Shown: piece by piece, positions 1-64,000 of the stretch
Layout: every line of letters begins with the position of its first letter
How positions within the stretch are numbered: the first letter of the stretch is position 1
From: Afipia sp.
GTDB taxonomy: Bacteria > Pseudomonadota > Alphaproteobacteria > Rhizobiales > Xanthobacteraceae
NCBI GenBank assembly: GCA_024707075.1
Contig: JANQAK010000001.1
Span: 580,001-644,000 of the forward strand
Length of the DNA stretch: 64,000 bases
Reading direction: 5' to 3'
Program-made: the position numbers and the translations under genes
Notes under the pieces: generated by a model
Databases searched by the model: none
Told to the model about the DNA's origin: nothing
The model's input: only the letters and a program-made list of their open reading frames with translations

Positions 1-27
1 GCGTTCGAACTGGCACCTTTGGGTTAT

Positions 28-298
28 GGGAAAAAGAGGGAAAGGGAGAGGGGGGAGGAAAGGGGGAAAAAGAAAGAAGGAAGGAAAGGGGAAAAGAAAA
101 GGGAAAAGAAAGGGAGGGAGGGGAGGGGAAGAGAAGAAAAAAGGAAAGAAAAAGAAAAAAAAAAGGGAAAAAAAAGAAGGAAAGGGAAAGAGAAAAGGAA
201 GAGGAGGAGAAAGAGGGGGAAAGGAGGGGGAGGGGGAAAGGGAAGGGAAAAAAGAAAAAAAAAAAGAAAAAAGAAAGAAAAAAAAGAGAAAAAAAAAG
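28..298. other. 271-nt homopurine (A/G only) tract at window edge
   Basis: Every base from 28 to 298 is A or G, followed at 316-331 by a poly-A run. Nothing else in this GC-rich window resembles it. A naive reading frame runs through it into the peptidase gene and yields a Lys/Arg/Glu/Gly-only sequence, which is not a plausible protein N-terminus. I read 1-364 as low-quality contig-end sequence, although a true polypurine tract cannot be excluded from sequence alone. Confidence 0.8.
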
Positions 299-364
299 CC
301 TTGGCCGCCTAAAAAAAAAAAAAAAAAGACTTCGAAGACCGAGAAGACTTGGGGGGACGGCGGT

Positions 365-2395
365 TTGAGCCACGGGACGTCACGCGGGGGAAACTACGGA
401 CGTGCCGGGATCATCGATCTCGGTCATGAGCCCCCGCTTTCAGTCGACGGGTCGGAAGCCGCGGTCATCGACCGCCGCCGTGTCTCCGTGCAGTGGTTCA
501 GCGGGACAATTCTCACAGGTCTGTGCGGCGCGGCTCTGATCGGCGGCGCCGTTTTCGCGTCGCTCGACGGCGAAATGACATTCGCCAGGGTGCCCGAACA
601 CGTCGAAGGCGCGCTGCGCGGTGCGTTCGGCGCAAACGACAAGGGCGCCGTCGCGCGCAAGAGCGATCGTCTTCCGCCACCCAGCGAGTCGGCCGCCGCA
701 CGCCAGGTGATCCGCGTTTCCACAGCCGTGCGCGCCGGCGGCCGCGACGTGATGCGGGTTCGCCCGTTCGTCCGCATCGCCGGCAACCTGTCGCTGACGA
801 CCAGCGATCTTTCCGCCAAGGTCCCTGCCTTCAACGCGCAGCGCATGCTGACCGACGTCGGCTCCCCGACACCCGCCGAGGGCGACGACCCGCAGGCGGG
901 CAACGCCGCCGAGCCGGATGCCGAAGTCTCTTTCGTGACGCGCGATCTCGCCTCCGTGCTGCCGCGCGCCAAGATCGCAGCCAATGTTGCAATCGACGAA
1001 GTGCTGATGCGGGTGCGCGACGCCTCGAACTGGCGCGGCAACAGCGCCGTCCGCTACGCTTCGAGCACGCCGGCCGATTTCAAGATGGCCTATGCCGCGG
1101 AAGGCACGCCGGATCCCTACGCCGGCTTCGAGGCCCGCGTGGTGCCGGAAAACGTCACGCTGCTGCCGAAGACCAAGGATCAGGTCACCGGCGGCAATCC
1201 GTCCAGCGAAAAGATTCATATCGTCAAGAAGGGCGATACCGTCCAGACGATCCTGCGCGACCTCGGCGCGACGCCGGGCGAAGCGCTGGCCATCGCCAAC
1301 AACCTCGGCGCGCGCGGCCGCGACGGCGGACTGAAGGAAGGCCAGAAGCTGCGCATCATGATGGCCGGAACCGGTCCCGGACTTCAGCGTCAGCAGCCTG
1401 TCCGCGTCATCGTCGCCAACGACACCACCATCGAAGCCGTCGCCGCACTGTCCGACCTCGGCAAATACGTCGCCGTTGACCCGCAGAGCTTCAATACCGT
1501 TACGGAAACCGCCAACAACAGCGACGATGACGACGACGATGACGGCACCGGCGTGCGGCTCTACCAGAGCATCTATGAGACCGCGTTGCGCAACAAGGTT
1601 CCGGCGACCGTCATCGAGGACATGATCCGCATCTACTCCTACGACGTCGATTTCCAGCGCAAGGTGCAGGCCGGCGACTCGTTTGAAGTGTTCTTCGCCG
1701 GCGAAGACGAGACGCCGGTCAATAACGAAAAGACCGAGGTGCTGTACGCGGCCCTCACCGTCGGCGGCGAAACCAAGAAATACTACCGCTTCCAGGCCCC
1801 TGACGATTCGGTGGTCGACTACTACGACGAGACCGGCAAGAGCGCGAAGAAATTCCTCGTCCGCAAGCCCGTCAGCAACGCCATCATGCGCTCCGGTTTC
1901 GGCGGTCGCCGCCACCCGATTCTCGGCTACACCAAGATGCATACCGGCGTGGACTGGGCCGCGCCTTACGGCACGCCGATCTTCGCCTCGGGCAACGGCA
2001 GCATCGAGAAGGCCGGATGGGAAGGCGGCTACGGCAAGTATATCCGCATCAAGCACCCCAATGGATATGAAACCGCCTACGGCCATATGACCGCCTTCGC
2101 CAAGGGTATGGAGCCCGGCAAGCGCGTGCGTCAGGGTCAGGTGATCGGCTTCGTCGGCTCGACCGGCCTTTCGACCGGCGCGCACGTCCACTACGAAATT
2201 CTTGTCAACGGCCGCTTCGTCGATCCGATGCGCATCAAGCTGCCGCGCGGACGCTCGCTCGACGGCCCAATGCTGGCGAGCTTCGAGACCGAACGCGACC
2301 GGCTGGACGGCATGATCAACAACCGTCCCGGCGGCACGCGCCCGCAGCCACAGGCCGCCAAGGGCCAGAAGACGGCGCAGGCCGGAGAGCGCTAG
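365..2395 (+). CDS. M23 family metallopeptidase with N-terminal membrane anchor
   Basis: Predicted peptidoglycan endopeptidase of the envelope. From a TTG start at 365 the protein has about 676 residues: a cytoplasmic N-terminus, one membrane segment (about residues 44-66), a long periplasmic region, a LysM/G5-like segment near residue 284 (KKGDTV), an acidic linker with seven consecutive Asp, then a C-terminal M23 LytM domain. The zinc ligands are visible: HTGVD (His526, Asp530) and HVH (607, 609), so it looks catalytically competent. The first in-frame ATG lies upstream in artefactual purine DNA; TTG-365 starts the first normal-looking sequence (MSHGTSRGG), but the native start may have been corrupted. 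It is followed by a 190-nt gap to the next gene. Confidence 0.85.
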   Translation: MSHGTSRGGNYGRAGIIDLGHEPPLSVDGSEAAVIDRRRVSVQWFSGTILTGLCGAALIGGAVFASLDGEMTFARVPEHVEGALRGAFGANDKGAVARKSDRLPPPSESAAARQVIRVSTAVRAGGRDVMRVRPFVRIAGNLSLTTSDLSAKVPAFNAQRMLTDVGSPTPAEGDDPQAGNAAEPDAEVSFVTRDLASVLPRAKIAANVAIDEVLMRVRDASNWRGNSAVRYASSTPADFKMAYAAEGTPDPYAGFEARVVPENVTLLPKTKDQVTGGNPSSEKIHIVKKGDTVQTILRDLGATPGEALAIANNLGARGRDGGLKEGQKLRIMMAGTGPGLQRQQPVRVIVANDTTIEAVAALSDLGKYVAVDPQSFNTVTETANNSDDDDDDDGTGVRLYQSIYETALRNKVPATVIEDMIRIYSYDVDFQRKVQAGDSFEVFFAGEDETPVNNEKTEVLYAALTVGGETKKYYRFQAPDDSVVDYYDETGKSAKKFLVRKPVSNAIMRSGFGGRRHPILGYTKMHTGVDWAAPYGTPIFASGNGSIEKAGWEGGYGKYIRIKHPNGYETAYGHMTAFAKGMEPGKRVRQGQVIGFVGSTGLSTGAHVHYEILVNGRFVDPMRIKLPRGRSLDGPMLASFETERDRLDGMINNRPGGTRPQPQAAKGQKTAQAGER

Positions 2396-2586
2396 GCGCT
2401 CCTTCCAGGGCAATATTTTTCATTCCTGAGACGCCAATCCTGAGACGTCGGTCTTCTCCGCGCGCCCGCATGTTGCGCGTGCATTGCAAGAACGGTTTTC
2501 GTTGCCAAGCAACGCCCCGCGACAAATACTCTCCGCATAATAAATACCGGGCACAATAACGCCCGGATAAAACCGGGAGGATGCTC

Positions 2587-4220
2587 ATGAGACATCGGTT
2601 TGTCGCACGCGCGGCAATCGCCGCCGCACTCGCAGTCGGCGCAACCACCGCAGCATTTCCGCAGGTCTATGAGGTCGCGAGGCTGGTGCCCGGCTCAGCG
2701 TTTCATGGAATCCACGGACTCGGCTTCGACAAGAGTGGACGCCTGTTCGCGGGCAGCGTCGCAGGCGCCGCGCTCTATGAAGTCGATCGCAATGCCGGCA
2801 CTGCGAAAATTTCCATTTCAGCCGCCGACGGCGGCATGGCCGACGACATCGCCTTCGCGCCTGACGGCACCATGGCGTGGACCGGTTTCATCACTGGCGA
2901 CCTTTACGCGCGCAAGGGCGACGGCCCGATCAGGAAACTCGCCTCCGGCCTGCCCGGCATCAACTCGCTGGCCTTCCGCAAGGACGGACGGCTCTACGCC
3001 ACGCAGGTCTTCCTCGGTGACGCGCTTTACGAGATCGACGTGGAAGGCGCAAAACCGCCACGCAAGATTATGGAGAAGATGGGCGGGCTGAACGGGTTCG
3101 AGTTCGGTCCGGATGGACTGCTTTACGGCCCGCTCTGGTTCAAGGGGCAGGTCGTGAAAGTGGACGTCGACAAGGGCGACCTGACCGTTGTGGCCGACGG
3201 CTTCAAGGTGCCCGCGGCGGCAAATTTCGATTCAAGGGCAATCTGTGGGTGGTGGATACCGCGCTGGGTCAACTCGTGAAGGTTGACCCGAAAACCGGAG
3301 CCAAGAGGGTCGCGGCGCAACTCAAGCCTTCGCTCGACAACCTCGCCATCGACGGCCAGGACCGCATCTACGTCTCGAACATGGCCGACAACAGCATCGA
3401 GGAGGTCAATCCGGAGACCGGCGCCACAAAGCGGGTCATCATCGGACAACTCGCCTTGCCCGGCGGTATCGGCGTCGTGACGGACGGGGACAAGGACACG
3501 ATCTACGTCGCCGACGTCTTCGCCTATCGCACCGTTGATGGCATAACCGGCAAGGTGAGCGAGACGTCGCGCATGCATGCCGACGGCGTCACGCTCGAAT
3601 ATCCGATGAGCGCGACAGCGAGGGGCGATTTCGTCGTGCTGTCGAGCTGGTTCACGGGCACGGTCCAGTTGATCGACCGCACGACCGGCAAGACTTTGGA
3701 AATGCTGCATGGCTTCAAGGCGCCGCATGACGCGGTCCGTCTCGCCGACGGCAGCATTCTGGTCAACGAACTGGGCTCGAAATCGCTGGTGCGCGCCAGC
3801 GGCGAGCACGGCAAGGACCGCAAGACCGTCGTTGGCGATCTGGCCGGCCCGGTCGGCCTTGTCGTGACGGACGACACCACGGCTTACGTGACGGAAGCCT
3901 TTGCCGGACTGGTATCGAAAATCGATCTGGCGAGCGGAGCCAAAACCGTCGTCGCCAAGGACCTGAAAGGTCCGGAAGGCATCGCGCTGGCGCCCAACGG
4001 CAAATTGATCGTCGCCGAAGTCGCCGCCAAGCGCGTGATCTCGATCGATCCGCAGACCGGTGCTGTGACCGAGCTTGCCGGCAACCTGCCGATCGGCCTT
4101 GCAAGCGCCGCGGGCACACTGCCGACCAACATTCCGACCGGTGTCGGCGTCGGCGCGTCAGGAACGATCTATGTGTCGTCCGACATCGAGAACGCGATCT
4201 ACACGATCAAGAAGAAATAG
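2587..4220 (+). pseudogene. Secreted SMP-30/NHL-type beta-propeller protein, frameshifted
   Basis: Two adjacent frames (2587-about 3232 and about 3233-4220) join into one protein of about 545 residues. It begins with a signal peptide (MRHRFVARAAIAAALAVGA, cleavage near ATTAAFPQ) and continues as repeated blades with G.L.FD.SGRLF / GPDGLLYG / VDTALGQLVKVD motifs typical of SMP-30/gluconolactonase or NHL propellers. The break is at 3230-3232, where restoring one T (GATTTCAAGGG) continues the blade as NLWVVD. The ATG at 2587 sits 6 nt after GGGAGG (2575-2580), better placed than the ATG at 2581. Substrate unknown. A sequencing deletion is more likely than decay, because both halves are well conserved in style and codon use. 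Confidence 0.75.
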
Positions 4221-4241
4221 CGGCTTCCATTTCGCAAAAAG

Positions 4242-4269
4242 AAACAGCCGGGCGTCGGCCCGGCTGTTT
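4242..4269. terminator. Bidirectional intrinsic terminator
   Basis: A perfect 12-bp stem (AAACAGCCGGGC with GCCCGGCTGTTT) around a 4-nt loop, with an A-run on the left and a T-run on the right. It sits between the convergent beta-propeller gene (+) and clpB (-) and can serve both. Confidence 0.9.
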
Positions 4270-4274
4270 TGCGT

Positions 4275-6908
<2,634 letters not shown>

Positions 6909-7124
6909 TCGGTTTCCCTCAGCCTGCCGTTCCGCCCCGAAAGCACGGAACTGGCATCTTCAATGGGTTTCCGCCGCCGGCGTTGACATTCCTCAACCCG
7001 GAGCGGTGACCGGCGTTGCACCAGCCTGAGCCAGATGTGGGAACTCCGGAATGCTTACGGAAGAGGCAGCGTTTGAACAATTTAATCGTCTGGTGATCCC
7101 GTCCCGAGGCCCTTACAAAAACCC

Positions 7125-7898
7125 ATGACCATTGCAGCCATCACAGAACTCTACCGCTATCCCATCAAGGGGCTTTCGCCCGAGGCCCTGACGCAGGCAG
7201 CGCTCCGGCCCGGCAAGACCGTGTCCGGCGACCGGAGCTACGCCATCGAGAACGGTCCGATCGGGTTCGACCCGGCCGCGCCGAAGTTTTTCCCGAAGAT
7301 CAATTTTCTGATGCTGATGAAAAACGAGCGGCTCGCCGCTCTTCGCACGCGTTTCGACGACGCGAGCCAGGTTCTCAGCATCAATGACGGCGGCAAGACC
7401 GTCGCGGCCGGCAATCTGGCCACCGAGGAAGGCCGCGCGGCCATCGAGACGTTCTTCGCCAGGAATTTCGCAACCGAACTGCGAGGGCCGCCGAAAATCC
7501 TGTCATCGCCCGGATACAGCTTCTCCGACCTGGCGGCACCGGTGATCTCGATCATCAACCTCGCCAGCGTGGCGTCCCTCGAAGTCGTCATCGGACGCCC
7601 GGTCAATCCGTTGCGCTTTCGCGGCAACCTGTACGTGACGGGCTGGGAGGCCTGGTCCGAGCGCGGATTCCCCGGCAAGGAACTCAGGATTGGAAATGCA
7701 CGGCTGAGGGTCGTGGACGAGATCGTGCGTTGCACGGCGACCAATGTCGATCCCGTGACGGCCGCACGCGATATGGAAATTCCGAAGACGCTGATGCGTC
7801 ACTTCGGTCACGATTTCTGCGGCGTCTATGCCGAAGTGATCACCGGGGGCAGCATCGCCCCCGGTGATGCGATCGAGGTTGTCAGCTCGTCGGCATGA
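7125..7898 (+). CDS. MOSC domain-containing protein
   Basis: A 257-residue protein with MOSC N-terminal barrel (ITELYRYPIKGLSPEAL) followed by a MOSC domain (LRFRGNLYVTGWEAWSERGFPGKELRIG and CTATNVDP). The family carries sulfur for molybdenum cofactor chemistry or forms part of mARC-type N-hydroxylated base reductases; here no ferredoxin domain is attached and the Cys in RCTATNVDP is the candidate sulfur/Mo ligand. It is monocistronic; its last 17 nt overlap the convergent CHAP-like gene. The 3' end contains a 12-bp perfect inverted repeat (ATCACCGGGGGC) within coding sequence, which might attenuate transcription. Confidence 0.85.
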   Translation: MTIAAITELYRYPIKGLSPEALTQAALRPGKTVSGDRSYAIENGPIGFDPAAPKFFPKINFLMLMKNERLAALRTRFDDASQVLSINDGGKTVAAGNLATEEGRAAIETFFARNFATELRGPPKILSSPGYSFSDLAAPVISIINLASVASLEVVIGRPVNPLRFRGNLYVTGWEAWSERGFPGKELRIGNARLRVVDEIVRCTATNVDPVTAARDMEIPKTLMRHFGHDFCGVYAEVITGGSIAPGDAIEVVSSSA

Positions 7899-8488
7899 CG
7901 TAGGCGTAGATACGGCCGCGCGAGTAGGTCGCCTCGGCAACGCGATGGCCGTGATTGCCCGAGATGACAATCGGATTACCGTTGGCGTCGATGCCGCTGA
8001 CGATGCCGACATGGCCGCCGCGACGGCCGCGCGACATCACCGCAATGGCGCCGACCTGCGGGCCGGAAATGCGCTGACCGTAACTCGCGAACGAACGCGC
8101 CATGTCCGAGCCGGTGCCTTTGTGCCCCGAGCGTTCGAGAACCATGTTCATGAAACGCGCGCACCACAGGCTGCCGCGCCCGGTCGGGTTGCCGCCGACA
8201 TAGCGGCGCGCTTCGGCGACAAGATCTCGATCCGCCGAAACCGCCAAAGCCCTGCGACGTTGACGCTTCAGCGGATGTCGCCGCGTACCGGCCACGCCGC
8301 GCGTGATGGCGAGTGCTGTGACCGTAGTGCTTGCTGGCGTGATGCTTGGTGTGATGTGCGTGCGCGTGGCGGCTCGCACCGTGATGAGGCCTCGCCGAAG
8401 CCGGTGTCGCAACAGCGACAATTGCCAGTGAGCACAACGCAACCGCAGTGAGCCCGACAGGCCGACGAAACGCATTAGATACAATCAT
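7882..8488 (-). pseudogene. Secreted CHAP/TIGR02594-type amidase, frameshifted
   Basis: The N-terminal half (ATG 8488) has a signal peptide (MIVSNAFRRPVGLTAVALCS... ending TPASA) and a His-rich stretch (HHGASRHAHAHHTKHHASKHYGHSTRHH). The C-terminal half is in another frame and carries the CHAP-like core: GRGSLWCARFMNMVLE (candidate catalytic Cys), GAIAVMSRG and GGHVGIVSG (candidate His). The shift lies at about 8224-8232 in a GATCGAGATC stretch. Such proteins cleave peptidoglycan peptide bonds. Joined length is about 200 residues, normal for the family, so I favour a sequencing indel. Confidence 0.75.
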
Positions 8489-8662
8489 CCATAATCCTCG
8501 TTACACCCCCATTTCCCATCGATCCAACTTCGGAACGATCATGAGTGAGGGGGCGTAAGACCGGCTGGATGTGGCGAAAAAACGACGCTTGCGATCACGA
8601 CAGCCATGCATCGCGTGCGACTGACATGAACATACGATGGCGAAAATAATGCAGGAAGTGCC

Positions 8663-9341
8663 CTATTCTGGCCGCTTATCTGAATCGCGCCGCGTGAGCA
8701 GGAAAACACCCTGCTCGCCGAACATGTTCCAGAACCACCACGGCGCGTTGAGCCGCAACGGGCGACCGTACAGGTCGAGCGCAACGGCGCGCTCCATCTT
8801 GACGTTGATCTCGTCGCAGAGCTGCACGAAATCCTTGATGGTGCAGAAATGGATGTTCGGCGTATCGTACCACGTCGCCGGCAGATTGTCGGTGCGCGGC
8901 ATCTGGCCCTTGACCAGAAGCTGCAACCGCATTTTCCAGTGTCCGAAATTCGGAAACGACACGATGGCGCGCTGCCCGATGCGCAGCAGATTCTTCCAGC
9001 ACCACGCGCGGCTGGCGCGTCGCCTGCAATGTCTGCGACAGGATCACATAATCGAACGCATCGTCGGGATAGTTGACGAGGTCGGTATCGGCGTCGCCCT
9101 GCACCACCGCGAGGCCCTTGGCGACGCAGCGGTTGACGCCCTCGCGCGACAGTTCGATGCCGCGGCCATCGACGCCGCGCGTTTCAAGAAGCTGCAACAG
9201 ATCGCCCTCGCCGCAACCGACATCGAGCACCTTCGAGCCGGGCTCGACCATCTGCGCGACCAACAGGTGGTCACCGCGATAGCCGTTCTCGGTCACAGGC
9301 AGAATTGCGGTCGGCCGGAAGGCCTGGTCCTGAACAGACAT
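8663..9341 (-). pseudogene. metW: Methionine biosynthesis protein MetW, frameshifted
   Basis: SAM-dependent methyltransferase-fold partner of MetX in O-acylhomoserine formation. Motif I VLDVGCGEGDLL and the family-typical VILSQTLQATRQPRVVLEE are in the first frame; the second frame continues with SFPNFGHWKMRLQLLVKGQMP and PWWFWNMFGEQG. The frames join at about 8990-8993, where one extra T interrupts EELLRIGQRA. Start ATG 9341 lies 1 nt after the metX stop, so the two genes are translationally coupled. Usual length about 220 residues is recovered once corrected. MetW is needed for prototrophy in related bacteria, so an error in the sequence is more likely than loss. Confidence 0.9.
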
Positions 9342-9342
9342 C

Positions 9343-10545
9343 TTAGCGGCTCGCCGAGGTCAGGCCGTGCGCGGAGGCGGCCGATTCCAGGAAGGCGCGG
9401 GAAATCTCGATGAACTCCGGGACATCGAGCAGGAACGCATCGTGGCCCCGGTCGGTCTCGATTTCTGCGAACGACACCCGCGCGCTGGAGGCATTCAATG
9501 CGTGCACCACGGCGCGCGACTCCGAGGTCGGGAACAGCCAGTCGCTGGTGAACGATACCAGGCAGAAGCGCGTGCGCGTGCCGCGATAGGCTTCCGCCAG
9601 CACGCCGTCATGGTCGGCGGCGACGTCGAAGTAATCCATCGCGCGGGTGAGGTAGAGATAGCTGTTGGCGTCGAAGCGTTCCACGAACGACGATCCCTGA
9701 TGGCGCAGATAGCTTTCCACCTCGAAGTCCGCATCGAATGAAAAGGTCGGCAATTCACGATCCTGCAAGCGCCGCCCGAACTTGCGATGCAGCGCGGCGT
9801 CGGACAGATAGGTAATGTGCGCGGCCATGCGCGCAACGCCGAGGCCGCGGCGCGGATGAGTGCCGTCCTCGAAATAGCGCCCGCCGCGCCAGTCCGGATC
9901 GGCCATCACCGCCTGACGGCCGAGTTCGTGGAATGCGATGTTCTGCGCGGAGTGCCGCGTGCTGCATGCCACCGCCAGCGTGGAGAACACGCGCTCGGAA
10001 TAGGCCGCCGACCATTGCAGCGCCTGCATGCCGCCCATCGATCCGCCGACAACGGCGAACAATTTCTCGATGCCGAGATGATCGATCAACATCGCCTGCG
10101 CCCGTACCATGTCCGGAATGGTGATGACCGGAAAATCCAGCCCCCACAATTTTCCGGTCGCCGGGTTGGTCGAAGCCGGACCGGTCGAGCCCATGCATCC
10201 GCCGATCACATTCGAGCAGATGACGAAATAACGATCGGTGTCGATCGGCTTGCCGGGGCCCACCAGCGTTTCCCACCAGCCACGCTTGCCGGTGACCGGA
10301 TGCACGTTTGCGACATGCTGGTCCCCGGTCAGCGCATGGCAGATCAGGATGGCATTGGAGCGATCCGCGTTGAGTTGACCGTAGGCCTGATAGGCGATCT
10401 GGAACGGCGCGAGATCGACGCCGCAATCAAGCCGCAGTGGCTTGTCGGCGCCGAACAGCGCCACCAGCGACGAGGGATGATCCGCCTCGTGCGCGCGCTC
10501 GCCCGTGGACGCCGTCTCACTCTTCAAGGGTTTGACATTAACCAT
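9343..10545 (-). CDS. metX: Homoserine O-acetyltransferase MetX
   Basis: Acylates L-homoserine for methionine synthesis. Alpha/beta-hydrolase fold with [10 protein letters not shown], the nucleophile elbow [14 protein letters not shown], and C-terminal Asp/His segments ([14 protein letters not shown]). I prefer ATG 10545 (MVNVKPLKS), 11 nt after AGGAGG; an upstream ATG at 10584 would add 13 residues. The gene forms an operon with metW and lies behind a SAM-II riboswitch and an intrinsic terminator, so it is predicted to be shut off when SAM is abundant. Some members use succinyl-CoA instead of acetyl-CoA; sequence inspection does not settle this. Confidence 0.96.
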
Positions 10546-10599
10546 CTTGTTACTGGCCTCCTCAGAAGGTCTCCCGACCGACATCGGAAATCAGGCCAC

Positions 10600-10632
10600 A
10601 AAAAACCCGGCCTGAAACGAGGTTCGGCCGGG
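10600..10632 (-). terminator. Attenuator terminator between SAM-II riboswitch and metX
   Basis: On the minus strand CCCGGCC (10626-10632), a 13-nt loop and GGCCGGG (10606-10612) are followed by six T. It lies just downstream of the riboswitch and before metX, the expected place for the expression platform. Confidence 0.85.
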
Positions 10633-10650
10633 ATCACTTATGTCCCCGGC

Positions 10651-10706
10651 CTGTTTAGCGAGTTGTTTAACGTGGCTGCAAGCCGGCCGGCTCAAATGAC
10701 CACGGA
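10651..10706 (-). promoter_or_regulatory. SAM-II riboswitch (metX leader)
   Basis: Read on the minus strand, the element has the conserved SAM-II layout: CGTGG pairing with CCACG (P1), a U-rich GTCATTTG segment, a GC pseudoknot arm, GCTTGCAGCCACGTTAAACA and the 3' tail CGCTAAACAGG. This compact H-type pseudoknot is found in alphaproteobacteria upstream of metX/metA/metC-type genes. SAM binding should favour the downstream terminator. The -10 box ends 11 nt upstream, so the riboswitch begins almost at +1. Confidence 0.92.
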
Positions 10707-10716
10707 ACGAGTTAAG

Positions 10717-10745
10717 TTATTAATCCCAGAGAGCCTTTTCGTCAA
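10717..10745 (-). promoter_or_regulatory. Sigma-70-type promoter of metX leader
   Basis: Minus strand TTGACG (10740-10745), 17-nt spacer, TAATAA (10717-10722). A start near 10710 fits the riboswitch exactly. Confidence 0.75.
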
Positions 10746-10921
10746 GGCACGCACCCGATGGCGGGCCATTCCGGCCGCCGCCAGCGGCCAAAACCCTCAA
10801 TGTTTTCTTTGCTTTCAGCCACCGTCTTACCTAATCAATGCCCTGCCAGACGGACGGCATGAGCTGCTCCGGCCCGGCGTGGCGGGATTAATCGTGCTAT
10901 CCGCCTTGAAGGTTTTTGAAG

Positions 10922-11755
10922 ATGACCAAGCCGCCGCCATCGTTGCAGGATCTTCGCCGCGAAATCGATTCCATCGATGAGCAGGTGCATGGCCTCTTGA
11001 TGCAGCGCGGGGACATCATCGATCGCCTGATCTCGGTGAAGAAGACCCAGGAAGTCGGTTCCGCATTCCGTCCCGCGCGCGAGGCCGACATGATGCGCCG
11101 CCTGGTGCAGCGCCATCGCGGCATCCTGCCGCTCGATACGGTCGAGAGCATCTGGCGCGTCATCATCTCCACCTTCACCTACGTGCAGGCGCCGTTCTCG
11201 GTCCATGCCGATCTGTCGTCCGGCGAATCCGCCATGCGGGATTCGGCGCGGTTTCATTTCGGCTTCACCGTTCCGTTCGTCGCGCACTTCAACGCCGAGG
11301 CGGCGGTGGAAGCGGTGGCGAAATCCAAGAGCGATCTGGCGTTGATCGCCGCGTCCGGCAGCCGCTCGCCGTGGTGGCTCGCGCTCGAACCCACGGATGC
11401 GCCGAAGATCATCGCGAGGCTGCCTTTCGTCGAGCGCGCCGATCATCCGGCGGCGCTTCCGGTGTTCGTCGTCTCGCGCGTCGCGGCGGACGCCATGGTC
11501 ACCGAGGTCGAGATGTGGAGCATCCGCGTCTCTGGCTGGAATGCCGGGGTCGCCCGCGCGCTATCGCCATTTTCGGAGATCATCGCGGTCCCGGATACGG
11601 CCTCCGACGGCGCCGCGCTGCTGATCTCAGTTCCGGGATCGGAAGGACGCGATAAAATCATAGCAGCACTGGTTGCAGCGGGAGCCTCGGTGCGCTCATC
11701 GGCCCTCGTCGGGAGCCATGCGACGCGCTATACGGTGCCGCAATCCAAGGCTTGA
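10922..11755 (+). CDS. Chorismate mutase (AroQ) with C-terminal PDT-like domain
   Basis: Residues 1-90 are an AroQ helical domain: [19 protein letters not shown], two Arg and a Lys in the usual positions ([26 protein letters not shown]). It would convert chorismate to prephenate. The remaining ~185 residues resemble a degenerate prephenate dehydratase-like segment ([27 protein letters not shown]) without a clear catalytic TRF motif. Total 277 residues is short for bifunctional PheA (about 360-390). ATG 10922 follows a weak GAAG. It starts a run with hisC (24 nt later) and tyrC, so prephenate made here can feed the arogenate/tyrosine branch. Confidence 0.85.
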
Positions 11756-11778
11756 GTTTTTCTTCTGGAGTTGAATCG

Positions 11779-12873
11779 ATGTCACGTCCCGTGCCGAAGC
11801 CAGGCATTCTCGATATTGCGCCCTACACGCCCGGCAAGAGCGGCGCGGGGATGACCGGACGCGTATTCAAGCTGTCCGCCAACGAGACCCCGCTCGGGCC
11901 ATCGCCGAAAGCCATCGAAGCCTACAAGGCTGCCGCCGATCATCTGGAAGATTACCCCGAAGGCACCTCGCGCGCGCTGCGCGAAACCATCGGGCGCACC
12001 TTCGGCCTCGATCCGGATCGCATCATCTGCGGCGCGGGTTCGGACGAACTGCTGAACTACCTCGCGAATACCTATCTCGGCCCCGGCGACGAGGCGATCC
12101 ACACCACGCACGGCTTCCTCGTTTATCCAATCGCGACCATGGCGAACGGCGCCACCAATGTGATCGCGCCTGAGAAAAACTATACCGCCGATGTCGATGC
12201 GATCCTGAAAGCCGTGACACCGCGCACCAAGCTGGTGTGGCTGGCGAACCCGAACAACCCGACCGGCACCTACGTGCCGTTCGACGAGGTGAAGCGGCTG
12301 CGCGCCGGATTGCCGCCCCATGTGCTGCTGGTGATCGACGCCGCGTACTCCGAATATGTCACGCGCAACGACTACGAAGCCGGCTTCGAGATGGTCGCCA
12401 CCACCGACAATACGGTGATGACGCGCACGTTCTCGAAGATTCACGGACTGGCGTCGTTGCGCGTCGGCTGGATGTACGGCCCCGAGAACATTATCGATGC
12501 GGTCAACCGCATCCGCGGCCCGTTCAACGTCTCGACGCCGGCGTCGGACGCCGCCATCGCCGCGCTGGAAGACACCGCGCATCAGGACAAGTCCCGCACC
12601 CATAACGAAAAATGGCGCGCGTGGCTGACCGACGAAGTCGGCAAGCTCGGCCTTGACGTGACACCGAGCGCGACGAACTTCATCCTGATCCACTTCCCGC
12701 AGCAGAAGGGCAAGACCGCGGATGAGGCTGATGCCTTTCTCACCAAACGGGGCCTGATCCTGCGCGCGCTGAAAAACTACAAGCTGCCCCATGCGCTGCG
12801 CATGACCGTCGGCACCGAGGAGGCCAATCGGCTTGTGGTTGCGGCACTTGCCGAATTCATGGGGCACAAGTGA
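11779..12873 (+). CDS. hisC: Histidinol-phosphate/aromatic aminotransferase HisC
   Basis: PLP-dependent class I/II aminotransferase. Features: [13 protein letters not shown] at the N-terminus, [20 protein letters not shown], the DAAYSEY Asp/Tyr pair, and the PLP lysine in [18 protein letters not shown]. Start ATG 11779 has CTGGAG 8 nt upstream. Length 364 is normal. Its place between chorismate mutase and a prephenate/arogenate dehydrogenase suggests it transaminates prephenate or phenylpyruvates in addition to, or instead of, histidinol phosphate; that is inference from context. Confidence 0.93.
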
Positions 12874-13817
12874 GCGCCGAGCCATTATTCGGGCGGATCG
12901 CGCTGATCGGCTTCGGCCTGATCGGCGGCTCGATTGCGCGTGCGGCACGAGCACAGGGACTTGCGGGAGAGATCGTGACCACCGCGCGCTCGCCGGCGAC
13001 CCGCGCGCGCGTGCAGGAACTCGGAATCGTCGATCGCGTGGTAGACACAAACGCCGAGGCGGTGAAGGACGCCGACCTCGTTATCTTGTGCATTCCGGTC
13101 GGCGCCTGCGGACCGGTCGCAAAGGAAATTGCGCCGCATCTCAAGCCTGGCGCGATTGTTTCCGATGTCGGCTCGGTCAAAGGCATGGTGCTGCGCGAGA
13201 TGGCGCCGCATCTGCCGAAGACCGTTCACTTCATTCCGGCGCATCCGGTGGCCGGCACCGAACATTCCGGCCCCGATTCAGGCTTCGCCGAACTGTTCAT
13301 CAACCGCTGGTGCATTCTGACGCCGCCGCCGGACGCGGACCAGGCGGCCGTCGAAAAGCTCGCGAAATTCTGGCGGGCGCTCGGCGCCAATGTCGAAACC
13401 ATGGGCGCGGACCACCATGACCTGGTGCTTGCCGTCACCAGCCATCTGCCGCATCTGATCGCCTATACCATCGTCGGCACCGCCGACGAACTGGAAGACG
13501 TGACGCAGGCGGAAGTGCTGAAGTTCTCCGCCGGAGGCTTCCGCGACTTCACCCGCATCGCGGCATCCGATCCAACCATGTGGCGCGACGTGTTTCTCGC
13601 CAACAAGGATGCCGTGCTGGAGATGCTCGGCGCGTTTCAGGAAGACCTGTCGAAACTCACCCGCGCGATCCGGCGCGGCGACGGCGAGGCGCTGTTCGAT
13701 CACTTCACGCGCACCCGCGCGATCCGCCGCGGCATCGTCAATCTCGGTCAGGAAACCGCCGATCCGGACTTCGGGCGCAAGCACGCGAATTTGCCGAAGA
13801 CGGCGGACGAGAAGTAG
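12870..13817 (+). CDS. tyrC: Prephenate/arogenate dehydrogenase (cyclohexadienyl dehydrogenase)
   Basis: NAD(P)-dependent oxidative decarboxylation of prephenate or arogenate in tyrosine synthesis. Starts at GTG 12870, overlapping the hisC stop by 4 nt (GTGA). N-terminal Rossmann motif [14 protein letters not shown], then SDVGSVKG and the catalytic [11 protein letters not shown] motif, followed by the helical dimer domain ([16 protein letters not shown]). 315 residues is typical of the stand-alone TyrC/TyrA type. The transcript probably stops at the palindrome at 13834-13880. Confidence 0.95.
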
Positions 13818-13833
13818 TAGAGGGGCGCACAAT

Positions 13834-13880
13834 CTCTCGGGCGTCATGGCCGGGCTTGTCCCGGCCATGACGCCCGAGAG
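13834..13880. repeat. Perfect 21-bp palindrome with 5-nt loop
   Basis: CTCTCGGGCGTCATGGCCGGG, loop CTTGT, and its exact complement. The core CGTCATGGCCGGGCTTGTCCCGGCCATGACG is the kind of intergenic palindrome widespread in Bradyrhizobiaceae genomes (my recollection, not checked here). It lies between convergent tyrC and the DUF2125 gene and could end both transcripts, though it lacks a T-tract. Confidence 0.85.
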
Positions 13881-13909
13881 TGTTTCAACGAAAGAAAACC
13901 TAACTTCAC

Positions 13910-15088
13910 TCAAAACAGCGGCGGGGCCTGTGCGATCCGCAACGGACCGATGGAAATCACGCCCTCGGTGAATTTCAGCGGAAATGCCCGCGCCGGCTTG
14001 CCTTCCAGCGTCGAGGCCTGGCCGAGCATGTTGATCCCGGCAACCACGCCGGCATTGGCATTCTTGCGCGCGACATTGCCCAGTCCCGGAATCATGCGGT
14101 CGAGCGCGCCGATCACCTTGTTGATGTCCTGCGCGCTGACACCCGGCGCAATGCGGTCCACAGTCGATTGCGGCACGCCCTCCATCAGCAGCTTGTCGAT
14201 GCCGAGCTGCGACACGATCCGCTCGAGGCCCGCCACCGTCATCGTCAGTTCGCCTTCGAGATAGCCCGTGGGTGTGAGGCCGAGCGAGCCCGCCGCGACC
14301 GCGATGGTCTCGCCCTGCTGAACGCGGGATTGCGTGAAGTCGAGACGGCCGCCCGCCGCCTGGATTTCACGGAAACGTTCCGGCCAGGGCTTCGGCGCAA
14401 AATCCTTCAGGCCGCGCAGCAATGCCCGGATATCCGCGTCGAATGGCTCGGCCAGAATGGGATGCAGCCCTTGCAGGCTCCCGGCGTTGATTTGCAGCGC
14501 CGTCTCCACCACCGGATTGTTCGACAATGAGCCTTCGAGCAGCCGCGTGTGCAATTCCAGATGTTTCGCGCGCAACAGCGGCGTCTGCACCGCACCGCTG
14601 ATGCGGTCCAACGCCGGATCGTCGAACACCACCGAGACGCGCTGCGGCGTCGGCAGACCGGATGCGCTGGCCCGGCCCGTGGTCCAGTTGGCGACGACGG
14701 ACGGCGTTTCGCCACGGCTGGCGACGGTCGCGGGACCGGTGAATTCGGCGATGATTTTGGTTGGATCGTACACCTGCGCGACGACCAGAATATCCTTGAG
14801 CCGCGCGGTGAGTTGAACCTGGTCGGCGGTTTGCGACGTCAGCGTCACCACCGGACTTTCGCAACTCACCTCCATGCGGAAAGGAAAGCCCGCGACCGAG
14901 CGGCTGGCGCACTCATAGGCACGGCCGGATTTGGCCTCGCGGGTACGCCACTCGTCGAATTTTTCATCTACATGGGACGCGGCATAGAACCAGAATCCGC
15001 TCCATGCCGCAGCAAGGACGAGAACCAGAACGGGCATCACGAAAACAGGCCAAAGGCGGCGGCGAGGAATGATCGGAGATGTCTGCAT
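13910..15088 (-). CDS. DUF2125 domain-containing envelope protein
   Basis: One N-terminal membrane segment (LWPVFVMPVLVLVLAAAWSG) followed by a ~350-residue periplasmic DUF2125 domain: WFYAASHVDEKFDEW, CASRSVAGFPFRMEVSC, and the closing GVISIGPLRIAQAPPL motif. The family is largely restricted to alphaproteobacteria and has no assigned activity. I chose ATG 15088 (MQTSPIIPRRR) so that the membrane segment lies near the N-terminus; an ATG 18 codons further upstream exists. It faces away from chaC and converges on tyrC. Confidence 0.85.
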   Translation of the reverse strand: MQTSPIIPRRRLWPVFVMPVLVLVLAAAWSGFWFYAASHVDEKFDEWRTREAKSGRAYECASRSVAGFPFRMEVSCESPVVTLTSQTADQVQLTARLKDILVVAQVYDPTKIIAEFTGPATVASRGETPSVVANWTTGRASASGLPTPQRVSVVFDDPALDRISGAVQTPLLRAKHLELHTRLLEGSLSNNPVVETALQINAGSLQGLHPILAEPFDADIRALLRGLKDFAPKPWPERFREIQAAGGRLDFTQSRVQQGETIAVAAGSLGLTPTGYLEGELTMTVAGLERIVSQLGIDKLLMEGVPQSTVDRIAPGVSAQDINKVIGALDRMIPGLGNVARKNANAGVVAGINMLGQASTLEGKPARAFPLKFTEGVISIGPLRIAQAPPLF

Positions 15089-15216
15089 GGCGGGAGCTAA
15101 AGCACCGGATTCGGGCATTTGAAAGATGCCATGTTCGCGCAAGTCGCGTTGATGTCCATAAGGTTGCGCGCAGGGTGGCGGGCTGGTAGGCGTGGTCTCC
15201 TGTACAGGCGCACATC

Positions 15217-15819
15217 ATGGCCGCGAAAATCCTTGCCGAATCGGACTTCCCCGAAGGCGATCTGTGGGTGTTCGGTTATGGATCGCTGATCTGGAAGCCG
15301 GGCTTCGCCTTTGTCGAGCAGCGGCCGGCGCGGCTGATCGGCGAACACCGCTCGCTCTGCATCTACTCCATGGTTCATCGCGGCACCTATGAGAAGCCGG
15401 GACTGGTGCTGGGGCTGGATCGCGGCGGCGCCTGTCAGGGCATCGCGTTCCGGGTGGCGGCGGCCCGGCGGCAGGAAACGGTGGCCTATCTGCGCGAGCG
15501 CGAGCAGGTCACCGGCGTCTATCGCGAAGTCATGCGTTCAGTCTGGCTGAAGGGCGACGCGCGGGTTAGCGCGCTGGCCTATGTCGCCGACCGCAGCCAC
15601 GATCAGTATGCCGGACGGCTGACGATCGAGGAGCAGTTGCGGCTCGTGCGGCAAGGTCACGGCAATTACGGCCCGAACGACGAGTATGTGATCGCGACCG
15701 TGACCGCGCTGGAGGCGCAGGGCATTCGCGACGCACCGCTGCACAGGCTCGCCGCGCTGCTGCACGGCGAGGCAGCGCTGCATCGTCATGTCACCGAAGT
15801 CCCGGGCGATCAGGTCTGA
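15217..15819 (+). CDS. chaC: Gamma-glutamylcyclotransferase, ChaC family
   Basis: Predicted glutathione-specific gamma-glutamylcyclotransferase (releases 5-oxoproline and Cys-Gly). The hallmark substrate loop WVFGYGSLIWKP is at residues 17-28 and the conserved catalytic-type Glu lies in REREQVTGVYRE; GNYGPNDEYV near the C-terminus is also typical. 200 residues is family length. Its last 10 nt overlap the convergent acyltransferase gene. Confidence 0.93.
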   Translation: MAAKILAESDFPEGDLWVFGYGSLIWKPGFAFVEQRPARLIGEHRSLCIYSMVHRGTYEKPGLVLGLDRGGACQGIAFRVAAARRQETVAYLREREQVTGVYREVMRSVWLKGDARVSALAYVADRSHDQYAGRLTIEEQLRLVRQGHGNYGPNDEYVIATVTALEAQGIRDAPLHRLAALLHGEAALHRHVTEVPGDQV

Positions 15820-16579
15820 ACGACAACCGGCGCGGAAAATCCGATCAGCTTCATCTGTTCCTCACGCCCGGCCTTGACCAGGCGGTTGGTGGCATCCTCG
15901 ATGGCGGTCTGCATGCGCGCGTTGAATTCGTTGCGCTTGAGACCGGGGGGATCGGATCGAGAAACTCGATGACGAGCGTGCCGGGGTAACGCATGAAGGT
16001 CCGGCGCGGCCAGAACAGTCCGGAATTGAGTGCGACGGGAATGCACGGCACGCCCGCCTCGCTGTAGATAAGGCCGACGCCGTTCTTGTAGTCAGGCGGC
16101 GCGCCGACGGGACGGCGCGTGCCTTCGGGAAAGATCAGCAACTGGCGGCCGCGCTTGATCTCCGCGCTGGCGCGTTTGGTGAGGTTGATCAGTGATCGCC
16201 CGCCGGCCTTGCGATCGACACCGATCATGCCGGCCTTGAGGAGATACCAGCCGAACAGCGGCAGCCAGGTCAGTTCGCGCTTGAGGATATAGAGCGGCTC
16301 GTCGAAGAATTGCAGCAGCGCAAAGGTCTCCCACGCCGACTGATGCTTCGAGGCGGCGATTAGCGGACCTTTCGGAATTTTCTCCAGTCCGCGATATTCG
16401 ACCCTGGTGTTGCAGATGATCCGCATCCACCAGATGCTGGTCTTGCCCCAATTGGTTGCGATCCAGACGATGCCCCAGCGCGGCATGACATAGGTCGGAA
16501 GTCCAAGCAGCACCCAGAACGCGAGGTTCAGATAGAAAACGATATTGTAGAGCAGCGAACGCAGAAATACCGAAACCAT
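15810..16579 (-). pseudogene. PlsC-like 1-acylglycerol-3-phosphate acyltransferase, frameshifted
   Basis: Membrane acyltransferase of phospholipid synthesis. An N-terminal hydrophobic segment (MVSVFLRSLLYNIVFYLNLA) precedes the acyltransferase motifs: KHQSAWET, LYILKRELTWLPLFGW, LIFPEGTRRP and GLIYSEAGVPCIPVALNSG. Motif I is HX4E rather than the classical HX4D. The reading frame breaks at a run of six G at 15945-15950 (plus strand); a seventh restores IPPGLKRNEFNARM and the normal C-terminus ending at 15810. ATG 16579 lies 12 nt from repeat element A. Very likely an intact gene with a homopolymer error. Confidence 0.85.
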
Positions 16580-16590
16580 CGATCGACTCG

Positions 16591-16751
16591 CTAGTGTCCC
16601 GAATCCGACGTTCGCCTCATTTTGCAGCCCCTCCAAAGCGAACGTCGGATTCGAAAGGACACTAGCCAATTATAGCTGCTAGTGGTCCGGCTCTGACATT
16701 CGCATCCCACCTCAGCGGCGCTCTTTGCGAATGTCAGAACCGGACCACTAG
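16591..16751 (+). repeat. Bipartite palindromic element, copy 1 (A-linker-B)
   Basis: Hairpin A 16591-16665: arm CTAGTGTCCCGAATCCGACG... pairs with the arm ending AAAGGACACTAG. Linker 16666-16678 CCAATTATAGCTG. Hairpin B 16679-16751: arm CTAGTGGTCCGGCTCTGACA pairs with GTCAGAACCGGACCACTAG. It fills the gap between the plsC-like start and the ydcF stop and supplies the TAG stop codon of the latter. Same architecture as the copies at 30034, 30481 and 41337. Confidence 0.9.
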
Positions 16752-17455
16752 TTGGCGGACGCGGTGGCCGGCTTTGATGACGGTGGCGGCGGCGAACCGG
16801 TTTCCGATAGACCGCCCTGCCCCACGCCGCCGAAGGCGACCCGCGTCTGCGCAAAAAGATACTTGGCGTATTCCGATAACAGGAGCCGCAGCGCCGCGCC
16901 ACTCGTCCACCATGGCTCCTCGCGCCACTTGTCCCCGACCACGGCGAACGGAACCAGATCGATATCGGGCATTGCGTGGGACAATTCAACGATCGCACGC
17001 GGCATATGATAGTTCGAAGTCACCACGATCAGGGAATGGAAGCCGCGCTCGGCCGCCCAGCGGCGTGTCTCGGTGGCATTGCTGCGGGTGTTGACGGCGG
17101 AGCGATCCAGATCGACGCAGCAGGCGAGCAGCCGCTGGCTGTCCGGCAACGTACGCTGGATATCATTGTAGCCGTTGGTGGGATGCACACCGGAAATCAG
17201 CAGCCGGTGACCATAGCCAGCCGAGAGCAGGTCCAGCGCATCCGAGACGCGCGACGATCCGCCGGTGAGGACCACGATGCCGTCGGCGTTGCGCGCCGGC
17301 TTGGCCTCTGTCGGCGGCACCTTGGAGAGAAAATCGACGAAACCCAGCCCGGCGAACAGAAGGATGGCAAAGCCCACAAGCATGGCGATGCGCCGGCGCA
17401 GGCGCCAATGTGTCGGTGCTCCATCGCGATGTCGTAACGTCTCGGGCAATCTCAA
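16748..17455 (-). CDS. YdcF/DUF218 family membrane-anchored protein
   Basis: One membrane helix near the N-terminus (IAMLVGFAILLFAGLGFVDF) and a DUF218 domain: DGIVVLTGGSSRVSDALDLL, RLLISGVHPTNG, ANTRSNATETRRWA-like NTRSNATETRRW and VVTSNYHMPRAIVEL. The E. coli members YdcF/SanA/ElyC influence envelope or undecaprenyl-carrier metabolism. The stop TAG comes from the terminal CTAG of repeat hairpin B, so the last residues (ATASAN) border the repeat. It lies downstream of ftsX on the same strand after a 138-nt gap. Confidence 0.88.
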   Translation of the reverse strand: MRLPETLRHRDGAPTHWRLRRRIAMLVGFAILLFAGLGFVDFLSKVPPTEAKPARNADGIVVLTGGSSRVSDALDLLSAGYGHRLLISGVHPTNGYNDIQRTLPDSQRLLACCVDLDRSAVNTRSNATETRRWAAERGFHSLIVVTSNYHMPRAIVELSHAMPDIDLVPFAVVGDKWREEPWWTSGAALRLLLSEYAKYLFAQTRVAFGGVGQGGLSETGSPPPPSSKPATASAN

Positions 17456-17593
17456 CTCACTCAGGTGCGATTTATAGTTCGCGCGCGGTCCCGCTCACTT
17501 TATCCCAAAATCCGGCACGGCTATGGCCTCAAAACGCCATCAACTCCATGTTCTGACACGTTTTCTTCACGAGACCAGAGCGCCGCAAGCGCT

Positions 17594-18556
17594 TTAATCG
17601 ATCTCTTCGAGGGTCGCAAACAGCGTCCGCCGCGAGGCCCATGCCGTCACGGCCGCGATCATCAGGGTCTGTGCTCCGAGCACCAGATATCCCGAGGCGG
17701 GCAACGCGAATGTCCCCAGCAATGCTGCAAACTGATCGCCGACCGGCGTGCCCGAGAACCAGCTTGCGATGGATTCGGAAAAGCCGAATGTCAGCATCGC
17801 GGCCAGCCCACCGATCAATCCGCCCTCGAGGCCGAGCCGCAAGAAATGGCGGAGGAAGCGGTTGGCGATATAGCGATCCTGCGCGCCCACGAAGTGCAGC
17901 ACCTCGACGATGGGCCGGTTGGCCGCCATCGCGCCTCGCGTGGCAAACGACACCGAAATGATGGTCGCCGCGATCACGAGAATGAGGATGCCCGTGCCGG
18001 CGAGCACGATCGCCCCCGTCATCGACCGCATGCGCTCGATCCAGGCGCGATGATCGTCGATGGTGGCCGCAGGCGCAGCCTGGGCCACGGCGCGGCGCAA
18101 CGCCGCCAGATCCGGGACCGCGCCCGGCGCGATGCGCACCACGATGACGCGGGGCACCGGCAGATCGTTCAGCGACAGTCCGGTGCCCAGCCATGGCTCC
18201 AGCAGCTTGGCCGACTCATCCTTCGTGAAGGGCCGCACCTCCAGAATGCCCGGCTGCGCCCGCGCGGTCTCCACCACGGCGCGCACGTCGCGCTCGATGT
18301 CGCGTCCCGGCGAGGGCCGCAACTGGATCGTCAGTTCACTCGACACATCGGACTGCCACTCGGCAGCGGAAGAGCGCACCAGCAGCACCGCGCCTGTCGT
18401 CATGGACGCCAGAAACGTCATGATGGCCACCACCGCGATCAGCGCGCGGCCGGCAATCGATCCGCGCGGAACGATCGGCGACATATTGCGCGCATTCGCC
18501 GCAACTTCCGCGGTGTTGTCGCCGAGATCCATCATGGGTTTGCGGTCTTCAATCAT
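17594..18556 (-). CDS. ftsX: Cell division ABC transporter permease FtsX
   Basis: Permease partner of FtsE that couples divisome assembly to activation of peptidoglycan hydrolases. 320 residues with an N-terminal membrane helix (LIAVVAIMTFLASMTTGAVL), a periplasmic domain (about residues 60-185), and three C-terminal helices (GILILVIAATIISVSF, LEGGLIGGLAAMLTFGF, YLVLGAQTLMIAAVTAW). ATG 18556 overlaps the ftsE stop (8 nt shared), the usual coupled arrangement. Confidence 0.95.
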   Translation of the reverse strand: MIEDRKPMMDLGDNTAEVAANARNMSPIVPRGSIAGRALIAVVAIMTFLASMTTGAVLLVRSSAAEWQSDVSSELTIQLRPSPGRDIERDVRAVVETARAQPGILEVRPFTKDESAKLLEPWLGTGLSLNDLPVPRVIVVRIAPGAVPDLAALRRAVAQAAPAATIDDHRAWIERMRSMTGAIVLAGTGILILVIAATIISVSFATRGAMAANRPIVEVLHFVGAQDRYIANRFLRHFLRLGLEGGLIGGLAAMLTFGFSESIASWFSGTPVGDQFAALLGTFALPASGYLVLGAQTLMIAAVTAWASRRTLFATLEEID

Positions 18557-19208
18557 AGATATGCAGCCGCGATTCATGCAGCACCATGCGCCGCGCCTCG
18601 TATTGATCCATCAGCGCGATGTCGTGGGTCGCGATAACGACGGCGGTGCCGGACTTGTTCAACTGAATGAAAAGACTGAGCAGCCGCCGAGCCAGCGACG
18701 GATCGACGTTGCCGGTCGGCTCGTCGGCCAGCAGCAGTTGCGGCCGGGCAATGACCGCGCGCGCGATTGCAGCGCGCTGCTTTTCGCCACCCGACAGGAT
18801 CGGCGGCAGCGCATCCATCCGCCTGCCGAGGCCGACCCAGTTGAGAAGATCGATGACTTCCTTGCGATAGCTGGATTCGCTTCGCCCCATGACACGGAAC
18901 GGCAGCGCGACGTTTTCATACGTCGTCATGTGATCGAGCAGCCGGAAGTCCTGCAACACGATGCCGATCCGCGAGCGCAGGTCGGCGCGCGCATCCTTGT
19001 CGAGCAGTGAGACGTCCTGCCCAAACAGATTGACCAACCCTCGCGTCGGGCGCAGCGACAGGAACAGCATGCGCAGAAGCGAAGTCTTGCCCGCGCCGGA
19101 CGGTCCGGTGAGAAACTGGAACGAGCGGGCGGGGATCTGGAAGGTCAGGTCGCGCAGAATCTCCGGGCCGAGCCCGTAGCGCAAACCGACATTTTCGAAC
19201 CGGACCAA
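18549..19208 (-). CDS. ftsE: Cell division ATP-binding protein FtsE
   Basis: ABC ATPase with Walker A GPSGAGKTS, Q-loop VLQDFRLL, signature LSGGEKQRAAIARA, Walker B LLLADEPTGNVD and H-loop ATHD. I place the start at TTG 19206-19208 (MVRFENVGLRYG), with GGAG six nt upstream, because it aligns with the normal FtsE N-terminus and gives 219 residues; longer upstream frames add unrelated sequence. Divergent from the zinc-ribbon gene at 19373. Confidence 0.96.
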   Translation of the reverse strand: MVRFENVGLRYGLGPEILRDLTFQIPARSFQFLTGPSGAGKTSLLRMLFLSLRPTRGLVNLFGQDVSLLDKDARADLRSRIGIVLQDFRLLDHMTTYENVALPFRVMGRSESSYRKEVIDLLNWVGLGRRMDALPPILSGGEKQRAAIARAVIARPQLLLADEPTGNVDPSLARRLLSLFIQLNKSGTAVVIATHDIALMDQYEARRMVLHESRLHIYD

Positions 19209-19372
19209 GCTCAGCTCCGTTCGACAGGACCGATAATGCCGCCGCCGGATACCGCAACCGGCGGACAACCTTTGGAAAGATAGCCGTAAAATGCTTGTGC
19301 GGCCGTTATGGTTTCCGATTCGTTAACGGACGCTGGATAGCTTCCTGACGAACTCCCTCTGGCGATCTGTCC

Positions 19373-20299
19373 ATGCACATTGTCTGCCCCCATTGTACGA
19401 CATCCTATGCAGTCGACCCGGCCAATTTCCCCGAGGCGGGGCGCCGGGTCCGTTGCGCCCGATGCCATGAAGTCTGGCTGGCGATGCCGGAGGAACTGGT
19501 GTCAGCGTCTGCCTCCAGGCAGGAGATGGAACAATCCGGTCAGGACAATGGCTTCGGACGCACAAGCGAGCCCACAGGCGATTGGCAGGATGACCCCGCC
19601 CCCCATGTGGAAAGCCCGTCGATTTCAGCCGACTGGCCGGACTCCGAGGTTTCGCAGCCGGCCGCCGAGACCGATCCATATTGGTCTTCGCTGGCCCAGC
19701 AGGAGGTCGCGGGCGATTCCGGCCCGGCCAAGGCTACCCGGCTGAAGGGCTTGAACCAGTCCCTTGGCAAATTTCTTCCCGGATTTTCGGGCAAGTCCTT
19801 TGGCACATCCGCAGCTCCCTTGCTGAAGCCCGCGAACTGGGCCAAAGCCCTTCCCGGCGCGCTGACGCTGCCCACGGCCTGCGTGGCGCTCGGCGCAATG
19901 GTGTTCGCCCTGATCGCCTGGCGTGCCGAAGTGGTGCGCGCGATGCCGCAAACCGCCGACTTTTTCAAAATGGCCGGCATGGGCGTGAACCTGCGCGGCC
20001 TCGCATTTGAGGATCTCAAGATCAGCACCGAGACCGTGAACAACAAGCCGGTGCTGCTGATCGAAGGCGCACTCGTCGACGTTGCGCGCAAGGCAGTCGA
20101 GATACCCCGGCTGCGATTCATCGTGCGCGACGCCAAGGGCAAGGACATCTACGCCTGGAATGCCGTGCTGGAGCAGCCGGTGCTCAACCCCGGCGAAAAA
20201 GCATGGTTCAAGACGCGGCTGGCCTCGCCGCCTGCGGAAGGCCGCGAAATTGCCGTCAGATTCTTCCACAAACTGGACCTTTCGTCCGGAGGAACCTGA
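19373..20299 (+). CDS. Zinc-ribbon (MJ0042-type) membrane protein
   Basis: N-terminal zinc finger CPHCTTSYAVDP...RCARCHEVW (two CxxC pairs within the first 35 residues), a Pro/Ser-rich low-complexity middle, one membrane helix around residues 165-185 (ACVALGAMVFALIAWRAEVV) and a C-terminal DUF3426-like beta domain (VEIPRLRFIVRDAKG, LNPGEKAWFKTRL). Function unknown. The stop codon TGA abuts the cpdR ATG directly, so the two are co-translated; ftsE lies divergently upstream, an arrangement seen in related rhizobial genomes. Confidence 0.88.
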   Translation: MHIVCPHCTTSYAVDPANFPEAGRRVRCARCHEVWLAMPEELVSASASRQEMEQSGQDNGFGRTSEPTGDWQDDPAPHVESPSISADWPDSEVSQPAAETDPYWSSLAQQEVAGDSGPAKATRLKGLNQSLGKFLPGFSGKSFGTSAAPLLKPANWAKALPGALTLPTACVALGAMVFALIAWRAEVVRAMPQTADFFKMAGMGVNLRGLAFEDLKISTETVNNKPVLLIEGALVDVARKAVEIPRLRFIVRDAKGKDIYAWNAVLEQPVLNPGEKAWFKTRLASPPAEGREIAVRFFHKLDLSSGGT

Positions 20300-20677
20300 A
20301 TGCCACGCGTTTTGATCGCAGACGATGAAGAATCGATGCGCCTTTTGGTGGCGCGCGCAATCGCCATGGACGGCCATGAAATCGTGACAGCGGAGGACGG
20401 CGCCGAGGCGCTTGAGATTCTGACGCGCGACGACGGCGCGTTCGATCTTCTTCTCACCGACATCAAGATGCCCATCATGGATGGCATCGCGCTGGCGCTC
20501 TCGGCGGCGCGCGACTTCCCGCGGTTGACCATTCTGCTGATGACCGGCTTCGCCGATCAGCGCGAGCGGGCCTCGGGGCTGGAAGCGATCGTCTACGACG
20601 TCGTCACCAAGCCATTTGCCGTGGCGGACATCCGCACCGCGGTCGCGGATGCGCTGGCGTCGCGGAAGGATAACTGA
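20300..20677 (+). CDS. cpdR: Response regulator CpdR
   Basis: Single-domain receiver of 125 residues: acidic pair DDEES near the N-terminus, phospho-acceptor Asp in LLTDIKMPIMDG, Thr in LLMTGFAD and Lys in DVVTKPF. CpdR in Caulobacter and Sinorhizobium is controlled by the CckA-ChpT relay and, when unphosphorylated, primes ClpXP to degrade cell-cycle proteins. Identification rests on length, sequence and neighbourhood with ftsEX. Confidence 0.9.
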   Translation: MPRVLIADDEESMRLLVARAIAMDGHEIVTAEDGAEALEILTRDDGAFDLLLTDIKMPIMDGIALALSAARDFPRLTILLMTGFADQRERASGLEAIVYDVVTKPFAVADIRTAVADALASRKDN

Positions 20678-20681
20678 GAAG

Positions 20682-21884
20682 CTACTCTGCCAGTTGCGTG
20701 ACAGGATCCCGCCGTCCGAGTGTCAGCCGCGTCAGGATGAAGGCCGCAACCGCGCAGGCGGCAATGGTCGCCACCATCGGCAATGACGTCCCGTTGAAGA
20801 ACGAACTGGCGACGGCGATCATGACCGCCCCGGTCACCATTTGCAGCGTTCCGCCCAGCGCCGACGCCATGCCGGCGATCGGCCCGTGGTCTTCCAGCGA
20901 GAGCACCATGGTCGATGGAATCACCAGGCCGAGCCATGCGAAGGCGACGAACAGCATGGCAATCAGCACTGCAAGATTGTCGACGCCCGCAGCCACGACG
21001 GCGAATAGCGCGACCGCCAGCACCGCGTAGCAGGTCACCGCCACCGAGACGACTCGCGCGATCCCGAAGCGTGCCGCGAGAAAGCCGCTGAACTGCGACG
21101 CGCCGATGAAGCCCACGGCGTTGACCGAGAACGCCAGACTGTATTGCGTCGGCGTCAGGCCGAAGTGCCCGATATAGACGAACGACGAACTGGCGAGGAA
21201 CGCGAAAAAGCTCGCCATGCCGAAGCCGCCGATGAACGTCAGCCCGAGAAAGTGCCAATCGCGCAACAGTTCGCCGAAGCCGTCGAGCACGCTGCGGACG
21301 CTGACCTCGACGCGTTCCTCGACTGGCCGGGTTTCGGGCAACACGAAGGCGACCAGCAGGAGCGAGACGATCGACGCGAGGGTGACCGCTACGAACACGG
21401 CGCGCCAGCCGAACGGCACGATCAGCGCGCTGCCGGTGAGCGGGGCGAGAATCGGCGAGACGCTGAACACCAGCATGACGAGCGCCATCAGCCGCGTCGC
21501 CTCGACGCCCGTGTGCAGATCGCGGATCACCGCGCGCGGAATCACCGCCACGGCGGCGGCGCCGAGGCCCTGCACGAAGCGGAAGAAGATCAGCCATCCG
21601 ATGCTCGGCGCCAGCCCGCAGCCGATGCTGCCGAGCGCGAAGATGACGATCCCGAAATAAAGCGGCGGCTTGCGGCCGACCATGTCCGACACCGGCCCGT
21701 AGGCGATCTGGCAGACGCCGAACGCCACGAAAAACACCATCAGCGTCATCTGCGTGGCCGCGGTGGACGCATGAAGGTCCGCCGCGATGGTCGGCAGCGC
21801 GGGAAGATACATATCGATGGCGAAAGGACCGATCGCGGAGAGAAGGCCCAGCACGATCGCATTTTTGGCAAAGCTCGATGACAT
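20682..21884 (-). CDS. Bcr/CflA family multidrug efflux MFS transporter
   Basis: About 400 residues with 12 predicted membrane helices. The N-terminal AIGPFAIDMYLPALPTIA and YGPVSDMVGRKPPLYFG (motif A), and the IPRAVIRDLHTG segment are characteristic of Bcr/CflA drug-proton antiporters. I chose ATG 21884 (MSSSFAKN) over an ATG seven codons earlier. It converges on cpdR with only 4 nt between stops and is divergent from the SDR gene. Confidence 0.92.
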   Translation of the reverse strand: MSSSFAKNAIVLGLLSAIGPFAIDMYLPALPTIAADLHASTAATQMTLMVFFVAFGVCQIAYGPVSDMVGRKPPLYFGIVIFALGSIGCGLAPSIGWLIFFRFVQGLGAAAVAVIPRAVIRDLHTGVEATRLMALVMLVFSVSPILAPLTGSALIVPFGWRAVFVAVTLASIVSLLLVAFVLPETRPVEERVEVSVRSVLDGFGELLRDWHFLGLTFIGGFGMASFFAFLASSSFVYIGHFGLTPTQYSLAFSVNAVGFIGASQFSGFLAARFGIARVVSVAVTCYAVLAVALFAVVAAGVDNLAVLIAMLFVAFAWLGLVIPSTMVLSLEDHGPIAGMASALGGTLQMVTGAVMIAVASSFFNGTSLPMVATIAACAVAAFILTRLTLGRRDPVTQLAE

Positions 21885-22069
21885 GGCGAGACGTATCCTG
21901 AACATTCTTGGCGATTGTGTGGGCGACGGGGCGATCAGTTCGAATCAGGGCGCAGCGGTCCGCGCCATCCAGACGTCGGACCCGCACGGGAAACTGTTGT
22001 GACAGCGCGCGAAAAATGGTCAATGCCATATCCGACGCACTCGGGGCCAATCAAGAAACGGAACGGGAC

Positions 22070-22858
22070 ATGACCAGGGAACAGCAGAAAGTCGCGCTGG
22101 TAACGGGCGCAGCGCGGGGCATCGGGCTTGCCGCGGCGAAACGATTTCTGGCCGAAGGCTGGCGCGTCGTGCTGCTCGACATCGAGAACGAGCTTCTCGC
22201 CCAGACATACAAGACGCTGGCCGCGCCGGATACCACGCTGGCAATCCATTGCGACGTGTCGGATGCCGACGCGGTCAATGCGGCTTTCAAGCAGGCCATT
22301 CAGCACTTCGGCCGGCTTGACGCGCTGGTCAACAATGCCGGCATCGCGATCTTCAAGCCGCTGCTGGAGACCACGCAGGCCGACTGGGACCGCGTGCTGG
22401 CCGTGAACTTGACCGGGCCGTTCCTCTGCACGCAGGCGGCGGCCCCGCTGATGCGCGACAACGGCGGCGGCGCGATCGTCAACATCACGTCGATTTCGGC
22501 GCTTCGCGCCTCGACGCTGCGCACCGCCTACGGCACCAGCAAGGCGGGCCTCGCCCATCTCACCAAACAATTTGCGGTAGAGCTCGCCACCCTCGGCATC
22601 CGCGTCAACGCGGTTGCGCCGGGCCCGGTCGATACCGCGATGGCGAAGGCGGTCCATACGCCCGCGATCCGCGCCGACTATCACGACACCATTCCGCTTA
22701 ATCGCTACGGCCTGGAAGAAGAACTCGCCGAGGCGATCTTCTTCCTGTGCAGCAGCCGCGCGAGCTACATCACCGGACAGATGCTGTGCGTCGACGGCGG
22801 CTTCGAGGCCACCGGCATCGGCCTGCCGACGCTGCGTGGAGAGGGCCGCAACGGATAG
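22070..22858 (+). CDS. SDR family oxidoreductase
   Basis: Classical short-chain dehydrogenase of 262 residues: cofactor motif TGAARGIGLAAAK, NNAGIAIF, catalytic Ser in ITSISALR, YGTSKAG (Tyr/Lys), and a C-terminal GQMLCVDGGFEATG ending. LLDIE after the second strand suggests NAD preference. ATG 22070 follows ACGGGAC. Substrate not evident; the divergent neighbour is an efflux transporter. The 139 nt after it hold only a 40-codon reading frame without support. Confidence 0.9.
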   Translation: MTREQQKVALVTGAARGIGLAAAKRFLAEGWRVVLLDIENELLAQTYKTLAAPDTTLAIHCDVSDADAVNAAFKQAIQHFGRLDALVNNAGIAIFKPLLETTQADWDRVLAVNLTGPFLCTQAAAPLMRDNGGGAIVNITSISALRASTLRTAYGTSKAGLAHLTKQFAVELATLGIRVNAVAPGPVDTAMAKAVHTPAIRADYHDTIPLNRYGLEEELAEAIFFLCSSRASYITGQMLCVDGGFEATGIGLPTLRGEGRNG

Positions 22859-22997
22859 TGTCGCCTCGTTCCTTCCTGGAGCGGGATACGGAGATGAACA
22901 CCGGGCAGCGTGCGGCTGAACAGCGGACAGCCAGCGCGGACATGCACATGGACCGCGCCGCCGAGATACTCCGTCAGCAGAACCGCGCCGCATTGGA

Positions 22998-23516
22998 TCA
23001 AGCGCCCTTCAGATAGTCGTCAAGCTGATCGAAAGTGCCGCCGAAACCTTGCCGCATCGAATCGAACATGCCTTCGAACATGACGCGCTCTTCGGCGTTC
23101 GGATTGATCGGGCCGCTGCGCAAGGCCAGCGTCGTCTTGCCGTCCTGTTCGGTCAGTGTGAGGTCGTTCAAAACCTCAAGCGGCCACGCCGGGCTGAACG
23201 GCGCGCGCGCAAGCCCGCCCTTTTCGTCGGAGAACGAATTCACGAAGACAATGCGCCGCGGCTTCTCGATCTCGCGATAGACGAACCGGCCCCACCACAC
23301 GGTCTGCCCATCGGGCATGCGCATGCTATAGTGGAAGATGCCGCCGGGACAGAATTCGAGCTTGCCGATCTCGATCTTACATCCCTTCGGTCCCCACCAT
23401 TGCGCGAGGCGTTCCGGCTCGGACCACGCGCGCCATATGAGATCGCGCGATGCATCGAAGACGCGTGTAATCGTGAATTCTTTCGCCGCCGTGCTGGCTG
23501 CTGCTTGACCGGACAT
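22998..23516 (-). CDS. SRPBCC/AHSA1 domain protein
   Basis: 172 residues beginning MSGQAAAS. START-like AHSA1 fold: FDASRDLIWRAWSEPERLAQWWGPKG, the FCPGGIFHYSMRMPDG turn, and GWEGTFDQL-type ending (GFGGTFDQLDDYL). The family binds hydrophobic ligands; no specific ligand is known. It is third in an operon behind a VOC protein (63-nt gap) and an ArsR repressor, paralogous in layout to the locus at 32.9-35.1 kb. Confidence 0.9.
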   Translation of the reverse strand: MSGQAAASTAAKEFTITRVFDASRDLIWRAWSEPERLAQWWGPKGCKIEIGKLEFCPGGIFHYSMRMPDGQTVWWGRFVYREIEKPRRIVFVNSFSDEKGGLARAPFSPAWPLEVLNDLTLTEQDGKTTLALRSGPINPNAEERVMFEGMFDSMRQGFGGTFDQLDDYLKGA

Positions 23517-23579
23517 TGTCGGACTCCGTGATCGTGACTGATGGCGCGCAGCCAGCCGGGCCGGCGGCACCTGCCGGAT

Positions 23580-24017
23580 TCAGTTCGTTTTGGCCGGGTG
23601 CGGATGCGCGAGGCTCCAGCCATGACCGAACGGATCGCGCACCTGCGCATAGCGCGCGCCCCAGAACGCATCCCACGGCGCGAGAATGGAGGTCGCACCT
23701 GCGTCGATCGCGCGCTTGTAGGCCTCGTCGCAGTTCGGCACTTCGAGATGGATCAAGAACGTCGAGGCACCGATTTCGCTCGGCGGCTTGGTCTTGCCGT
23801 CGCCGTGCTCACAATACTCAGGAAAGAAATCGGCAAGGAACACATCCGCACCGTTGATACGGACATGGCCATGCATCAGCCGCTTGCCGTCTTCCGCCGG
23901 CATCCGCATCATTTCGGTTGCACCGAACGCCTTCTTGTAGAACGCGATGGCATCGGCCGCTCCCACAATGGAGAGGTGTGGAATGAGCGGTGCCAACTTG
24001 GGATATTCGTCAGCCAT
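23580..24017 (-). CDS. VOC family (glyoxalase/PhnB-like) protein
   Basis: 145 residues, start MADEYPKLAP at 24017. PhnB-like VOC fold: PHLSIVGAADAIAFYKKAFGATEMMRMP, HGHVRINGADVFLADFF, and the C-terminal AQVRDPFGHGWSLAHP. The metal-binding-type His/Glu positions are partly present, but no function is established. Second gene of the ArsR-VOC-AHSA1 operon. Confidence 0.9.
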   Translation of the reverse strand: MADEYPKLAPLIPHLSIVGAADAIAFYKKAFGATEMMRMPAEDGKRLMHGHVRINGADVFLADFFPEYCEHGDGKTKPPSEIGASTFLIHLEVPNCDEAYKRAIDAGATSILAPWDAFWGARYAQVRDPFGHGWSLAHPHPAKTN

Positions 24018-24081
24018 GATGGACTCCTTACTCCAGGTTGATGGCTCTGATCGGACTTCAATGCCTTGCCAGAAAGACGCG

Positions 24082-24498
24082 CTATTTTTTTGACGGCATG
24101 GGGTGTTTTGAAGACGCTCTCCGCCGCACTGGCTTCCGCTTCGCCGCCTTGCGCGATCTGAATGAGGCTTCCTGCTTCCCGCTGGCCTGCAATTCGCCAA
24201 GATAAATTTCGAGGCGATCGAGGCTCGCCTCCCAGAAGCGACGATACTTTTCAAGCCAGTCGTCAACTTCCTTGAGCGCCGCCGGTTCGATCCTGCACGG
24301 ACGCCACTGCGCAGCGCGGCCGCGCGTCACCAGCCCGGCATGTTCCAGCACCTTCAGGTGCTTGGAAATCGCCGGCATGCTCATGGCGAACGGCTCGGCC
24401 AGTTCCGTCACCGACGTCTCGCCGAGGACCAGACGCGCAAGAATGGCACGGCGCGTGGGATCGGCAAGCGCGGCGAACTTGGTGCTGAGCGGGTCCAT
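24082..24498 (-). CDS. ArsR family transcriptional regulator (locus 1)
   Basis: Winged-helix repressor: MDPLSTKFAALADPTRRAILARL, recognition helix MSMPAISKHLKVLEHAGLV, and a Lys/Arg-rich C-terminal tail. It lacks the ELCVCDL metal motif, as expected for the subgroup paired with AHSA1/VOC genes. I use ATG 24498, with AAGG just upstream; ATG 24510 would add four residues. It leads an operon with VOC and AHSA1 genes and probably represses it through the dyads at 24513-24540. Confidence 0.92.
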   Translation of the reverse strand: MDPLSTKFAALADPTRRAILARLVLGETSVTELAEPFAMSMPAISKHLKVLEHAGLVTRGRAAQWRPCRIEPAALKEVDDWLEKYRRFWEASLDRLEIYLGELQASGKQEASFRSRKAAKRKPVRRRASSKHPMPSKK

Positions 24499-24512
24499 CG
24501 ACGCCTTCATAT

Positions 24513-24568
24513 AACCATTAGGTTAAATAACCTTCTGGTTAAATACAAGGTACAAAGGAAGCTGTCAA
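24513..24568 (-). promoter_or_regulatory. Promoter and double AACC-N4-GGTT operator of ArsR locus 1
   Basis: Minus strand TTGACA (24563-24568), 17-nt spacer, TATTTA (24540-24545). Immediately downstream, covering the expected start site, are two dyads AACCAGAAGGTT (24529-24540) and AACCTAATGGTT (24513-24524), centres 16 bp apart. The same AACC-N4-GGTT dyad occurs once at ArsR locus 2. Confidence 0.8.
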
Positions 24569-24616
24569 TCGGCGCGGATCGAGAATTTTGGAGTGCCCGC
24601 GAGCGGGCGTGTGGAC

Positions 24617-27193
24617 TTAATAATCCTTGAGCAGCCGCTCAATGTAATCGAGTTCGATCTGCGGACGTTGCGGGTCCGCAAGACGGCGGCGCAGTTCTTC
24701 CAGAATGCGCCGCACGCGTTGTACGTCGATCTCGCCGGGAATCTTCACGGTGAGATCATCGCTCCATTCGCGGCCGTTAAGCGGCCGGCCTAGCGGATCG
24801 GTGGTGTTGCCGCTATTCTGCTGACGGCCGACGCGATTGCCCGGGCCGTTGTCCTGCCCCTCGCCCGGCTGCATCGACTGCGCGAGACTTTGCGCACCCT
24901 TGCGCAATGCATCGAGGGCACGCCCCTGCGAATCCACCGCGCCGTCGGCATTGCCCTGTCCGAGGTGACCCCCAGCATCGCCCATCGCGGAATCGGCATC
25001 GCCCAGTGAATCGCCGCCGTCCTGCTGGCCGTCCTGTCCCTGACCTTGCTGACCCTGACCCGGCTGGCCCTTTTCGCCGCGCTGGCCCGGCATCATGCCG
25101 TTCTTCTTCATGTCGTCGAGCAGCTTGCTCAGACGATCGCGCAGCGCCTGCTGATCCTGGCGCAGGCCGTCCATTGCGCTCTGATCGCCCTGCTCGCCGC
25201 GGCTGCGGTCGCGCCGGGAATCCTGTCCCTGCCTAAACGTCTTGTCGCGCAACTGCTGCTGCTTGCGGATCATGTCGCCGAGTTCGTTCAGCGCCTGCTC
25301 CATGTCGCCGTCGCCCTGCTGCCCCGGCTGCGCCATTTGCAGGTTTTCCAGCATCTGCTGCATCTGGTCGAGCAGCGCCCGCGCGGCGTCCTTGTCGCCG
25401 GATCGCGACAGCCGCTCCATGCGGTCGATCATGTTCTTGAGGTCCTGCTGGCTCAACACCTTGGCGTTGGGATCGAGCGGACGCGCGAGCTGCTGCGGAT
25501 TATTGCGCTGCTGTTCGGCCAGTTGCCGGATGAACTTATCAAGAGCCGCACGCAGGTTTTCCGTCAGCTTCTTGATCTCTTCGTCGCTCGCGCCGCGCTC
25601 CAATGCTTCCTTCAGCGCATCCTGCGCGGCCCGCAGCGCCTTTTCCACATCGGTGATGTTGCCGTCCTCGATCGCGACCGCGAGCGCCCACATGCTGTCG
25701 ACGGTTTCGCGCATCGCATCGCGCGAATTGGCGCGGCCGAGCTGTGTCGCGACGCTGCGCATGCCGAGATAGTGTCCCAGTTCCGGCGTGAACGCCTCAG
25801 GCGCGATCATCAGTGCTTCGAGCGCGATCAGCACCAGAGGCTTCTGGTTGGCGTCGAGCGCGAGATTGCGACGCTGCTCGATCAGCGCGCGCGCCAGCGG
25901 CTTGACGAACAACCGCTCCGGCAGCCGCATATCGAACGGCTCGCTGCGGCCCTCGTTGCCGGCCTCATCCTTCGCCGTCAGCATCAGGGTGACATCGGCT
26001 CCGGCATAGGGATTCTCGCTCAGATCCTTCACGGTCTGGCCGACGCCGTTGCGGGTCCGCGCATTGGGCAGTCCCAGCGCGATCGACGGCGGATCGTACA
26101 ACGGCTGTGCAACCGCAGCGTCCGGCTGAGCATTCGCGCGCGGCGCGAACTGCGCATGCGCTTCAGTGACGCCGTAGTCATCCTCGAGCTTATAGGACAG
26201 CAGCAGCGCGCCCTTGGCCTGCCGCTCGGGGTCCTTGGCCAGCGAAATGCCCGGCGCACGATCGGGCATCGCCTTGAACGACCATTGCGGCTGTCCCGAC
26301 GGCGCGCGGACATGCGCCGTGCCATCACCCGCAATGGTGAAGCGGCGTTCGTTGGTGCCCTGCGGCGCATTCTCGGTGACCGGAATTTCAGTCACACCGC
26401 CGGCGGCGGACACATCGAGCCTGCTGCCACTGGAGCGGACGATCAGCGTGCTGCCCACCGGCACTGAGACGGGTCCGGCGTCGGATGGCGGCGCGTCCTT
26501 GCTGGTGGAAGCGGAGAGAATCACCGGTGGACGGCTCGTGTAGGGCGGCGGCGTCACCCACGCATCGACGCGAACATTCGCCGCGGAAAACGCGCCGTCC
26601 CAGTCGAACGCCGCGACGACGCGCGAGAGGCGATCGTTCCCGGCGGCGACGAAAGTTGCTACCATCAGCACGACGACCAGCGCGCGCAACGCCCACGGAT
26701 CGTGAAGCGCCAAGCGTGGTGACGGCAGACCGGCGCGGATGCGCTTGATCGACGCCAGCGTCCGCATGCGCTGCTCCTGCCACAGCGCCTGCGTGAGCGG
26801 GTCCTGCGACCTCAGCGTGTCGGTCAGGGCGGTAGCGGGGCGATGGGAAATTCCGGTACCGCGATCGAGGCGGCGTAGCGCGTCCCCGCGGCTCGGCCAG
26901 CGAAACCGGATCGCCGGAACCAGCGCGGCCAATGCCAGCAGTGCGAAACCGGCGAACGCGATAACCCGCACAGTGAAGGGGAATACGACCCACAAGCCAG
27001 CCCACGAGGCAGCCAGAAAGAGACCGATGACCGTCAGCAGCCGGGCGAGATGCGGCCAGCCGCGTTCCCATGCCACCGCGAGCCGCGCCCGCTGCAAGGC
27101 CTGCGCAAGCTGAAGCTGCCGCACGGTTTCAGGGTCGCGCGGACGCTCGGATGGGTCTGGGCTCGGACCGGTCAACAGGCTCTCCAGATTCAC
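24617..27193 (-). CDS. TIGR02302/DUF4175 family large membrane protein
   Basis: About 858 residues. Two membrane helices near the N-terminus (LLTVIGLFLAASWAGLWVVF; VRVIAFAGFALLALAALVP), a third around residue 175 (ALVVVLMVATFVAAG), a beta-rich periplasmic region (DAWVTPPPYTSRPP), helical segments, and a Gln/Gly/Asp-rich low-complexity stretch (about 640-790) before a conserved end VQRVRRILEELRRRLADPQRPQIELDYIERLLKDY-like region. Alphaproteobacterial family of unknown function commonly next to lysA. GTG 27193 (MNLESLL) is my start; a GTG six codons earlier is possible. Confidence 0.85.
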   Translation of the reverse strand: MNLESLLTGPSPDPSERPRDPETVRQLQLAQALQRARLAVAWERGWPHLARLLTVIGLFLAASWAGLWVVFPFTVRVIAFAGFALLALAALVPAIRFRWPSRGDALRRLDRGTGISHRPATALTDTLRSQDPLTQALWQEQRMRTLASIKRIRAGLPSPRLALHDPWALRALVVVLMVATFVAAGNDRLSRVVAAFDWDGAFSAANVRVDAWVTPPPYTSRPPVILSASTSKDAPPSDAGPVSVPVGSTLIVRSSGSRLDVSAAGGVTEIPVTENAPQGTNERRFTIAGDGTAHVRAPSGQPQWSFKAMPDRAPGISLAKDPERQAKGALLLSYKLEDDYGVTEAHAQFAPRANAQPDAAVAQPLYDPPSIALGLPNARTRNGVGQTVKDLSENPYAGADVTLMLTAKDEAGNEGRSEPFDMRLPERLFVKPLARALIEQRRNLALDANQKPLVLIALEALMIAPEAFTPELGHYLGMRSVATQLGRANSRDAMRETVDSMWALAVAIEDGNITDVEKALRAAQDALKEALERGASDEEIKKLTENLRAALDKFIRQLAEQQRNNPQQLARPLDPNAKVLSQQDLKNMIDRMERLSRSGDKDAARALLDQMQQMLENLQMAQPGQQGDGDMEQALNELGDMIRKQQQLRDKTFRQGQDSRRDRSRGEQGDQSAMDGLRQDQQALRDRLSKLLDDMKKNGMMPGQRGEKGQPGQGQQGQGQDGQQDGGDSLGDADSAMGDAGGHLGQGNADGAVDSQGRALDALRKGAQSLAQSMQPGEGQDNGPGNRVGRQQNSGNTTDPLGRPLNGREWSDDLTVKIPGEIDVQRVRRILEELRRRLADPQRPQIELDYIERLLKDY

Positions 27194-27398
27194 GCCAGTG
27201 CAGCCTAGCACGGCGGCGGCAATGAGGCATGGCCTCAGCCACGCATACCCACATGCAAGGGGCCTGCCGCGACGGCATCTGGACTTTCACGAAAGCGTGA
27301 CGGCGAGAGCGAAAGGTATCGGACTGCAACCGCCGGGCGGTGAACCGGCGGGACGCTACTCCCGGGCGGCGAAGATCGGCCGCCCGCATCACTGGTCG

Positions 27399-28390
27399 TC
27401 AATCAAGCCTTGCGCCTGAGGCGTCCACGACCTTGCCCCAGCGCTCATAGTCGGCGCGGATGGTCTGCGTAAAGGCCTCGGGTGTCGATGTCGTCACACT
27501 GAGGCCCTGTGTTCCAAGGCGGTCGCGCACGTCTGGAAGGTTTCCGATGCGGATGACCTCGGCATTCAGGCGCTGGACAATGCTTGCCGGCGTCGCGGCA
27601 GGGACGACGAGGCCGAACCAGGAATCCACCACGAAGTCCGACACGCCGGCCTCGGCGGCCGTCGGCACATTGGGAAGCAGCGGCGAGCGCTCGCGGCTTG
27701 TCACGGCCAATCCCTTGACCTTGCCATCCCGGATCTGGGGCGCCAGCACGGTAAGGGTGTCGAAGGCGAGATTCACCTGATTGCCGAGTAGCGCATTCAT
27801 CGCGGGCGCACTGCCCTTGAACGGAACATGGAGCAGATCGGTGCCGGTCAAACTCTTGAAGAATTCACCACTCAGATGGCAAAAGCGTTCCCGGACCGCA
27901 CGACGAATAGGTGAGCTTGCCCGGATCTTTCTTCGCGGCGGCGACCAGTTCTTTCAGGTTCGATATCGGCGTGTCCGGACTTGCCGCAACGACATAAGGC
28001 ACTGACGCAAGCAGCGAAACCGGCGCAAAGCTCTTGAACGGATCGTAATTGATGGACCTGTTCACATGCGGAAGGATGGTGAGCTGTCCTGCGGGCGCCA
28101 GCGACAGCGTGTACCCATCAGGATCAGCCTTGGCGGCAGCGTCCGCAGCAATAGCCGTGCCGGCCCCCCGCCCTGTTATCCACCACGAGCGGCTGCTTCA
28201 ACGCTTCGCTGAGCTTGTCGGCATAAATCCGCGCGATAGTGTCCGCCGCTCCACCCGCCGGGAAGGGGACAATCAGCCTGATCGACCGGCTTGGCCAGGT
28301 ATCGGCGAAGGCGCCCGTGCCGGCACCAACAAGCAGGCTGAAAACGGTAGTGATCGCGACAACGAGGCGATCAAACTTGAAAAGACGCAT
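27399..28390 (-). pseudogene. TctC/Bug-type tripartite tricarboxylate transporter receptor, broken
   Basis: Periplasmic solute receptor family. Start ATG 28390 gives a signal peptide (LVVAITTVFSLLVGAGTGAFA) and WPSRSIRLIVPFPAGGAADTIAR; the rest lies in other frames: VNRSINYDPFKSFAPVSLLASVPYVV and GTDLLHVPFKGSAPAMNALLGN. At least three indels are needed: in a C-run at 28164-28169, near 27890 and near 27880. Three breaks in one gene, and its position between TIGR02302 and lysA that are usually adjacent, make true decay of an inserted gene plausible, though the window also shows indel errors elsewhere. No TctA/TctB genes are nearby. Confidence 0.8.
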
Positions 28391-28770
28391 GACGAATTTC
28401 CCTGACATATTCGATCAGGACTCGCCCGCCTCGAGCTTCTCTTGTCCGACGCTTAAACACGTGAACGAGCCGAAGCGTGGTTCGAGGCAGCACTCTCGCC
28501 GCACAATCCCGACGTAAAATGCGCTGGTTACCTGAACATCGATTGATGCCAGAACATCGTCTCAGAACGCCCATTCAGCAATGAAATGCTATTGCGAAAT
28601 GACATAGCCCTCTGGTGGATCCATCTCACGCCGGAGCAGCAATGAGAAAATCATTCCTATCCCGATCGGGATTCGAAAAAGCACCGCCTTGCGCGGCACA
28701 TCCGACGATCGTGGCTTGTCAGCTTTCGCGGCGGGAAGAACGCGCGCTACACCACAGCGAAACGCCGTCG
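28391..28770. other. 380-nt intergenic stretch, no gene recognised
   Basis: Between the TctC-like gene and the end of lysA. Short frames on both strands have no recognisable motifs. Together with the broken receptor gene it probably marks foreign or decayed DNA inserted downstream of lysA. Confidence 0.6.
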
Positions 28771-30030
28771 TCACAACCAAGGCGCGGTGCGATCCATCGC
28801 GATCAGCGCATCGGCGTCGATGCGCGGGCGCACCACCGCGTACTGGCTGTCCTTGACCAGCACCTCGGGCACCAGCGCGCGAGTGTTGTAGCTGCCGGAC
28901 TGCACCGCGCCGTAAGCCCCGGCGGTCATGATCGCCAGCAGATCGCCCGGCTTCGGTTCGGCCATCATGCGATCGAGCGCAAGATAGTCGCCGGTCTCGC
29001 AGACCGGGCCAACCACGTCAGCGACGAAATTGCGCGCCGCATTCTCTCGCACCGGCAGGATGTCGTGATGCGCCTCGTACAACGTCGGGCGGATCAGATC
29101 GTTCATCGCCGCGTCGATGATGACGAAGTTCTTCGCATCGCCATGCTTCACATAGATCACGCGGCTGACAAGAATTCCGGCGTTGCCGACGATCATCCGG
29201 CCCGGCTCGAACATCAGTGTGGCATCGAGCCCCTTGGTCACGCGCTTGACCATCTCTGCATAGGCGGCAGGTTCCGGCGGATTGGGCAGATCGTGCTCGT
29301 AGGGGATGCCGAGGCCACCGCCGAAATCTACATGCGCGATGGTGTGACCATCATTGCGCAATATGCCGACGAATTCGACCAGCAGCTTGAACGCGTCTTC
29401 CATCGGCGCGAGATCGGTGATCTGGCTGCCGATATGCATGTCGACGCCGGTGACCTTGAGACCCGGCAGCTTCCCGGCGCGGGCATATACCTCACGGGCG
29501 CGGCTCAGCGGAATGCCGAACTTGTTCTCGGACTTGCCGGTCGAAATTTTCGCATGGGTCCTCGCGTCAACATCCGGATTGATGCGCACCGAAATGCGCG
29601 CGGTGCGCCCCGCCTCGCTCGCGAGTTGCGACAGCAGCTCAAGCTCCGGTTCGGACTCGACATTGATGCAGAGAATATTTTCGGCGAGCGCCTGGCGCAG
29701 CTCCGCTTCGGTCTTGCCGACGCCCGAGAACACGATCTTCTCCGGCGGAATGCCCGCTGCCCGCGCGCGCTTCAACTCGCCGCCGGACACCACATCGGCC
29801 CCCGCGCCGAGCTTCGCCAGCGTGCGCAACACGGACTGATTGGAATTCGCTTTCATCGCGTAACACACCAGCGTGGGAACGCCGGCAAAGGCTTCCGTGA
29901 ACACGCGATAGTGCCGCTCAAGGGTCGCTGTCGAATAGCAATAGAAGGGGGTTCCGACTTCGCCGGCAAGGCTGGCCAAGCTCACGTCTTCAGCGTGGAG
30001 CACGCCGTTGCGATACTGGAAATGATTCAT
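28771..30030 (-). CDS. lysA: Diaminopimelate decarboxylase LysA
   Basis: PLP enzyme converting meso-diaminopimelate to L-lysine. 419 residues, fold type III: PLP lysine in CYAMKANSN, HIGSQI, GGGLGIPY, EPGRMIVGNAG and the C-terminal CETGDYL (Cys/Glu) and GAYGAVQSGSYN. Starts at ATG 30030. The palindromic element copy 2 begins 4 nt upstream, so lysA transcription from the lptM side must cross two hairpins or start within the element. Confidence 0.97.
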   Translation of the reverse strand: MNHFQYRNGVLHAEDVSLASLAGEVGTPFYCYSTATLERHYRVFTEAFAGVPTLVCYAMKANSNQSVLRTLAKLGAGADVVSGGELKRARAAGIPPEKIVFSGVGKTEAELRQALAENILCINVESEPELELLSQLASEAGRTARISVRINPDVDARTHAKISTGKSENKFGIPLSRAREVYARAGKLPGLKVTGVDMHIGSQITDLAPMEDAFKLLVEFVGILRNDGHTIAHVDFGGGLGIPYEHDLPNPPEPAAYAEMVKRVTKGLDATLMFEPGRMIVGNAGILVSRVIYVKHGDAKNFVIIDAAMNDLIRPTLYEAHHDILPVRENAARNFVADVVGPVCETGDYLALDRMMAEPKPGDLLAIMTAGAYGAVQSGSYNTRALVPEVLVKDSQYAVVRPRIDADALIAMDRTAPWL

Positions 30031-30033
30031 GGC

Positions 30034-30200
30034 CTAGCGATCCGATTCTGACATTCGTATCATCATTTTCCGCAGGCACCCTTTAACGAATGTCAGAATC
30101 GAAGGATCGCTAGAATTAATATTTCCTAGTGTCCTCTCGTATCCGACGTTCGTATGGAAAGCGTTGCAGACTGAAACGAACGTCGGATCCGGGACACGAG
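30034..30200 (-). repeat. Bipartite palindromic element, copy 2 (A-linker-B on minus strand)
   Basis: Hairpin B 30034-30113 (arms CTAGCGATCCGATTCTGACA and TGTCAGAATCGAAGGATCGCTAG), linker 30114-30125 AATTAATATTTC, hairpin A 30126-30200 (CTAGTGTCCTCTCGTATCC and GGATCCGGGACACGAG, one mismatch in the outer arm). Inverted relative to copy 3, the two enclosing lptM. Confidence 0.88.
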
Positions 30201-30201
30201 A

Positions 30202-30477
30202 TCAGTCCAGGATCGCGTCGAGCGGGATGCGCTTTTTCTCGCCTCTGGGCGCAAGCGGCGCGCCGGTGCTGCCGGGCGGGCGATAGACCTCGCTCTGAAG
30301 ATTTGTCGCGGAATTCGGATTGGAGGTGGCGAAGTCCGACGTCGAACTCTGATCCACGACCGCGCCCGGAGGAGCATCGAGACCGGCCTTGCGGCCGCAT
30401 CCTGCCAGCGCGCAGGTCAATGCAATCAGCGCGGCGGCTGTCAGCTTCGGGAAGGAGCGGTTCGAACGAGAGGTCAC
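30202..30477 (-). CDS. lptM: LptM-type small lipoprotein
   Basis: 91 residues from a GTG start: positive N-terminus, hydrophobic stretch (LTAAALIALTCALAG) and lipobox LAGC followed by GRKAGLDAPPG, the short conserved block of the LptM (YifL) family. LptM helps mature the LptD-LptE lipopolysaccharide translocon at the outer membrane. Location between argH and lysA is conserved in this group (from memory). Here both sides are occupied by inverted copies of a palindromic element, whose arms lie 1-3 nt from the gene's start and stop. Confidence 0.88.
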   Translation of the reverse strand: MTSRSNRSFPKLTAAALIALTCALAGCGRKAGLDAPPGAVVDQSSTSDFATSNPNSATNLQSEVYRPPGSTGAPLAPRGEKKRIPLDAILD

Positions 30478-30480
30478 GTG

Positions 30481-30641
30481 CTAGTGTCCCGTATCCGACG
30501 TTTGCATCATTCGGCGGCGCCCTCCGTGCAAACGTCGGATACGAAGGACACTAGTAAATTATGATCTGAGTGATCCTTTGGTTCTGACATTCGTAAATGT
30601 GCCCGCGCAGATGGGATACGAATGTCAGAACCGGATCACTC
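30481..30641 (+). repeat. Bipartite palindromic element, copy 3 (A-linker-B)
   Basis: Hairpin A 30481-30554 (CTAGTGTCCCGTATCCGACG and CGTCGGATACGAAGGACACTAG), linker 30555-30567 with TAAATTATGATCT, hairpin B 30568-30641 (GAGTGATCCTTTGGTTCTGA and GTCAGAACCGGATCACTC). Lies between lptM and argH on the transcript. Confidence 0.9.
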
Positions 30642-30716
30642 GGCCCTGAATGGCGCGCCACCATACAAAGAAGGTGTGGTTCTGGCGAGGCCCGGATTGA
30701 ACGAAAATATCGGGGG

Positions 30717-32113
30717 TCAGCCCGAATTTTGCTCTTTTTCCAGCCGCTTGAGCCATTCCTTGGCCTGCGCGCGGACATTGGCCGGGGCGGTGCCGCCGTA
30801 ACTCGTGCGGCTCTCCACCGAAGCCTGTACGGACAGCACATCGAGCGCCGCGGCGGTGATCTTCGGCTCGATCGCCTGCATCTCGGAGAGCGGTACTTTA
30901 TGCAAGGCCAGTCCTTGCTCCGACGCCTTGGCGACGATGCGGCCGGTGACATGATGCGCGTCGCGGAACGGCATCTTCAGCGTGCGCACCAGCCAGTCGG
31001 CCAGATCGGTTGCGGTGGCATAGCCCTCACCTGCCGCCACTTTCATGCGCGCCTCTTCCGGCACCAGATCGAGCGTCATGCCGGTCATGGCGCGGATCGC
31101 CAGCGACAGCGCCGCGAAGGCCTCCATCGCGCCTTCCTTGTCTTCCTGCATGTCCTTTTGATAAGCGAGCGGAAGTCCCTTCATCACGATCAAGAGCGCC
31201 GTCAGCGAGCCGATGACGCGTCCCGTTTTGGCGCGCACAAGTTCGGCGGCATCGGGATTTCTCTTCTGCGGCATGATCGACGAGCCGGTGGTGAACTTGT
31301 CCGACAGCCGCACCAGTCCCACCAATGGCGAGGTCCAGATCACGATCTCTTCGGCGAAGCGCGACAGATGCACTGCCGCGATTGCCGCCGCCGACAGCGT
31401 CTCCAGCACGAAGTCGCGATCGGACACCGCGTCCAGCGAATTTGCCATCGGCCGGTCGAAACCGAGCGCGCTTGCGGTGGCATGACGATCGATCGGAAAC
31501 GACGTTCCCGCCAGCGCGGCGGCGCCGAGCGGACTTTCGTTCAGCCGCTTGCGAGCATCGGCGAACCGGCCGCGATCGCGCGCCGCCATTTCGGTGTAGG
31601 CCAAAAGATGATGACCGAAGGTCACCGGCTGCGCGGTCTGCAAATGGGTGAAGCCCGGCATCACGGTGTCGGCGTGCTCGATGGCGCGATCGACCAGCGC
31701 GCGCTGAAATCCGGCCAGCGCCTTGTCGATGTCGTCGATGACGTCGCGAACATAGAGCCGGAAATCGGTCGCGACCTGATCGTTGCGCGAACGCGCGGTG
31801 TGCAGACGGCCAGCCGCAGGCCGATCAGTTCGCCGAGCCTGCTCTCGACATTCATGTGGATGTCTTCGAGCGCGCGCTTGAAGGTGAAAGAGCCCTTGCC
31901 GATCTCTGACAAAATCGTGTCTAGACCGCCCGCGATGTTTTTTGCATCGTTCGCCGTAATGATGCCTTGAGCGGCAAGCATGGCTGCATGGGCCTTGGAC
32001 GCGGCGATGTCCTGGGCGTAAAGGTGCTGATCGACGTCGATGGAGACGTTGATCTCCTCCATGATCGCATCGGGGCTTTCACCGAAGCGGCCGCCCCACA
32101 TCTTGTTGCTCAT
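30717..32113 (-). pseudogene. argH: Argininosuccinate lyase ArgH, frameshifted
   Basis: Last step of arginine synthesis. N-terminal frame: [22 protein letters not shown] through [17 protein letters not shown]-terminal frame: [22 protein letters not shown], the catalytic-loop [20 protein letters not shown], and DLADWLVR. The junction at 31818-31822 (plus strand AGGCC) lacks one C: restoring it yields [16 protein letters not shown], the expected active-site motif. Corrected length about 465 is normal. A required enzyme with a one-base homopolymer deletion, so a sequencing error is the likely cause. Confidence 0.93.
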
Positions 32114-32179
32114 CTTTATCCCGCCAAACGTCTTCGCAAAATTCCACTCACCACCATCGCAACCGATCTGTCCCGGAGT

Positions 32180-32866
32180 ATGACAAGCAAGATGCCTGAA
32201 CCCGTCCAGCAACACACCGGCCAGCCCCGAAAACCCTTCCGCCGCATTCCGATGGTGATCGCCGCCATCCTTATAGGCGCGGCGATCGGATATGTCGGGG
32301 TATACGGGATCGGTGGGTTAACAGGCAATCCGCCCGGCGACCCGGCGTGCCGTCCGGCGGTCGATCTGGCCAAAAAAATCGCCCCCTTGGCGCGCGGCGA
32401 GGTGGCGGCATTAACCATGGCGACCAGCCCGCTACGCGTGCCGGACCTCGCCTTCGACGACGCCGACGGCAAACCGCGCAAGCTGTCCGAGTGGCGCGGC
32501 AAAACAGTGCTCGTCAATCTGTGGGCGACGTGGTGCGTGCCGTGCCGGAAGGAAATGCCGGCGCTGGACGACCTGCAAGGCAAGCTCGGCGGGCCAGGCT
32601 TCGAGGTGGTCGCCATCAACATCGACACCCGCGACCTCGACAAGCCGAAGACCTTCCTGAAGGAGGCCTCCCTCACCCGCCTCGGCTATTTCGCCGACCC
32701 GAAGGCCAAGGTGTTTCAGGAGTTGAAAGCCGTCGGCCGTGCATTGGGAATGCCGACCTCCATCCTCGTCGATGGCGCGGGCTGCGAAATCGCCACCATT
32801 GCCGGTCCCGCCGAATGGGCCAGCGACGACGCGGTGAAACTCATCAAGGCGGCCTCCGGGCAATAA
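32180..32866 (+). CDS. tlpA: TlpA-type membrane-anchored thioredoxin
   Basis: Periplasmic thiol-disulfide reductase anchored by an N-terminal helix ([21 protein letters not shown]). Thioredoxin fold with active site [13 protein letters not shown] and the cis-Pro segment MPTSILVD; an extra Cys pair-like PACRPAV and GAGCEIA are seen. Bradyrhizobium TlpA reduces Cu-chaperone and CoxB cysteines for cytochrome oxidase assembly. Divergent from argH, as is typical. Start ATG 32180 or 32192; the SD-like CGGAG better suits the second. Confidence 0.9.
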
Positions 32867-32891
32867 GTTGCGGTTCCATCCAATGCGTGAC

Positions 32892-32932
32892 TTGACGGTA
32901 TCGTGCACGCGCCTATACTTAACCATATGGTT
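32892..32932 (+). promoter_or_regulatory. Promoter and AACC-N4-GGTT operator of ArsR locus 2
   Basis: TTGACG (32892-32897), 16-nt spacer, TATACT (32914-32919), then the palindrome AACCATATGGTT (32921-32932) which contains the ATG start codon (32927). Initiation about 7 nt after the -10 box would fall at or next to the ATG, implying a leaderless mRNA with the operator over +1. Confidence 0.78.
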
Positions 32933-33376
32933 TACTATTCGTCCGACAGCCTGAACCGTGTTTTTGCCGCCGTCGCGGACCCCACGCGGCGTGCGCTGCT
33001 CGCCGAACTGGAAGGACGCGAGAGCGTCACGATCAGCGAGCTGGCGAAACCTTTCACCATGTCGCTGCCCGCCGTCATGAAGCATCTCGACGTGCTCTCG
33101 GACGCCGGACTGATTACCAAAACAAAGACAGGACGCACGGTGACGTGCCGCCTGAACGCGGCCCCGATGGAGCAGGCCATGGAATGGCTCAGCCGCTATC
33201 AGCGCTTCTGGACCGCGCAACTCGAGCGTCTCGCCGCTTTTGTGGAGAAGGACTTATGCTCACCCAGCCAAGCCTCACCCTCGCCCGACGGCTCAACGCC
33301 CCCGCCGAAAGGGTCTTCGAAGCGTGGACGGCCCCCGAAAAAATCGTCCAGTGGTTCGGACCCGGACACACCGTAG
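32927..33376 (+). CDS. ArsR family transcriptional regulator (locus 2)
   Basis: Winged-helix repressor, MVYYSSDSLNRVFAAVADPTRRALLAEL, recognition helix MSLPAVMKHLDVLSDAGLI and wing KTGRTVTCRL. The conserved domain ends near FVEKD; the remaining ~40 residues are Pro/Ser/Lys-rich and overlap the next gene by 121 nt in another frame. ATG 32927 is embedded in the operator and no SD is visible, consistent with leaderless translation. It begins a five-gene run (AHSA1, DUF1428, PhnB-like, VOC). Confidence 0.9.
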   Translation: MVYYSSDSLNRVFAAVADPTRRALLAELEGRESVTISELAKPFTMSLPAVMKHLDVLSDAGLITKTKTGRTVTCRLNAAPMEQAMEWLSRYQRFWTAQLERLAAFVEKDLCSPSQASPSPDGSTPPPKGSSKRGRPPKKSSSGSDPDTP

Positions 33377-33690
33377 GCGACAGCGTCAAGGCCGACATGG
33401 ATGTGCGCGTCGGCGGCCAGTTCCGCATCAGTTTCAAGACCGACGACGGCGCGTATCACGAGGTCGGCGGCAAGTATCTCGAAGTGACGCCGCCGCAACG
33501 GCTGGTGTTTAGCTGGGCGTGGCACTCGACGCCGGAGCGCGTGTCACAGGTCACCGTGGCGCTGCGTGCGGAAGGCGACGTCACACTGCTGACCCTGACC
33601 CACGACAAGTTCTTCAACGAGGAAGCCCGCGACGGTCACATTCGCGGTTGGACCGGAACCCTCGACAAGCTCGAAAGGTTCTTTGCGTAA
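33256..33690 (+). CDS. SRPBCC/AHSA1 domain protein
   Basis: 144 residues from ATG 33256 with GGAGAAGG upstream inside the arsR gene. LARRLNAPAERVFEAWTAPEKIVQWFGPG, VGGQFRISFKTDDG and the terminal GWTGTLDKLERFF match AHSA1 proteins. The long out-of-phase overlap with arsR enforces translational coupling. Ligand unknown. Confidence 0.9.
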   Translation: MLTQPSLTLARRLNAPAERVFEAWTAPEKIVQWFGPGHTVGDSVKADMDVRVGGQFRISFKTDDGAYHEVGGKYLEVTPPQRLVFSWAWHSTPERVSQVTVALRAEGDVTLLTLTHDKFFNEEARDGHIRGWTGTLDKLERFFA

Positions 33691-33754
33691 GGCACCGGCA
33701 TGCACCCGGTATCACCGTAACGCACCACGCGTTCGAACATCGAAAGGAAACGAG

Positions 33755-34114
33755 ATGCAATACGTCGATGGATTTGTTTTGCCCGTCCCCAAGAAAAACA
33801 TGAAAGCCTACAAGGCCATGGCCAAGACGGCCTGCAAGGTCTGGCTCGACCACGGCGCGCTGGATTATCGCGAATGCGTCGCCGAGGACGTCAAGCCCGG
33901 CAAGCTGACGTCGTTTCCGCAGAGCGTGAAACTGAAGACCGGCGAGACCGTGGTGTTCTCCTGGATCACCTACAAGTCGCGCAAGCACCGCGACGCCGTG
34001 ATGGCCAAGGTGATGAAGGATCCGCGGATCGCGAAAATGATGGACCCGAAAAAGATGCCGTTCGACGCCAAGCGCATGTTCTTCGGCGGCTTCGACACCA
34101 TCGTCACGGCCTGA
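33755..34114 (+). CDS. DUF1428 domain-containing protein
   Basis: 119 residues, MQYVDGFVLPVPKKNMKAYKAMA, conserved DYRECVAEDV, SWITYKSRKHRDAVMAKVMKDP and the closing FDAKRMFFGGFDTIV. DUF1428 proteins have a dimeric ferredoxin-like (ABM) fold and no assigned reaction. GAAAGGAAACG precedes the ATG. Third gene of the ArsR locus 2 run. Confidence 0.92.
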   Translation: MQYVDGFVLPVPKKNMKAYKAMAKTACKVWLDHGALDYRECVAEDVKPGKLTSFPQSVKLKTGETVVFSWITYKSRKHRDAVMAKVMKDPRIAKMMDPKKMPFDAKRMFFGGFDTIVTA

Positions 34115-34156
34115 CCCGGTCACCCATCCATTGTCTGACAATTAGGGAGTAGCGTC

Positions 34157-34630
34157 ATGCAGACCATCGTGCCCTGCCTGTTCTTCGACGGCAAAGCCGA
34201 GGACGCCGTCAACTTCTACAAGTCTGTCTTCACGTCCGCCAAAGTCGGCCATATTTCGCGCTATGGCGACAACATGCCAATGCCCAAGGGCTCGGTCATG
34301 ACGGCGGAATTTGAGATCGAGGGACAGAAGTTTTTGGCGCTGAACGGACCTCCGATGTTCTCCTTTTCACCAGCCATCTCGTTCATGGTGAACTGCGAAA
34401 CTCAGCAGGACATCGACTACTATTGGGAGAAGCTCTCCGAAGGCGGCGAGACGCAGCAGTGCGGCTGGCTCAAGGACAAGTTTGGCATGTCGTGGCAGGT
34501 CGTTCCGAACGAGATGCCCCACCTGATGGGGAGCGCGTCGCCCGCTCAGTCTCAGAAGATGATGGAAGCGGTCATGCAGATGACGAAGCTCGACATCAAA
34601 ACCCTGAAGCAGGCGTATGAACAGGGCTAG
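34157..34630 (+). CDS. PhnB-like VOC superfamily protein
   Basis: 157 residues: TIVPCLFFDGKAEDAVNFYKSVF, MTAEFEIEGQKFLALNGPP and GWLKDKFGMSWQVVP, the motif set of the family once labelled 3-demethylubiquinone-9 3-methyltransferase. No methyltransferase motifs are present, so that old name should not be used. Fourth gene of the ArsR locus 2 run. Confidence 0.9.
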   Translation: MQTIVPCLFFDGKAEDAVNFYKSVFTSAKVGHISRYGDNMPMPKGSVMTAEFEIEGQKFLALNGPPMFSFSPAISFMVNCETQQDIDYYWEKLSEGGETQQCGWLKDKFGMSWQVVPNEMPHLMGSASPAQSQKMMEAVMQMTKLDIKTLKQAYEQG

Positions 34631-34730
34631 CGCCATCGCCTTGCCCCGCGCCACAGACAGCCTCTACACGCGCGCCTTTGACATTGCGTGGCGCTACGCC
34701 GAACAGATCACCGGAACGGAGGAGACGAGC

Positions 34731-35108
34731 ATGGCGTCCCACGGCCATTTCCACTGGAATGAACTGATGACTCCCGACGCGGAGCGGGCCAAGCAGTTCT
34801 ACCGGACAACCATCGGCTGGACCTTCGAGCCGATGCCCATGGATGACGGCGCGACCTACTGGATCGCCTGCACCGGCAGAACAAGGGTCGCCGGAATCTT
34901 TCCGACCAACCGGCCCGCTTTCGAAGGCGTGCTGGAAGGCTGGATGCCCTATCTGGCGGTAGACGACGTGGATGAGCGCGTGAAGGTGGCTGTCGCGAAC
35001 GGGGCACAGTTGATGCGGCCGATTTTCGATATTCCCGATATCGGGCGCATCGCCATCCTCACCGAGCCCGGCGGTGCCGGCATCGGATGGATCACGCCGA
35101 CCGGATAA
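34731..35108 (+). CDS. VOC family glyoxalase-like protein
   Basis: 125 residues from ATG 34731 (GGAGACGAGC upstream): HGHFHWNELMTPDAERAKQFYRTTIGWTFE, then AVDDVDERVKVAVANGA and the C-terminal TEPGGAGIGW. Single glyoxalase/bleomycin-resistance module. Last of the ArsR locus 2 genes; an upstream in-frame extension to 34617 overlaps the preceding gene and has no motif support. Confidence 0.88.
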   Translation: MASHGHFHWNELMTPDAERAKQFYRTTIGWTFEPMPMDDGATYWIACTGRTRVAGIFPTNRPAFEGVLEGWMPYLAVDDVDERVKVAVANGAQLMRPIFDIPDIGRIAILTEPGGAGIGWITPTG

Positions 35109-35114
35109 CCGACT

Positions 35115-35309
35115 TCAGACCGAAATATCGAGATTGCCGCCGACGCCCGGCGCGTTATTCGCTGCCGGTGCGTTCTGAGCCGGATCGAGCAGTTGCAGCA
35201 CCGATTGTTCTGAATTGATGTTCTGCTTCAGGACGCTGGTCGCGATCTGCTGCTGGGTATTGGCCGCCTGCATGGCCATCATGCTGCTGACGATACTCAT
35301 CAAGTCCAT
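35115..35309 (-). CDS. YjfB family putative motility protein
   Basis: 64 residues: MDLMSIVSSMMAMQAANTQQQI at the N-terminus, then VLKQNINSEQSVLQLL. This short helical family (YjfB_motility) is linked by annotation to flagellar motility, without a known mechanism. No flagellar genes are in the window. The stop lies 7 nt from the end of the convergent VOC gene. Confidence 0.75.
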   Translation of the reverse strand: MDLMSIVSSMMAMQAANTQQQIATSVLKQNINSEQSVLQLLDPAQNAPAANNAPGVGGNLDISV

Positions 35310-35392
35310 GACAAACGCACCCGCTCCAATCGACGTGGCGGGACACTAGCCGGAAACGGTTAATGAATCTTGGACAAACGCCGCGCGGCGGA

Positions 35393-36271
35393 TCAGCGCG
35401 TCGGGACCGGCTTGTCGCCACGATAGTCGTAGAAGCCGCGCTGCGACTTGCGGCCGAGCCAGCCGGCCTCGACATATTTCACCAGCAGCGGGCACGGGCG
35501 ATACTTCGAATCCGCCAAACCCTCGTGCAGCACCTGCATGATCGACAGACAGGTATCGAGGCCGATGAAGTCCGCCAGTTCGAGCGGCCCCATCGGATGA
35601 TGGGCACCGAGCTTCATGGCCGCGTCGATGGCCTCGACGTTGCCGACGCCTTCATACAGCGTGTAGATCGCCTCGTTGATCATCGGCAGCAGGATGCGGT
35701 TGACGATGAAAGCCGGGAAATCCTCCGAGACGGCGATCTGCTTGCCGAGCTTGGTGACGAATTGGCGCGCGGTATCGAACGTCGCGTCGTCGGTAGCGAT
35801 GCCGCGGATCAGTTCGACCAGTTCCATCACCGGAACCGGATTCATGAAATGGATGCCGATGAAGCGCTCAGGCCGATCTGTCGAGGCCGCAAGGCGGGTG
35901 ATCGAGATCGACGACGTATTGGACGCGATGATCGCCTCGGGCCGCAGCACCGCGCAGACATCGTGGAAAATCTTGCGCTTGATGTCTTCCTTCTCGACCG
36001 CGCTCTCGATCACGAGATCGCAGGCGGCCAGACCTTCGATAGTGTCCGACGACGTGATCTTGTCGAGCGCACGCTTGTGCGCTTCTTCGGTGATGGTCTT
36101 CCGGGCGACCTGACGCGACAGGTTGCCGTTGATGGTGGCCATCGCCGACTTAAGCCGGTCGGCTGACACATCGTTGAGCACCACATTGAAGCCCGCCAAT
36201 GCGGCAACATGGGCGATGCCGTTGCCCATCTGCCCCGACCCAATCACACCAACCGTCTTGATCGCTACCAT
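35393..36271 (-). CDS. hbdA: 3-hydroxybutyryl-CoA dehydrogenase
   Basis: NAD-dependent oxidation/reduction of 3-hydroxybutyryl-CoA. 292 residues: Rossmann motif VIGSGQMGNGIAHVAA, SNTSSISITRLA, catalytic His in GIHFMNPVPVMELVE and the C-terminal DFPAFIVNRILLPMINEA and PMGPLELADFIGLD. Ends YDY. ATG 36271. It follows etfB-etfA on the same strand after 178 nt, tying fatty-acid/PHB-type dehydrogenation to the electron-transfer flavoprotein. Confidence 0.95.
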   Translation of the reverse strand: MVAIKTVGVIGSGQMGNGIAHVAALAGFNVVLNDVSADRLKSAMATINGNLSRQVARKTITEEAHKRALDKITSSDTIEGLAACDLVIESAVEKEDIKRKIFHDVCAVLRPEAIIASNTSSISITRLAASTDRPERFIGIHFMNPVPVMELVELIRGIATDDATFDTARQFVTKLGKQIAVSEDFPAFIVNRILLPMINEAIYTLYEGVGNVEAIDAAMKLGAHHPMGPLELADFIGLDTCLSIMQVLHEGLADSKYRPCPLLVKYVEAGWLGRKSQRGFYDYRGDKPVPTR

Positions 36272-36449
36272 TCGCTTCCGGTCTCTGCGGCTTTCGGTTT
36301 CTGGGTTCTCGGTCTCTCGGGATACGGCAATCGCTCTGCCGCGCCCCTTCAACAGTACGTCAGACACCGGCGGGCGTTTCAGAATTCCCGCCGGGTCCGG
36401 CGTGCAGCATAACACGATCCCGGCGCATCGCGCGCCGGGACGTCAGTTG

Positions 36450-37385
36450 TCAAAGCGCGGCGGTCAGTTCCGGAACCGCCTGATAGAGGTCGGCGACCAG
36501 ACCGAAATCCGCGACCTGGAAGATCGGGGCATCTTCGTCCTTGTTGATCGCGACGATCACCTTGGAGTCCTTCATGCCGGCGAGATGCTGGATCGCACCG
36601 GAAATGCCGATGGCGATGTACAGCTCGGGCGCGACCACCTTGCCGGTCTGACCGACCTGCCAATCGTTCGGCGCGTAGCCGGCGTCCACCGCAGCGCGCG
36701 AGGCGCCGACGCCGGCGCCGAGCTTGTCGGCGAGCGGCTCGATGTACTTGGCGAAGTTCTCGCGGCTCTGCATGGCGCGGCCACCGGACACGATGATCTT
36801 GGCCGAGGTCAGTTCCGGCCGGTCGCTCTTGGCGACTTCCTCGCCGACGAAACTCGACAGCGCCGGATCGGCCGCGGCCGCAGCGTTTTCCACGGACGCG
36901 CTGCCGCCATCGCCCGCCGCGCCGAATGTGGAGGTGCGCACGGTGATGACCTTCTTGGCATCCTTCGACTTCACGGTCTGGATCGCGTTGCCCGCATAGA
37001 TCGGCCGCTCGAACGTATCGGGCGAAACGACCTTGATGATCTCGGAGATCTGCATCACATCGAGCAGGGCTGCGACGCGCGGCATCACGTTCTTGAAGCG
37101 CGAGGTCGCAGGCGCGACGAAAGCGTCATACGAACCGCCCAGCGAGACGATCAGTGCGGCCAGCGGCTCGGCCAGATCATGCTCATAGATCGCGTTCTCC
37201 GCGAGCAGGACCTTGGTGACGCCCTTGAGCTTCGCAGCCGCTTCGGCGGCGCCCTTGGTGCCCTCGCCGCCACCCGCCACCAGAACGTGGACGTCAGCGC
37301 CGAGCGCGGCCGCAGCCGTCAACGCCTTGTTGGTAGAATCCTTGAGGGTGGCGTGGTCGTGTTCGGCAATCAGCAATGTAGCCAT
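36450..37385 (-). CDS. etfA: Electron transfer flavoprotein subunit alpha
   Basis: 311 residues. FAD-binding C-terminal domain with [44 protein letters not shown] signature (GQTGK) and the [18 protein letters not shown] motif. Passes electrons from acyl-CoA dehydrogenases to ETF:quinone oxidoreductase. Its ATG (37385) shares one base with the etfB stop region, so the two are coupled. Confidence 0.97.
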
Positions 37386-38131
37386 CAGAGCGCCCCGACT
37401 TCCTTGAGTTTCGACACCAGTTCAGCGACGTCCTTGACCTTGACGCCCGCCTTGCGGCCCGGCGGTTCGGATGTCTTGAGAACTTCGAGACGCGGCGTGA
37501 GATCGACGCCGAACGTATCGGCGGCCTTCTCATCGATCGGCTTCTTCTTCGCCTTCATGATGTTGGGAAGGCTGGCGTAGCGCGGCTCGTTGAGACGCAG
37601 GTCGGTGGTGACGATCGCCGGTCCCTTGACCTTCACGGTCTGGAGGCCGCCGTCGACTTCACGCGTGACCTTGAAGTCCGATCCGTCGACTTCGAGCTTG
37701 GAGGCGAAGGTCGCCTGCGACCAGCCGAGCAACGCGGCCAGCATCTGGCCGGTCTGGTTGCTGTCGTCGTCGATGGCCTGCTTGCCGAGAATGACGAGGC
37801 CCGGCTTTTCTTCGTCCACCACGGCTTTGAGAATCTTGGCAACGGCGAGCGGCTCGACAGTGCCTTCGGCCTTCACGAGGATGCCGCGGTCGGCGCCCAT
37901 GGCGAGGCCGGTGCGGATGGTTTCCGACGCCTGCGCAGGTCCGATCGACACCACCACGACCTCGGTCGCCTTGCCGGCCTCTTTCAGGCGCAGGGCTTCC
38001 TCGACGGCGATTTCGTCGAACGGATTCATCGACATCTTGACGTTGGCGAGTTCGACACCCGTCCCGTCGCTCTTGACGCGAATTTTGACGTTGTAGTCAA
38101 CGACGCGTTTAACCGGCACCAGAACCTTCAT
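37385..38131 (-). CDS. etfB: Electron transfer flavoprotein subunit beta
   Basis: 248 residues: [45 protein letters not shown] and [22 protein letters not shown], the AMP-binding family signature. AAAGGGAACCG lies upstream of the ATG. First gene of etfB-etfA-hbdA. Confidence 0.97.
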
Positions 38132-38262
38132 CGGTTCCCTTTCGTCCTGAATTGGTTGATCACTTCCACTTAAAGCAGCGGTTGGCGGCGGAACCTAATG
38201 GTCCCGCCAATCCGGGTCAACGCGCGAAAACTGGAAATCAAGGAAGGTATACCTAATATCTG

Positions 38263-38835
38263 TCACCGGTTCTGGCCGGGGACCCAGAGCACGTCGCGGG
38301 CGCCGTTGTCGTTAACCGCGCGGCTGGCCACGAACAGAAAATCCGACAGCCGGTTCAGATACTGGATGGCGGCATCGCTCACCGGCTCGTTCGGCTGGGA
38401 TGCCAGTTCCACCACCATGCGCTCCGCCCGGCGGCAGACGGTGCGCGCCAGATGCAGGTGGGCGGCGGCCGGCGTTCCGCCAGGCAAAATAAACGAGTTC
38501 AGCGGCGCGAGACTGGCGTTGAGCGCATCGATGTCATGTTCGAGCCGCTCGACCTGCGTCGCCAGCACGCGCAGCCGCTCCACCTTGCCCTCACGCTGCG
38601 GCACCGCCAGGTCGGCGCCGAGATCGAACAGGTCGTTCTGCACCCGTCCGAGCATGGCATCGATCGGCTGCGCCTGCCCCAGATGCAGACGAGCGACGCC
38701 GATGGCGGCGTTGGTTTCGTCGACGGTTCCATAGGCGCTGACGCGCAGGTCGTATTTCGGGCGGCGTTCGCCGCTGCCCAGCGCCGTGGTGCCGTCGTCA
38801 CCGGTGCGGGTATAAATCCGATTGAGAATGACCAT
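38263..38835 (-). CDS. PduO-type cob(I)alamin adenosyltransferase
   Basis: Makes adenosylcobalamin from cob(I)alamin and ATP. 190 residues from ATG 38835: MVILNRIYTRTGDDGTTALGSGERRPKYD (ATP-binding N-terminus), VDETNAAIG and the C-terminal YLNRLSDFLFVASRAVN. A further upstream ATG (38889) adds 18 residues without family support. It is followed upstream by a HIG1-like gene on the same strand. Confidence 0.95.
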   Translation of the reverse strand: MVILNRIYTRTGDDGTTALGSGERRPKYDLRVSAYGTVDETNAAIGVARLHLGQAQPIDAMLGRVQNDLFDLGADLAVPQREGKVERLRVLATQVERLEHDIDALNASLAPLNSFILPGGTPAAAHLHLARTVCRRAERMVVELASQPNEPVSDAAIQYLNRLSDFLFVASRAVNDNGARDVLWVPGQNR

Positions 38836-38889
38836 CGCGTCGATCCGTTTGGCAGTGGGGTAACGGTTGAACCGGTCCGCCTTCGTCAA

Positions 38890-39087
38890 TCAGCTTTTGC
38901 CGAGCATCCAGACGGCAAGCATCGCAATGACGATGGCAATGAACTGGAACAGCACGCGCAGCCGCATCAGCTTCTGCGAGGTGTTGGGCGAGCCGCCGCG
39001 CATCATATTGAACAGACCGAGCAGAAGCACGATCGTGACTGCGGCCAAGGCGATGGGAAGAGCAATACTGCTGAGAAACGATGACAT
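38890..39087 (-). CDS. HIG1-type twin-transmembrane small protein
   Basis: 65 residues with two helices (SSIALPIALAAVTIVLLLGLF and LFQFIAIVIAMLAVWML) separated by the loop RGGSPNTSQKLMRLRV, the HIG1/RCF1-like pattern of alphaproteobacterial small proteins. Possible role in cytochrome oxidase assembly is extrapolated from mitochondrial homologues. ATG 39087. Confidence 0.85.
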   Translation of the reverse strand: MSSFLSSIALPIALAAVTIVLLLGLFNMMRGGSPNTSQKLMRLRVLFQFIAIVIAMLAVWMLGKS

Positions 39088-39228
39088 AACGGCTACATAA
39101 CACCGGCTGAGCCGTCGCGCCATTCCCCGCCAAAAAATTGGCTGGAGAGCACCTTTTGCGTGCGCAACCGTACATGACTTTAATGCCTCGACGCGTTAAA
39201 TCATCGGTGTGATGGATCAGGGTGGAAT

Positions 39229-40110
39229 GTGAGGCAAATTCTCAAGGCCTTCAACGTCGCGCTCGATGCGTTCTACACGTTCCTGGCCGATGACGGCTGG
39301 GCGATTGCCAGCCACATCGCGCTGTCGGCGCTGATGGCGCTGTTTCCCTTCCTGATCGTGATTACCTCGCTCGCCGGGTTCTTCGGCTCCGAGGATCTTG
39401 CCGACCAGGCCGCCCAGCTCATGCTGGACACTTGGCCCTCGCAAGTGGCCAGCGCACTGTCCGGCGAAATTCACGATGTGCTGACCCAGTCGCACGGCGG
39501 GACGCTGACCATTGGCCTCGTGCTTGCAATATATTTTGCCTCGAACGGCGTCGAAAGCCTTCGCGTCGGACTTAACCGGGCCTACAGCGTGGTCGAGACG
39601 CGCCGCTGGTACTGGCTCCGCCTCGAATCGATCGGCTACACCATGATTGCGGCGGTGATGTCGCTGGCGATGGCATTTCTCATCGTGCTCGGTCCGCTCA
39701 TTCTGGCTTTCGCGCGGCGCTATGTTCCGCTGCGCGTCGAGCCCAACGAGAATCTTTTCAATCTCTTGCGTTACGGTCTCACCATCGCCGCGCTGATCGT
39801 CGCGCTGATTATCCTGCACAAGTGGCTGCCGGCAGGCACGCGCAGAATGCGCGACATCATGCCGGGCATCGTCGTGACGATGATCGCATCGCTGGTCTCC
39901 GGCATGGTGTTCGGCCAGTACCTCGCGCGCTTCGCCAGCAATTATGTCACGACCTATGCCGGACTCGCGTCGGTGATGATCGCACTGGTGTTCCTGTATT
40001 TCATCGCCGCGATTTTCGTCTACGGCGGCGAACTCAACGCCAGCATCGTCAAGGCGCGCGAGAACGCTCCGTCGCCTCAAGAAGCGCCGTCGCCAGCGCG
40101 CGCGGGCTGA
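39229..40110 (+). CDS. YihY/BrkB family inner-membrane protein
   Basis: 293 residues from GTG 39229, with about six helices. Family motifs: DDGWAIASHIALSALMALFPFLIV, YFASNGVESLRVGLNRAYSV, RRYWLRLESI-like WYWLRLESIGYT, and the final TYAGLASVMIALVFLYFIAAIFVYGGELNA. The old RNase BN name is incorrect for this family; role unknown. Its 3' end overlaps the convergent sensor kinase gene by 62 nt. Confidence 0.92.
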   Translation: MRQILKAFNVALDAFYTFLADDGWAIASHIALSALMALFPFLIVITSLAGFFGSEDLADQAAQLMLDTWPSQVASALSGEIHDVLTQSHGGTLTIGLVLAIYFASNGVESLRVGLNRAYSVVETRRWYWLRLESIGYTMIAAVMSLAMAFLIVLGPLILAFARRYVPLRVEPNENLFNLLRYGLTIAALIVALIILHKWLPAGTRRMRDIMPGIVVTMIASLVSGMVFGQYLARFASNYVTTYAGLASVMIALVFLYFIAAIFVYGGELNASIVKARENAPSPQEAPSPARAG

Positions 40111-41320
40111 CCGGCTTGGTCACGAATGCGTCGGCGCCTGCGGCACGCGACGCCTGTTCGTCTTCAACGCGGCCCGACACGCCGATAATGGCGATGCGCC
40201 CATGCGTTCCTTCAAGTGCGCGGATGCGCCGGATCGCCTCGACGCCGTCGATGCCCGGCAACACCATGTCCATCAGCACCGCGTCGAAATCGCCTTGCGC
40301 GATCCGCTCAGGGGCGGCCTCCCCGCGCCCGATGAAGTCCGCCTGATGGCCGAGTTCGGTCAGGATGGCATTGAGTACAACGCGGCCGAACGGATTGTCC
40401 TCAATGCTCAGGATGCGAAGGCCCTGCGGAAACTCCAGCGCCATATCCGATGCCGGCGCTTCGCTCTTCAACTCCTTGGCCCGCTTGAGCGCAACGGTCA
40501 GCGTGAAGGTCATGCCGCCGCCGCGCTGCTGTGACGCTGTGATGTCGCCGCCCATGGCGCGGGCCAACTGCTTGACCGACGACAACCCGAGACCCGCGCC
40601 GCCAAAGCGCGCGGCGATGCTAACATTGGCCTGCGAGAACGGCTTGAACAGCCGCTTGATCTCCGCAAGCGTGAGACCGATGCCGCTGTCGGACACCGCG
40701 AACACAACACTGAGCTTCCCGCCAGTGCCTGACACGGCGGAAACGTTCAGAGCGACCTTGCCCTGCGGCGTGAACTTGACGGCATTGTCGATCAGGTTTT
40801 CCAGCGCGGCCCGCAGACGAACCGGATCGCCGATCACGAAGCCCGGCAGTTTCGCGGCGATCTCGACCTGCGACTGCAACCCCTTGGCGGCAGCACGGCC
40901 CGCCAGCGAATCCCCGATCGCCAGCGCCAACGTCCGCAGATCGAAAAAATCCTGACGTACCGAGAGCCCGGCATTGCCGCTGCGCGCGGCATCGACGAAC
41001 AGCGTAGCAAGCGCCGCCAGATGCTCCGCGCCGACCTTGATCGTGTCCACCCAGCGCCGTTCACGTTCGCCGAGTTCGGATGTCGCGAGCAGCGAACTGA
41101 TCGCCAGAATGCCGGTCAGCGGCGTGCGGACCTCATGGGCAAAGGCCGCCAGCGCCGCCTCAACGATTCGGGCCTCGGACGGCGCACGCCGCGCCCGGGA
41201 CTTCCGGTCCGCCGGCTTGACAGCTTTCTTTTTCGGCGCGCGTTTCTTTGGCGCAGCCGGCTTCGCCGCACGCTTGGCGCGCGTCTTCAGGCTACGTTTT
41301 GCGGGCGATTTCGCCGCCAT
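40049..41320 (-). CDS. Hybrid sensor histidine kinase/response regulator
   Basis: 423 residues: a Lys/Ala/Arg-rich N-terminus (MAAKSPAKRS... KKRAPKKKAVKPADRK), HisKA with AFAHEVRTPLTGILA, HATPase_c (LENLIDNAVKF, VSDSGIGL, FGGAGLGLSSVKQLARAMGG), and a receiver with phospho-Asp in VLMDMVLPGIDGVEAI and Lys in AFVTKP. No membrane segment or input domain, so it is cytoplasmic; the basic tail could bind DNA or membrane. ATG 41320 is the sensible start; the frame continues upstream into a palindromic repeat. Partner unknown. Confidence 0.9.
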   Translation of the reverse strand: MAAKSPAKRSLKTRAKRAAKPAAPKKRAPKKKAVKPADRKSRARRAPSEARIVEAALAAFAHEVRTPLTGILAISSLLATSELGERERRWVDTIKVGAEHLAALATLFVDAARSGNAGLSVRQDFFDLRTLALAIGDSLAGRAAAKGLQSQVEIAAKLPGFVIGDPVRLRAALENLIDNAVKFTPQGKVALNVSAVSGTGGKLSVVFAVSDSGIGLTLAEIKRLFKPFSQANVSIAARFGGAGLGLSSVKQLARAMGGDITASQQRGGGMTFTLTVALKRAKELKSEAPASDMALEFPQGLRILSIEDNPFGRVVLNAILTELGHQADFIGRGEAAPERIAQGDFDAVLMDMVLPGIDGVEAIRRIRALEGTHGRIAIIGVSGRVEDEQASRAAGADAFVTKPVSPRALATALLEATERSRAP

Positions 41321-41336
41321 GATTCCCCAACCCATC

Positions 41337-41499
41337 CAGTGTGGTGGTTCGCAAGTCCGCATTGTTTTTGCAGCACGTTCTTTTGCGGACTTGCGAACCA
41401 AAACCACACTGAAGTTATAAATTTCCAGTGTCCTTTTGAATCCGAAGTTCGCTCCGGAGCGTGCTGCAAAAGGAGGCGAACTTCGGATTCAGGACACTG
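41337..41499 (-). repeat. Bipartite palindromic element, copy 4 (A-linker-B on minus strand)
   Basis: Hairpin B-type 41337-41411 (CAGTGTGGTGGTTCGCAAGT with ACTTGCGAACCAAAACCACACTG; the most divergent B), linker 41412-41425 AAGTTATAAATTTC, hairpin A 41426-41499 (CAGTGTCCTTTTGAATCCGA with TTCGGATTCAGGACACTG). It lies between the divergent-side start of the sensor kinase gene and the end of gluQ. Confidence 0.88.
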
Positions 41500-41548
41500 G
41501 CGTTCGACATTGGCATGTCGGAGGCTGCCGAGTCACGCCGCCACAGGT

Positions 41549-42427
41549 TTAGGCTGGGTTAATACCAACAAGGCGGCGCACGTCCGCTGGTGTCGCCCCG
41601 CCGGCCCGCAGCTCCCGGAGTGCGGTGGATTGCGTCGATTTCGACAGTTTCCGCCCTGTCTCGTCCAGCACCAGGGCATGATGGCGATAAAGGGGCTGAG
41701 GCAAGCCGAGCAGGGTCTGAAGCAGGCGGTGCACGCCGGTCGCCCAGAACAGGTCCTGTCCGCGCACCACATGGGTCACGCCCTGCAAGGCGTCGTCGAC
41801 CACCACCGAGAGGTGGTAGCTCGTCGGGGTGTCCTTGCGGGCGAGAATGACATCGCCCCATTGGTCCGGCCGCGCCGGCACTTCGCCGGTCTCGCCATGC
41901 GGACCCATACCCAATTCCGTCCACGACAACGGGCCGGCGCGCGCGATGGCTGCGTCCATATCAAGCCGCAAGGCATAAGGCGCGCCTGCGCGCTCTTTCC
42001 GGTCGCGCTCATGATCCGGCAATATCCTACCGGTCCCCGGATAAAGCGGCGCGCCATCGGGGTCGCGCGGCCACGCGCCCGCCCGGTCCTTCTCCTCCAC
42101 CAGCCGGGCGATCTCCGCGCGGCTTTCGAATGCCGGATAGAGCAGGCCGTCGCGCGTCAGGCGTTCGACCGCCTCGCTGTAGAGCGCAAGATGGTCAGAC
42201 TGCCGCCGCACCTGCTGTTCCCAAACGATGCCGAGCCATGCGAGGTCGTCATAAATCGCCTGTTCGTATTCCGGCCGGCAGCGGGTCGCATCGATGTCCT
42301 CGATGCGCAGCAGCAATCGTCCGCCGCTCTGCCGCGCCAGATCGAAATTCAGCAACGCCGAACGTGCGTGACCGAGATGGAGAAATCCATTCGGGCTCGG
42401 AGCAAATCGGAAAACGGGTGGCGGCAT
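41549..42427 (-). CDS. gluQ: tRNA glutamyl-Q(34) synthetase GluQRS
   Basis: Glutamylates queuosine at the wobble base of tRNA-Asp. 292 residues with the truncated GluRS catalytic core: FRFAPSPNGFLHLGHARSAL (HIGH-type), LLLRIEDIDATRCRPEYE, RGQDLFWATGVHRLLQTLLG and KLSKS, and no anticodon-binding domain. The E. coli enzyme binds zinc with Cys residues after the HIGH region; here the corresponding stretch is YPAFESRAEIARL with no Cys, so this copy belongs to a zinc-free variant. Confidence 0.93.
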   Translation of the reverse strand: MPPPVFRFAPSPNGFLHLGHARSALLNFDLARQSGGRLLLRIEDIDATRCRPEYEQAIYDDLAWLGIVWEQQVRRQSDHLALYSEAVERLTRDGLLYPAFESRAEIARLVEEKDRAGAWPRDPDGAPLYPGTGRILPDHERDRKERAGAPYALRLDMDAAIARAGPLSWTELGMGPHGETGEVPARPDQWGDVILARKDTPTSYHLSVVVDDALQGVTHVVRGQDLFWATGVHRLLQTLLGLPQPLYRHHALVLDETGRKLSKSTQSTALRELRAGGATPADVRRLVGINPA

Positions 42428-42499
42428 GGTTCAAACTTATCTGATGCACTGCGATGGCATTTGCACCCACGTCCTTTTCCCTTCATGCTTGTTAATTCG

Positions 42500-43297
42500 A
42501 TGACAGTCCATCTCAACACGCAAGCCGACCTCGAAGACGCGATCAACGCGCTGGTCCGGTTCGATCCCCGGCTTGGACCTGTGCTCGAGGTCGCCGGCAT
42601 GCCGGCCCTGCGGCGGCGCGAACCCGGCTTCGCGGGTCTCGCGGCGATCGTCTGCGGACAGCAGCTCTCGACGAAAGCCGCCGCGGCGATCTGGGGGCGC
42701 GTCAGCACGTCGTTCAATCCGTTTCATCACGATGCGCTGAGAAATGCGCGCGCGGACCGGCTGGGGCGCCTCGGCCTGTCGGCGGCGAAAATCAAGACGC
42801 TGAAATTCATCGCCCGCGAACTGAGCGCGGAGCGCATCAATCTCGACGTGCTCGCGGAAGAAGATGCGGACGTGGCGCACGCGACGCTGACCAAGCTGCA
42901 CGGCATCGGGCCGTGGACAGCCGATATTTATCTGTTGTTCTGCCTCGGCCACGGCGATGCATGGCCGGCGGGCGATCTCGCCGTGCAGGAGGCGATGCGG
43001 ATCGGCCTCGGGCTGAAGACGCGGCCGACGGTGAAAGAGATGCATCCGCTCGCGGAACCATGGCGGCCGTTTCGCGGCGCCGCCGCGCATCTGTGGTGGT
43101 CGTACTATCACGCCGTGAAGAAACGCGATGGCGTGATCGCGGGAACCGACAAGAAGGCAATCAAGCCACCGAAGCCGGAATCCGTTTCAAACGCCAAACC
43201 CGTTTCAAACAAATCCCGCGTCGCAAAAGCGTCAGCAAAGCCGGTGAAGACTGCGCGTCGAAGGAAAGCGGCAGCAAAAGCGGGAGCGCGGAAATGA
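42500..43297 (+). CDS. HhH-GPD DNA-3-methyladenine glycosylase (AlkA-like)
   Basis: 265 residues from ATG 42500 (an ATG five codons earlier is possible). HhH-GPD core: AIVCGQQLSTKAAAAIWGRV, LGLSAAKIKTLKFIA, hairpin LHGIGPWTADIYLLF and catalytic Asp in AWPAGDLAVQEA. C-terminal Lys/Ala-rich tail. Removes alkylated bases. A continuous frame extends far upstream antisense to gluQ, but it has no AlkA-like content and is rejected as a start. The stop overlaps the next ATG (ATGA). Confidence 0.92.
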   Translation: MTVHLNTQADLEDAINALVRFDPRLGPVLEVAGMPALRRREPGFAGLAAIVCGQQLSTKAAAAIWGRVSTSFNPFHHDALRNARADRLGRLGLSAAKIKTLKFIARELSAERINLDVLAEEDADVAHATLTKLHGIGPWTADIYLLFCLGHGDAWPAGDLAVQEAMRIGLGLKTRPTVKEMHPLAEPWRPFRGAAAHLWWSYYHAVKKRDGVIAGTDKKAIKPPKPESVSNAKPVSNKSRVAKASAKPVKTARRRKAAAKAGARK

Positions 43298-44385
43298 CAT
43301 CATCGACTCAGTTCGTCGTGGATCGCAACGATCTTGCGACATGCAAGGTGATCGAAACACCACTGCCCGGCGTGATGCAACTGCCGGACGATGGCCTGCT
43401 GGTGAAGGTCGATCGCTTCGCATTCACCGCCAACAACATCACCTACGCGATGCTCGGCGACCAGTTGAAGTACTGGGATCTGTTTCCCGCGCCGGAAGGG
43501 TTCGGCAACATCCCGGTCTGGGGATTTGGCAAAGTCCTGGAATCGCGCCATCCGGACATCGCCAGAGGCGAAGTATTGTTCGGCTATCTTCCGATGGCGA
43601 CCCATCTTGTGATCGAGGCCGCTGATGTGAAGAGGACAGGATTTCGCGATGCCGCCGCCCACCGGCAGGGCGTTTCGCCCGTCTATAACGCCTATGCGCG
43701 CGTGACCGGCGATCCGGCCTTTGAGGGCCGCGAGGGCGACTATCAGGCGCTGCTGCGTCCGCTGTTCATGCTGTCGTTCCTGGTGGACGACTTCCTCGCC
43801 GACAAGAATTTCTTCGGCGCGCAAAGCGTGATCCTCTCCAGCGCGTCGAGCAAGACGGCATTCGGCCTCGCGTGGCTGCTGCATACCCATCGCAAGCCGG
43901 TGCGCGTGATCGGTCTGACCTCCGCCGCGAATGTGGACTTCGTCGCATCGCTCGGCTTCTACGACGAGATCGTGACTTACGACAGGATCGAATCGATGCC
44001 GGGCCAGCCGGTCGCCTTCGTCGATATGGCGGGCAATCCCGATCTGCGAGCCCGGCTGCACCGGCACTTCGGCGAGCAGATGGTCTACAGCGGCCGGGTC
44101 GGCCTGACCCATCAGGACGCAGCCCCCGATGACGACAGCCTACCCGGCGCCAGACCGACCTGGTTCTTCGCGCCCGACCAGATCCGCAAGCGCGCCAAGG
44201 AATGGGGACCAGGAGGGATCGACCAGCGATTCGGCGCGGTCTGGTCCGGCTTCACGGCGGCGATGGGACCGAAGCTCGAGATTGTGGAAAGCCGGGGTTC
44301 CGACGCGGTTCAGCGCATCTATCTGGACACCCTGAAAGGCCGCGTGAAACCGGCGCAGGCGCATATGCTGTCGATGGCCGACTGA
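43294..44385 (+). CDS. DUF2855 family protein (MDR-like)
   Basis: 363 residues overlapping the glycosylase stop by 4 nt. Looks like a divergent quinone-oxidoreductase relative: VDRFAFTANNITYAMLGD, WGFGKVLESRHPDI, GYLPMATHLVI, VILSSASSKTAFGLAWLL (nucleotide-binding strand) and VYSGRVGLTH. No zinc ligands. DUF2855 proteins have no assigned substrate. Coupling to a glycosylase gene is noted without functional inference. Confidence 0.9.
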   Translation: MTSSTQFVVDRNDLATCKVIETPLPGVMQLPDDGLLVKVDRFAFTANNITYAMLGDQLKYWDLFPAPEGFGNIPVWGFGKVLESRHPDIARGEVLFGYLPMATHLVIEAADVKRTGFRDAAAHRQGVSPVYNAYARVTGDPAFEGREGDYQALLRPLFMLSFLVDDFLADKNFFGAQSVILSSASSKTAFGLAWLLHTHRKPVRVIGLTSAANVDFVASLGFYDEIVTYDRIESMPGQPVAFVDMAGNPDLRARLHRHFGEQMVYSGRVGLTHQDAAPDDDSLPGARPTWFFAPDQIRKRAKEWGPGGIDQRFGAVWSGFTAAMGPKLEIVESRGSDAVQRIYLDTLKGRVKPAQAHMLSMAD

Positions 44386-44503
44386 GCGGGAACAGTCACC
44401 GGAGGGTGAGCGGAAACGCTCTTCACAATCCCGTCACGCTGCCTGTAGTATGTCATCCCAAGCTGCTTCGCAGCCAATTGGGGTTTGGGGCCAGGAGCGT
44501 TAC

Positions 44504-45061
44504 TTGAACGCACATGTGTCGCAAGGCGGTTGGCCGGTGCTGGTGTTGAACGCGGATTTCCGGCCGCTGAGTTACTATCCGTTGTCGCTCTGGTCCTGGC
44601 AGGATGCTGTCAAGGCCGTGTTCCTCGACCGCGTCAATATTGTTGCGAACTACGATCACGCAGTTCACAGCCCGACCTTCGAGATGCAACTGCCGAGCGT
44701 GGTCTCGCTCAAGTCGTTCGTGAAGCCGACGACGCATCCCGCCTTCACCCGGTTCAATGTCTTCCTGCGCGACCGTTTCACCTGCCAGTACTGCACCTCG
44801 CAGGACGATCTGACCTTCGACCACATCATTCCGCGCTCGCGCGGCGGCCAGACCACATGGGAAAACGTCGTCGCCGCGTGCTCGCCCTGCAACCTGCGCA
44901 AGGGCAACATGACGATGGCGCAGGCACGGATGCATCCGCGCCAGATGCCGTTCGCCCCGACGGTGCACCAGCTTCATCGCAACGGCCGGCTGTTCCCGCC
45001 GAACTACCTGCACGAGAGCTGGCTCGACTATCTCTACTGGGACACCGAACTCGATCCGTAG
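44504..45061 (+). CDS. HNH endonuclease domain protein
   Basis: 185 residues from TTG 44504 (AGGAG at 44493-44497). N-terminal GWPVLVLNADFRPLSYYPLSLWSWQDA, then the HNH module: CQYCTSQDDLTFDHIIPRSRGG and VVAACSPCNLRKGN with two CxxC pairs for zinc and the His-Asn-His set. This highly conserved stand-alone HNH protein is common in alphaproteobacteria and is not phage-specific. The longer frame from 44450 has no supporting ribosome-binding site. Confidence 0.9.
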   Translation: MNAHVSQGGWPVLVLNADFRPLSYYPLSLWSWQDAVKAVFLDRVNIVANYDHAVHSPTFEMQLPSVVSLKSFVKPTTHPAFTRFNVFLRDRFTCQYCTSQDDLTFDHIIPRSRGGQTTWENVVAACSPCNLRKGNMTMAQARMHPRQMPFAPTVHQLHRNGRLFPPNYLHESWLDYLYWDTELDP

Positions 45062-45209
45062 TGTTTCGGTTGTTCCGGCTGGTGTCGCGGGACTCATAAG
45101 AGTGTCAAAGGACACATATGAGTGTTACAGATCAGGGGTCTTCTATGCCCCGCTTTCGCGAGCGTCATACAATCCTGAGTTGAATATATCGTGAGAAACG
45201 ACGTAATAT

Positions 45210-45425
45210 CAATAGGATGATCCGACGATAGCCATAACGCCCATACCGAGACGCCAGCGACATAATCGCTCTCGGCAGAGCATCTTCATCGGCTCGAACA
45301 ATAGTGGTGTATCGTCGCGTTCCGCGGGGCTGGTCGACGATCCGGCAGGCGTGGCGTTCGGACAAACCATACTTCGCCCGAATGCTTTCAACAGCCTGCC
45401 GGCACCGCTCAGGGCTTACAAGTTC
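45210..45425 (-). mobile_element. IS3-family orfB transposase N-terminal fragment
   Basis: Minus strand encodes ERCRQAVESIRAKYGLSERH, ACRIVDQPRGTRRY and LASRYGRYGYRRI, the N-terminal HTH_21-type segment of IS3-family OrfB. Homology stops near 45220 and the DDE domain is absent. Marks the left side of the accessory patch. Confidence 0.75.
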
Positions 45426-45494
45426 CCGAGGCTACATCCTTGGGCACCTGTTTCTCTAGCGACAGATCCGGCAACCAAGCGCTTGAGACTGATC

Positions 45495-45578
45495 TGCCCC
45501 CTTTGAAGTGGTCCTACCTGAAGTATGATTTTCGGATGGAGGATGAGATCGATGGCGAGGAAGAGGCATACGGCTGAA
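45495..45578 (+). mobile_element. IS3-family left end and orfA start remnant
   Basis: TGATCTGCCCCCTTTGAAGT (about 45489-45508) resembles an IS end, followed by ATG GCG AGG AAG AGG CAT ACG GCT GAA GAG at 45552, i.e. MARKRHTAEE, the usual OrfA N-terminus. The frame then runs into an SDR tail, so the element is cut within a dozen codons. Opposite orientation to the orfB fragment. Confidence 0.6.
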
Positions 45579-45752
45579 GAGAGCCTCCAGGCAAACGATA
45601 AGTTCATGGACAACGCTATTCCGCGCATACCGATGCGGAGGTTTGCAAAGCCCCGCGATTTCGGCGGCATTTCCGTTTACCTTATGAGTGCGGCATCCTC
45701 CTATCATACTGCGGATTGCATCGTGATCGATGGTGGATACTGCGCGTTCTGA
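45579..45752 (+). pseudogene. SDR family oxidoreductase, C-terminal fragment
   Basis: In frame with the IS orfA stub: FMDNAIPRIPMRRFAKPRDF, GGISVYLMSAASSYHTADC and IVIDGGY, the C-terminal 55 residues of a classical SDR. The cofactor and catalytic parts are missing, so it cannot be functional. No matching N-terminal part is visible in the window. Confidence 0.75.
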
Positions 45753-45919
45753 ATCTGCAGCCGCCGGCACACGTTATGTGCCGTTTGAAGCTGGCAATTA
45801 GCGCTCAAGTGCAAGCAGTGCAGGATCCTATGATGATTTCGTGCGTTCAATTCGCCCCAAAGCAAAAGCTCTAGAAAAGCCACCAGCAATTAGCCAGTGG
45901 GACCGGTTGCGGGAGGATC

Positions 45920-46816
45920 TTAGGTCTGCTGGTTAAATCGTCGAATCTCTGCCCGAGCTTCGTCGCCCTCGGGTATTGGCCGCCCACTATCTCGCCATTC
46001 AATAGCCGCCTTGAAACCGTGATGCTGTGCGTACCGTCGGAACCACATCCCTTCTGGATTATGGCGAGTAATACCGTCGAAGATTGTTGCGAGGGACTGA
46101 GTTTGTTCAAGGCCCATCGTCAGCATCACCTGATTTACCACCATTTTGTGCATAGCGAGATGCCCACGTGGGACACCGGCGATGCGCTGCGCCAATCGCA
46201 TTGTCGCATCCTCAAGCTCAGCCGCCGGAACGGCCTCGTTGGCCAGCCCCCACTCTGCTGCTTTGCGCCCATCAATCATGTTTCCTGTAAACATCATCTG
46301 TTTCGCACGCGTTGGCCCAAGCTTAAACGTCCACATGGCCGTCGTAGGACAACCCCAAACGCGGGTGGGCATATATCCAATTCGCGCATCTTCAGCCATC
46401 ACGATTAGGTCGCAGCAAAGAGCTATGTCACTGCCACCAGCGACGGCAGCACCATGGATTTTTGCGATAGTTGGTTTAGAACAGCGCCAAAGGCTCATGA
46501 AATCTTCGGTGTTTTGTTTCATCATCGCGTAATCGACCATCGGATCCCACGGGTCTTTCTCCTGTCCGCAGGGATGATCGACACTTTGCTCGGCGTATGT
46601 CATCAGATCATATCCGCCGCAGAAACCTTTTCCCGCCCCTTCAATAATAATGACGTGAATCTCGTCATTCTTCTGAGCCCATTCGACAGCGGCTCGAATT
46701 TCGCCCGGCATTTCGTCGTTAATGGCGTTGAAACGGTCGGGTCGGTCAAGGACCAGCCTTGCGATACTCGAGACCGCTGGATCCTGATTAATCTTCAGCG
46801 TCGAAAACTCGGGCAT
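45920..46816 (-). CDS. Enoyl-CoA hydratase/isomerase family protein
   Basis: 298 residues, ATG 46816 with AGGAG 7 nt upstream. Crotonase fold: [19 protein letters not shown], oxyanion-hole segments [12 protein letters not shown] and [18 protein letters not shown], and [25 protein letters not shown]. The usual second catalytic Glu position (after [12 protein letters not shown]) is not an obvious Glu, so the reaction is uncertain. Codon use and GC are clearly less biased than in neighbouring genes. Divergent from tetR across a 49-bp palindrome. Confidence 0.92.
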
Positions 46817-46836
46817 TTGTGCGCTCCTTGAATTAT

Positions 46837-46885
46837 CAGTCAGCTTTGACGGTAGCAACTATTGTGCTACAGTCAATACTGACTG
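46837..46885. promoter_or_regulatory. 49-bp palindromic operator with overlapping divergent promoters
   Basis: Near-perfect palindrome centred at 46861: CAGTCAG-N2-TTGAC-N-GTAGCA on the left mirrors TGCTAC-N-GTCAA-N2-CTGACTG on the right. Each arm contains a TTGAC -35 box; paired with TACAGT (plus) and TACCGT (minus) at 16-nt spacing they form face-to-face promoters for tetR and the enoyl-CoA hydratase. The natural binding site for the TetR protein encoded next to it. Confidence 0.82.
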
Positions 46886-46896
46886 TTGAGGGCGTC

Positions 46897-47522
46897 ATGA
46901 AAACCGCACGTACAAAATCGGCTGCAGCAGAGTTGGGAGCGTCCACGCGCAAGAAATTGCTGGACGTCGCGGTCGACTGCTTAATCGAGTTAGGTGTCGC
47001 CGGGACGACTACCTTGGCCGTTCAGCACAAAGCAGGGGTAAGCAGAGGCGCGCTACTACATCATTTTCCAAATCACGCTACGCTATTGGCAGCGGCGGTA
47101 GCAGCGATTGTTGAGCGAAACGAGCAAGCGATTGCAGATTCTCTCGAACATTTTCATGGCGCAGGAGATTCGCTTGAGGCTGCAGTTAAGGCCCTTGCAT
47201 TCTCGGCGCGCCAACCCGCCTATCTCGCCGAACTGGAACTGTGGGCGGTTTCGCGAACGAATAAAGCTCTCCGAAGCGCGCTAATCGCGGCTGAGAGAAA
47301 CGCACGTAGAGATATCGAACGCGTCTATTCCAAGCTCTTCGAGGAGTGGGCCGGATCAGAGGCATTCGAAGAGATCGTGCTACTTACCCAAACTTTTATT
47401 AGCGGCTTAGCAATCTCGGAGAACGTCAGAAGCTCGCCGAAGAACCGCGAGCGCTCAATAGCTGCGTGGTCGAAAGCAATCCGCTTTTTGCTGGAAGGCA
47501 GACTTAATAAAAAGTCACATAA
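46897..47522 (+). CDS. TetR family transcriptional regulator
   Basis: About 208 residues: STRKKLLDVAVDCLIELGVAGTTTLAVQHKAGVSRGALLHHFPNH is the TetR HTH (residues 17-62, split here by description), followed by an all-helical ligand domain. As given, the frame has no stop and runs into the ligase gene; adding one A to the run of five A at 47509-47513 gives NKKVT and a TAA at 47520-47522, directly before the ligase SD. I take this as the true end. Likely autorepressor acting on 46837-46885 in response to an acyl-CoA or aromatic acid. Confidence 0.85.
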
Positions 47523-47544
47523 CACTGTAAGGGAGAACATCGTG

Positions 47545-49166
47545 ATGGATCGGCAGCTCCGCGAGTCCTATTGGGAAGCAGACAAGACACGCGCCGTTTT
47601 AGATATCAGTATCGGCGAAGCTCTTGCTACGACCGCCCACTCGGCACCAGATCAGATGGCCATCATCGAGGTTGTCAAGAAGCGATGCCTTCGCCCGTTG
47701 GGGCCAAGACGACGAGTCGCACTTGGAAGTACGCAGAGTTGTATGCTGACGCTCGCCGCTGCGCGAGCTGGCTACTGGGTCGTTTTGCTCAGGGTGACCA
47801 CATTTGTATATGGGCGCCGAATGTGCCGGAATGGGTGGTATTGCAGTATGGATGCGCACTGGCTGGCATGACGGTGGTAACCGCAAATCCCGCGCTGAAA
47901 TCATCAGAGCTCACATTCGTGGTTCAACAATCGCGTTCTGTTGCACTGTTCCATCTGGACAGCTTCCGCGACGTGGATATGGGTGCCGTTGCACGCGAGG
48001 TAGTCGGTGACACCATAGCTCGCTACAGCTTTCAAGGTTGGCTCGACGAGATACGCGCGACAACCGAGATCGAACTTCCCTCGGTCGATCCACGATCTTC
48101 GGCGCAAATTCAATACACGTCTGGTACCACTGGCGTGCCGAAAGGCGCCCTTCTGCGCCACTCCGCGCTGGTCACCAATGCAAGCTATGTAGCTGCGAGA
48201 GCAGGCCTCGATTCGAGCGTTCTCGTAAGCCCTATGCCTCTCTTCCATACTGCTGGATCGGTAATGAGCGTTCTCGGGTGCGTGACCACGCACTCGACGT
48301 TGGTATTGCCCCTCCTCTTCGAACCCTCCACAATTCTTGCAGCAATCGAAAAGTATAAAGGGGAGGTCCTTTTTGGCGTTCCCACGATGCTGCTTGCGCT
48401 AATCGAGAAGCTGAAGAGTGAGCCGCACAACATCTCGTCACTTCGCACTTCGCTATCCGGAGGAGCTCCGGTTTCTCCTGAATTGCACCGCAGAGTTCGT
48501 GAAAGTTTCGGCACCCCCTTGCTGACCGTCTATGGGCAAACTGAGCTCAGTCCAATTGTCTCACAAACGGGACTGAATGACCCTGAAGACAAATGTATCA
48601 ATACGACCGGGCTGCCTCTTTGGAATGTCGAAATCCGCATCGCGCATCCTGGAACATTCGAGGTGCTCCCAGCAGAACAAGAGGGCGAGATCCAAGCACG
48701 CGGATATCAAACGATGATCGAGTATTTCGCAGATCCGGATACCACCCGAAAGACAATTACCGATGACGGCTGGCTTCGAACCGGCGATCTTGGCACAATG
48801 GACCCTCAGGGGTACATAAGCGTGACTGGCCGCCTCAAAGATATGATTATCCGAGGTGGGGAGAATATATATCCCGCCGAGGTCGAAGCATGTCTTATGC
48901 GGCATCCTGCTGTCGCAGAAGTTGTTGTCTTTGGAGCTCCAGATCAAAAATGGGGAGAAATCGTCGCCGCGGCGGTAAGACTGTCAAAAGGCGCCAACGC
49001 AAACACCGAAATATTGATCGCGCATTGTCGAGAGACAATCGCTCCACATAAGGCCCCTACTCTTTGGCTTCTGTGCGATGATTTTCCACTCACCGCATCC
49101 GGAAAGGTACAAAAATTCCGGCTTCGGGACGCGCTATTGGAAGGCTCATTGCAACGATTTAACTAG
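47545..49166 (+). pseudogene. Acyl-CoA synthetase (AMP-binding), frameshifted
   Basis: ANL-superfamily ligase, start ATG 47545 with GGGAG 9 nt upstream. The first ~45 codons (MDRQLRESYWEADKTRAVLD) are in the tetR frame; one missing A near 47677-47680 moves to the frame ending at 49166. Motifs: A3 QYTSGTTGVPKGALL, YGQTELSP, A7/A8 GWLRTGDLGTMDPQGYISVTGRLKDMI, GGENIYPAEVE and the catalytic Lys in TASGKVQKFRL. About 540 residues. Atypical, lower-GC codon use like its two neighbours. Probably activates a fatty or aryl acid for the adjacent hydratase. Confidence 0.88.
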
Positions 49167-49249
49167 GCTCGCAACCAAGCGCGTCGCGGTTATATTCTCG
49201 AAGCGCGTTTTCCGCCGCGTTCTTTGGTGGCGCTGGAGATGAAGGCTGC

Positions 49250-49612
49250 GCTGATTTGGACGCACCGCCGGAGCGCGTATTGAAAACGCTGATGGCGCTG
49301 GTCGACGGGAAACCGGTTTGCATCATGATTCCGTCCGACTGCGAAGCGTCCATGAAAAAGCTGGCGTCCGCGTTTGGCTGCAAGTCCGCGCAGATGATGA
49401 AGCCATCGGACGCCGAACGGATTACCGGCTACAAGGTCGGCGGCATAAGCCCTTTCGGACAAAAGCGAAGGACCCCGGTCGCAATGGAAGAGCGCGCCCT
49501 TCTTCATGAGTATGTTTTCATCAATGCCGGTCAACGCGGGTTGCAAGTCAGGCTTGATCCGAAGGAAGCACTCAAGGTACTTGACGGCGGGGCAGCAGAT
49601 TTGACGGCGTAA
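49250..49612 (+). pseudogene. ybaK: YbaK/EbsC Cys-tRNA(Pro) deacylase, N-terminally truncated
   Basis: Encodes the C-terminal ~118 residues: LDAPPERVLKTLMALVDGKP, FGCKSAQMMKPSDAERITGYKVGGISPFGQKR and FINAGQRGLQVRLDP. The first ~40 residues of the family are gone; upstream sequence (49167-49249) is unrelated. It begins exactly where the lower-GC cassette ends, so the arrival of the accessory DNA or a deletion beheaded the gene. GC and codon use return to the host pattern here. Confidence 0.85.
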
Positions 49613-49626
49613 GAGGCGCCTCGCAG

Positions 49627-50425
49627 TCCTGCGACAGGGGCGGCTGGGTGATCAACGTCGCACTGCCGGCCGCCGCGCGACGCAGCGTCCACGAGCTTAT
49701 GCTCCATCCCGACTGGTGGCTCGCGGCGGCGACACCCTGGATCGGCGCAATCCTCGCCGTCATCGTGATCGTCCCGCTCTGCCGGGCTTTCGGATAGTCG
49801 CGTCAGCGCGCCGGTGCACTGCTCCTCGTCGGCGGATGGGGCAACACGTCCTTTGTCGGCCTGCCGATGATCGCCGCCTTCGCCGGTAGCCAGTGGCTCG
49901 GCCTCGGCATCGTCATCGACCTGTTTGGCTCCTATCTCGCCTTGTCGACACTCGGCCTTGCCATCGCCACCATTGCGAATTCGGGACATTTCGATTGGCG
50001 TGCGGTGGCCATACGGACCGTGACCTTTCCGCCCTTCATCGCGATCCTGGTTGCCTTCGCCACCAATCATCTGGGGCGGCCGGAATGGCTGACGCAAATT
50101 TTCGACTCTCTCGCCAACACGCTGACGCCGATCGCTCTCGCGGCGCTCGGCGTCGGGCTCGGCTACCGGCTGGTCCTGGCTCCGCTGGCGATCCTGGTCA
50201 TGTATGTCGCACTGGGCCAGACAGGCGACCCCGGCGCCAAGGTGGCTATGCTTGAAATGGCGATGCCGCCCATGCTCGGCGCGAGCATCATCGCCATCGA
50301 TCATGATCTGGAGCCCGATCTGGTCGCTCTGCTCATCGGCATCGGCGTGCCCCTGTCGATGCTGACAGCCTGGGGCTGGTGGTCGATCATCGCCACCTGT
50401 GACGGACCCGCGCGCGAGTTAGGCC
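49627..50425 (+). pseudogene. AEC family transporter, degraded
   Basis: Membrane-transporter remnant: GWVINVALPAA, LHPDWWLAAATPWIGAILAV, then an in-frame TAG at 49796-49798 where a Trp is expected (FG-stop-SRQRAG), then GALLLVGGWGNTSFVGLP and LANTLTPIALAALGVGLGYR to WGWWSIIATC. N-terminal helices are missing and the C-terminus runs into the antisense regulator. A nonsense substitution plus two truncations indicates genuine decay, unlike the single-base indels elsewhere. Confidence 0.8.
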
Positions 50426-51363
50426 GCGGTCGCCATCCGCGCGGCGCGCTTGATCGCCTGCGGCGGCTGTCCGAATGCCCGCAGGAACGCGCGCCGCATC
50501 CGTTCCGGATCAGAAAATCCGGCTTCGCGCGCGATCACCTCGACCGGATGCTGCGCCTCCTCCATCAGCATCCGCGCCGCCTCGACGCGCAGATTTTCGA
50601 CAGCCTTCGCCGGCGACTGTCCGGTTTCGGCGCGGAACGCGCGGCTGAACTGGCGCGGACTGAGCCGCGCCGCTTCCGCCAGAACCTCGACCGACAAATC
50701 CTTCTTCAGATTCTTCTTCGCGTAGGCGAGCGCATCCTGAATGCGGTCGGACTTCGGCTGGAGATCGAGCAGCGCGGAAAATTGCGACTGGCCGCCGGTT
50801 CGCCGATGATAGACCACCATCTTGCGCGCAACGTCGCGCGCGATGTCGACGCCGAGGTCGCTCTCGACCATCGCAAGGCAGAGATCGATGCAGGACGTCA
50901 TGCCGGCGGATGTCCACACCGGGCCGTCGATGATGAAAATCTTGTCCTCCTGAACCTTGATCGCCGGAAATCGCGCCTGCATGTTGCGCGCGAACGCCCA
51001 GTGCGTGGTCGCGCGGCGGCCGTCGAGCAGCCCTGCTTCGGCAAGCACGAAGGCTCCCGTGCAGATGCTGGCGGTGCGTCGCGATGCCTTGCTCGCCGAA
51101 TGCAGAAACTTCAGAAGAGCGGGCGACGACGGCTGCGGCATCATCCAGCCCATAACGATGACCGTATCGAATTTCGCCTTGCCGAAGCGCCGGGTCTCGA
51201 CCGGCACGCCGGATGAACTCGGCACCAGTCCGCCATGCTCGGACAGCACTTCAACATCGTAGGCAGCCGCCTTCCCGACGCTGTTGGCCAGTTCGAACAC
51301 CGAGATCGCCACCAGATCGAGAATTTGAAAGCCGGGAAAAACAACAAGGCCGATGCGCTTCAT
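50419..51363 (-). CDS. GlxA family AraC-type regulator with DJ-1/PfpI domain
   Basis: 314 residues. N-terminal class I amidotransferase-like domain (MKRIGLVVFPGFQILDLVAISVFE; nucleophile-elbow-like SICTGAFVLAEAGLLDGRRATTHWA) and a C-terminal HTH_18 (SVEVLAEAARLSPRQFSRAFR, VEVIAREAGFSDPERMRRAF). ATG 51363 is the canonical start. Divergent from the SDR gene at 51509, which it may control. Confidence 0.93.
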   Translation of the reverse strand: MKRIGLVVFPGFQILDLVAISVFELANSVGKAAAYDVEVLSEHGGLVPSSSGVPVETRRFGKAKFDTVIVMGWMMPQPSSPALLKFLHSASKASRRTASICTGAFVLAEAGLLDGRRATTHWAFARNMQARFPAIKVQEDKIFIIDGPVWTSAGMTSCIDLCLAMVESDLGVDIARDVARKMVVYHRRTGGQSQFSALLDLQPKSDRIQDALAYAKKNLKKDLSVEVLAEAARLSPRQFSRAFRAETGQSPAKAVENLRVEAARMLMEEAQHPVEVIAREAGFSDPERMRRAFLRAFGQPPQAIKRAARMATAA

Positions 51364-51508
51364 GGCGACGATTCCTGAGTTTACGACCAATGTCCTGAAA
51401 CGAGGTATATATGTCTTTTGAGACACAGCGGTAGCGCACTAGTTTGGGTCCGGTCAACATCGGCCGATGCCGGTGGCAACAGTTCAACGACACAGAGGAC
51501 AAACGACG

Positions 51509-52318
51509 ATGTCTCAGAAACAGAACAAGGGCACCGCCCTGGTGACCGGCTCATCCTCCGGCATCGGCGCGCTTTACGCGGACCGGCTGGCCCATCGCAG
51601 TTACGATCTCATCCTGGTCGCGCGCGACAAGGCAAAGCTCGACGCCCTCGCCGCCAAACTCGTCAAGAACACCGGCCGCAAGATCGAGGTGTTGCCTGCC
51701 GATCTGAACGCAAAGGCGGACCTGCGCCGTGTCGAGGAGCGGCTGAAGTCCGACCAAAGCATCACCATGCTGGTCAACAATGCCGGCATCGGCTCCGCGG
51801 GGCCGCTGCTGACCTCGGATGCCGATCAGATGGACGCGATGATCCAGCTCAACGTAGTGGCGCTGACGCGCTTGACGCTGGCGGCAGCTCCTGCGTTCGT
51901 CGCGCGCAAGAACGGCATCATCGTCAATATCTCGTCGATCGCAGCCGTGGCCCCTGAAATCCTGAACGGCGTCTATGGCGGAAGCAAAGCCTATGTCGTG
52001 AATTTCACGCAGGCGCTACACAAGGAAGTCAGTGACAAGGGCGTGCAGGTTCAGGCGGTGCTTCCCGGCGCGATCAGCACCGAGTTCTGGGAGCGAGCGG
52101 GTACGGCGGTTTCGAACCTTCCGGCGCAGATCGTCATGCAGGGCGATGAACTGGTTGACGCCGCGCTGGCGGCTCTCGATCAGAAGGAACTGATTACGCT
52201 GCCGTCGCTCCCGGACATTGCGGATTGGGACAAATTCGAAGCGGCGCGAAAGGCGCTCGGCCCGGGATTGTCGCGGACCCACGCCGCCAGCCGCTACAAG
52301 ACCAAAACTGCCGCTTGA
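51509..52318 (+). CDS. SDR family NAD(P)-dependent oxidoreductase
   Basis: 269 residues: TGSSSGIGALYADRLA, LVARDKAKLDALA (Arg after the second strand suggests NADPH), NNAGIGSAG, catalytic Ser in NISSIAAVAP, and YGGSKAYV (Tyr/Lys). Of the DltE/YqjQ-like group acting on unknown carbonyls. Divergently paired with a GlxA-type regulator (145-nt gap) and followed by a terminator hairpin. Confidence 0.92.
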   Translation: MSQKQNKGTALVTGSSSGIGALYADRLAHRSYDLILVARDKAKLDALAAKLVKNTGRKIEVLPADLNAKADLRRVEERLKSDQSITMLVNNAGIGSAGPLLTSDADQMDAMIQLNVVALTRLTLAAAPAFVARKNGIIVNISSIAAVAPEILNGVYGGSKAYVVNFTQALHKEVSDKGVQVQAVLPGAISTEFWERAGTAVSNLPAQIVMQGDELVDAALAALDQKELITLPSLPDIADWDKFEAARKALGPGLSRTHAASRYKTKTAA

Positions 52319-52337
52319 GATCAGCCTGACAATAAAG

Positions 52338-52360
52338 GCTCCCGCCAATCGGCGGGGGTC
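52338..52360 (+). terminator. Intrinsic terminator after SDR gene
   Basis: CCCGCC (52341-52346), loop AATC, GGCGGG (52351-52356), followed by a short T-containing tail. Lies between convergent SDR and lrgB stops. Confidence 0.6.
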
Positions 52361-52364
52361 TTCG

Positions 52365-53087
52365 TCATCGCAGCAGCAAGGTGACCGCGATCGGCACCAG
52401 CAGCGATGTCACCAGCGCGTTCAGTCCCATGGCGATGCCGGCGAACACGCCGGCGACTTCATCGACCTGAAACGCCCGCGCCGTGCCAATGCCGTGCGAG
52501 GCAAGACCTGCCGCGAAACCGCGGGCGCGAAAATCCGTGATCCCCAGCCGGTTCATCGCGGGCGTCACCACGATGGCGCCCATGACGCCGGTCAGCACCG
52601 TCGCAATGACCGTGATCGCCGGATTGGCCCCCAGCGTCTCAGAGATGCCCATGGCGACACCGGCCGTGACCGACTTCGGCGCCAGCGCCAGCACGATGTC
52701 GCGCGGCAGGCCGGCGGCCTCGGCGAACAGCATCACCGACACGATCGCCGTCGCCGAGCCGACCAGCAGCGCCGCCAGCATCGGCAGGATCGCAGCCGCG
52801 ACGAGCTTGCGGTTCTCGTAAAGCGGCACCGCCAGCGCGACCGTCGCCGGCCCAAGCAGGAAATGCACGAACTGCGCGCCGCCGAAATAGGTCGTGTAGC
52901 TGGTGCCGGTGAGATACAGGAACACGCCGATGACCCAGATCGAATGCAGCACCGGATTCATCAGCGGATTGCGACGGGTGGCGAGCGACACGGCGTCGGC
53001 CACCGCATAGACGGCAAGCGTGACCGTCAGCCACAGCAGCGGCGTCTGCGACAGATACACCCAGAGCGAGAACGGATTGCTCGTCAT
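52365..53087 (-). CDS. lrgB: LrgB family membrane protein
   Basis: 240 residues, about seven helices. Family motifs: NPVLHSIWVIGVFLYLTGTSYTTYFGGAQFVHFLLGPATVALAVPLY (residues 42-90, shown in part), SVTAGVAMGISETLGA and GFAAGLASHGIGTARAFQ. LrgAB/CidAB modulate murein hydrolase activity and export small organic acids such as pyruvate or glycolate. It follows lrgA by 5 nt. Confidence 0.93.
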   Translation of the reverse strand: MTSNPFSLWVYLSQTPLLWLTVTLAVYAVADAVSLATRRNPLMNPVLHSIWVIGVFLYLTGTSYTTYFGGAQFVHFLLGPATVALAVPLYENRKLVAAAILPMLAALLVGSATAIVSVMLFAEAAGLPRDIVLALAPKSVTAGVAMGISETLGANPAITVIATVLTGVMGAIVVTPAMNRLGITDFRARGFAAGLASHGIGTARAFQVDEVAGVFAGIAMGLNALVTSLLVPIAVTLLLR

Positions 53088-53092
53088 GATGA

Positions 53093-53470
53093 CTAGCGCC
53101 TCCGCACCATGAGGCGATTGATGACCAGAAACGTGCCGGCTGTGACCAGCAGCGTCACCACCACCGACGCCGCGAGAACCAGGGCGATGGCGACGCCCCG
53201 CTGCGCCAACAGGTCCAGGTTCTGCACGACGCCGACACCCGCCGGCACGAAAAGCAGCGACAGATGCGCCAGCATTCCTTTCGATGTCCCCTCCACGGCA
53301 TTGTCACGCAGCGGGCCGCGCGCCAGCGCCGTGAAATGGTCCCGTGCGATGAGCAACGCAAAGAAGAGCGCCATGCCGATCACCGGCCCCGGCACCGGAA
53401 AACGCAATCCGCGCACGATCACTTCGCCGATCAACTGGCAGATCAGGATGACGCTCAGACTGGCGATCAT
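53093..53470 (-). CDS. lrgA: CidA/LrgA family holin-like protein
   Basis: 125 residues, four helices: CQLIGEVIVRGLRFPVPGPVIGMALFF, AHLSLLFVPAGVGVV and VVTLLVTAGTFLVINRL. Holin-like partner of LrgB. ATG 53470 with CGGAGCC upstream. Nearby LytTR-type regulator genes are absent. Confidence 0.93.
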   Translation of the reverse strand: MIASLSVILICQLIGEVIVRGLRFPVPGPVIGMALFFALLIARDHFTALARGPLRDNAVEGTSKGMLAHLSLLFVPAGVGVVQNLDLLAQRGVAIALVLAASVVVTLLVTAGTFLVINRLMVRRR

Positions 53471-53573
53471 GGATGGCTCCGGAGGAAAATCTTCATCCGA
53501 CAGTTAGATGAGTGCGCCTCGCTCCCGCAAGTCCACATTCAATCCCGTCAATGATCGCAAAGGATGACCGATC

Positions 53574-54380
53574 TCACTTCGACGCATTCCGATAGAGATC
53601 GGCGATGTTATTCCAGATCAAGTCCTTGAATTGCACCACGGGCGGGCTCGGCAGGATCGCCGGAGGCGTCGTGGTCTTTTTGCAGTCTTCGACAAGCCGC
53701 ATGACCCACACCTCGCCGTCGGTGAAATAGCTGTCGCCGCCGCCGTTTCTGCCGAGCAGCGTCGGGCCGATGCCCATGACCTGATAGCGTGCGGTAATCA
53801 TACCCGCCGCTTGCAAACTGGTTTCGATCAGGTCACGGTCCAGATCGATGTCAGGCGCGATGTGATGGGTGATCGCCCCGGTGTAGCGGCTGAGACCAAC
53901 GCTCCGATCAAATGTGGCCGCACCGAGCCAAACCGGCCGGCCTTCCTCGCCATCCTTCAACACCATCCACAGCCGGACATGATGCCGCTGGTCGGCGCTT
54001 TTCCCGACCGGTTTCTCGAATGCGAGGTCCTCGGCGCGGCCGGCATAGAACAGTGGACTGACCGGCGCGCGCGGATAAGGCTGATCCAGCAGGACGCTGC
54101 CGGAAATCTCGATGCTCGATTTCCAGGTGATTGGATCGGCGGCATACCAGCCCGCCTCGCGCATGGCGCAGAGAATATCCTTTTGCGAGCCGACCAATCC
54201 CACATTGATCGGGTCGCCGGGAATGCCTTGCGCCGTGGTCGTCACCATCGGCAGGCCGTCCAGCTTCTTCTGATGTTCATAGTGCCGCCAGAGCGATGGC
54301 AGGATCAGATAGGCAAGCAGCAGGTAGCAAAGCAGGATCGGCAACAGGATGCGGAGCAGTAGCCTTGTGGTCGGTCTCAT
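53574..54380 (-). CDS. LssY C-terminal domain membrane protein
   Basis: 268 residues from ATG 54380: one N-terminal helix (LLLRILLPILLCYLLLAYLIL) and an extracytoplasmic LssY-C-type domain: DPINVGLVGSQKDILCAMREAGWYAADPIT, LFYAGRAEDLAFEKPVG, RHHVRLWM and HHIAPDIDLDRDLI. In other proteins this domain is appended to PAP2 or DedA-like modules; function unknown. Confidence 0.8.
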   Translation of the reverse strand: MRPTTRLLLRILLPILLCYLLLAYLILPSLWRHYEHQKKLDGLPMVTTTAQGIPGDPINVGLVGSQKDILCAMREAGWYAADPITWKSSIEISGSVLLDQPYPRAPVSPLFYAGRAEDLAFEKPVGKSADQRHHVRLWMVLKDGEEGRPVWLGAATFDRSVGLSRYTGAITHHIAPDIDLDRDLIETSLQAAGMITARYQVMGIGPTLLGRNGGGDSYFTDGEVWVMRLVEDCKKTTTPPAILPSPPVVQFKDLIWNNIADLYRNASK

Positions 54381-54457
54381 GGACCGTGCATGAAGCGGCA
54401 TCGGTGTTGTCAGTCCGTGGTTGACCCCGCAGCGCTCATCGCTGCTTCAAACGAGAG

Positions 54458-54497
54458 AGGGCATTGTCGGGCGGGATCAGCCGCCTGACAATGCCCT
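54458..54497 (-). terminator. Hairpin downstream of the secreted ECSAKY-type gene
   Basis: AGGGCATTGTC-G-GGCGG pairs with CCGCC-T-GACAATGCCCT (16 pairs, one mismatch) around GATCAG. Lies 37 nt after the stop at 54534. No strong T-run follows. Confidence 0.6.
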
Positions 54498-54533
54498 GAC
54501 GAGATCAACCGGAGCGCGATTTGCCGGCGCAGG

Positions 54534-55011
54534 TCAGCCCTTCAGCTTCTTGGTGCATTCGCTGTAATAGCCGCCGCCCTTTTGAATCCACTTCAGACCG
54601 CCATTGGCGTTGGCGGCCTTGTTGGCGTTGTACTGATCGACGCAGGTGTGCATCCGCGCCTTGCCTGCGGTTTCCTTGGAATATTTCGGAGAGACAGCAG
54701 TCGGGAATACGGCCGGTCCTGCTGCTGCCGCAGGCGCCGCAGCGGGCTTCGGTGTCTCGGCCGCTTTCGGAGCGACCTTGGGCGCTTTCCTTGGGAGCCG
54801 CAGTGGTTGCGGCGGCGGGGGTGGCGTCGGCGCCGCATTGCGCCTTGCGGAAATCATTCCATTTCTGATCGCCAAGCGTGCCGGCGGTCTTGGCCGCCTG
54901 ATATTTGGCGCTGCATTCCTGCGCAGTCAGCGCGTGCGCCGGGCTGAACGCCGTTGCGAGAGCAAGGCCCGATAGCGAAACAGCAACCATCGCAAAAGAT
55001 TTAATTGTCAT
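54534..55011 (-). pseudogene. Small secreted Ala/Pro-rich protein, frameshifted
   Basis: Signal peptide MTIKSFAMVAVSLSGLALAT... ending SPAHA, then ECSAKYQAAKTAGTLGDQKWNDFRKAQC, an Ala/Pro/Lys linker, and a second-frame C-terminal domain AGKARMHTCVDQYNANKAAN, GGLKWIQKGGGYYSECTKK. Frames join at 54786-54788 (AAA run, one extra A). About 158 residues. Two short Cys-containing repeats recall PsiF repeats, and a PsiF protein is encoded next door. Function unknown. Confidence 0.7.
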
Positions 55012-55205
55012 CGAAATCTCTCCTCACGTGGGGGCGATCAAGAGACCGTCATCCTAGCGGACCGCCATTGCGTTTCAACGGATGCGCTCGCGCAGCGATC
55101 AAAAAAATAATGATCGGCGCGATCAATGCTGCGCAGCACCGTTCATCCGCAGTTCAGGCTCGCGGTCCAACCGTGCCCCGGGCTGGAACGACAACAGGTG
55201 ATCCC

Positions 55206-55466
55206 ATGATGAACGTCTTCTCACGTACCGCCGCGACCGCGGTCGCATTCTCCTTGATCCTCGGCGGCTCCGCGTTTGCACAAACGACAACGCCTGCCCC
55301 GGCCGCCAAGACAGCACCCGACAAGATGGCTCCCGCCAAACCGAAGGCTGAACGCACCGCCGCCTCGCTCGAATGTTCGAAACAGGCCGATGCCAAAGGC
55401 TTGCATGGCAAGGAGCGCAAGAAGTTCCGCTCCGAATGCAAGAAAGGCGCAGTCAAGGCGAACTGA
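55206..55466 (+). CDS. PsiF repeat secreted protein
   Basis: 86 residues: signal peptide (MMNVFSRTAATAVAFSLILG, cleavage after SAFA), Ala/Pro/Lys linker, one PsiF repeat CSKQADAKGLHGKERKKFRSECKKG. In E. coli psiF belongs to the phosphate-starvation regulon; no Pho box is evident here. Divergent from the related secreted gene (194-nt gap). Confidence 0.85.
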   Translation: MMNVFSRTAATAVAFSLILGGSAFAQTTTPAPAAKTAPDKMAPAKPKAERTAASLECSKQADAKGLHGKERKKFRSECKKGAVKAN

Positions 55467-55634
55467 TTCCGCGACCTGAAGAAGGGCAAGCGACCGCAGG
55501 CCCCTTCTTCGCTCCTTCCGGAGCAGTCCGGCGCACGGCACGCATGGCCATTGCGTGACCCATGCCGGTTGCGCATTTGCGGCCGATACCCCGATTTGTG
55601 ATAACGAAACCCTCGTGCATCACACTCCGCATCC

Positions 55635-56726
55635 ATGACGCCTGCCCTTCAAAAGCTGTCGCGAATTTTTCGCCACACGACGCCGCGCGATGTCCTGCAT
55701 ACGTTTGAAACGCTGCTGGTGGGTTTGGCGGGAGGATTGCTGTTTGAATGGCTGCAACTTCCGGGTGGCCTGATCTCCGGCGCGATGATCACCGTCGGCG
55801 CGGCCGCCATCGCGGGCCGGCCGATGGGGCTGCCGCCGCTCATGGCGCACATCATCCTGATGACACTCGGACTGTCGCTGGGTTCGATGGTGACGCCACA
55901 GATGCTGACCAACATGGCGGCCTATCCAGTGAGCATCGCCATTCTGGCCGTGTCGACTGCCTGCGCCACGCTCGGCAGCAGTCTATATCTCCAACGCGTT
56001 CATCGCTGGGACCGCACGTCCGCCCTGCTGGCGGGCAGTCCCGGCGCGCTGTCGCAGATCATTATGCTCGCCAACGAACGGCACGCCGATGTCGCCGGCA
56101 TCGCGGTGGTGCAGACCATGCGCGTGATCATTCTGACTGCCGCGCTGCCTCTGATCCTCGCCGCTTCCGGACTGGCGCAGCACGGCGGCGCGCCGCTGCG
56201 CGCGGCTCCGGCAACGCCGCTGGCGCTTGCGATCCTGGTTGCAGTGAGCGTGGCGGCCTCGCTGGTGCTGCGTCTGCTGAAATTCCCCGCAAGCTGGATG
56301 TTCGGCGCGATGCTCGGCTCCAGCGCGCTGCACGGCTCCGGATCAATCGAGGGTGGGCTACCGGCATGGGCCTATGCTGCGGCGCTGATCGGGATCGGAA
56401 CGCTGATCGGCACGCGGTTCGCGCGGATCTCGGCACGCACCCTGCTCAGCCACATGACCGCGGCGATCGGATCGTTCACCGTGGCCATTGTCGTCTCGGC
56501 CATTTTCGTCGGCCTCGTCACGCTGACGACGCATGCGCGGCTCAGCGATATCGTGGTCGCATTCTCGCCCGGCGCGATGGATGCCATGCTGGCGCTGGCC
56601 CTGACGCTGCACATCGATCCGGTTTTCGTCGGCGCGCATCATCTGTCGCGCTTTTTCTTCGTGTCGATCGCGACACCGGGCATCGTCCATCTGTTCGGAC
56701 GCCCGCAGGTCGATGCGGACGACTAG
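55635..56726 (+). CDS. AbrB family (ammonia monooxygenase-like) membrane protein
   Basis: 363 residues, ten or so helices forming two AbrB repeats: LPGGLISGAMITVGAAAIAG and, in the second half, FPASWMFGAMLGSSALHGSG; SPGALSQIIMLANERHADV and SPGAMDAMLALALTLHIDPVFVGAHHL are the conserved SPGA signatures. Formerly annotated as putative ammonia monooxygenase, which is misleading; probably a transporter. Its stop overlaps the convergent dsbB stop by 4 nt. Confidence 0.9.
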   Translation: MTPALQKLSRIFRHTTPRDVLHTFETLLVGLAGGLLFEWLQLPGGLISGAMITVGAAAIAGRPMGLPPLMAHIILMTLGLSLGSMVTPQMLTNMAAYPVSIAILAVSTACATLGSSLYLQRVHRWDRTSALLAGSPGALSQIIMLANERHADVAGIAVVQTMRVIILTAALPLILAASGLAQHGGAPLRAAPATPLALAILVAVSVAASLVLRLLKFPASWMFGAMLGSSALHGSGSIEGGLPAWAYAAALIGIGTLIGTRFARISARTLLSHMTAAIGSFTVAIVVSAIFVGLVTLTTHARLSDIVVAFSPGAMDAMLALALTLHIDPVFVGAHHLSRFFFVSIATPGIVHLFGRPQVDADD

Positions 56727-57238
56727 CGCGCGGCCTTGCCGACGCCCCACGCGGCCAGCGCCGCCATGGCCAGCGAGATCAGCACATTGTAGCCCGCCAG
56801 CGACAGCCCAAGGAATTTCCACTGCACCTCGTCGCAGCGGATCACCTTGACCTTGTTGAGGCCGTCCAGCAGGTTGCCGGTGTTGCCGAAATCAACGATC
56901 GGACCGGTACAATCCGTCGGCCCCTGCCAAAAGCCCCATTCGACCCCGGCGTGATAGGCGCCGAGCCCGGCATTGGCCAGCAGCGCGAGGGCGAGAATCA
57001 GAAGGCCGGCGCCGAGCAGACGGCGCGAAACACCCTTCGCAGCGCCGAACGCAATCAGCGCCGCCAGCGGAATGGCAAGGTAGTAGGCATAGCGCTGCTC
57101 GAGACAGAGCGGACAGGGCCGGATGTCGAGCACAAGCTGAAAAAACCATGCCCCCGCGATGGTTGCCGCGGCAATAACGGCAATCCCCGCAGCCGCGATG
57201 AACACCGCGTCCCGTGAGCCGGCCGCATGTCCTGTCAT
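56723..57238 (-). CDS. dsbB: Disulfide bond formation protein DsbB
   Basis: Quinone-linked oxidase of DsbA in the inner membrane. About 171 residues with four helices; first redox pair in DIRPCPLCLEQRYAYY (CPLC), second pair formed by Cys in GPTDCTGP and the later IRCDEVQW Cys. Start ATG 57238 (MTGHAAGS); an ATG five codons earlier is possible. No dsbA nearby. Confidence 0.92.
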   Translation of the reverse strand: MTGHAAGSRDAVFIAAAGIAVIAAATIAGAWFFQLVLDIRPCPLCLEQRYAYYLAIPLAALIAFGAAKGVSRRLLGAGLLILALALLANAGLGAYHAGVEWGFWQGPTDCTGPIVDFGNTGNLLDGLNKVKVIRCDEVQWKFLGLSLAGYNVLISLAMAALAAWGVGKAAR

Positions 57239-57328
57239 GGTGTCGCTTGCCACTTGGAGGTCTCCTGTCCGGACTGGGTCCTAACTTGCCCGCCGCCCGC
57301 TGTCGATGTTGGGCACGATCACAGGCGG

Positions 57329-57356
57329 TTGACCGCGAGCGGGCGCGGGCTATATT
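57329..57356 (+). promoter_or_regulatory. Promoter of tRNA-Leu
   Basis: TTGACC (57329-57334), 16-nt spacer, TATATT (57351-57356); initiation about 35 nt before the mature tRNA. Confidence 0.75.
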
Positions 57357-57398
57357 CCGCCCGCTTCGTGACCCTTGCCCTCCGGTGGCGGTCCGTTG

Positions 57399-57483
57399 GC
57401 CCCTGTGGCGGAATTGGTAGACGCGCTCGACTCAAAATCGAGTTCCGCAAGGAGTGCTGGTTCGATTCCGGCCAGGGGCACCA
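57399..57483 (+). tRNA. tRNA-Leu (anticodon CAA)
   Basis: Cloverleaf: acceptor GCCCCTG pairs with CAGGGGC; anticodon arm CTCGA-CTCAAAA-TCGAG with CAA at positions 34-36; long variable arm (class II, as in Leu); T-arm GGTTCGATTCC; discriminator A; CCA encoded at 57481-57483. No second copy of its 3' end was seen downstream within the window, so there is no sign of an integrated element at this tRNA. Confidence 0.97.
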
Positions 57484-57934
57484 CATCTCTCTGCATGTGA
57501 CCGAAGAGAAGAGATGTCTATGACCGCTCCATCCAGACATTGACAGGCGCGGCCTGCGTCGTCTCGTTGCGATCTGAACCGGCCCTTGTCCTCACGCGGC
57601 GTGTTCGCCATCACCAGCGGCAGCGGAAAATACTTTTCCAAGGTGGCACTATTTATCCACCCCGCCGAGCGCATCGATTGCAGCGCGCATCCCGACAAAT
57701 TCAATCAAACTGTAACGACGGGCGACGGATCAGGCACCAACCCGGCATTCATATACCGGCCTGTTTGCACAACATACCAATGTCGTACGCGGTTTATTAA
57801 TGCAAAACGGGAACCGCATGCTAAAGTGGCGTTCGCTAGGCGATCACCACTTTCCTCAATGTCCTCCACGCAGTGGCCTTCGCTGCAAAGATAACAACGG
57901 CTGGTGAATACACCGGCCCATCTCCGGGATTGTC
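57484..57934. other. 451-nt intergenic stretch, no gene recognised
   Basis: Less GC-rich than its surroundings. A weak hairpin (ACATCTC / GAGATGT) directly follows the tRNA and might end its transcript. The short frames on either strand have no motif, and one of them is simply a translation through the tRNA gene. Confidence 0.6.
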
Positions 57935-58261
57935 ATGCTCAAAGGTCTTTATAAAGTCGAGTTTGAAACAGCTCGTGGAAAGGCTTGCGGTGTCGTAAAC
58001 GCAGAGAACGGAAAAATCCGGGGCGGTAGTTCTGCGTTTGCCTACATCGGCTCCTATACCCAGAACGGTCATTCGATCTCTGGAAAGGTTTCCAGCATCC
58101 GGCACACACCGGACCCCAACCACCCTTCAGTGTTCGGCTTTGACGAGGTCAGAATAGAGTTTCACGGGGCGGTCAAAGGCGAGTTCGCGATCTGCGAAGG
58201 GACCGCTGCGGAATTTCCGAGCCTCGGATTCAAGGCCGTCCTCACGCGAGTTGCCGACTGA
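57935..58261 (+). CDS. GrlR-like regulatory protein
   Basis: 108 residues: MLKGLYKVEFETARGKACGVVNAENGKIRGGSSAFAYIGSY (start and first strands, split by description), then GKVSSIRHTPD and SVFGFDEVRIEFHG. This eight-stranded lipocalin-like pattern matches GrlR, known as the repressor partner of the type III secretion activator GrlA in enteropathogens; short GrlR-like proteins are found in many rhizobia without T3SS. No GrlA gene is adjacent. Confidence 0.75.
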   Translation: MLKGLYKVEFETARGKACGVVNAENGKIRGGSSAFAYIGSYTQNGHSISGKVSSIRHTPDPNHPSVFGFDEVRIEFHGAVKGEFAICEGTAAEFPSLGFKAVLTRVAD

Positions 58262-58440
58262 TCCGTTATACCGATGGGTGCAGCCGCGGCATTCATGATG
58301 CAGCGCATATTGTCTTTCGTTCCTCGCCGACATCCCAGATCTTATGCGCGGCTGAGTCCCAGGCCGGAAATCCATGTGGCATGGCAGCGGCGTTTCGCCT
58401 AGCTTTGGCAAAAGTCCAGACAACGAACCATCGGACGCCC

Positions 58441-59367
58441 ATGCCGGAAACCAACCCTCCCAATATCGAGTGGCTCTACGATTTCCTCACCGTGGCGCGC
58501 ACGCAGAGTTTCACCAAGGCAGCCGATCTTCGTAATTCGTCGCAGCCATCGCTCAGCCGGCGCATCAAGATGCTGGAAAACTGGGCCGGACATCCGTTGC
58601 TGGACCGGACCCGCAATCCCGTCGAACTGACCGACGCCGGCGTTCTCGCCAAAGACAACTTCGAACAAATTGTCCGGCTGGCCGAACAAACACAGCATGC
58701 GATTCGCGAGGGCGCGTATGGCGGCTTCGACGGCGTTGTCATCGGCTTCGCGCCCGAGCTTGAGTGGATCGTCAACGACGTCATCCACCTGATGAAACTG
58801 GACGGACCCGCGTTGAGCTATCGGGCAAGCACGCTGGACCCGAGCGCCGCAGGCGATGCGTTCCGAACCGGACAGCTTCATTTCTTTATGCAACCGATCT
58901 CCGCCGAAGCGTATTCCGAGAACGGCAGCGATCAATCCATCATCATGAAAGCGGACCGGCTGATCCCCGTCACCGTACCCGACAAAAACGGAAAGCCCGC
59001 GCATTCACTGACGCAACGCGAAGACCGTGAAAAGCCGTATTACGGCTTTGCCCAGGCGACGTTCTTCGGACGTCAGGTTGCCTCGCTCATCAAGACGCGC
59101 CCCGAACTCGCCGACCTGAAGAAGCTGATCTGCACGCATCTTCCGAACGTCATCACCGAGAGCATCGTCAAGGAACGCGGTGTCGGCTGGCTGCCGGAAT
59201 CGTTTGCGGGACGCTATCTGCGCGACCGGACCCTGACGCGCGCCGGAAGTTCGGCTTACGATGTTGCAGTCCAGTATTCGCTCACGCGCGCATCAAACCG
59301 CATGCCGAGCCCCATCGAGAAGTCGTGGGACACGCTGGTGTCTAGGATGCACGCAGCGCGCGGATGA
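58441..59367 (+). CDS. LysR family transcriptional regulator
   Basis: 308 residues, N-terminal HTH: NIEWLYDFLTVARTQSFTKAADL, SSQPSLSRRIKMLENWAGHPLLDRTRNPVELTDAG (recognition region, partial). The C-terminal effector domain is less typical and lacks the usual hydrophobic core motifs. Converges on the dehydroquinase-like gene (26-nt overlap); likely regulator of that gene and the TRAP receptor. Confidence 0.9.
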   Translation: MPETNPPNIEWLYDFLTVARTQSFTKAADLRNSSQPSLSRRIKMLENWAGHPLLDRTRNPVELTDAGVLAKDNFEQIVRLAEQTQHAIREGAYGGFDGVVIGFAPELEWIVNDVIHLMKLDGPALSYRASTLDPSAAGDAFRTGQLHFFMQPISAEAYSENGSDQSIIMKADRLIPVTVPDKNGKPAHSLTQREDREKPYYGFAQATFFGRQVASLIKTRPELADLKKLICTHLPNVITESIVKERGVGWLPESFAGRYLRDRTLTRAGSSAYDVAVQYSLTRASNRMPSPIEKSWDTLVSRMHAARG

Positions 59368-60274
59368 TCGGAAGCCAGGTTTCGATGAGGGGCTGCTGGT
59401 GAAAGCCGCCCGGCACGAACTCGGCCTGCGTGATGGCCCAGCCGGCCCCGAGCGTGAACAAGGTCAGCCGCGTCGCAACGGTATGACGCCCCATCGGCAT
59501 GAGAATGAACGGAATGGATATTTCTTTCCGTAACGCAAGCGACGCTCTCACAAGCTCGTCCTGATCCTCCTGCGACCGGGTTCGGACAACCATCTTGACA
59601 TAGTCCGCGCCCCGTTCGGCCGCCGAGCGGGCGATCAGCAGCACCTCTGACGTATTGATCGGCCGCGCCGTATGGGTCGACATGATGACGAAGCCGCCCC
59701 GCGACTTGATCTGTCGTATCGCTTCTTTCTGCTGTCCGATGGCGTCATCATCGAATGACACGTCGCCAATCGGTCCCAGGACGCTTGCGCGCTCCTGATC
59801 GACACCAGCCGCAATTTCATTCGCCAGCGAGACCGATCCCTTGTCGGTGTGAAATGTATCGAGCTCCATATCGACGCCGACGCTGCCGAAGTCGAGACAG
59901 CGCAAATGAACATCGACGCGCTCCGCCTCGGTCTGCTGCCGCGGCGGGAATGGCGTTCCGCCATAGACCGGAAGGAAGCTGGCCCGGCGCACCGCCGTGA
60001 ACACCGGCATCTTCACGCCGTCAAAAATCCGGCTCAACTCTTCCAGCTTCTCGTAGCCGATGAGCGAGACGTTCAGATTGAAGACATCCGCACCCTTGAA
60101 CGCCGCGCGGCGCATCGTCGCGATGGCGCTCTCCACCGTGTTGTCGGTGATGTCGCACACCAGCTTGGCGGCGAACGGGTTCGCTGCATCGAACAGGGGT
60201 TTGGTGAAACGGTCCCGCCTCGCTATGGCTTCGGAAAAATCAGCTTTTCCGCTGATTGTAGACAAAGAACTCAT
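59342..60274 (-). CDS. Type I 3-dehydroquinate dehydratase-like protein
   Basis: 310 residues, longer than AroD (about 250). Barrel motifs align with type I DHQ dehydratase: FTAVRRASF (Arg82-like), GVDMELDTF, VIMSTHTARP (His143-like), DYVKMVV (Schiff-base Lys170-like), TVATRLTLF (Arg213-like). But the substrate Glu46/Arg48 segment LEWRVD is replaced by FNLNVS. Thus the His/Lys catalytic pair is present while part of the carboxylate/hydroxyl binding set is not, suggesting a different substrate. ATG 60274 overlaps the upstream TRAP receptor gene by 35 nt. Confidence 0.72.
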   Translation of the reverse strand: MSSLSTISGKADFSEAIARRDRFTKPLFDAANPFAAKLVCDITDNTVESAIATMRRAAFKGADVFNLNVSLIGYEKLEELSRIFDGVKMPVFTAVRRASFLPVYGGTPFPPRQQTEAERVDVHLRCLDFGSVGVDMELDTFHTDKGSVSLANEIAAGVDQERASVLGPIGDVSFDDDAIGQQKEAIRQIKSRGGFVIMSTHTARPINTSEVLLIARSAAERGADYVKMVVRTRSQEDQDELVRASLALRKEISIPFILMPMGRHTVATRLTLFTLGAGWAITQAEFVPGGFHQQPLIETWLPIIRALRAS

Positions 60275-61316
60275 AGCTTCCCTCGGAAATTCGGAACCAG
60301 TTGATGATCTTCTCGCGGAAATCCAGCCAGGGACCATAGATCTTGGCAAAATCCGGATTCTGCTTCTGATCTTCCTCGTACATCCGGAATGTTTCCTTGT
60401 AGGCCGCTTCCAGAAAGTCCTTCGGAAACGGCTTTACCTCGACGCCCTTGGTCAACAGCCTGCGCAAGGCGAGCATGTTGTTGGTGTCATAATCCGCCAG
60501 CATCGTGGTGTAACTTTCGTGGCTCGCGACCTCGATGGCGGATTTGTATTGCTGCGGCAGCGACTCCCAGGCCGCCTTGTTCACGTAAAGGGAATTCTGC
60601 GCGGCACAGTCCCAGAAGCCCGGAAAATAATAGTACTTCGCGACCTTGTAGTAGCCGAGCACTTCGTCATCGTATGGCCCAACCCATTCCACCGAATCGA
60701 TGGTCCCACGTTCGAGCGCGCTGTATGTGTCGCTCGCAGGAATGTTTTGAGGAACGACGCCTAACCGGCTCAGGACGAACGAGCCAAGGCCCGGAATGCG
60801 CATCCGCATCCCCTTGAAGTCATTAAGCGACGTGATTTCCTTTCGGAACCAGCCGCCCATCTGGGCACCGGTGTTGCCGAAAGGAAAATTGACGATGTTG
60901 TACTTCGCCATCAGTTCGCGCGTGAGGTCCAGTCCGCCGCCCGCCAGCATCCAGGCGCTATGCTGACGCGCTGTCATGCCGAAAGGCACGCCGGATTCAA
61001 ACGCCAGCGCCTTGTTCTTTCCGGTATAATAAAGCGAAAGCGTATGCCCGCATTCGACGGTGCCGGCAGAAACCGAATCAAAGACACCCAGGGGCGGAAC
61101 AATGTCGCCTCCCGCGAACACCTGTATCTGCATTTCGCCGCCGGTCAGTTCTTCCACTCGCTTGGAAAACTGTTCGCAGCCCTTGAACAGCAGCTTCAGC
61201 GTTCTCGGAAAGCTGGAAGCCAGACGCCAGCGCACTTTCGGCGTCTGCGCACGCGCGACATTCGGTGCAGCCACCACTGCCGCGGCAGTCCCCACAAGCA
61301 AATCTCTTCGCCGCAT
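60240..61316 (-). CDS. TRAP transporter substrate-binding protein (TakP/DctP type)
   Basis: 358 residues with a Tat-like signal (MRRRDLLVGTAAAVVAAPNV, MRRRD twin Arg). DctP fold: WRLASSFPRTLKLLFKGCEQF, GVPFGMTARQHSAWML, the binding Arg region GMRMRIPGLGS, and EWVGPYDDEVLGYYKVAKYYYFPGFWD (partly shown), typical of TakP-like receptors for 2-oxoacids. Its membrane partners DctQ and DctM are absent from the window. Operon with the dehydroquinase-like gene suggests an aromatic-precursor acid as ligand. Confidence 0.9.
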   Translation of the reverse strand: MRRRDLLVGTAAAVVAAPNVARAQTPKVRWRLASSFPRTLKLLFKGCEQFSKRVEELTGGEMQIQVFAGGDIVPPLGVFDSVSAGTVECGHTLSLYYTGKNKALAFESGVPFGMTARQHSAWMLAGGGLDLTRELMAKYNIVNFPFGNTGAQMGGWFRKEITSLNDFKGMRMRIPGLGSFVLSRLGVVPQNIPASDTYSALERGTIDSVEWVGPYDDEVLGYYKVAKYYYFPGFWDCAAQNSLYVNKAAWESLPQQYKSAIEVASHESYTTMLADYDTNNMLALRRLLTKGVEVKPFPKDFLEAAYKETFRMYEEDQKQNPDFAKIYGPWLDFREKIINWFRISEGSYEFFVYNQRKS

Positions 61317-61476
61317 CTCTCCCCCGATCTTCGGAATTGGTTTTCCGATTTGATCGGGCGAGAGAAAGGCGCGGCGACTCCGAAGTCAAATGCTCAGCTT
61401 GAATACTGTCATTTGCGAAATGGATGGGATCGGCTTTGTGGCAGGTCTGGCTTTCGCCGCCCGCCGCTGTTGCCCG

Positions 61477-62250
61477 TCAGCGCGGCTCGACCACGAGGCA
61501 CTGGATCGCCCGGCCGAAATATCCCCGAACATCGCCAAGGCGCGAGACGGCGAGGCCTGCGCCATCGGGCCCCAGCGTCATTTCAGAGTTCAGCAGAATC
61601 CAGTCGCCCACCGGCTGGCGCGCGAAGGTGACCGTGAGATCGGCGTTGATGAAGCTCCATTTGGCGAAATCGAGCACCGCCGAAACACCATTCGAACAAT
61701 CGGCGGCCAGCGCAGCCCGCATCGCCTGCGATGTCGCCGCGCCATCGACGATAGGACGATCGGCGCGAAACCAGATGGCACCCGGTCCAGGCTGAAGAAA
61801 GCCGCCGCGCACGGCACGAAGCGTCAGACCCTGAATGAACTTGCTGGAATTTCCAGCCTCGTCGTTCCTGCCGGCTTCCGGCCCGGGAACGTCGAGCGGC
61901 GTCCCGATTGCTATCCCGTCGGGAAACACGACCGGCTGCGTCCTGATCTTGAGAACAGTGGCGCGCACGACCTCGACGCCCTCGGCAAGCAGGCGAACCG
62001 CGCAAAGCTGAATCTTGCGGCCCTCGCGCACCACCTCGGTCTCGATGGTCAGCGGCGCCACCGGCACGGGGCGCATCAGATCGACCGTGAGCCGCGCGAC
62101 ATGCATCGGCTGCGGCGTGGGAATGCGCTCGGCCGCCCAGACGATCAGCGACGACGGCGCCCCGCCGTGCTGCATGCGCGGATCCCACGGACCCGCGGCA
62201 TGTGCGCTGGTGAACACGCGCTTTCCTTCGATGCGAAAGACCGCTTCCAT
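61477..62250 (-). CDS. Thioesterase family protein (TesB-like double hotdog)
   Basis: 257 residues: WDPRMQHGGAPSSLIVWAAER (hotdog helix with QHGG), RLTVDLMRPVPVAPLTIETEVVREGRKIQLCAVRL (strand region, partly quoted), and a second hotdog SFINADLTVTFARQPVGDWILL. Likely hydrolyses acyl-CoAs. Upstream gene 62274 ends 24 nt before its start, so the two are probably co-transcribed. Confidence 0.88.
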   Translation of the reverse strand: MEAVFRIEGKRVFTSAHAAGPWDPRMQHGGAPSSLIVWAAERIPTPQPMHVARLTVDLMRPVPVAPLTIETEVVREGRKIQLCAVRLLAEGVEVVRATVLKIRTQPVVFPDGIAIGTPLDVPGPEAGRNDEAGNSSKFIQGLTLRAVRGGFLQPGPGAIWFRADRPIVDGAATSQAMRAALAADCSNGVSAVLDFAKWSFINADLTVTFARQPVGDWILLNSEMTLGPDGAGLAVSRLGDVRGYFGRAIQCLVVEPR

Positions 62251-62273
62251 GATCCCTGCTCTCGCCCCGCGGC

Positions 62274-63242
62274 TCAGAGCGGCGGATCGATCGCAGCGTC
62301 GTATTCGGCCTTGAAACGAGCCACCAGATCGGCGACCGGCTGCACCTTGTCGATGCTTCCGATGCCCTGCCCGCTGCCCCAGATCTCCTTCCAGGCCTTC
62401 GGCTTGTTGCGCTCGCCGCTGGCATCGGTGCCGAAGTTCATCTTCGACGGATCGGAGACCGGCAGATTGTCCGGGTCCATCCCCGCGGCCACGATCGACG
62501 GCTTGAGATAGTTTCCGTGCACGCCGGTAAACAGGTTCGAATAGACGATGTCGTCCGCGGACGACGATGCGATCATCCCCTTGTAGTTATCCGGCGCGTT
62601 GGCCTCGGTGGTGGCGATGAAAGCCGAGCCGATATAGGCGAAGTCCGCGCCGAGCACGCGGGCCGCGCGGATGGCGCGTCCGTTGCCCATCGCACCGGAC
62701 AGCGCGATGGGACCATCGAACCATTGCCGGGTCTCCGCCACGAACGCGAACGGCGAAATCGCACCGGCATGACCGCCTGCGCCCGCAGCCACCAGCACCA
62801 GACCGTCCGCGCCTTTCTCGACAGCCTTGTGCGCGAACTTCTGGTTGATGACGTCGTGGAAGGTGATGCCGCCCCAGCCGTGCACGGCCTGATTCAATTC
62901 CTCGCGCGCGCCGAGCGAAGTGATCACCATCGGGACCTTGTGCTTCTCACACACCGCCAGATCCTGATCGAGACGGTTGTTGGATTTGTGCACGATCTGG
63001 TTGACGGCGAACGGCGCAGACAGACGATCGGGATGCGCCTTGTCGTGCGCCGCCAGTTCTTCCTTGATCCGGTGCAGCCATTCATCGAGCAGCGCGGCGG
63101 GACGCGCGTTCAGTGCCGGAAACGAGCCGACGATTCCCGCCTTGCATTGGGCAATGACGAGATCCGGTCCCGACACGATGAACAGTGGCGACCCGATCAC
63201 CGGAATCGAAAGGCGAGCTTTGAACAAGGCAGGCATCGACAT
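62274..63242 (-). CDS. NAD(P)H-dependent flavin oxidoreductase (nitronate monooxygenase family)
   Basis: 322 residues from ATG 63242 (MSMPALFKARL). FMN TIM-barrel of the NMO/2-nitropropane dioxygenase family: IPVIGSPLFIVSGPDLVIAQCKAGIVGSFPALNAR (start region), VLVAAGAGGHAGAISPFAFV and LGADFAYIGSAFIAT for phosphate binding. The in-frame extension up to 63806 lies antisense to the next gene and is rejected. Forms a likely operon with the thioesterase. Confidence 0.92.
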   Translation of the reverse strand: MSMPALFKARLSIPVIGSPLFIVSGPDLVIAQCKAGIVGSFPALNARPAALLDEWLHRIKEELAAHDKAHPDRLSAPFAVNQIVHKSNNRLDQDLAVCEKHKVPMVITSLGAREELNQAVHGWGGITFHDVINQKFAHKAVEKGADGLVLVAAGAGGHAGAISPFAFVAETRQWFDGPIALSGAMGNGRAIRAARVLGADFAYIGSAFIATTEANAPDNYKGMIASSSADDIVYSNLFTGVHGNYLKPSIVAAGMDPDNLPVSDPSKMNFGTDASGERNKPKAWKEIWGSGQGIGSIDKVQPVADLVARFKAEYDAAIDPPL

Positions 63243-63346
63243 CAAAAAATCCTCTTCCGCAGAATGAAACACGCGCTGGCGCTGCCGCCGCGGCAATTGT
63301 GCCACGGTCATAGGGGCTACGTGCATTTCTTGAAAGAGGCTTGCGT

Positions 63347-63901
63347 CTACTGGCAAACAGCCCGGGTGACGAAATTTTCGGTCCGGCACGCGCCATTGCC
63401 GGAAAAATACGCTTTTGCCGAGCATTTCTGGGTCGATTCGATATCGACGCTCCGGCCTTCCGCGTAGCCTTTCGCCTTGCAGAGCTGGTCTGCCGCGAGC
63501 TTGCAGTCGGGCGCGCCATTGGCGGCGGCAGGGCAAAGCGTGCGTCCCGTGGCCACGGTCTGGCCGGACAAGGGCGCAATCCGCTTCAGGCTGTCGGTTG
63601 CGTCCTTGGCGCTCGAATTCAGTCCATCGAGCGCCTGACCGGGGCTGGGCAGTGTCGATGTCAGACCGGATGCCGAGTCCTTCAGCAGCTTGCCGAGTTC
63701 TTCCACCAGCCCCGGATTGTTGCGCTCCGGAGCAGGAGGAGACGCCGCAGGCGGCGGCGCCGCTTGCTGCGATGGCGCGACCTGAAGCTGCGGCTGCTGC
63801 GACCACGCCGCCGTCGCAGCCCCCAGCATGACCGAAAGGGTCGCCAGCAGGATCATGCGTCCCCGCACGTCCACGACCCGTTCGCTGATGTGATTGGACA
63901 T
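63347..63901 (-). CDS. Secreted Cys-containing protein of unknown function
   Basis: 184 residues. Signal peptide at about residues 14-34 (GRMILLATLSVMLGAATAAWS), a Pro/Gln/Ala-rich segment, a short amphipathic region (LVEELGKLLKDSASGL), and a C-terminal module with six Cys (TLCPAAANGAPDCKLAADQLCKAKGY..., STQKCSAKAY, GACRTE, AVCQ). I know of similar proteins in Bradyrhizobiaceae but no function. Confidence 0.8.
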   Translation of the reverse strand: MSNHISERVVDVRGRMILLATLSVMLGAATAAWSQQPQLQVAPSQQAAPPPAASPPAPERNNPGLVEELGKLLKDSASGLTSTLPSPGQALDGLNSSAKDATDSLKRIAPLSGQTVATGRTLCPAAANGAPDCKLAADQLCKAKGYAEGRSVDIESTQKCSAKAYFSGNGACRTENFVTRAVCQ

Positions 63902-63946
63902 GCTTTACGTTATCCCGCCGATACCGCGGGGAACAAGGGCTATGAG

Positions 63947-64000
63947 CTAGAACAGCCGGAAAGCGATGATGAAACCGATCACCAGCGTGCCCGCCGCGAT
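63947..64000 (-). CDS. C-terminal end of a membrane protein (partial)
   Basis: The minus strand reads AGTLVIGFIIAFRLF followed by TAG at 63947-63949. A hydrophobic C-terminal helix, cut off by the window end. Too short to identify. Confidence 0.4.
   Translation of the reverse strand: MAAGTLVIGFIIAFRLF

Follow-up and report, generated by a model that had tools for sequence, protein, structure and literature searches.

What kind of element is formed by two different palindromes that recur in a fixed order around a short linker, and what has carried it from place to place? The question is raised by four copies of such a repeat in a stretch of 64,000 nucleotides from Afipia sp., hereafter called the window, which belongs to a genome of 5.30 Mb in 7 contigs. 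The first-pass annotation had described the copies as hairpin A, linker and hairpin B when oriented, and all four are present in that order in the sequence (Table 1), with their arms recovered by an inverted-repeat scan. Its core sequences need correcting for copy 4, which is of another subtype and in which the A core is ATCCGAAG and the B core is GGTTCGCAAGTCCGC and not TCTGACATTCG. The outer ends had been given as CTAG in most copies. This is correct on both sides of copy 1 (CTAG/CTAG), on one side only of copy 2 (CTAG/CGAG) and copy 3 (CTAG/CTCG), and on neither side of copy 4 (CCAG/CTGG). Most of the deviating feet have a matching change in the opposite arm of their hairpin. Bulges on the arms facing the linker were absent from the earlier description. 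Copy 1 has an AAA bulge in hairpin A only and none in hairpin B, and copy 4 has both AAA and TTT bulges.

Table 1. Positions and layout of the four copies in the window.
Feature	Position	Strand	Parts or remark	Basis
Copy 1	16591-16751	+	hairpin A 16591-16665, linker 16666-16678, hairpin B 16679-16751	sequence; covariance-model match, 145.7 bits
Copy 1, CTAG foot	16748-16751	-	the DUF218-domain ORF 16748-17383 (-) stops at TAG 16748-16750	
Copy 2	30034-30200	-	hairpin B 30034-30113, linker 30114-30125, hairpin A 30126-30200	sequence; model match
Copy 3	30481-30642	+	hairpin A 30481-30554, linker 30555-30566, hairpin B 30567-30642	sequence; model match
Copy 4 (second subtype)	41336-41500	-	hairpin B 41336-41412, linker 41413-41424, hairpin A 41425-41500	sequence; model match, 177.8 bits

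Copy 2 is flanked by an LptM-like ORF (30202-30477, minus strand), an assignment with a Pfam score under the cut-off, and by a lysA-type decarboxylase ORF (28771-30030, minus strand). Copy 3 is upstream of the LptM-like ORF, on the side of ORFs assigned by Pfam to the argH type. A reading of these genes as a leuS-lptE-holA operon was ruled out by the Pfam assignments to argH-, LptM- and lysA-type ORFs.

The extent of the repeat was examined using a covariance model, R1, which was built from bulged copies and may therefore be biased in what it finds; its E-values are rough. In the window's genome, R1 matched at least 58 distinct loci at strong scores (150 of 1340 candidates scored), including 57 of normal length and one shortened locus of 135 bp (C1:514336-514470); two further matches (E 0.08 and 0.8) were left out of the 58. 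The element is about 160-168 bp in length. Since 57 of the 58 loci are full-length pairs, the pairing is fixed, in line with the earlier proposal of a distinct BIME-like element with a fixed pair, and independent scattering of A and B is not the case. Within the family, R1 matched in 85 of 149 genomes and 33 of 47 genera (E<=1e-6, at most 19 candidates scored per genome), and copy number within the window's genus ranges from none to dozens. When an exact pattern was taken from the inner arm of hairpin A, it matched in 24 of 101 genomes and 2 of 73 genera, so the stems drift far. Among the matches listed for this pattern, the named contigs were mostly from Afipia, with some from Nitrobacter and one Bradyrhizobium entry, and those titled from other phyla are probably chance or contamination. 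The stems form a repertoire of modules that occur in several combinations, and a Roseibium plasmid carries the same layout with different stems. Plasmid records gave seven Roseibium/Labrenzia matches to copy 4 and none to a copy from G123, a genome of another genus in the same family.

The G123 genome contains six identical 165-bp copies plus two groups of two identical copies, and the flanks within these groups are unrelated right up to CTAG. CTAG is present at both ends in 26 of 30 G123 copies. Four copies (L379, L383, L390, and L393) each sit at the linker-bordering CTAG of another element, with CTAG-element-CTAG in place of CTAG. Because identical copies stand in unrelated flanks and because of these four nested insertions, the unit is taken to move and to insert at CTAG. 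The bases adjoining CTAG are repeated no more often than by chance (4 and 9 of 30). As far as sequence can tell, mobility with exact ends and a CTAG target are thus established in this relative, and doubling of TA or of the whole CTAG would look alike. IS630 elements have been described to insert at TA with doubling of the TA, and a preference for CTAG is cited in the same source (PMC2170065). The orthologous sites of the window copies in 29 Afipia genomes include full copies, internal deletions and empty sites. The empty sites show CTG, CCAG, CGG or CGAG-like words and no exact CTAG, which is ascribed to later mutation or imprecise loss. The window copies look like old, diverged, fossil-like insertions in a genome with only a relic of a matching transposase gene.

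A scan of the layout of all loci collected yielded 259 units, consisting of 194 pairs, 56 single hairpins and 9 arrays of 3-4 hairpins. A bulge of 2-4 nt, mostly 3, was present on the linker-facing arm of both hairpins in 187 of the 194 pairs, with AAA on the left and TTT on the right in most cases; the remaining 7 pairs lack this inner-inner pattern, among other exceptions. When loci that had been fetched by a pattern containing the left bulge were left out, inner-inner bulges were present in 94 of 98 pairs. These observations also bear on whether the single hairpin is the mobile unit and pairs arise from two hairpins landing side by side. Such an origin would agree with the CTAG-like feet that bound each hairpin, with the arrays (9/259 units) and with two bulge-free lone hairpins in G123, namely L434, a true single, and L432, found by eye and missed by the scan. 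On visual inspection, a partner that is weaker or cut adjoins most of the 56 singles, and L369 and L375 look unrelated. We regard the side-by-side origin as improbable, given that all own loci except one are full pairs, that the linker is 11-14 bp long in all 187 bulged pairs and is conserved in sequence, and that the identical unit in G123 is the whole pair.

The search for a transposase made use of a pattern from the outer arm, which inner arms with an insertion do not match, and places without a partner were then read. In G123 the pattern had 37 forward and 37 reverse matches, and one lone outer end (position 1770589) proved to be the right end of a 372-aa ORF (L433) that encodes an IS630 transposase (NF033545, E 1.7e-80; PF13358). 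Each end of L433 shares 22 of 25 bases with the outer arm of alpha2. Relatives of this ORF were followed at 8 plasmid loci, among 30 listed of 694 records with homologues. With L433 counted in, every one of the nine carries one or both ends of this type next to CTAG (CTAA at the left of L442), and six of the nine carry both when judged by eye, an automatic search having found both in five. The end of L444 from Roseomonas is identical to the alpha2 outer arm (25/25). L442 from Bradyrhizobium has an A-like left end (21/25) and a B-like right end (23/25), in the polarity of the element, and an end of L448 from Roseovarius shares 23 of 25 bases with the variant end that the Roseibium element has. 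Agreement with the IS ends is poor for the outer arms of beta1 and gamma (14-18/25), for which other IS630 relatives are implied. In the genus of the window, homologues of any kind occur in 4 of 29 genomes at 31-62% identity, and none found is an intact IS630 gene of this clade; the own genome has only an 86-residue relic (L440) with no such ends nearby. A lone hairpin in G123, 1.9 kb from a full copy, was also considered; judged by eye, no transposase-like ORF is enclosed.

A REP-type element was an option of the first-pass annotation. Movement of single-stranded hairpins by a Y1 (RAYT) transposase, as in REP/BIME- or REPIN-type elements, was not borne out by a search for Y1 genes. REP dimers are alike in having inverted paired palindromes, a bulge and a conserved spacer, as described in the portions consulted of PMC3733652, PMC2817692 and PMC8266576, and elements are present in 13 of 16 genomes with a Y1 gene vs 72 of 133 others. 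Y1 genes (PF01797) occur, however, in only 16 of 149 family genomes; the high-copy genomes G013, G024, G005, and G028 lack them, and G123 is likewise outside the 16. The own Y1 gene is split between frames, and the 3.1 kb read there contain neither an A nor a B copy. CTAG-type feet are present on both ends of each hairpin, whereas REP has GTAG (or CGTC) at one end. This mode of movement is considered very unlikely.

The copies are, with high probability, non-autonomous MITEs of the IS630/Tc1-mariner family, each composed of two palindromic end modules. The fixed pairing, the identity of the ends with those of IS630 elements and the inner-arm insertions are established at the level of sequence, and an IS630 enzyme is the presumed mover of the unit. 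The outer arms would serve as terminal inverted repeats of the kind bound by IS630 transposase, and the unit would be cut and pasted into CTAG with the TA or the whole CTAG doubled. Hairpin A would correspond to a left-type IS end (TGTCCCGA..AAGTTCGC) and hairpin B to a right-type end (TGTGGTGG..AAGTTCGC) in the closest IS case, each end being doubled into a palindrome and the two palindromes facing each other across the short AT linker. Because of the 2-4 extra nt on the linker-facing arms, the inner copies of the ends would have the wrong spacing. This insertion probably disables the inner ends, and the two hairpins would therefore travel as one unit. A transposase-mobilised MITE had been one option named earlier, and it gains from the identical paired copies ending at CTAG in G123 and from the ends matching IS630. 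In another proposal the element is a nucleoid-protein site with the AT linker as the bound part. The linker is indeed short and AT-rich with a conserved pattern, but precise mobility and the IS630 end identity explain the unit without such a site, and copy number ranges from none to dozens within the window's genus; this is the least probable of the readings weighed here.

An alignment of 27 copies from the window's genome has shown two hairpins of 25 and 26 bp, and the resulting 51-bp structure is 98.0% paired. Sliding the partners by 1-3 columns reduced pairing to 25.5-36.4%. The earlier observation that the arms vary in a compensated way is well supported, with changes on both sides in 26 of the 51 pairs and 0 of 500 shuffles matching the observed percentage paired, both-side counts or covariation score; the count of further pair types was matched in 51 of 500. 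Strong covariation and very stable predicted folds (-71 to -98 kcal/mol) are what would be expected of a structured RNA in transcripts, such as a 3'-UTR stabiliser or an RNase III or termination signal, kept by host selection. Compensated and one-sided changes were tallied as pairwise counts, in which shared changes are counted repeatedly. Between different insertions, there were 2709 compensated vs 666 one-sided changes below 80% identity and 240 vs 260 above 80%. Between orthologous copies at one site, there were 34 compensated vs 170 one-sided changes, and 27 of the 34 came from copy 2. G-T and A-C mismatches were equal in sum (94 vs 94; 27 vs 47 in the own genome and 67 vs 47 in relatives) and numbered 12 vs 10 in the gene sense of 23 tandem copies. 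Because orthologous changes are mostly one-sided and G-T equals A-C in sum, there is no sign of a host RNA function and a host-maintained fold is disfavoured. Further, 18 of 56 copies lie between divergent genes, and no Rfam family matches at threshold. An RNA of this kind is judged very unlikely. Of the earlier alternatives, a fold under selection or one copied by conversion, selection in place is not supported as far as tested. The results fit stems that formed and were kept during proliferation of the element and were mostly left unrepaired afterwards.

Over the whole window, only SAM_alpha and tRNA reach the Rfam threshold, and no family fits the element. At a permissive threshold ceN88 and mir-203 overlap copies (five loci) at scores far under gathering, which are taken as chance. 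Kissing of the A and B loops, prompted by loop similarity, was rejected, as complementarity within elements did not exceed that across elements in 8 subtype groups. The lowest permutation p was 0.19, and within-element complementarity was lower than across-element in two own groups (p 0.97 and 0.998).

The MITE reading may be carried further, to a self-insulating composite with doubled ends, movement as a pair only, module exchange and stems co-evolving for the proliferating DNA. The 3-nt insertion in the inner copies would destroy the end spacing, leaving the unit able to move only as a pair; hairpin modules would be swapped via nested insertion at shared CTAGs; and the stems would co-evolve because they are needed by the DNA as it proliferates and not by the host. 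This extension is tentative, and its chances are put at slightly below even.

CTAG is scarce in the window, with 26 observed vs 221 expected. Nine of these are inside elements, and 5 of the 17 others are TAG stops of predicted genes. The 56 own copies, as placed by a simple ORF caller, lie between tandem (23), divergent (18) and convergent (13) genes, with one called intragenic and one unclear. Of 49 gene 3' ends facing a copy, 13 stop exactly in the foot TAG and 6 elsewhere within the element (p 0.002 at a one-in-three chance per frame). These counts suggest a reason for the location at gene ends, in that CTAG is strongly avoided and some of the remaining CTAGs are TAG stops, which are kept on insertion.

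Overall, an origin is offered for an intergenic repeat found in 33 of 47 sampled genera, a BIME look-alike that is tied to a DDE transposon and has no Rfam threshold match. It also provides a natural example of bacterial palindromes with compensatory changes that do not have to imply RNA or host function. No description of this element was recognised in searches of open-licence literature. The RIME elements of Rhizobium are intergenic and have two large palindromes, a likeness by description.

Several other known systems are comparable, as far as the portions consulted of the cited papers describe them. The RUP of Streptococcus pneumoniae is 107 bp long, has been ascribed to IS630-Spn1 and has a 9-bp terminal repeat (PMC2229807). 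Like the present element, RUP is small, non-coding and mostly intergenic, with IS630-resembling ends and a TA-containing target; in place of a 9-bp terminal repeat, the present element has two full 25-26 bp palindromes, bulged inner arms and a fixed linker. In published descriptions, the Correia/NEMIS elements of Neisseria are MITEs derived from IS630, and they have TA ends and stem-loops (PMC2229807, PMC2817692). Compared by description, these have the terminal repeats of one element, whereas two separate hairpins are present here. BIMEs, REP dimers and REPINs share inverted palindrome pairs, bulges, hybrid dimers, arrays and compensated stems with the element (PMC3733652, PMC2817692, PMC8266576). 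REP units, however, measure 20-40 bp, carry GTAG at one end and have a Y1 transposase, in contrast to hairpins of about 75 bp with CTAG at both feet and IS630 ends. Br-REP1 and Br-REP2 of Bradyrhizobium, from the same bacterial family, are also intergenic palindromic repeats, but the consensus sequences printed for them are unlike these hairpins (PMC5082802).

At three loci (L069, L056, and L130), the hairpins stand in arrays of three or four, and in some of these a single CTAG is common to adjacent hairpins. In G123, a genome of another genus in the same family, recent copies of the element are adjoined by two further repeated sequences, one of which has CTAG at its end, while the other has AAAACCGG and TTTTCGGGATCATGC-like words within it. 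Two copies in the window's own genome (G000), L012 on contig C6 and L013 on contig C1, are identical with their flanks included, and the segment is therefore present twice in the assembly.

An inverted-repeat scan of the window also returned a perfect inverted repeat at 13834-13880, with arms of 21 nt and a loop of 5 nt, which is unrelated to the two-hairpin element. The two overlapping ORFs of the argH-type gene each match a different part of Lyase_1, and their split reflects either a broken reading frame or an error in the sequence.

Locations of genes, RNA features, and flanking repeats
Feature	Location	Strand	Remark
IS200/Y1-type transposase gene, own genome	L031 (G000:C5:178906-179265)		frames split
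Repeated sequences beside G123 copies	left flanks of L389, L398; flanks of L371, L372, L377, L387		
SAM_alpha riboswitch aptamer	window 10634-10713	(-)	above Rfam gathering score
argH-type gene, two overlapping ORFs	window 30717-32215 (30717-31664 and 31661-32215)	(-)	Lyase_1 matches
tRNA	window 57399-57480	(+)	above Rfam gathering score
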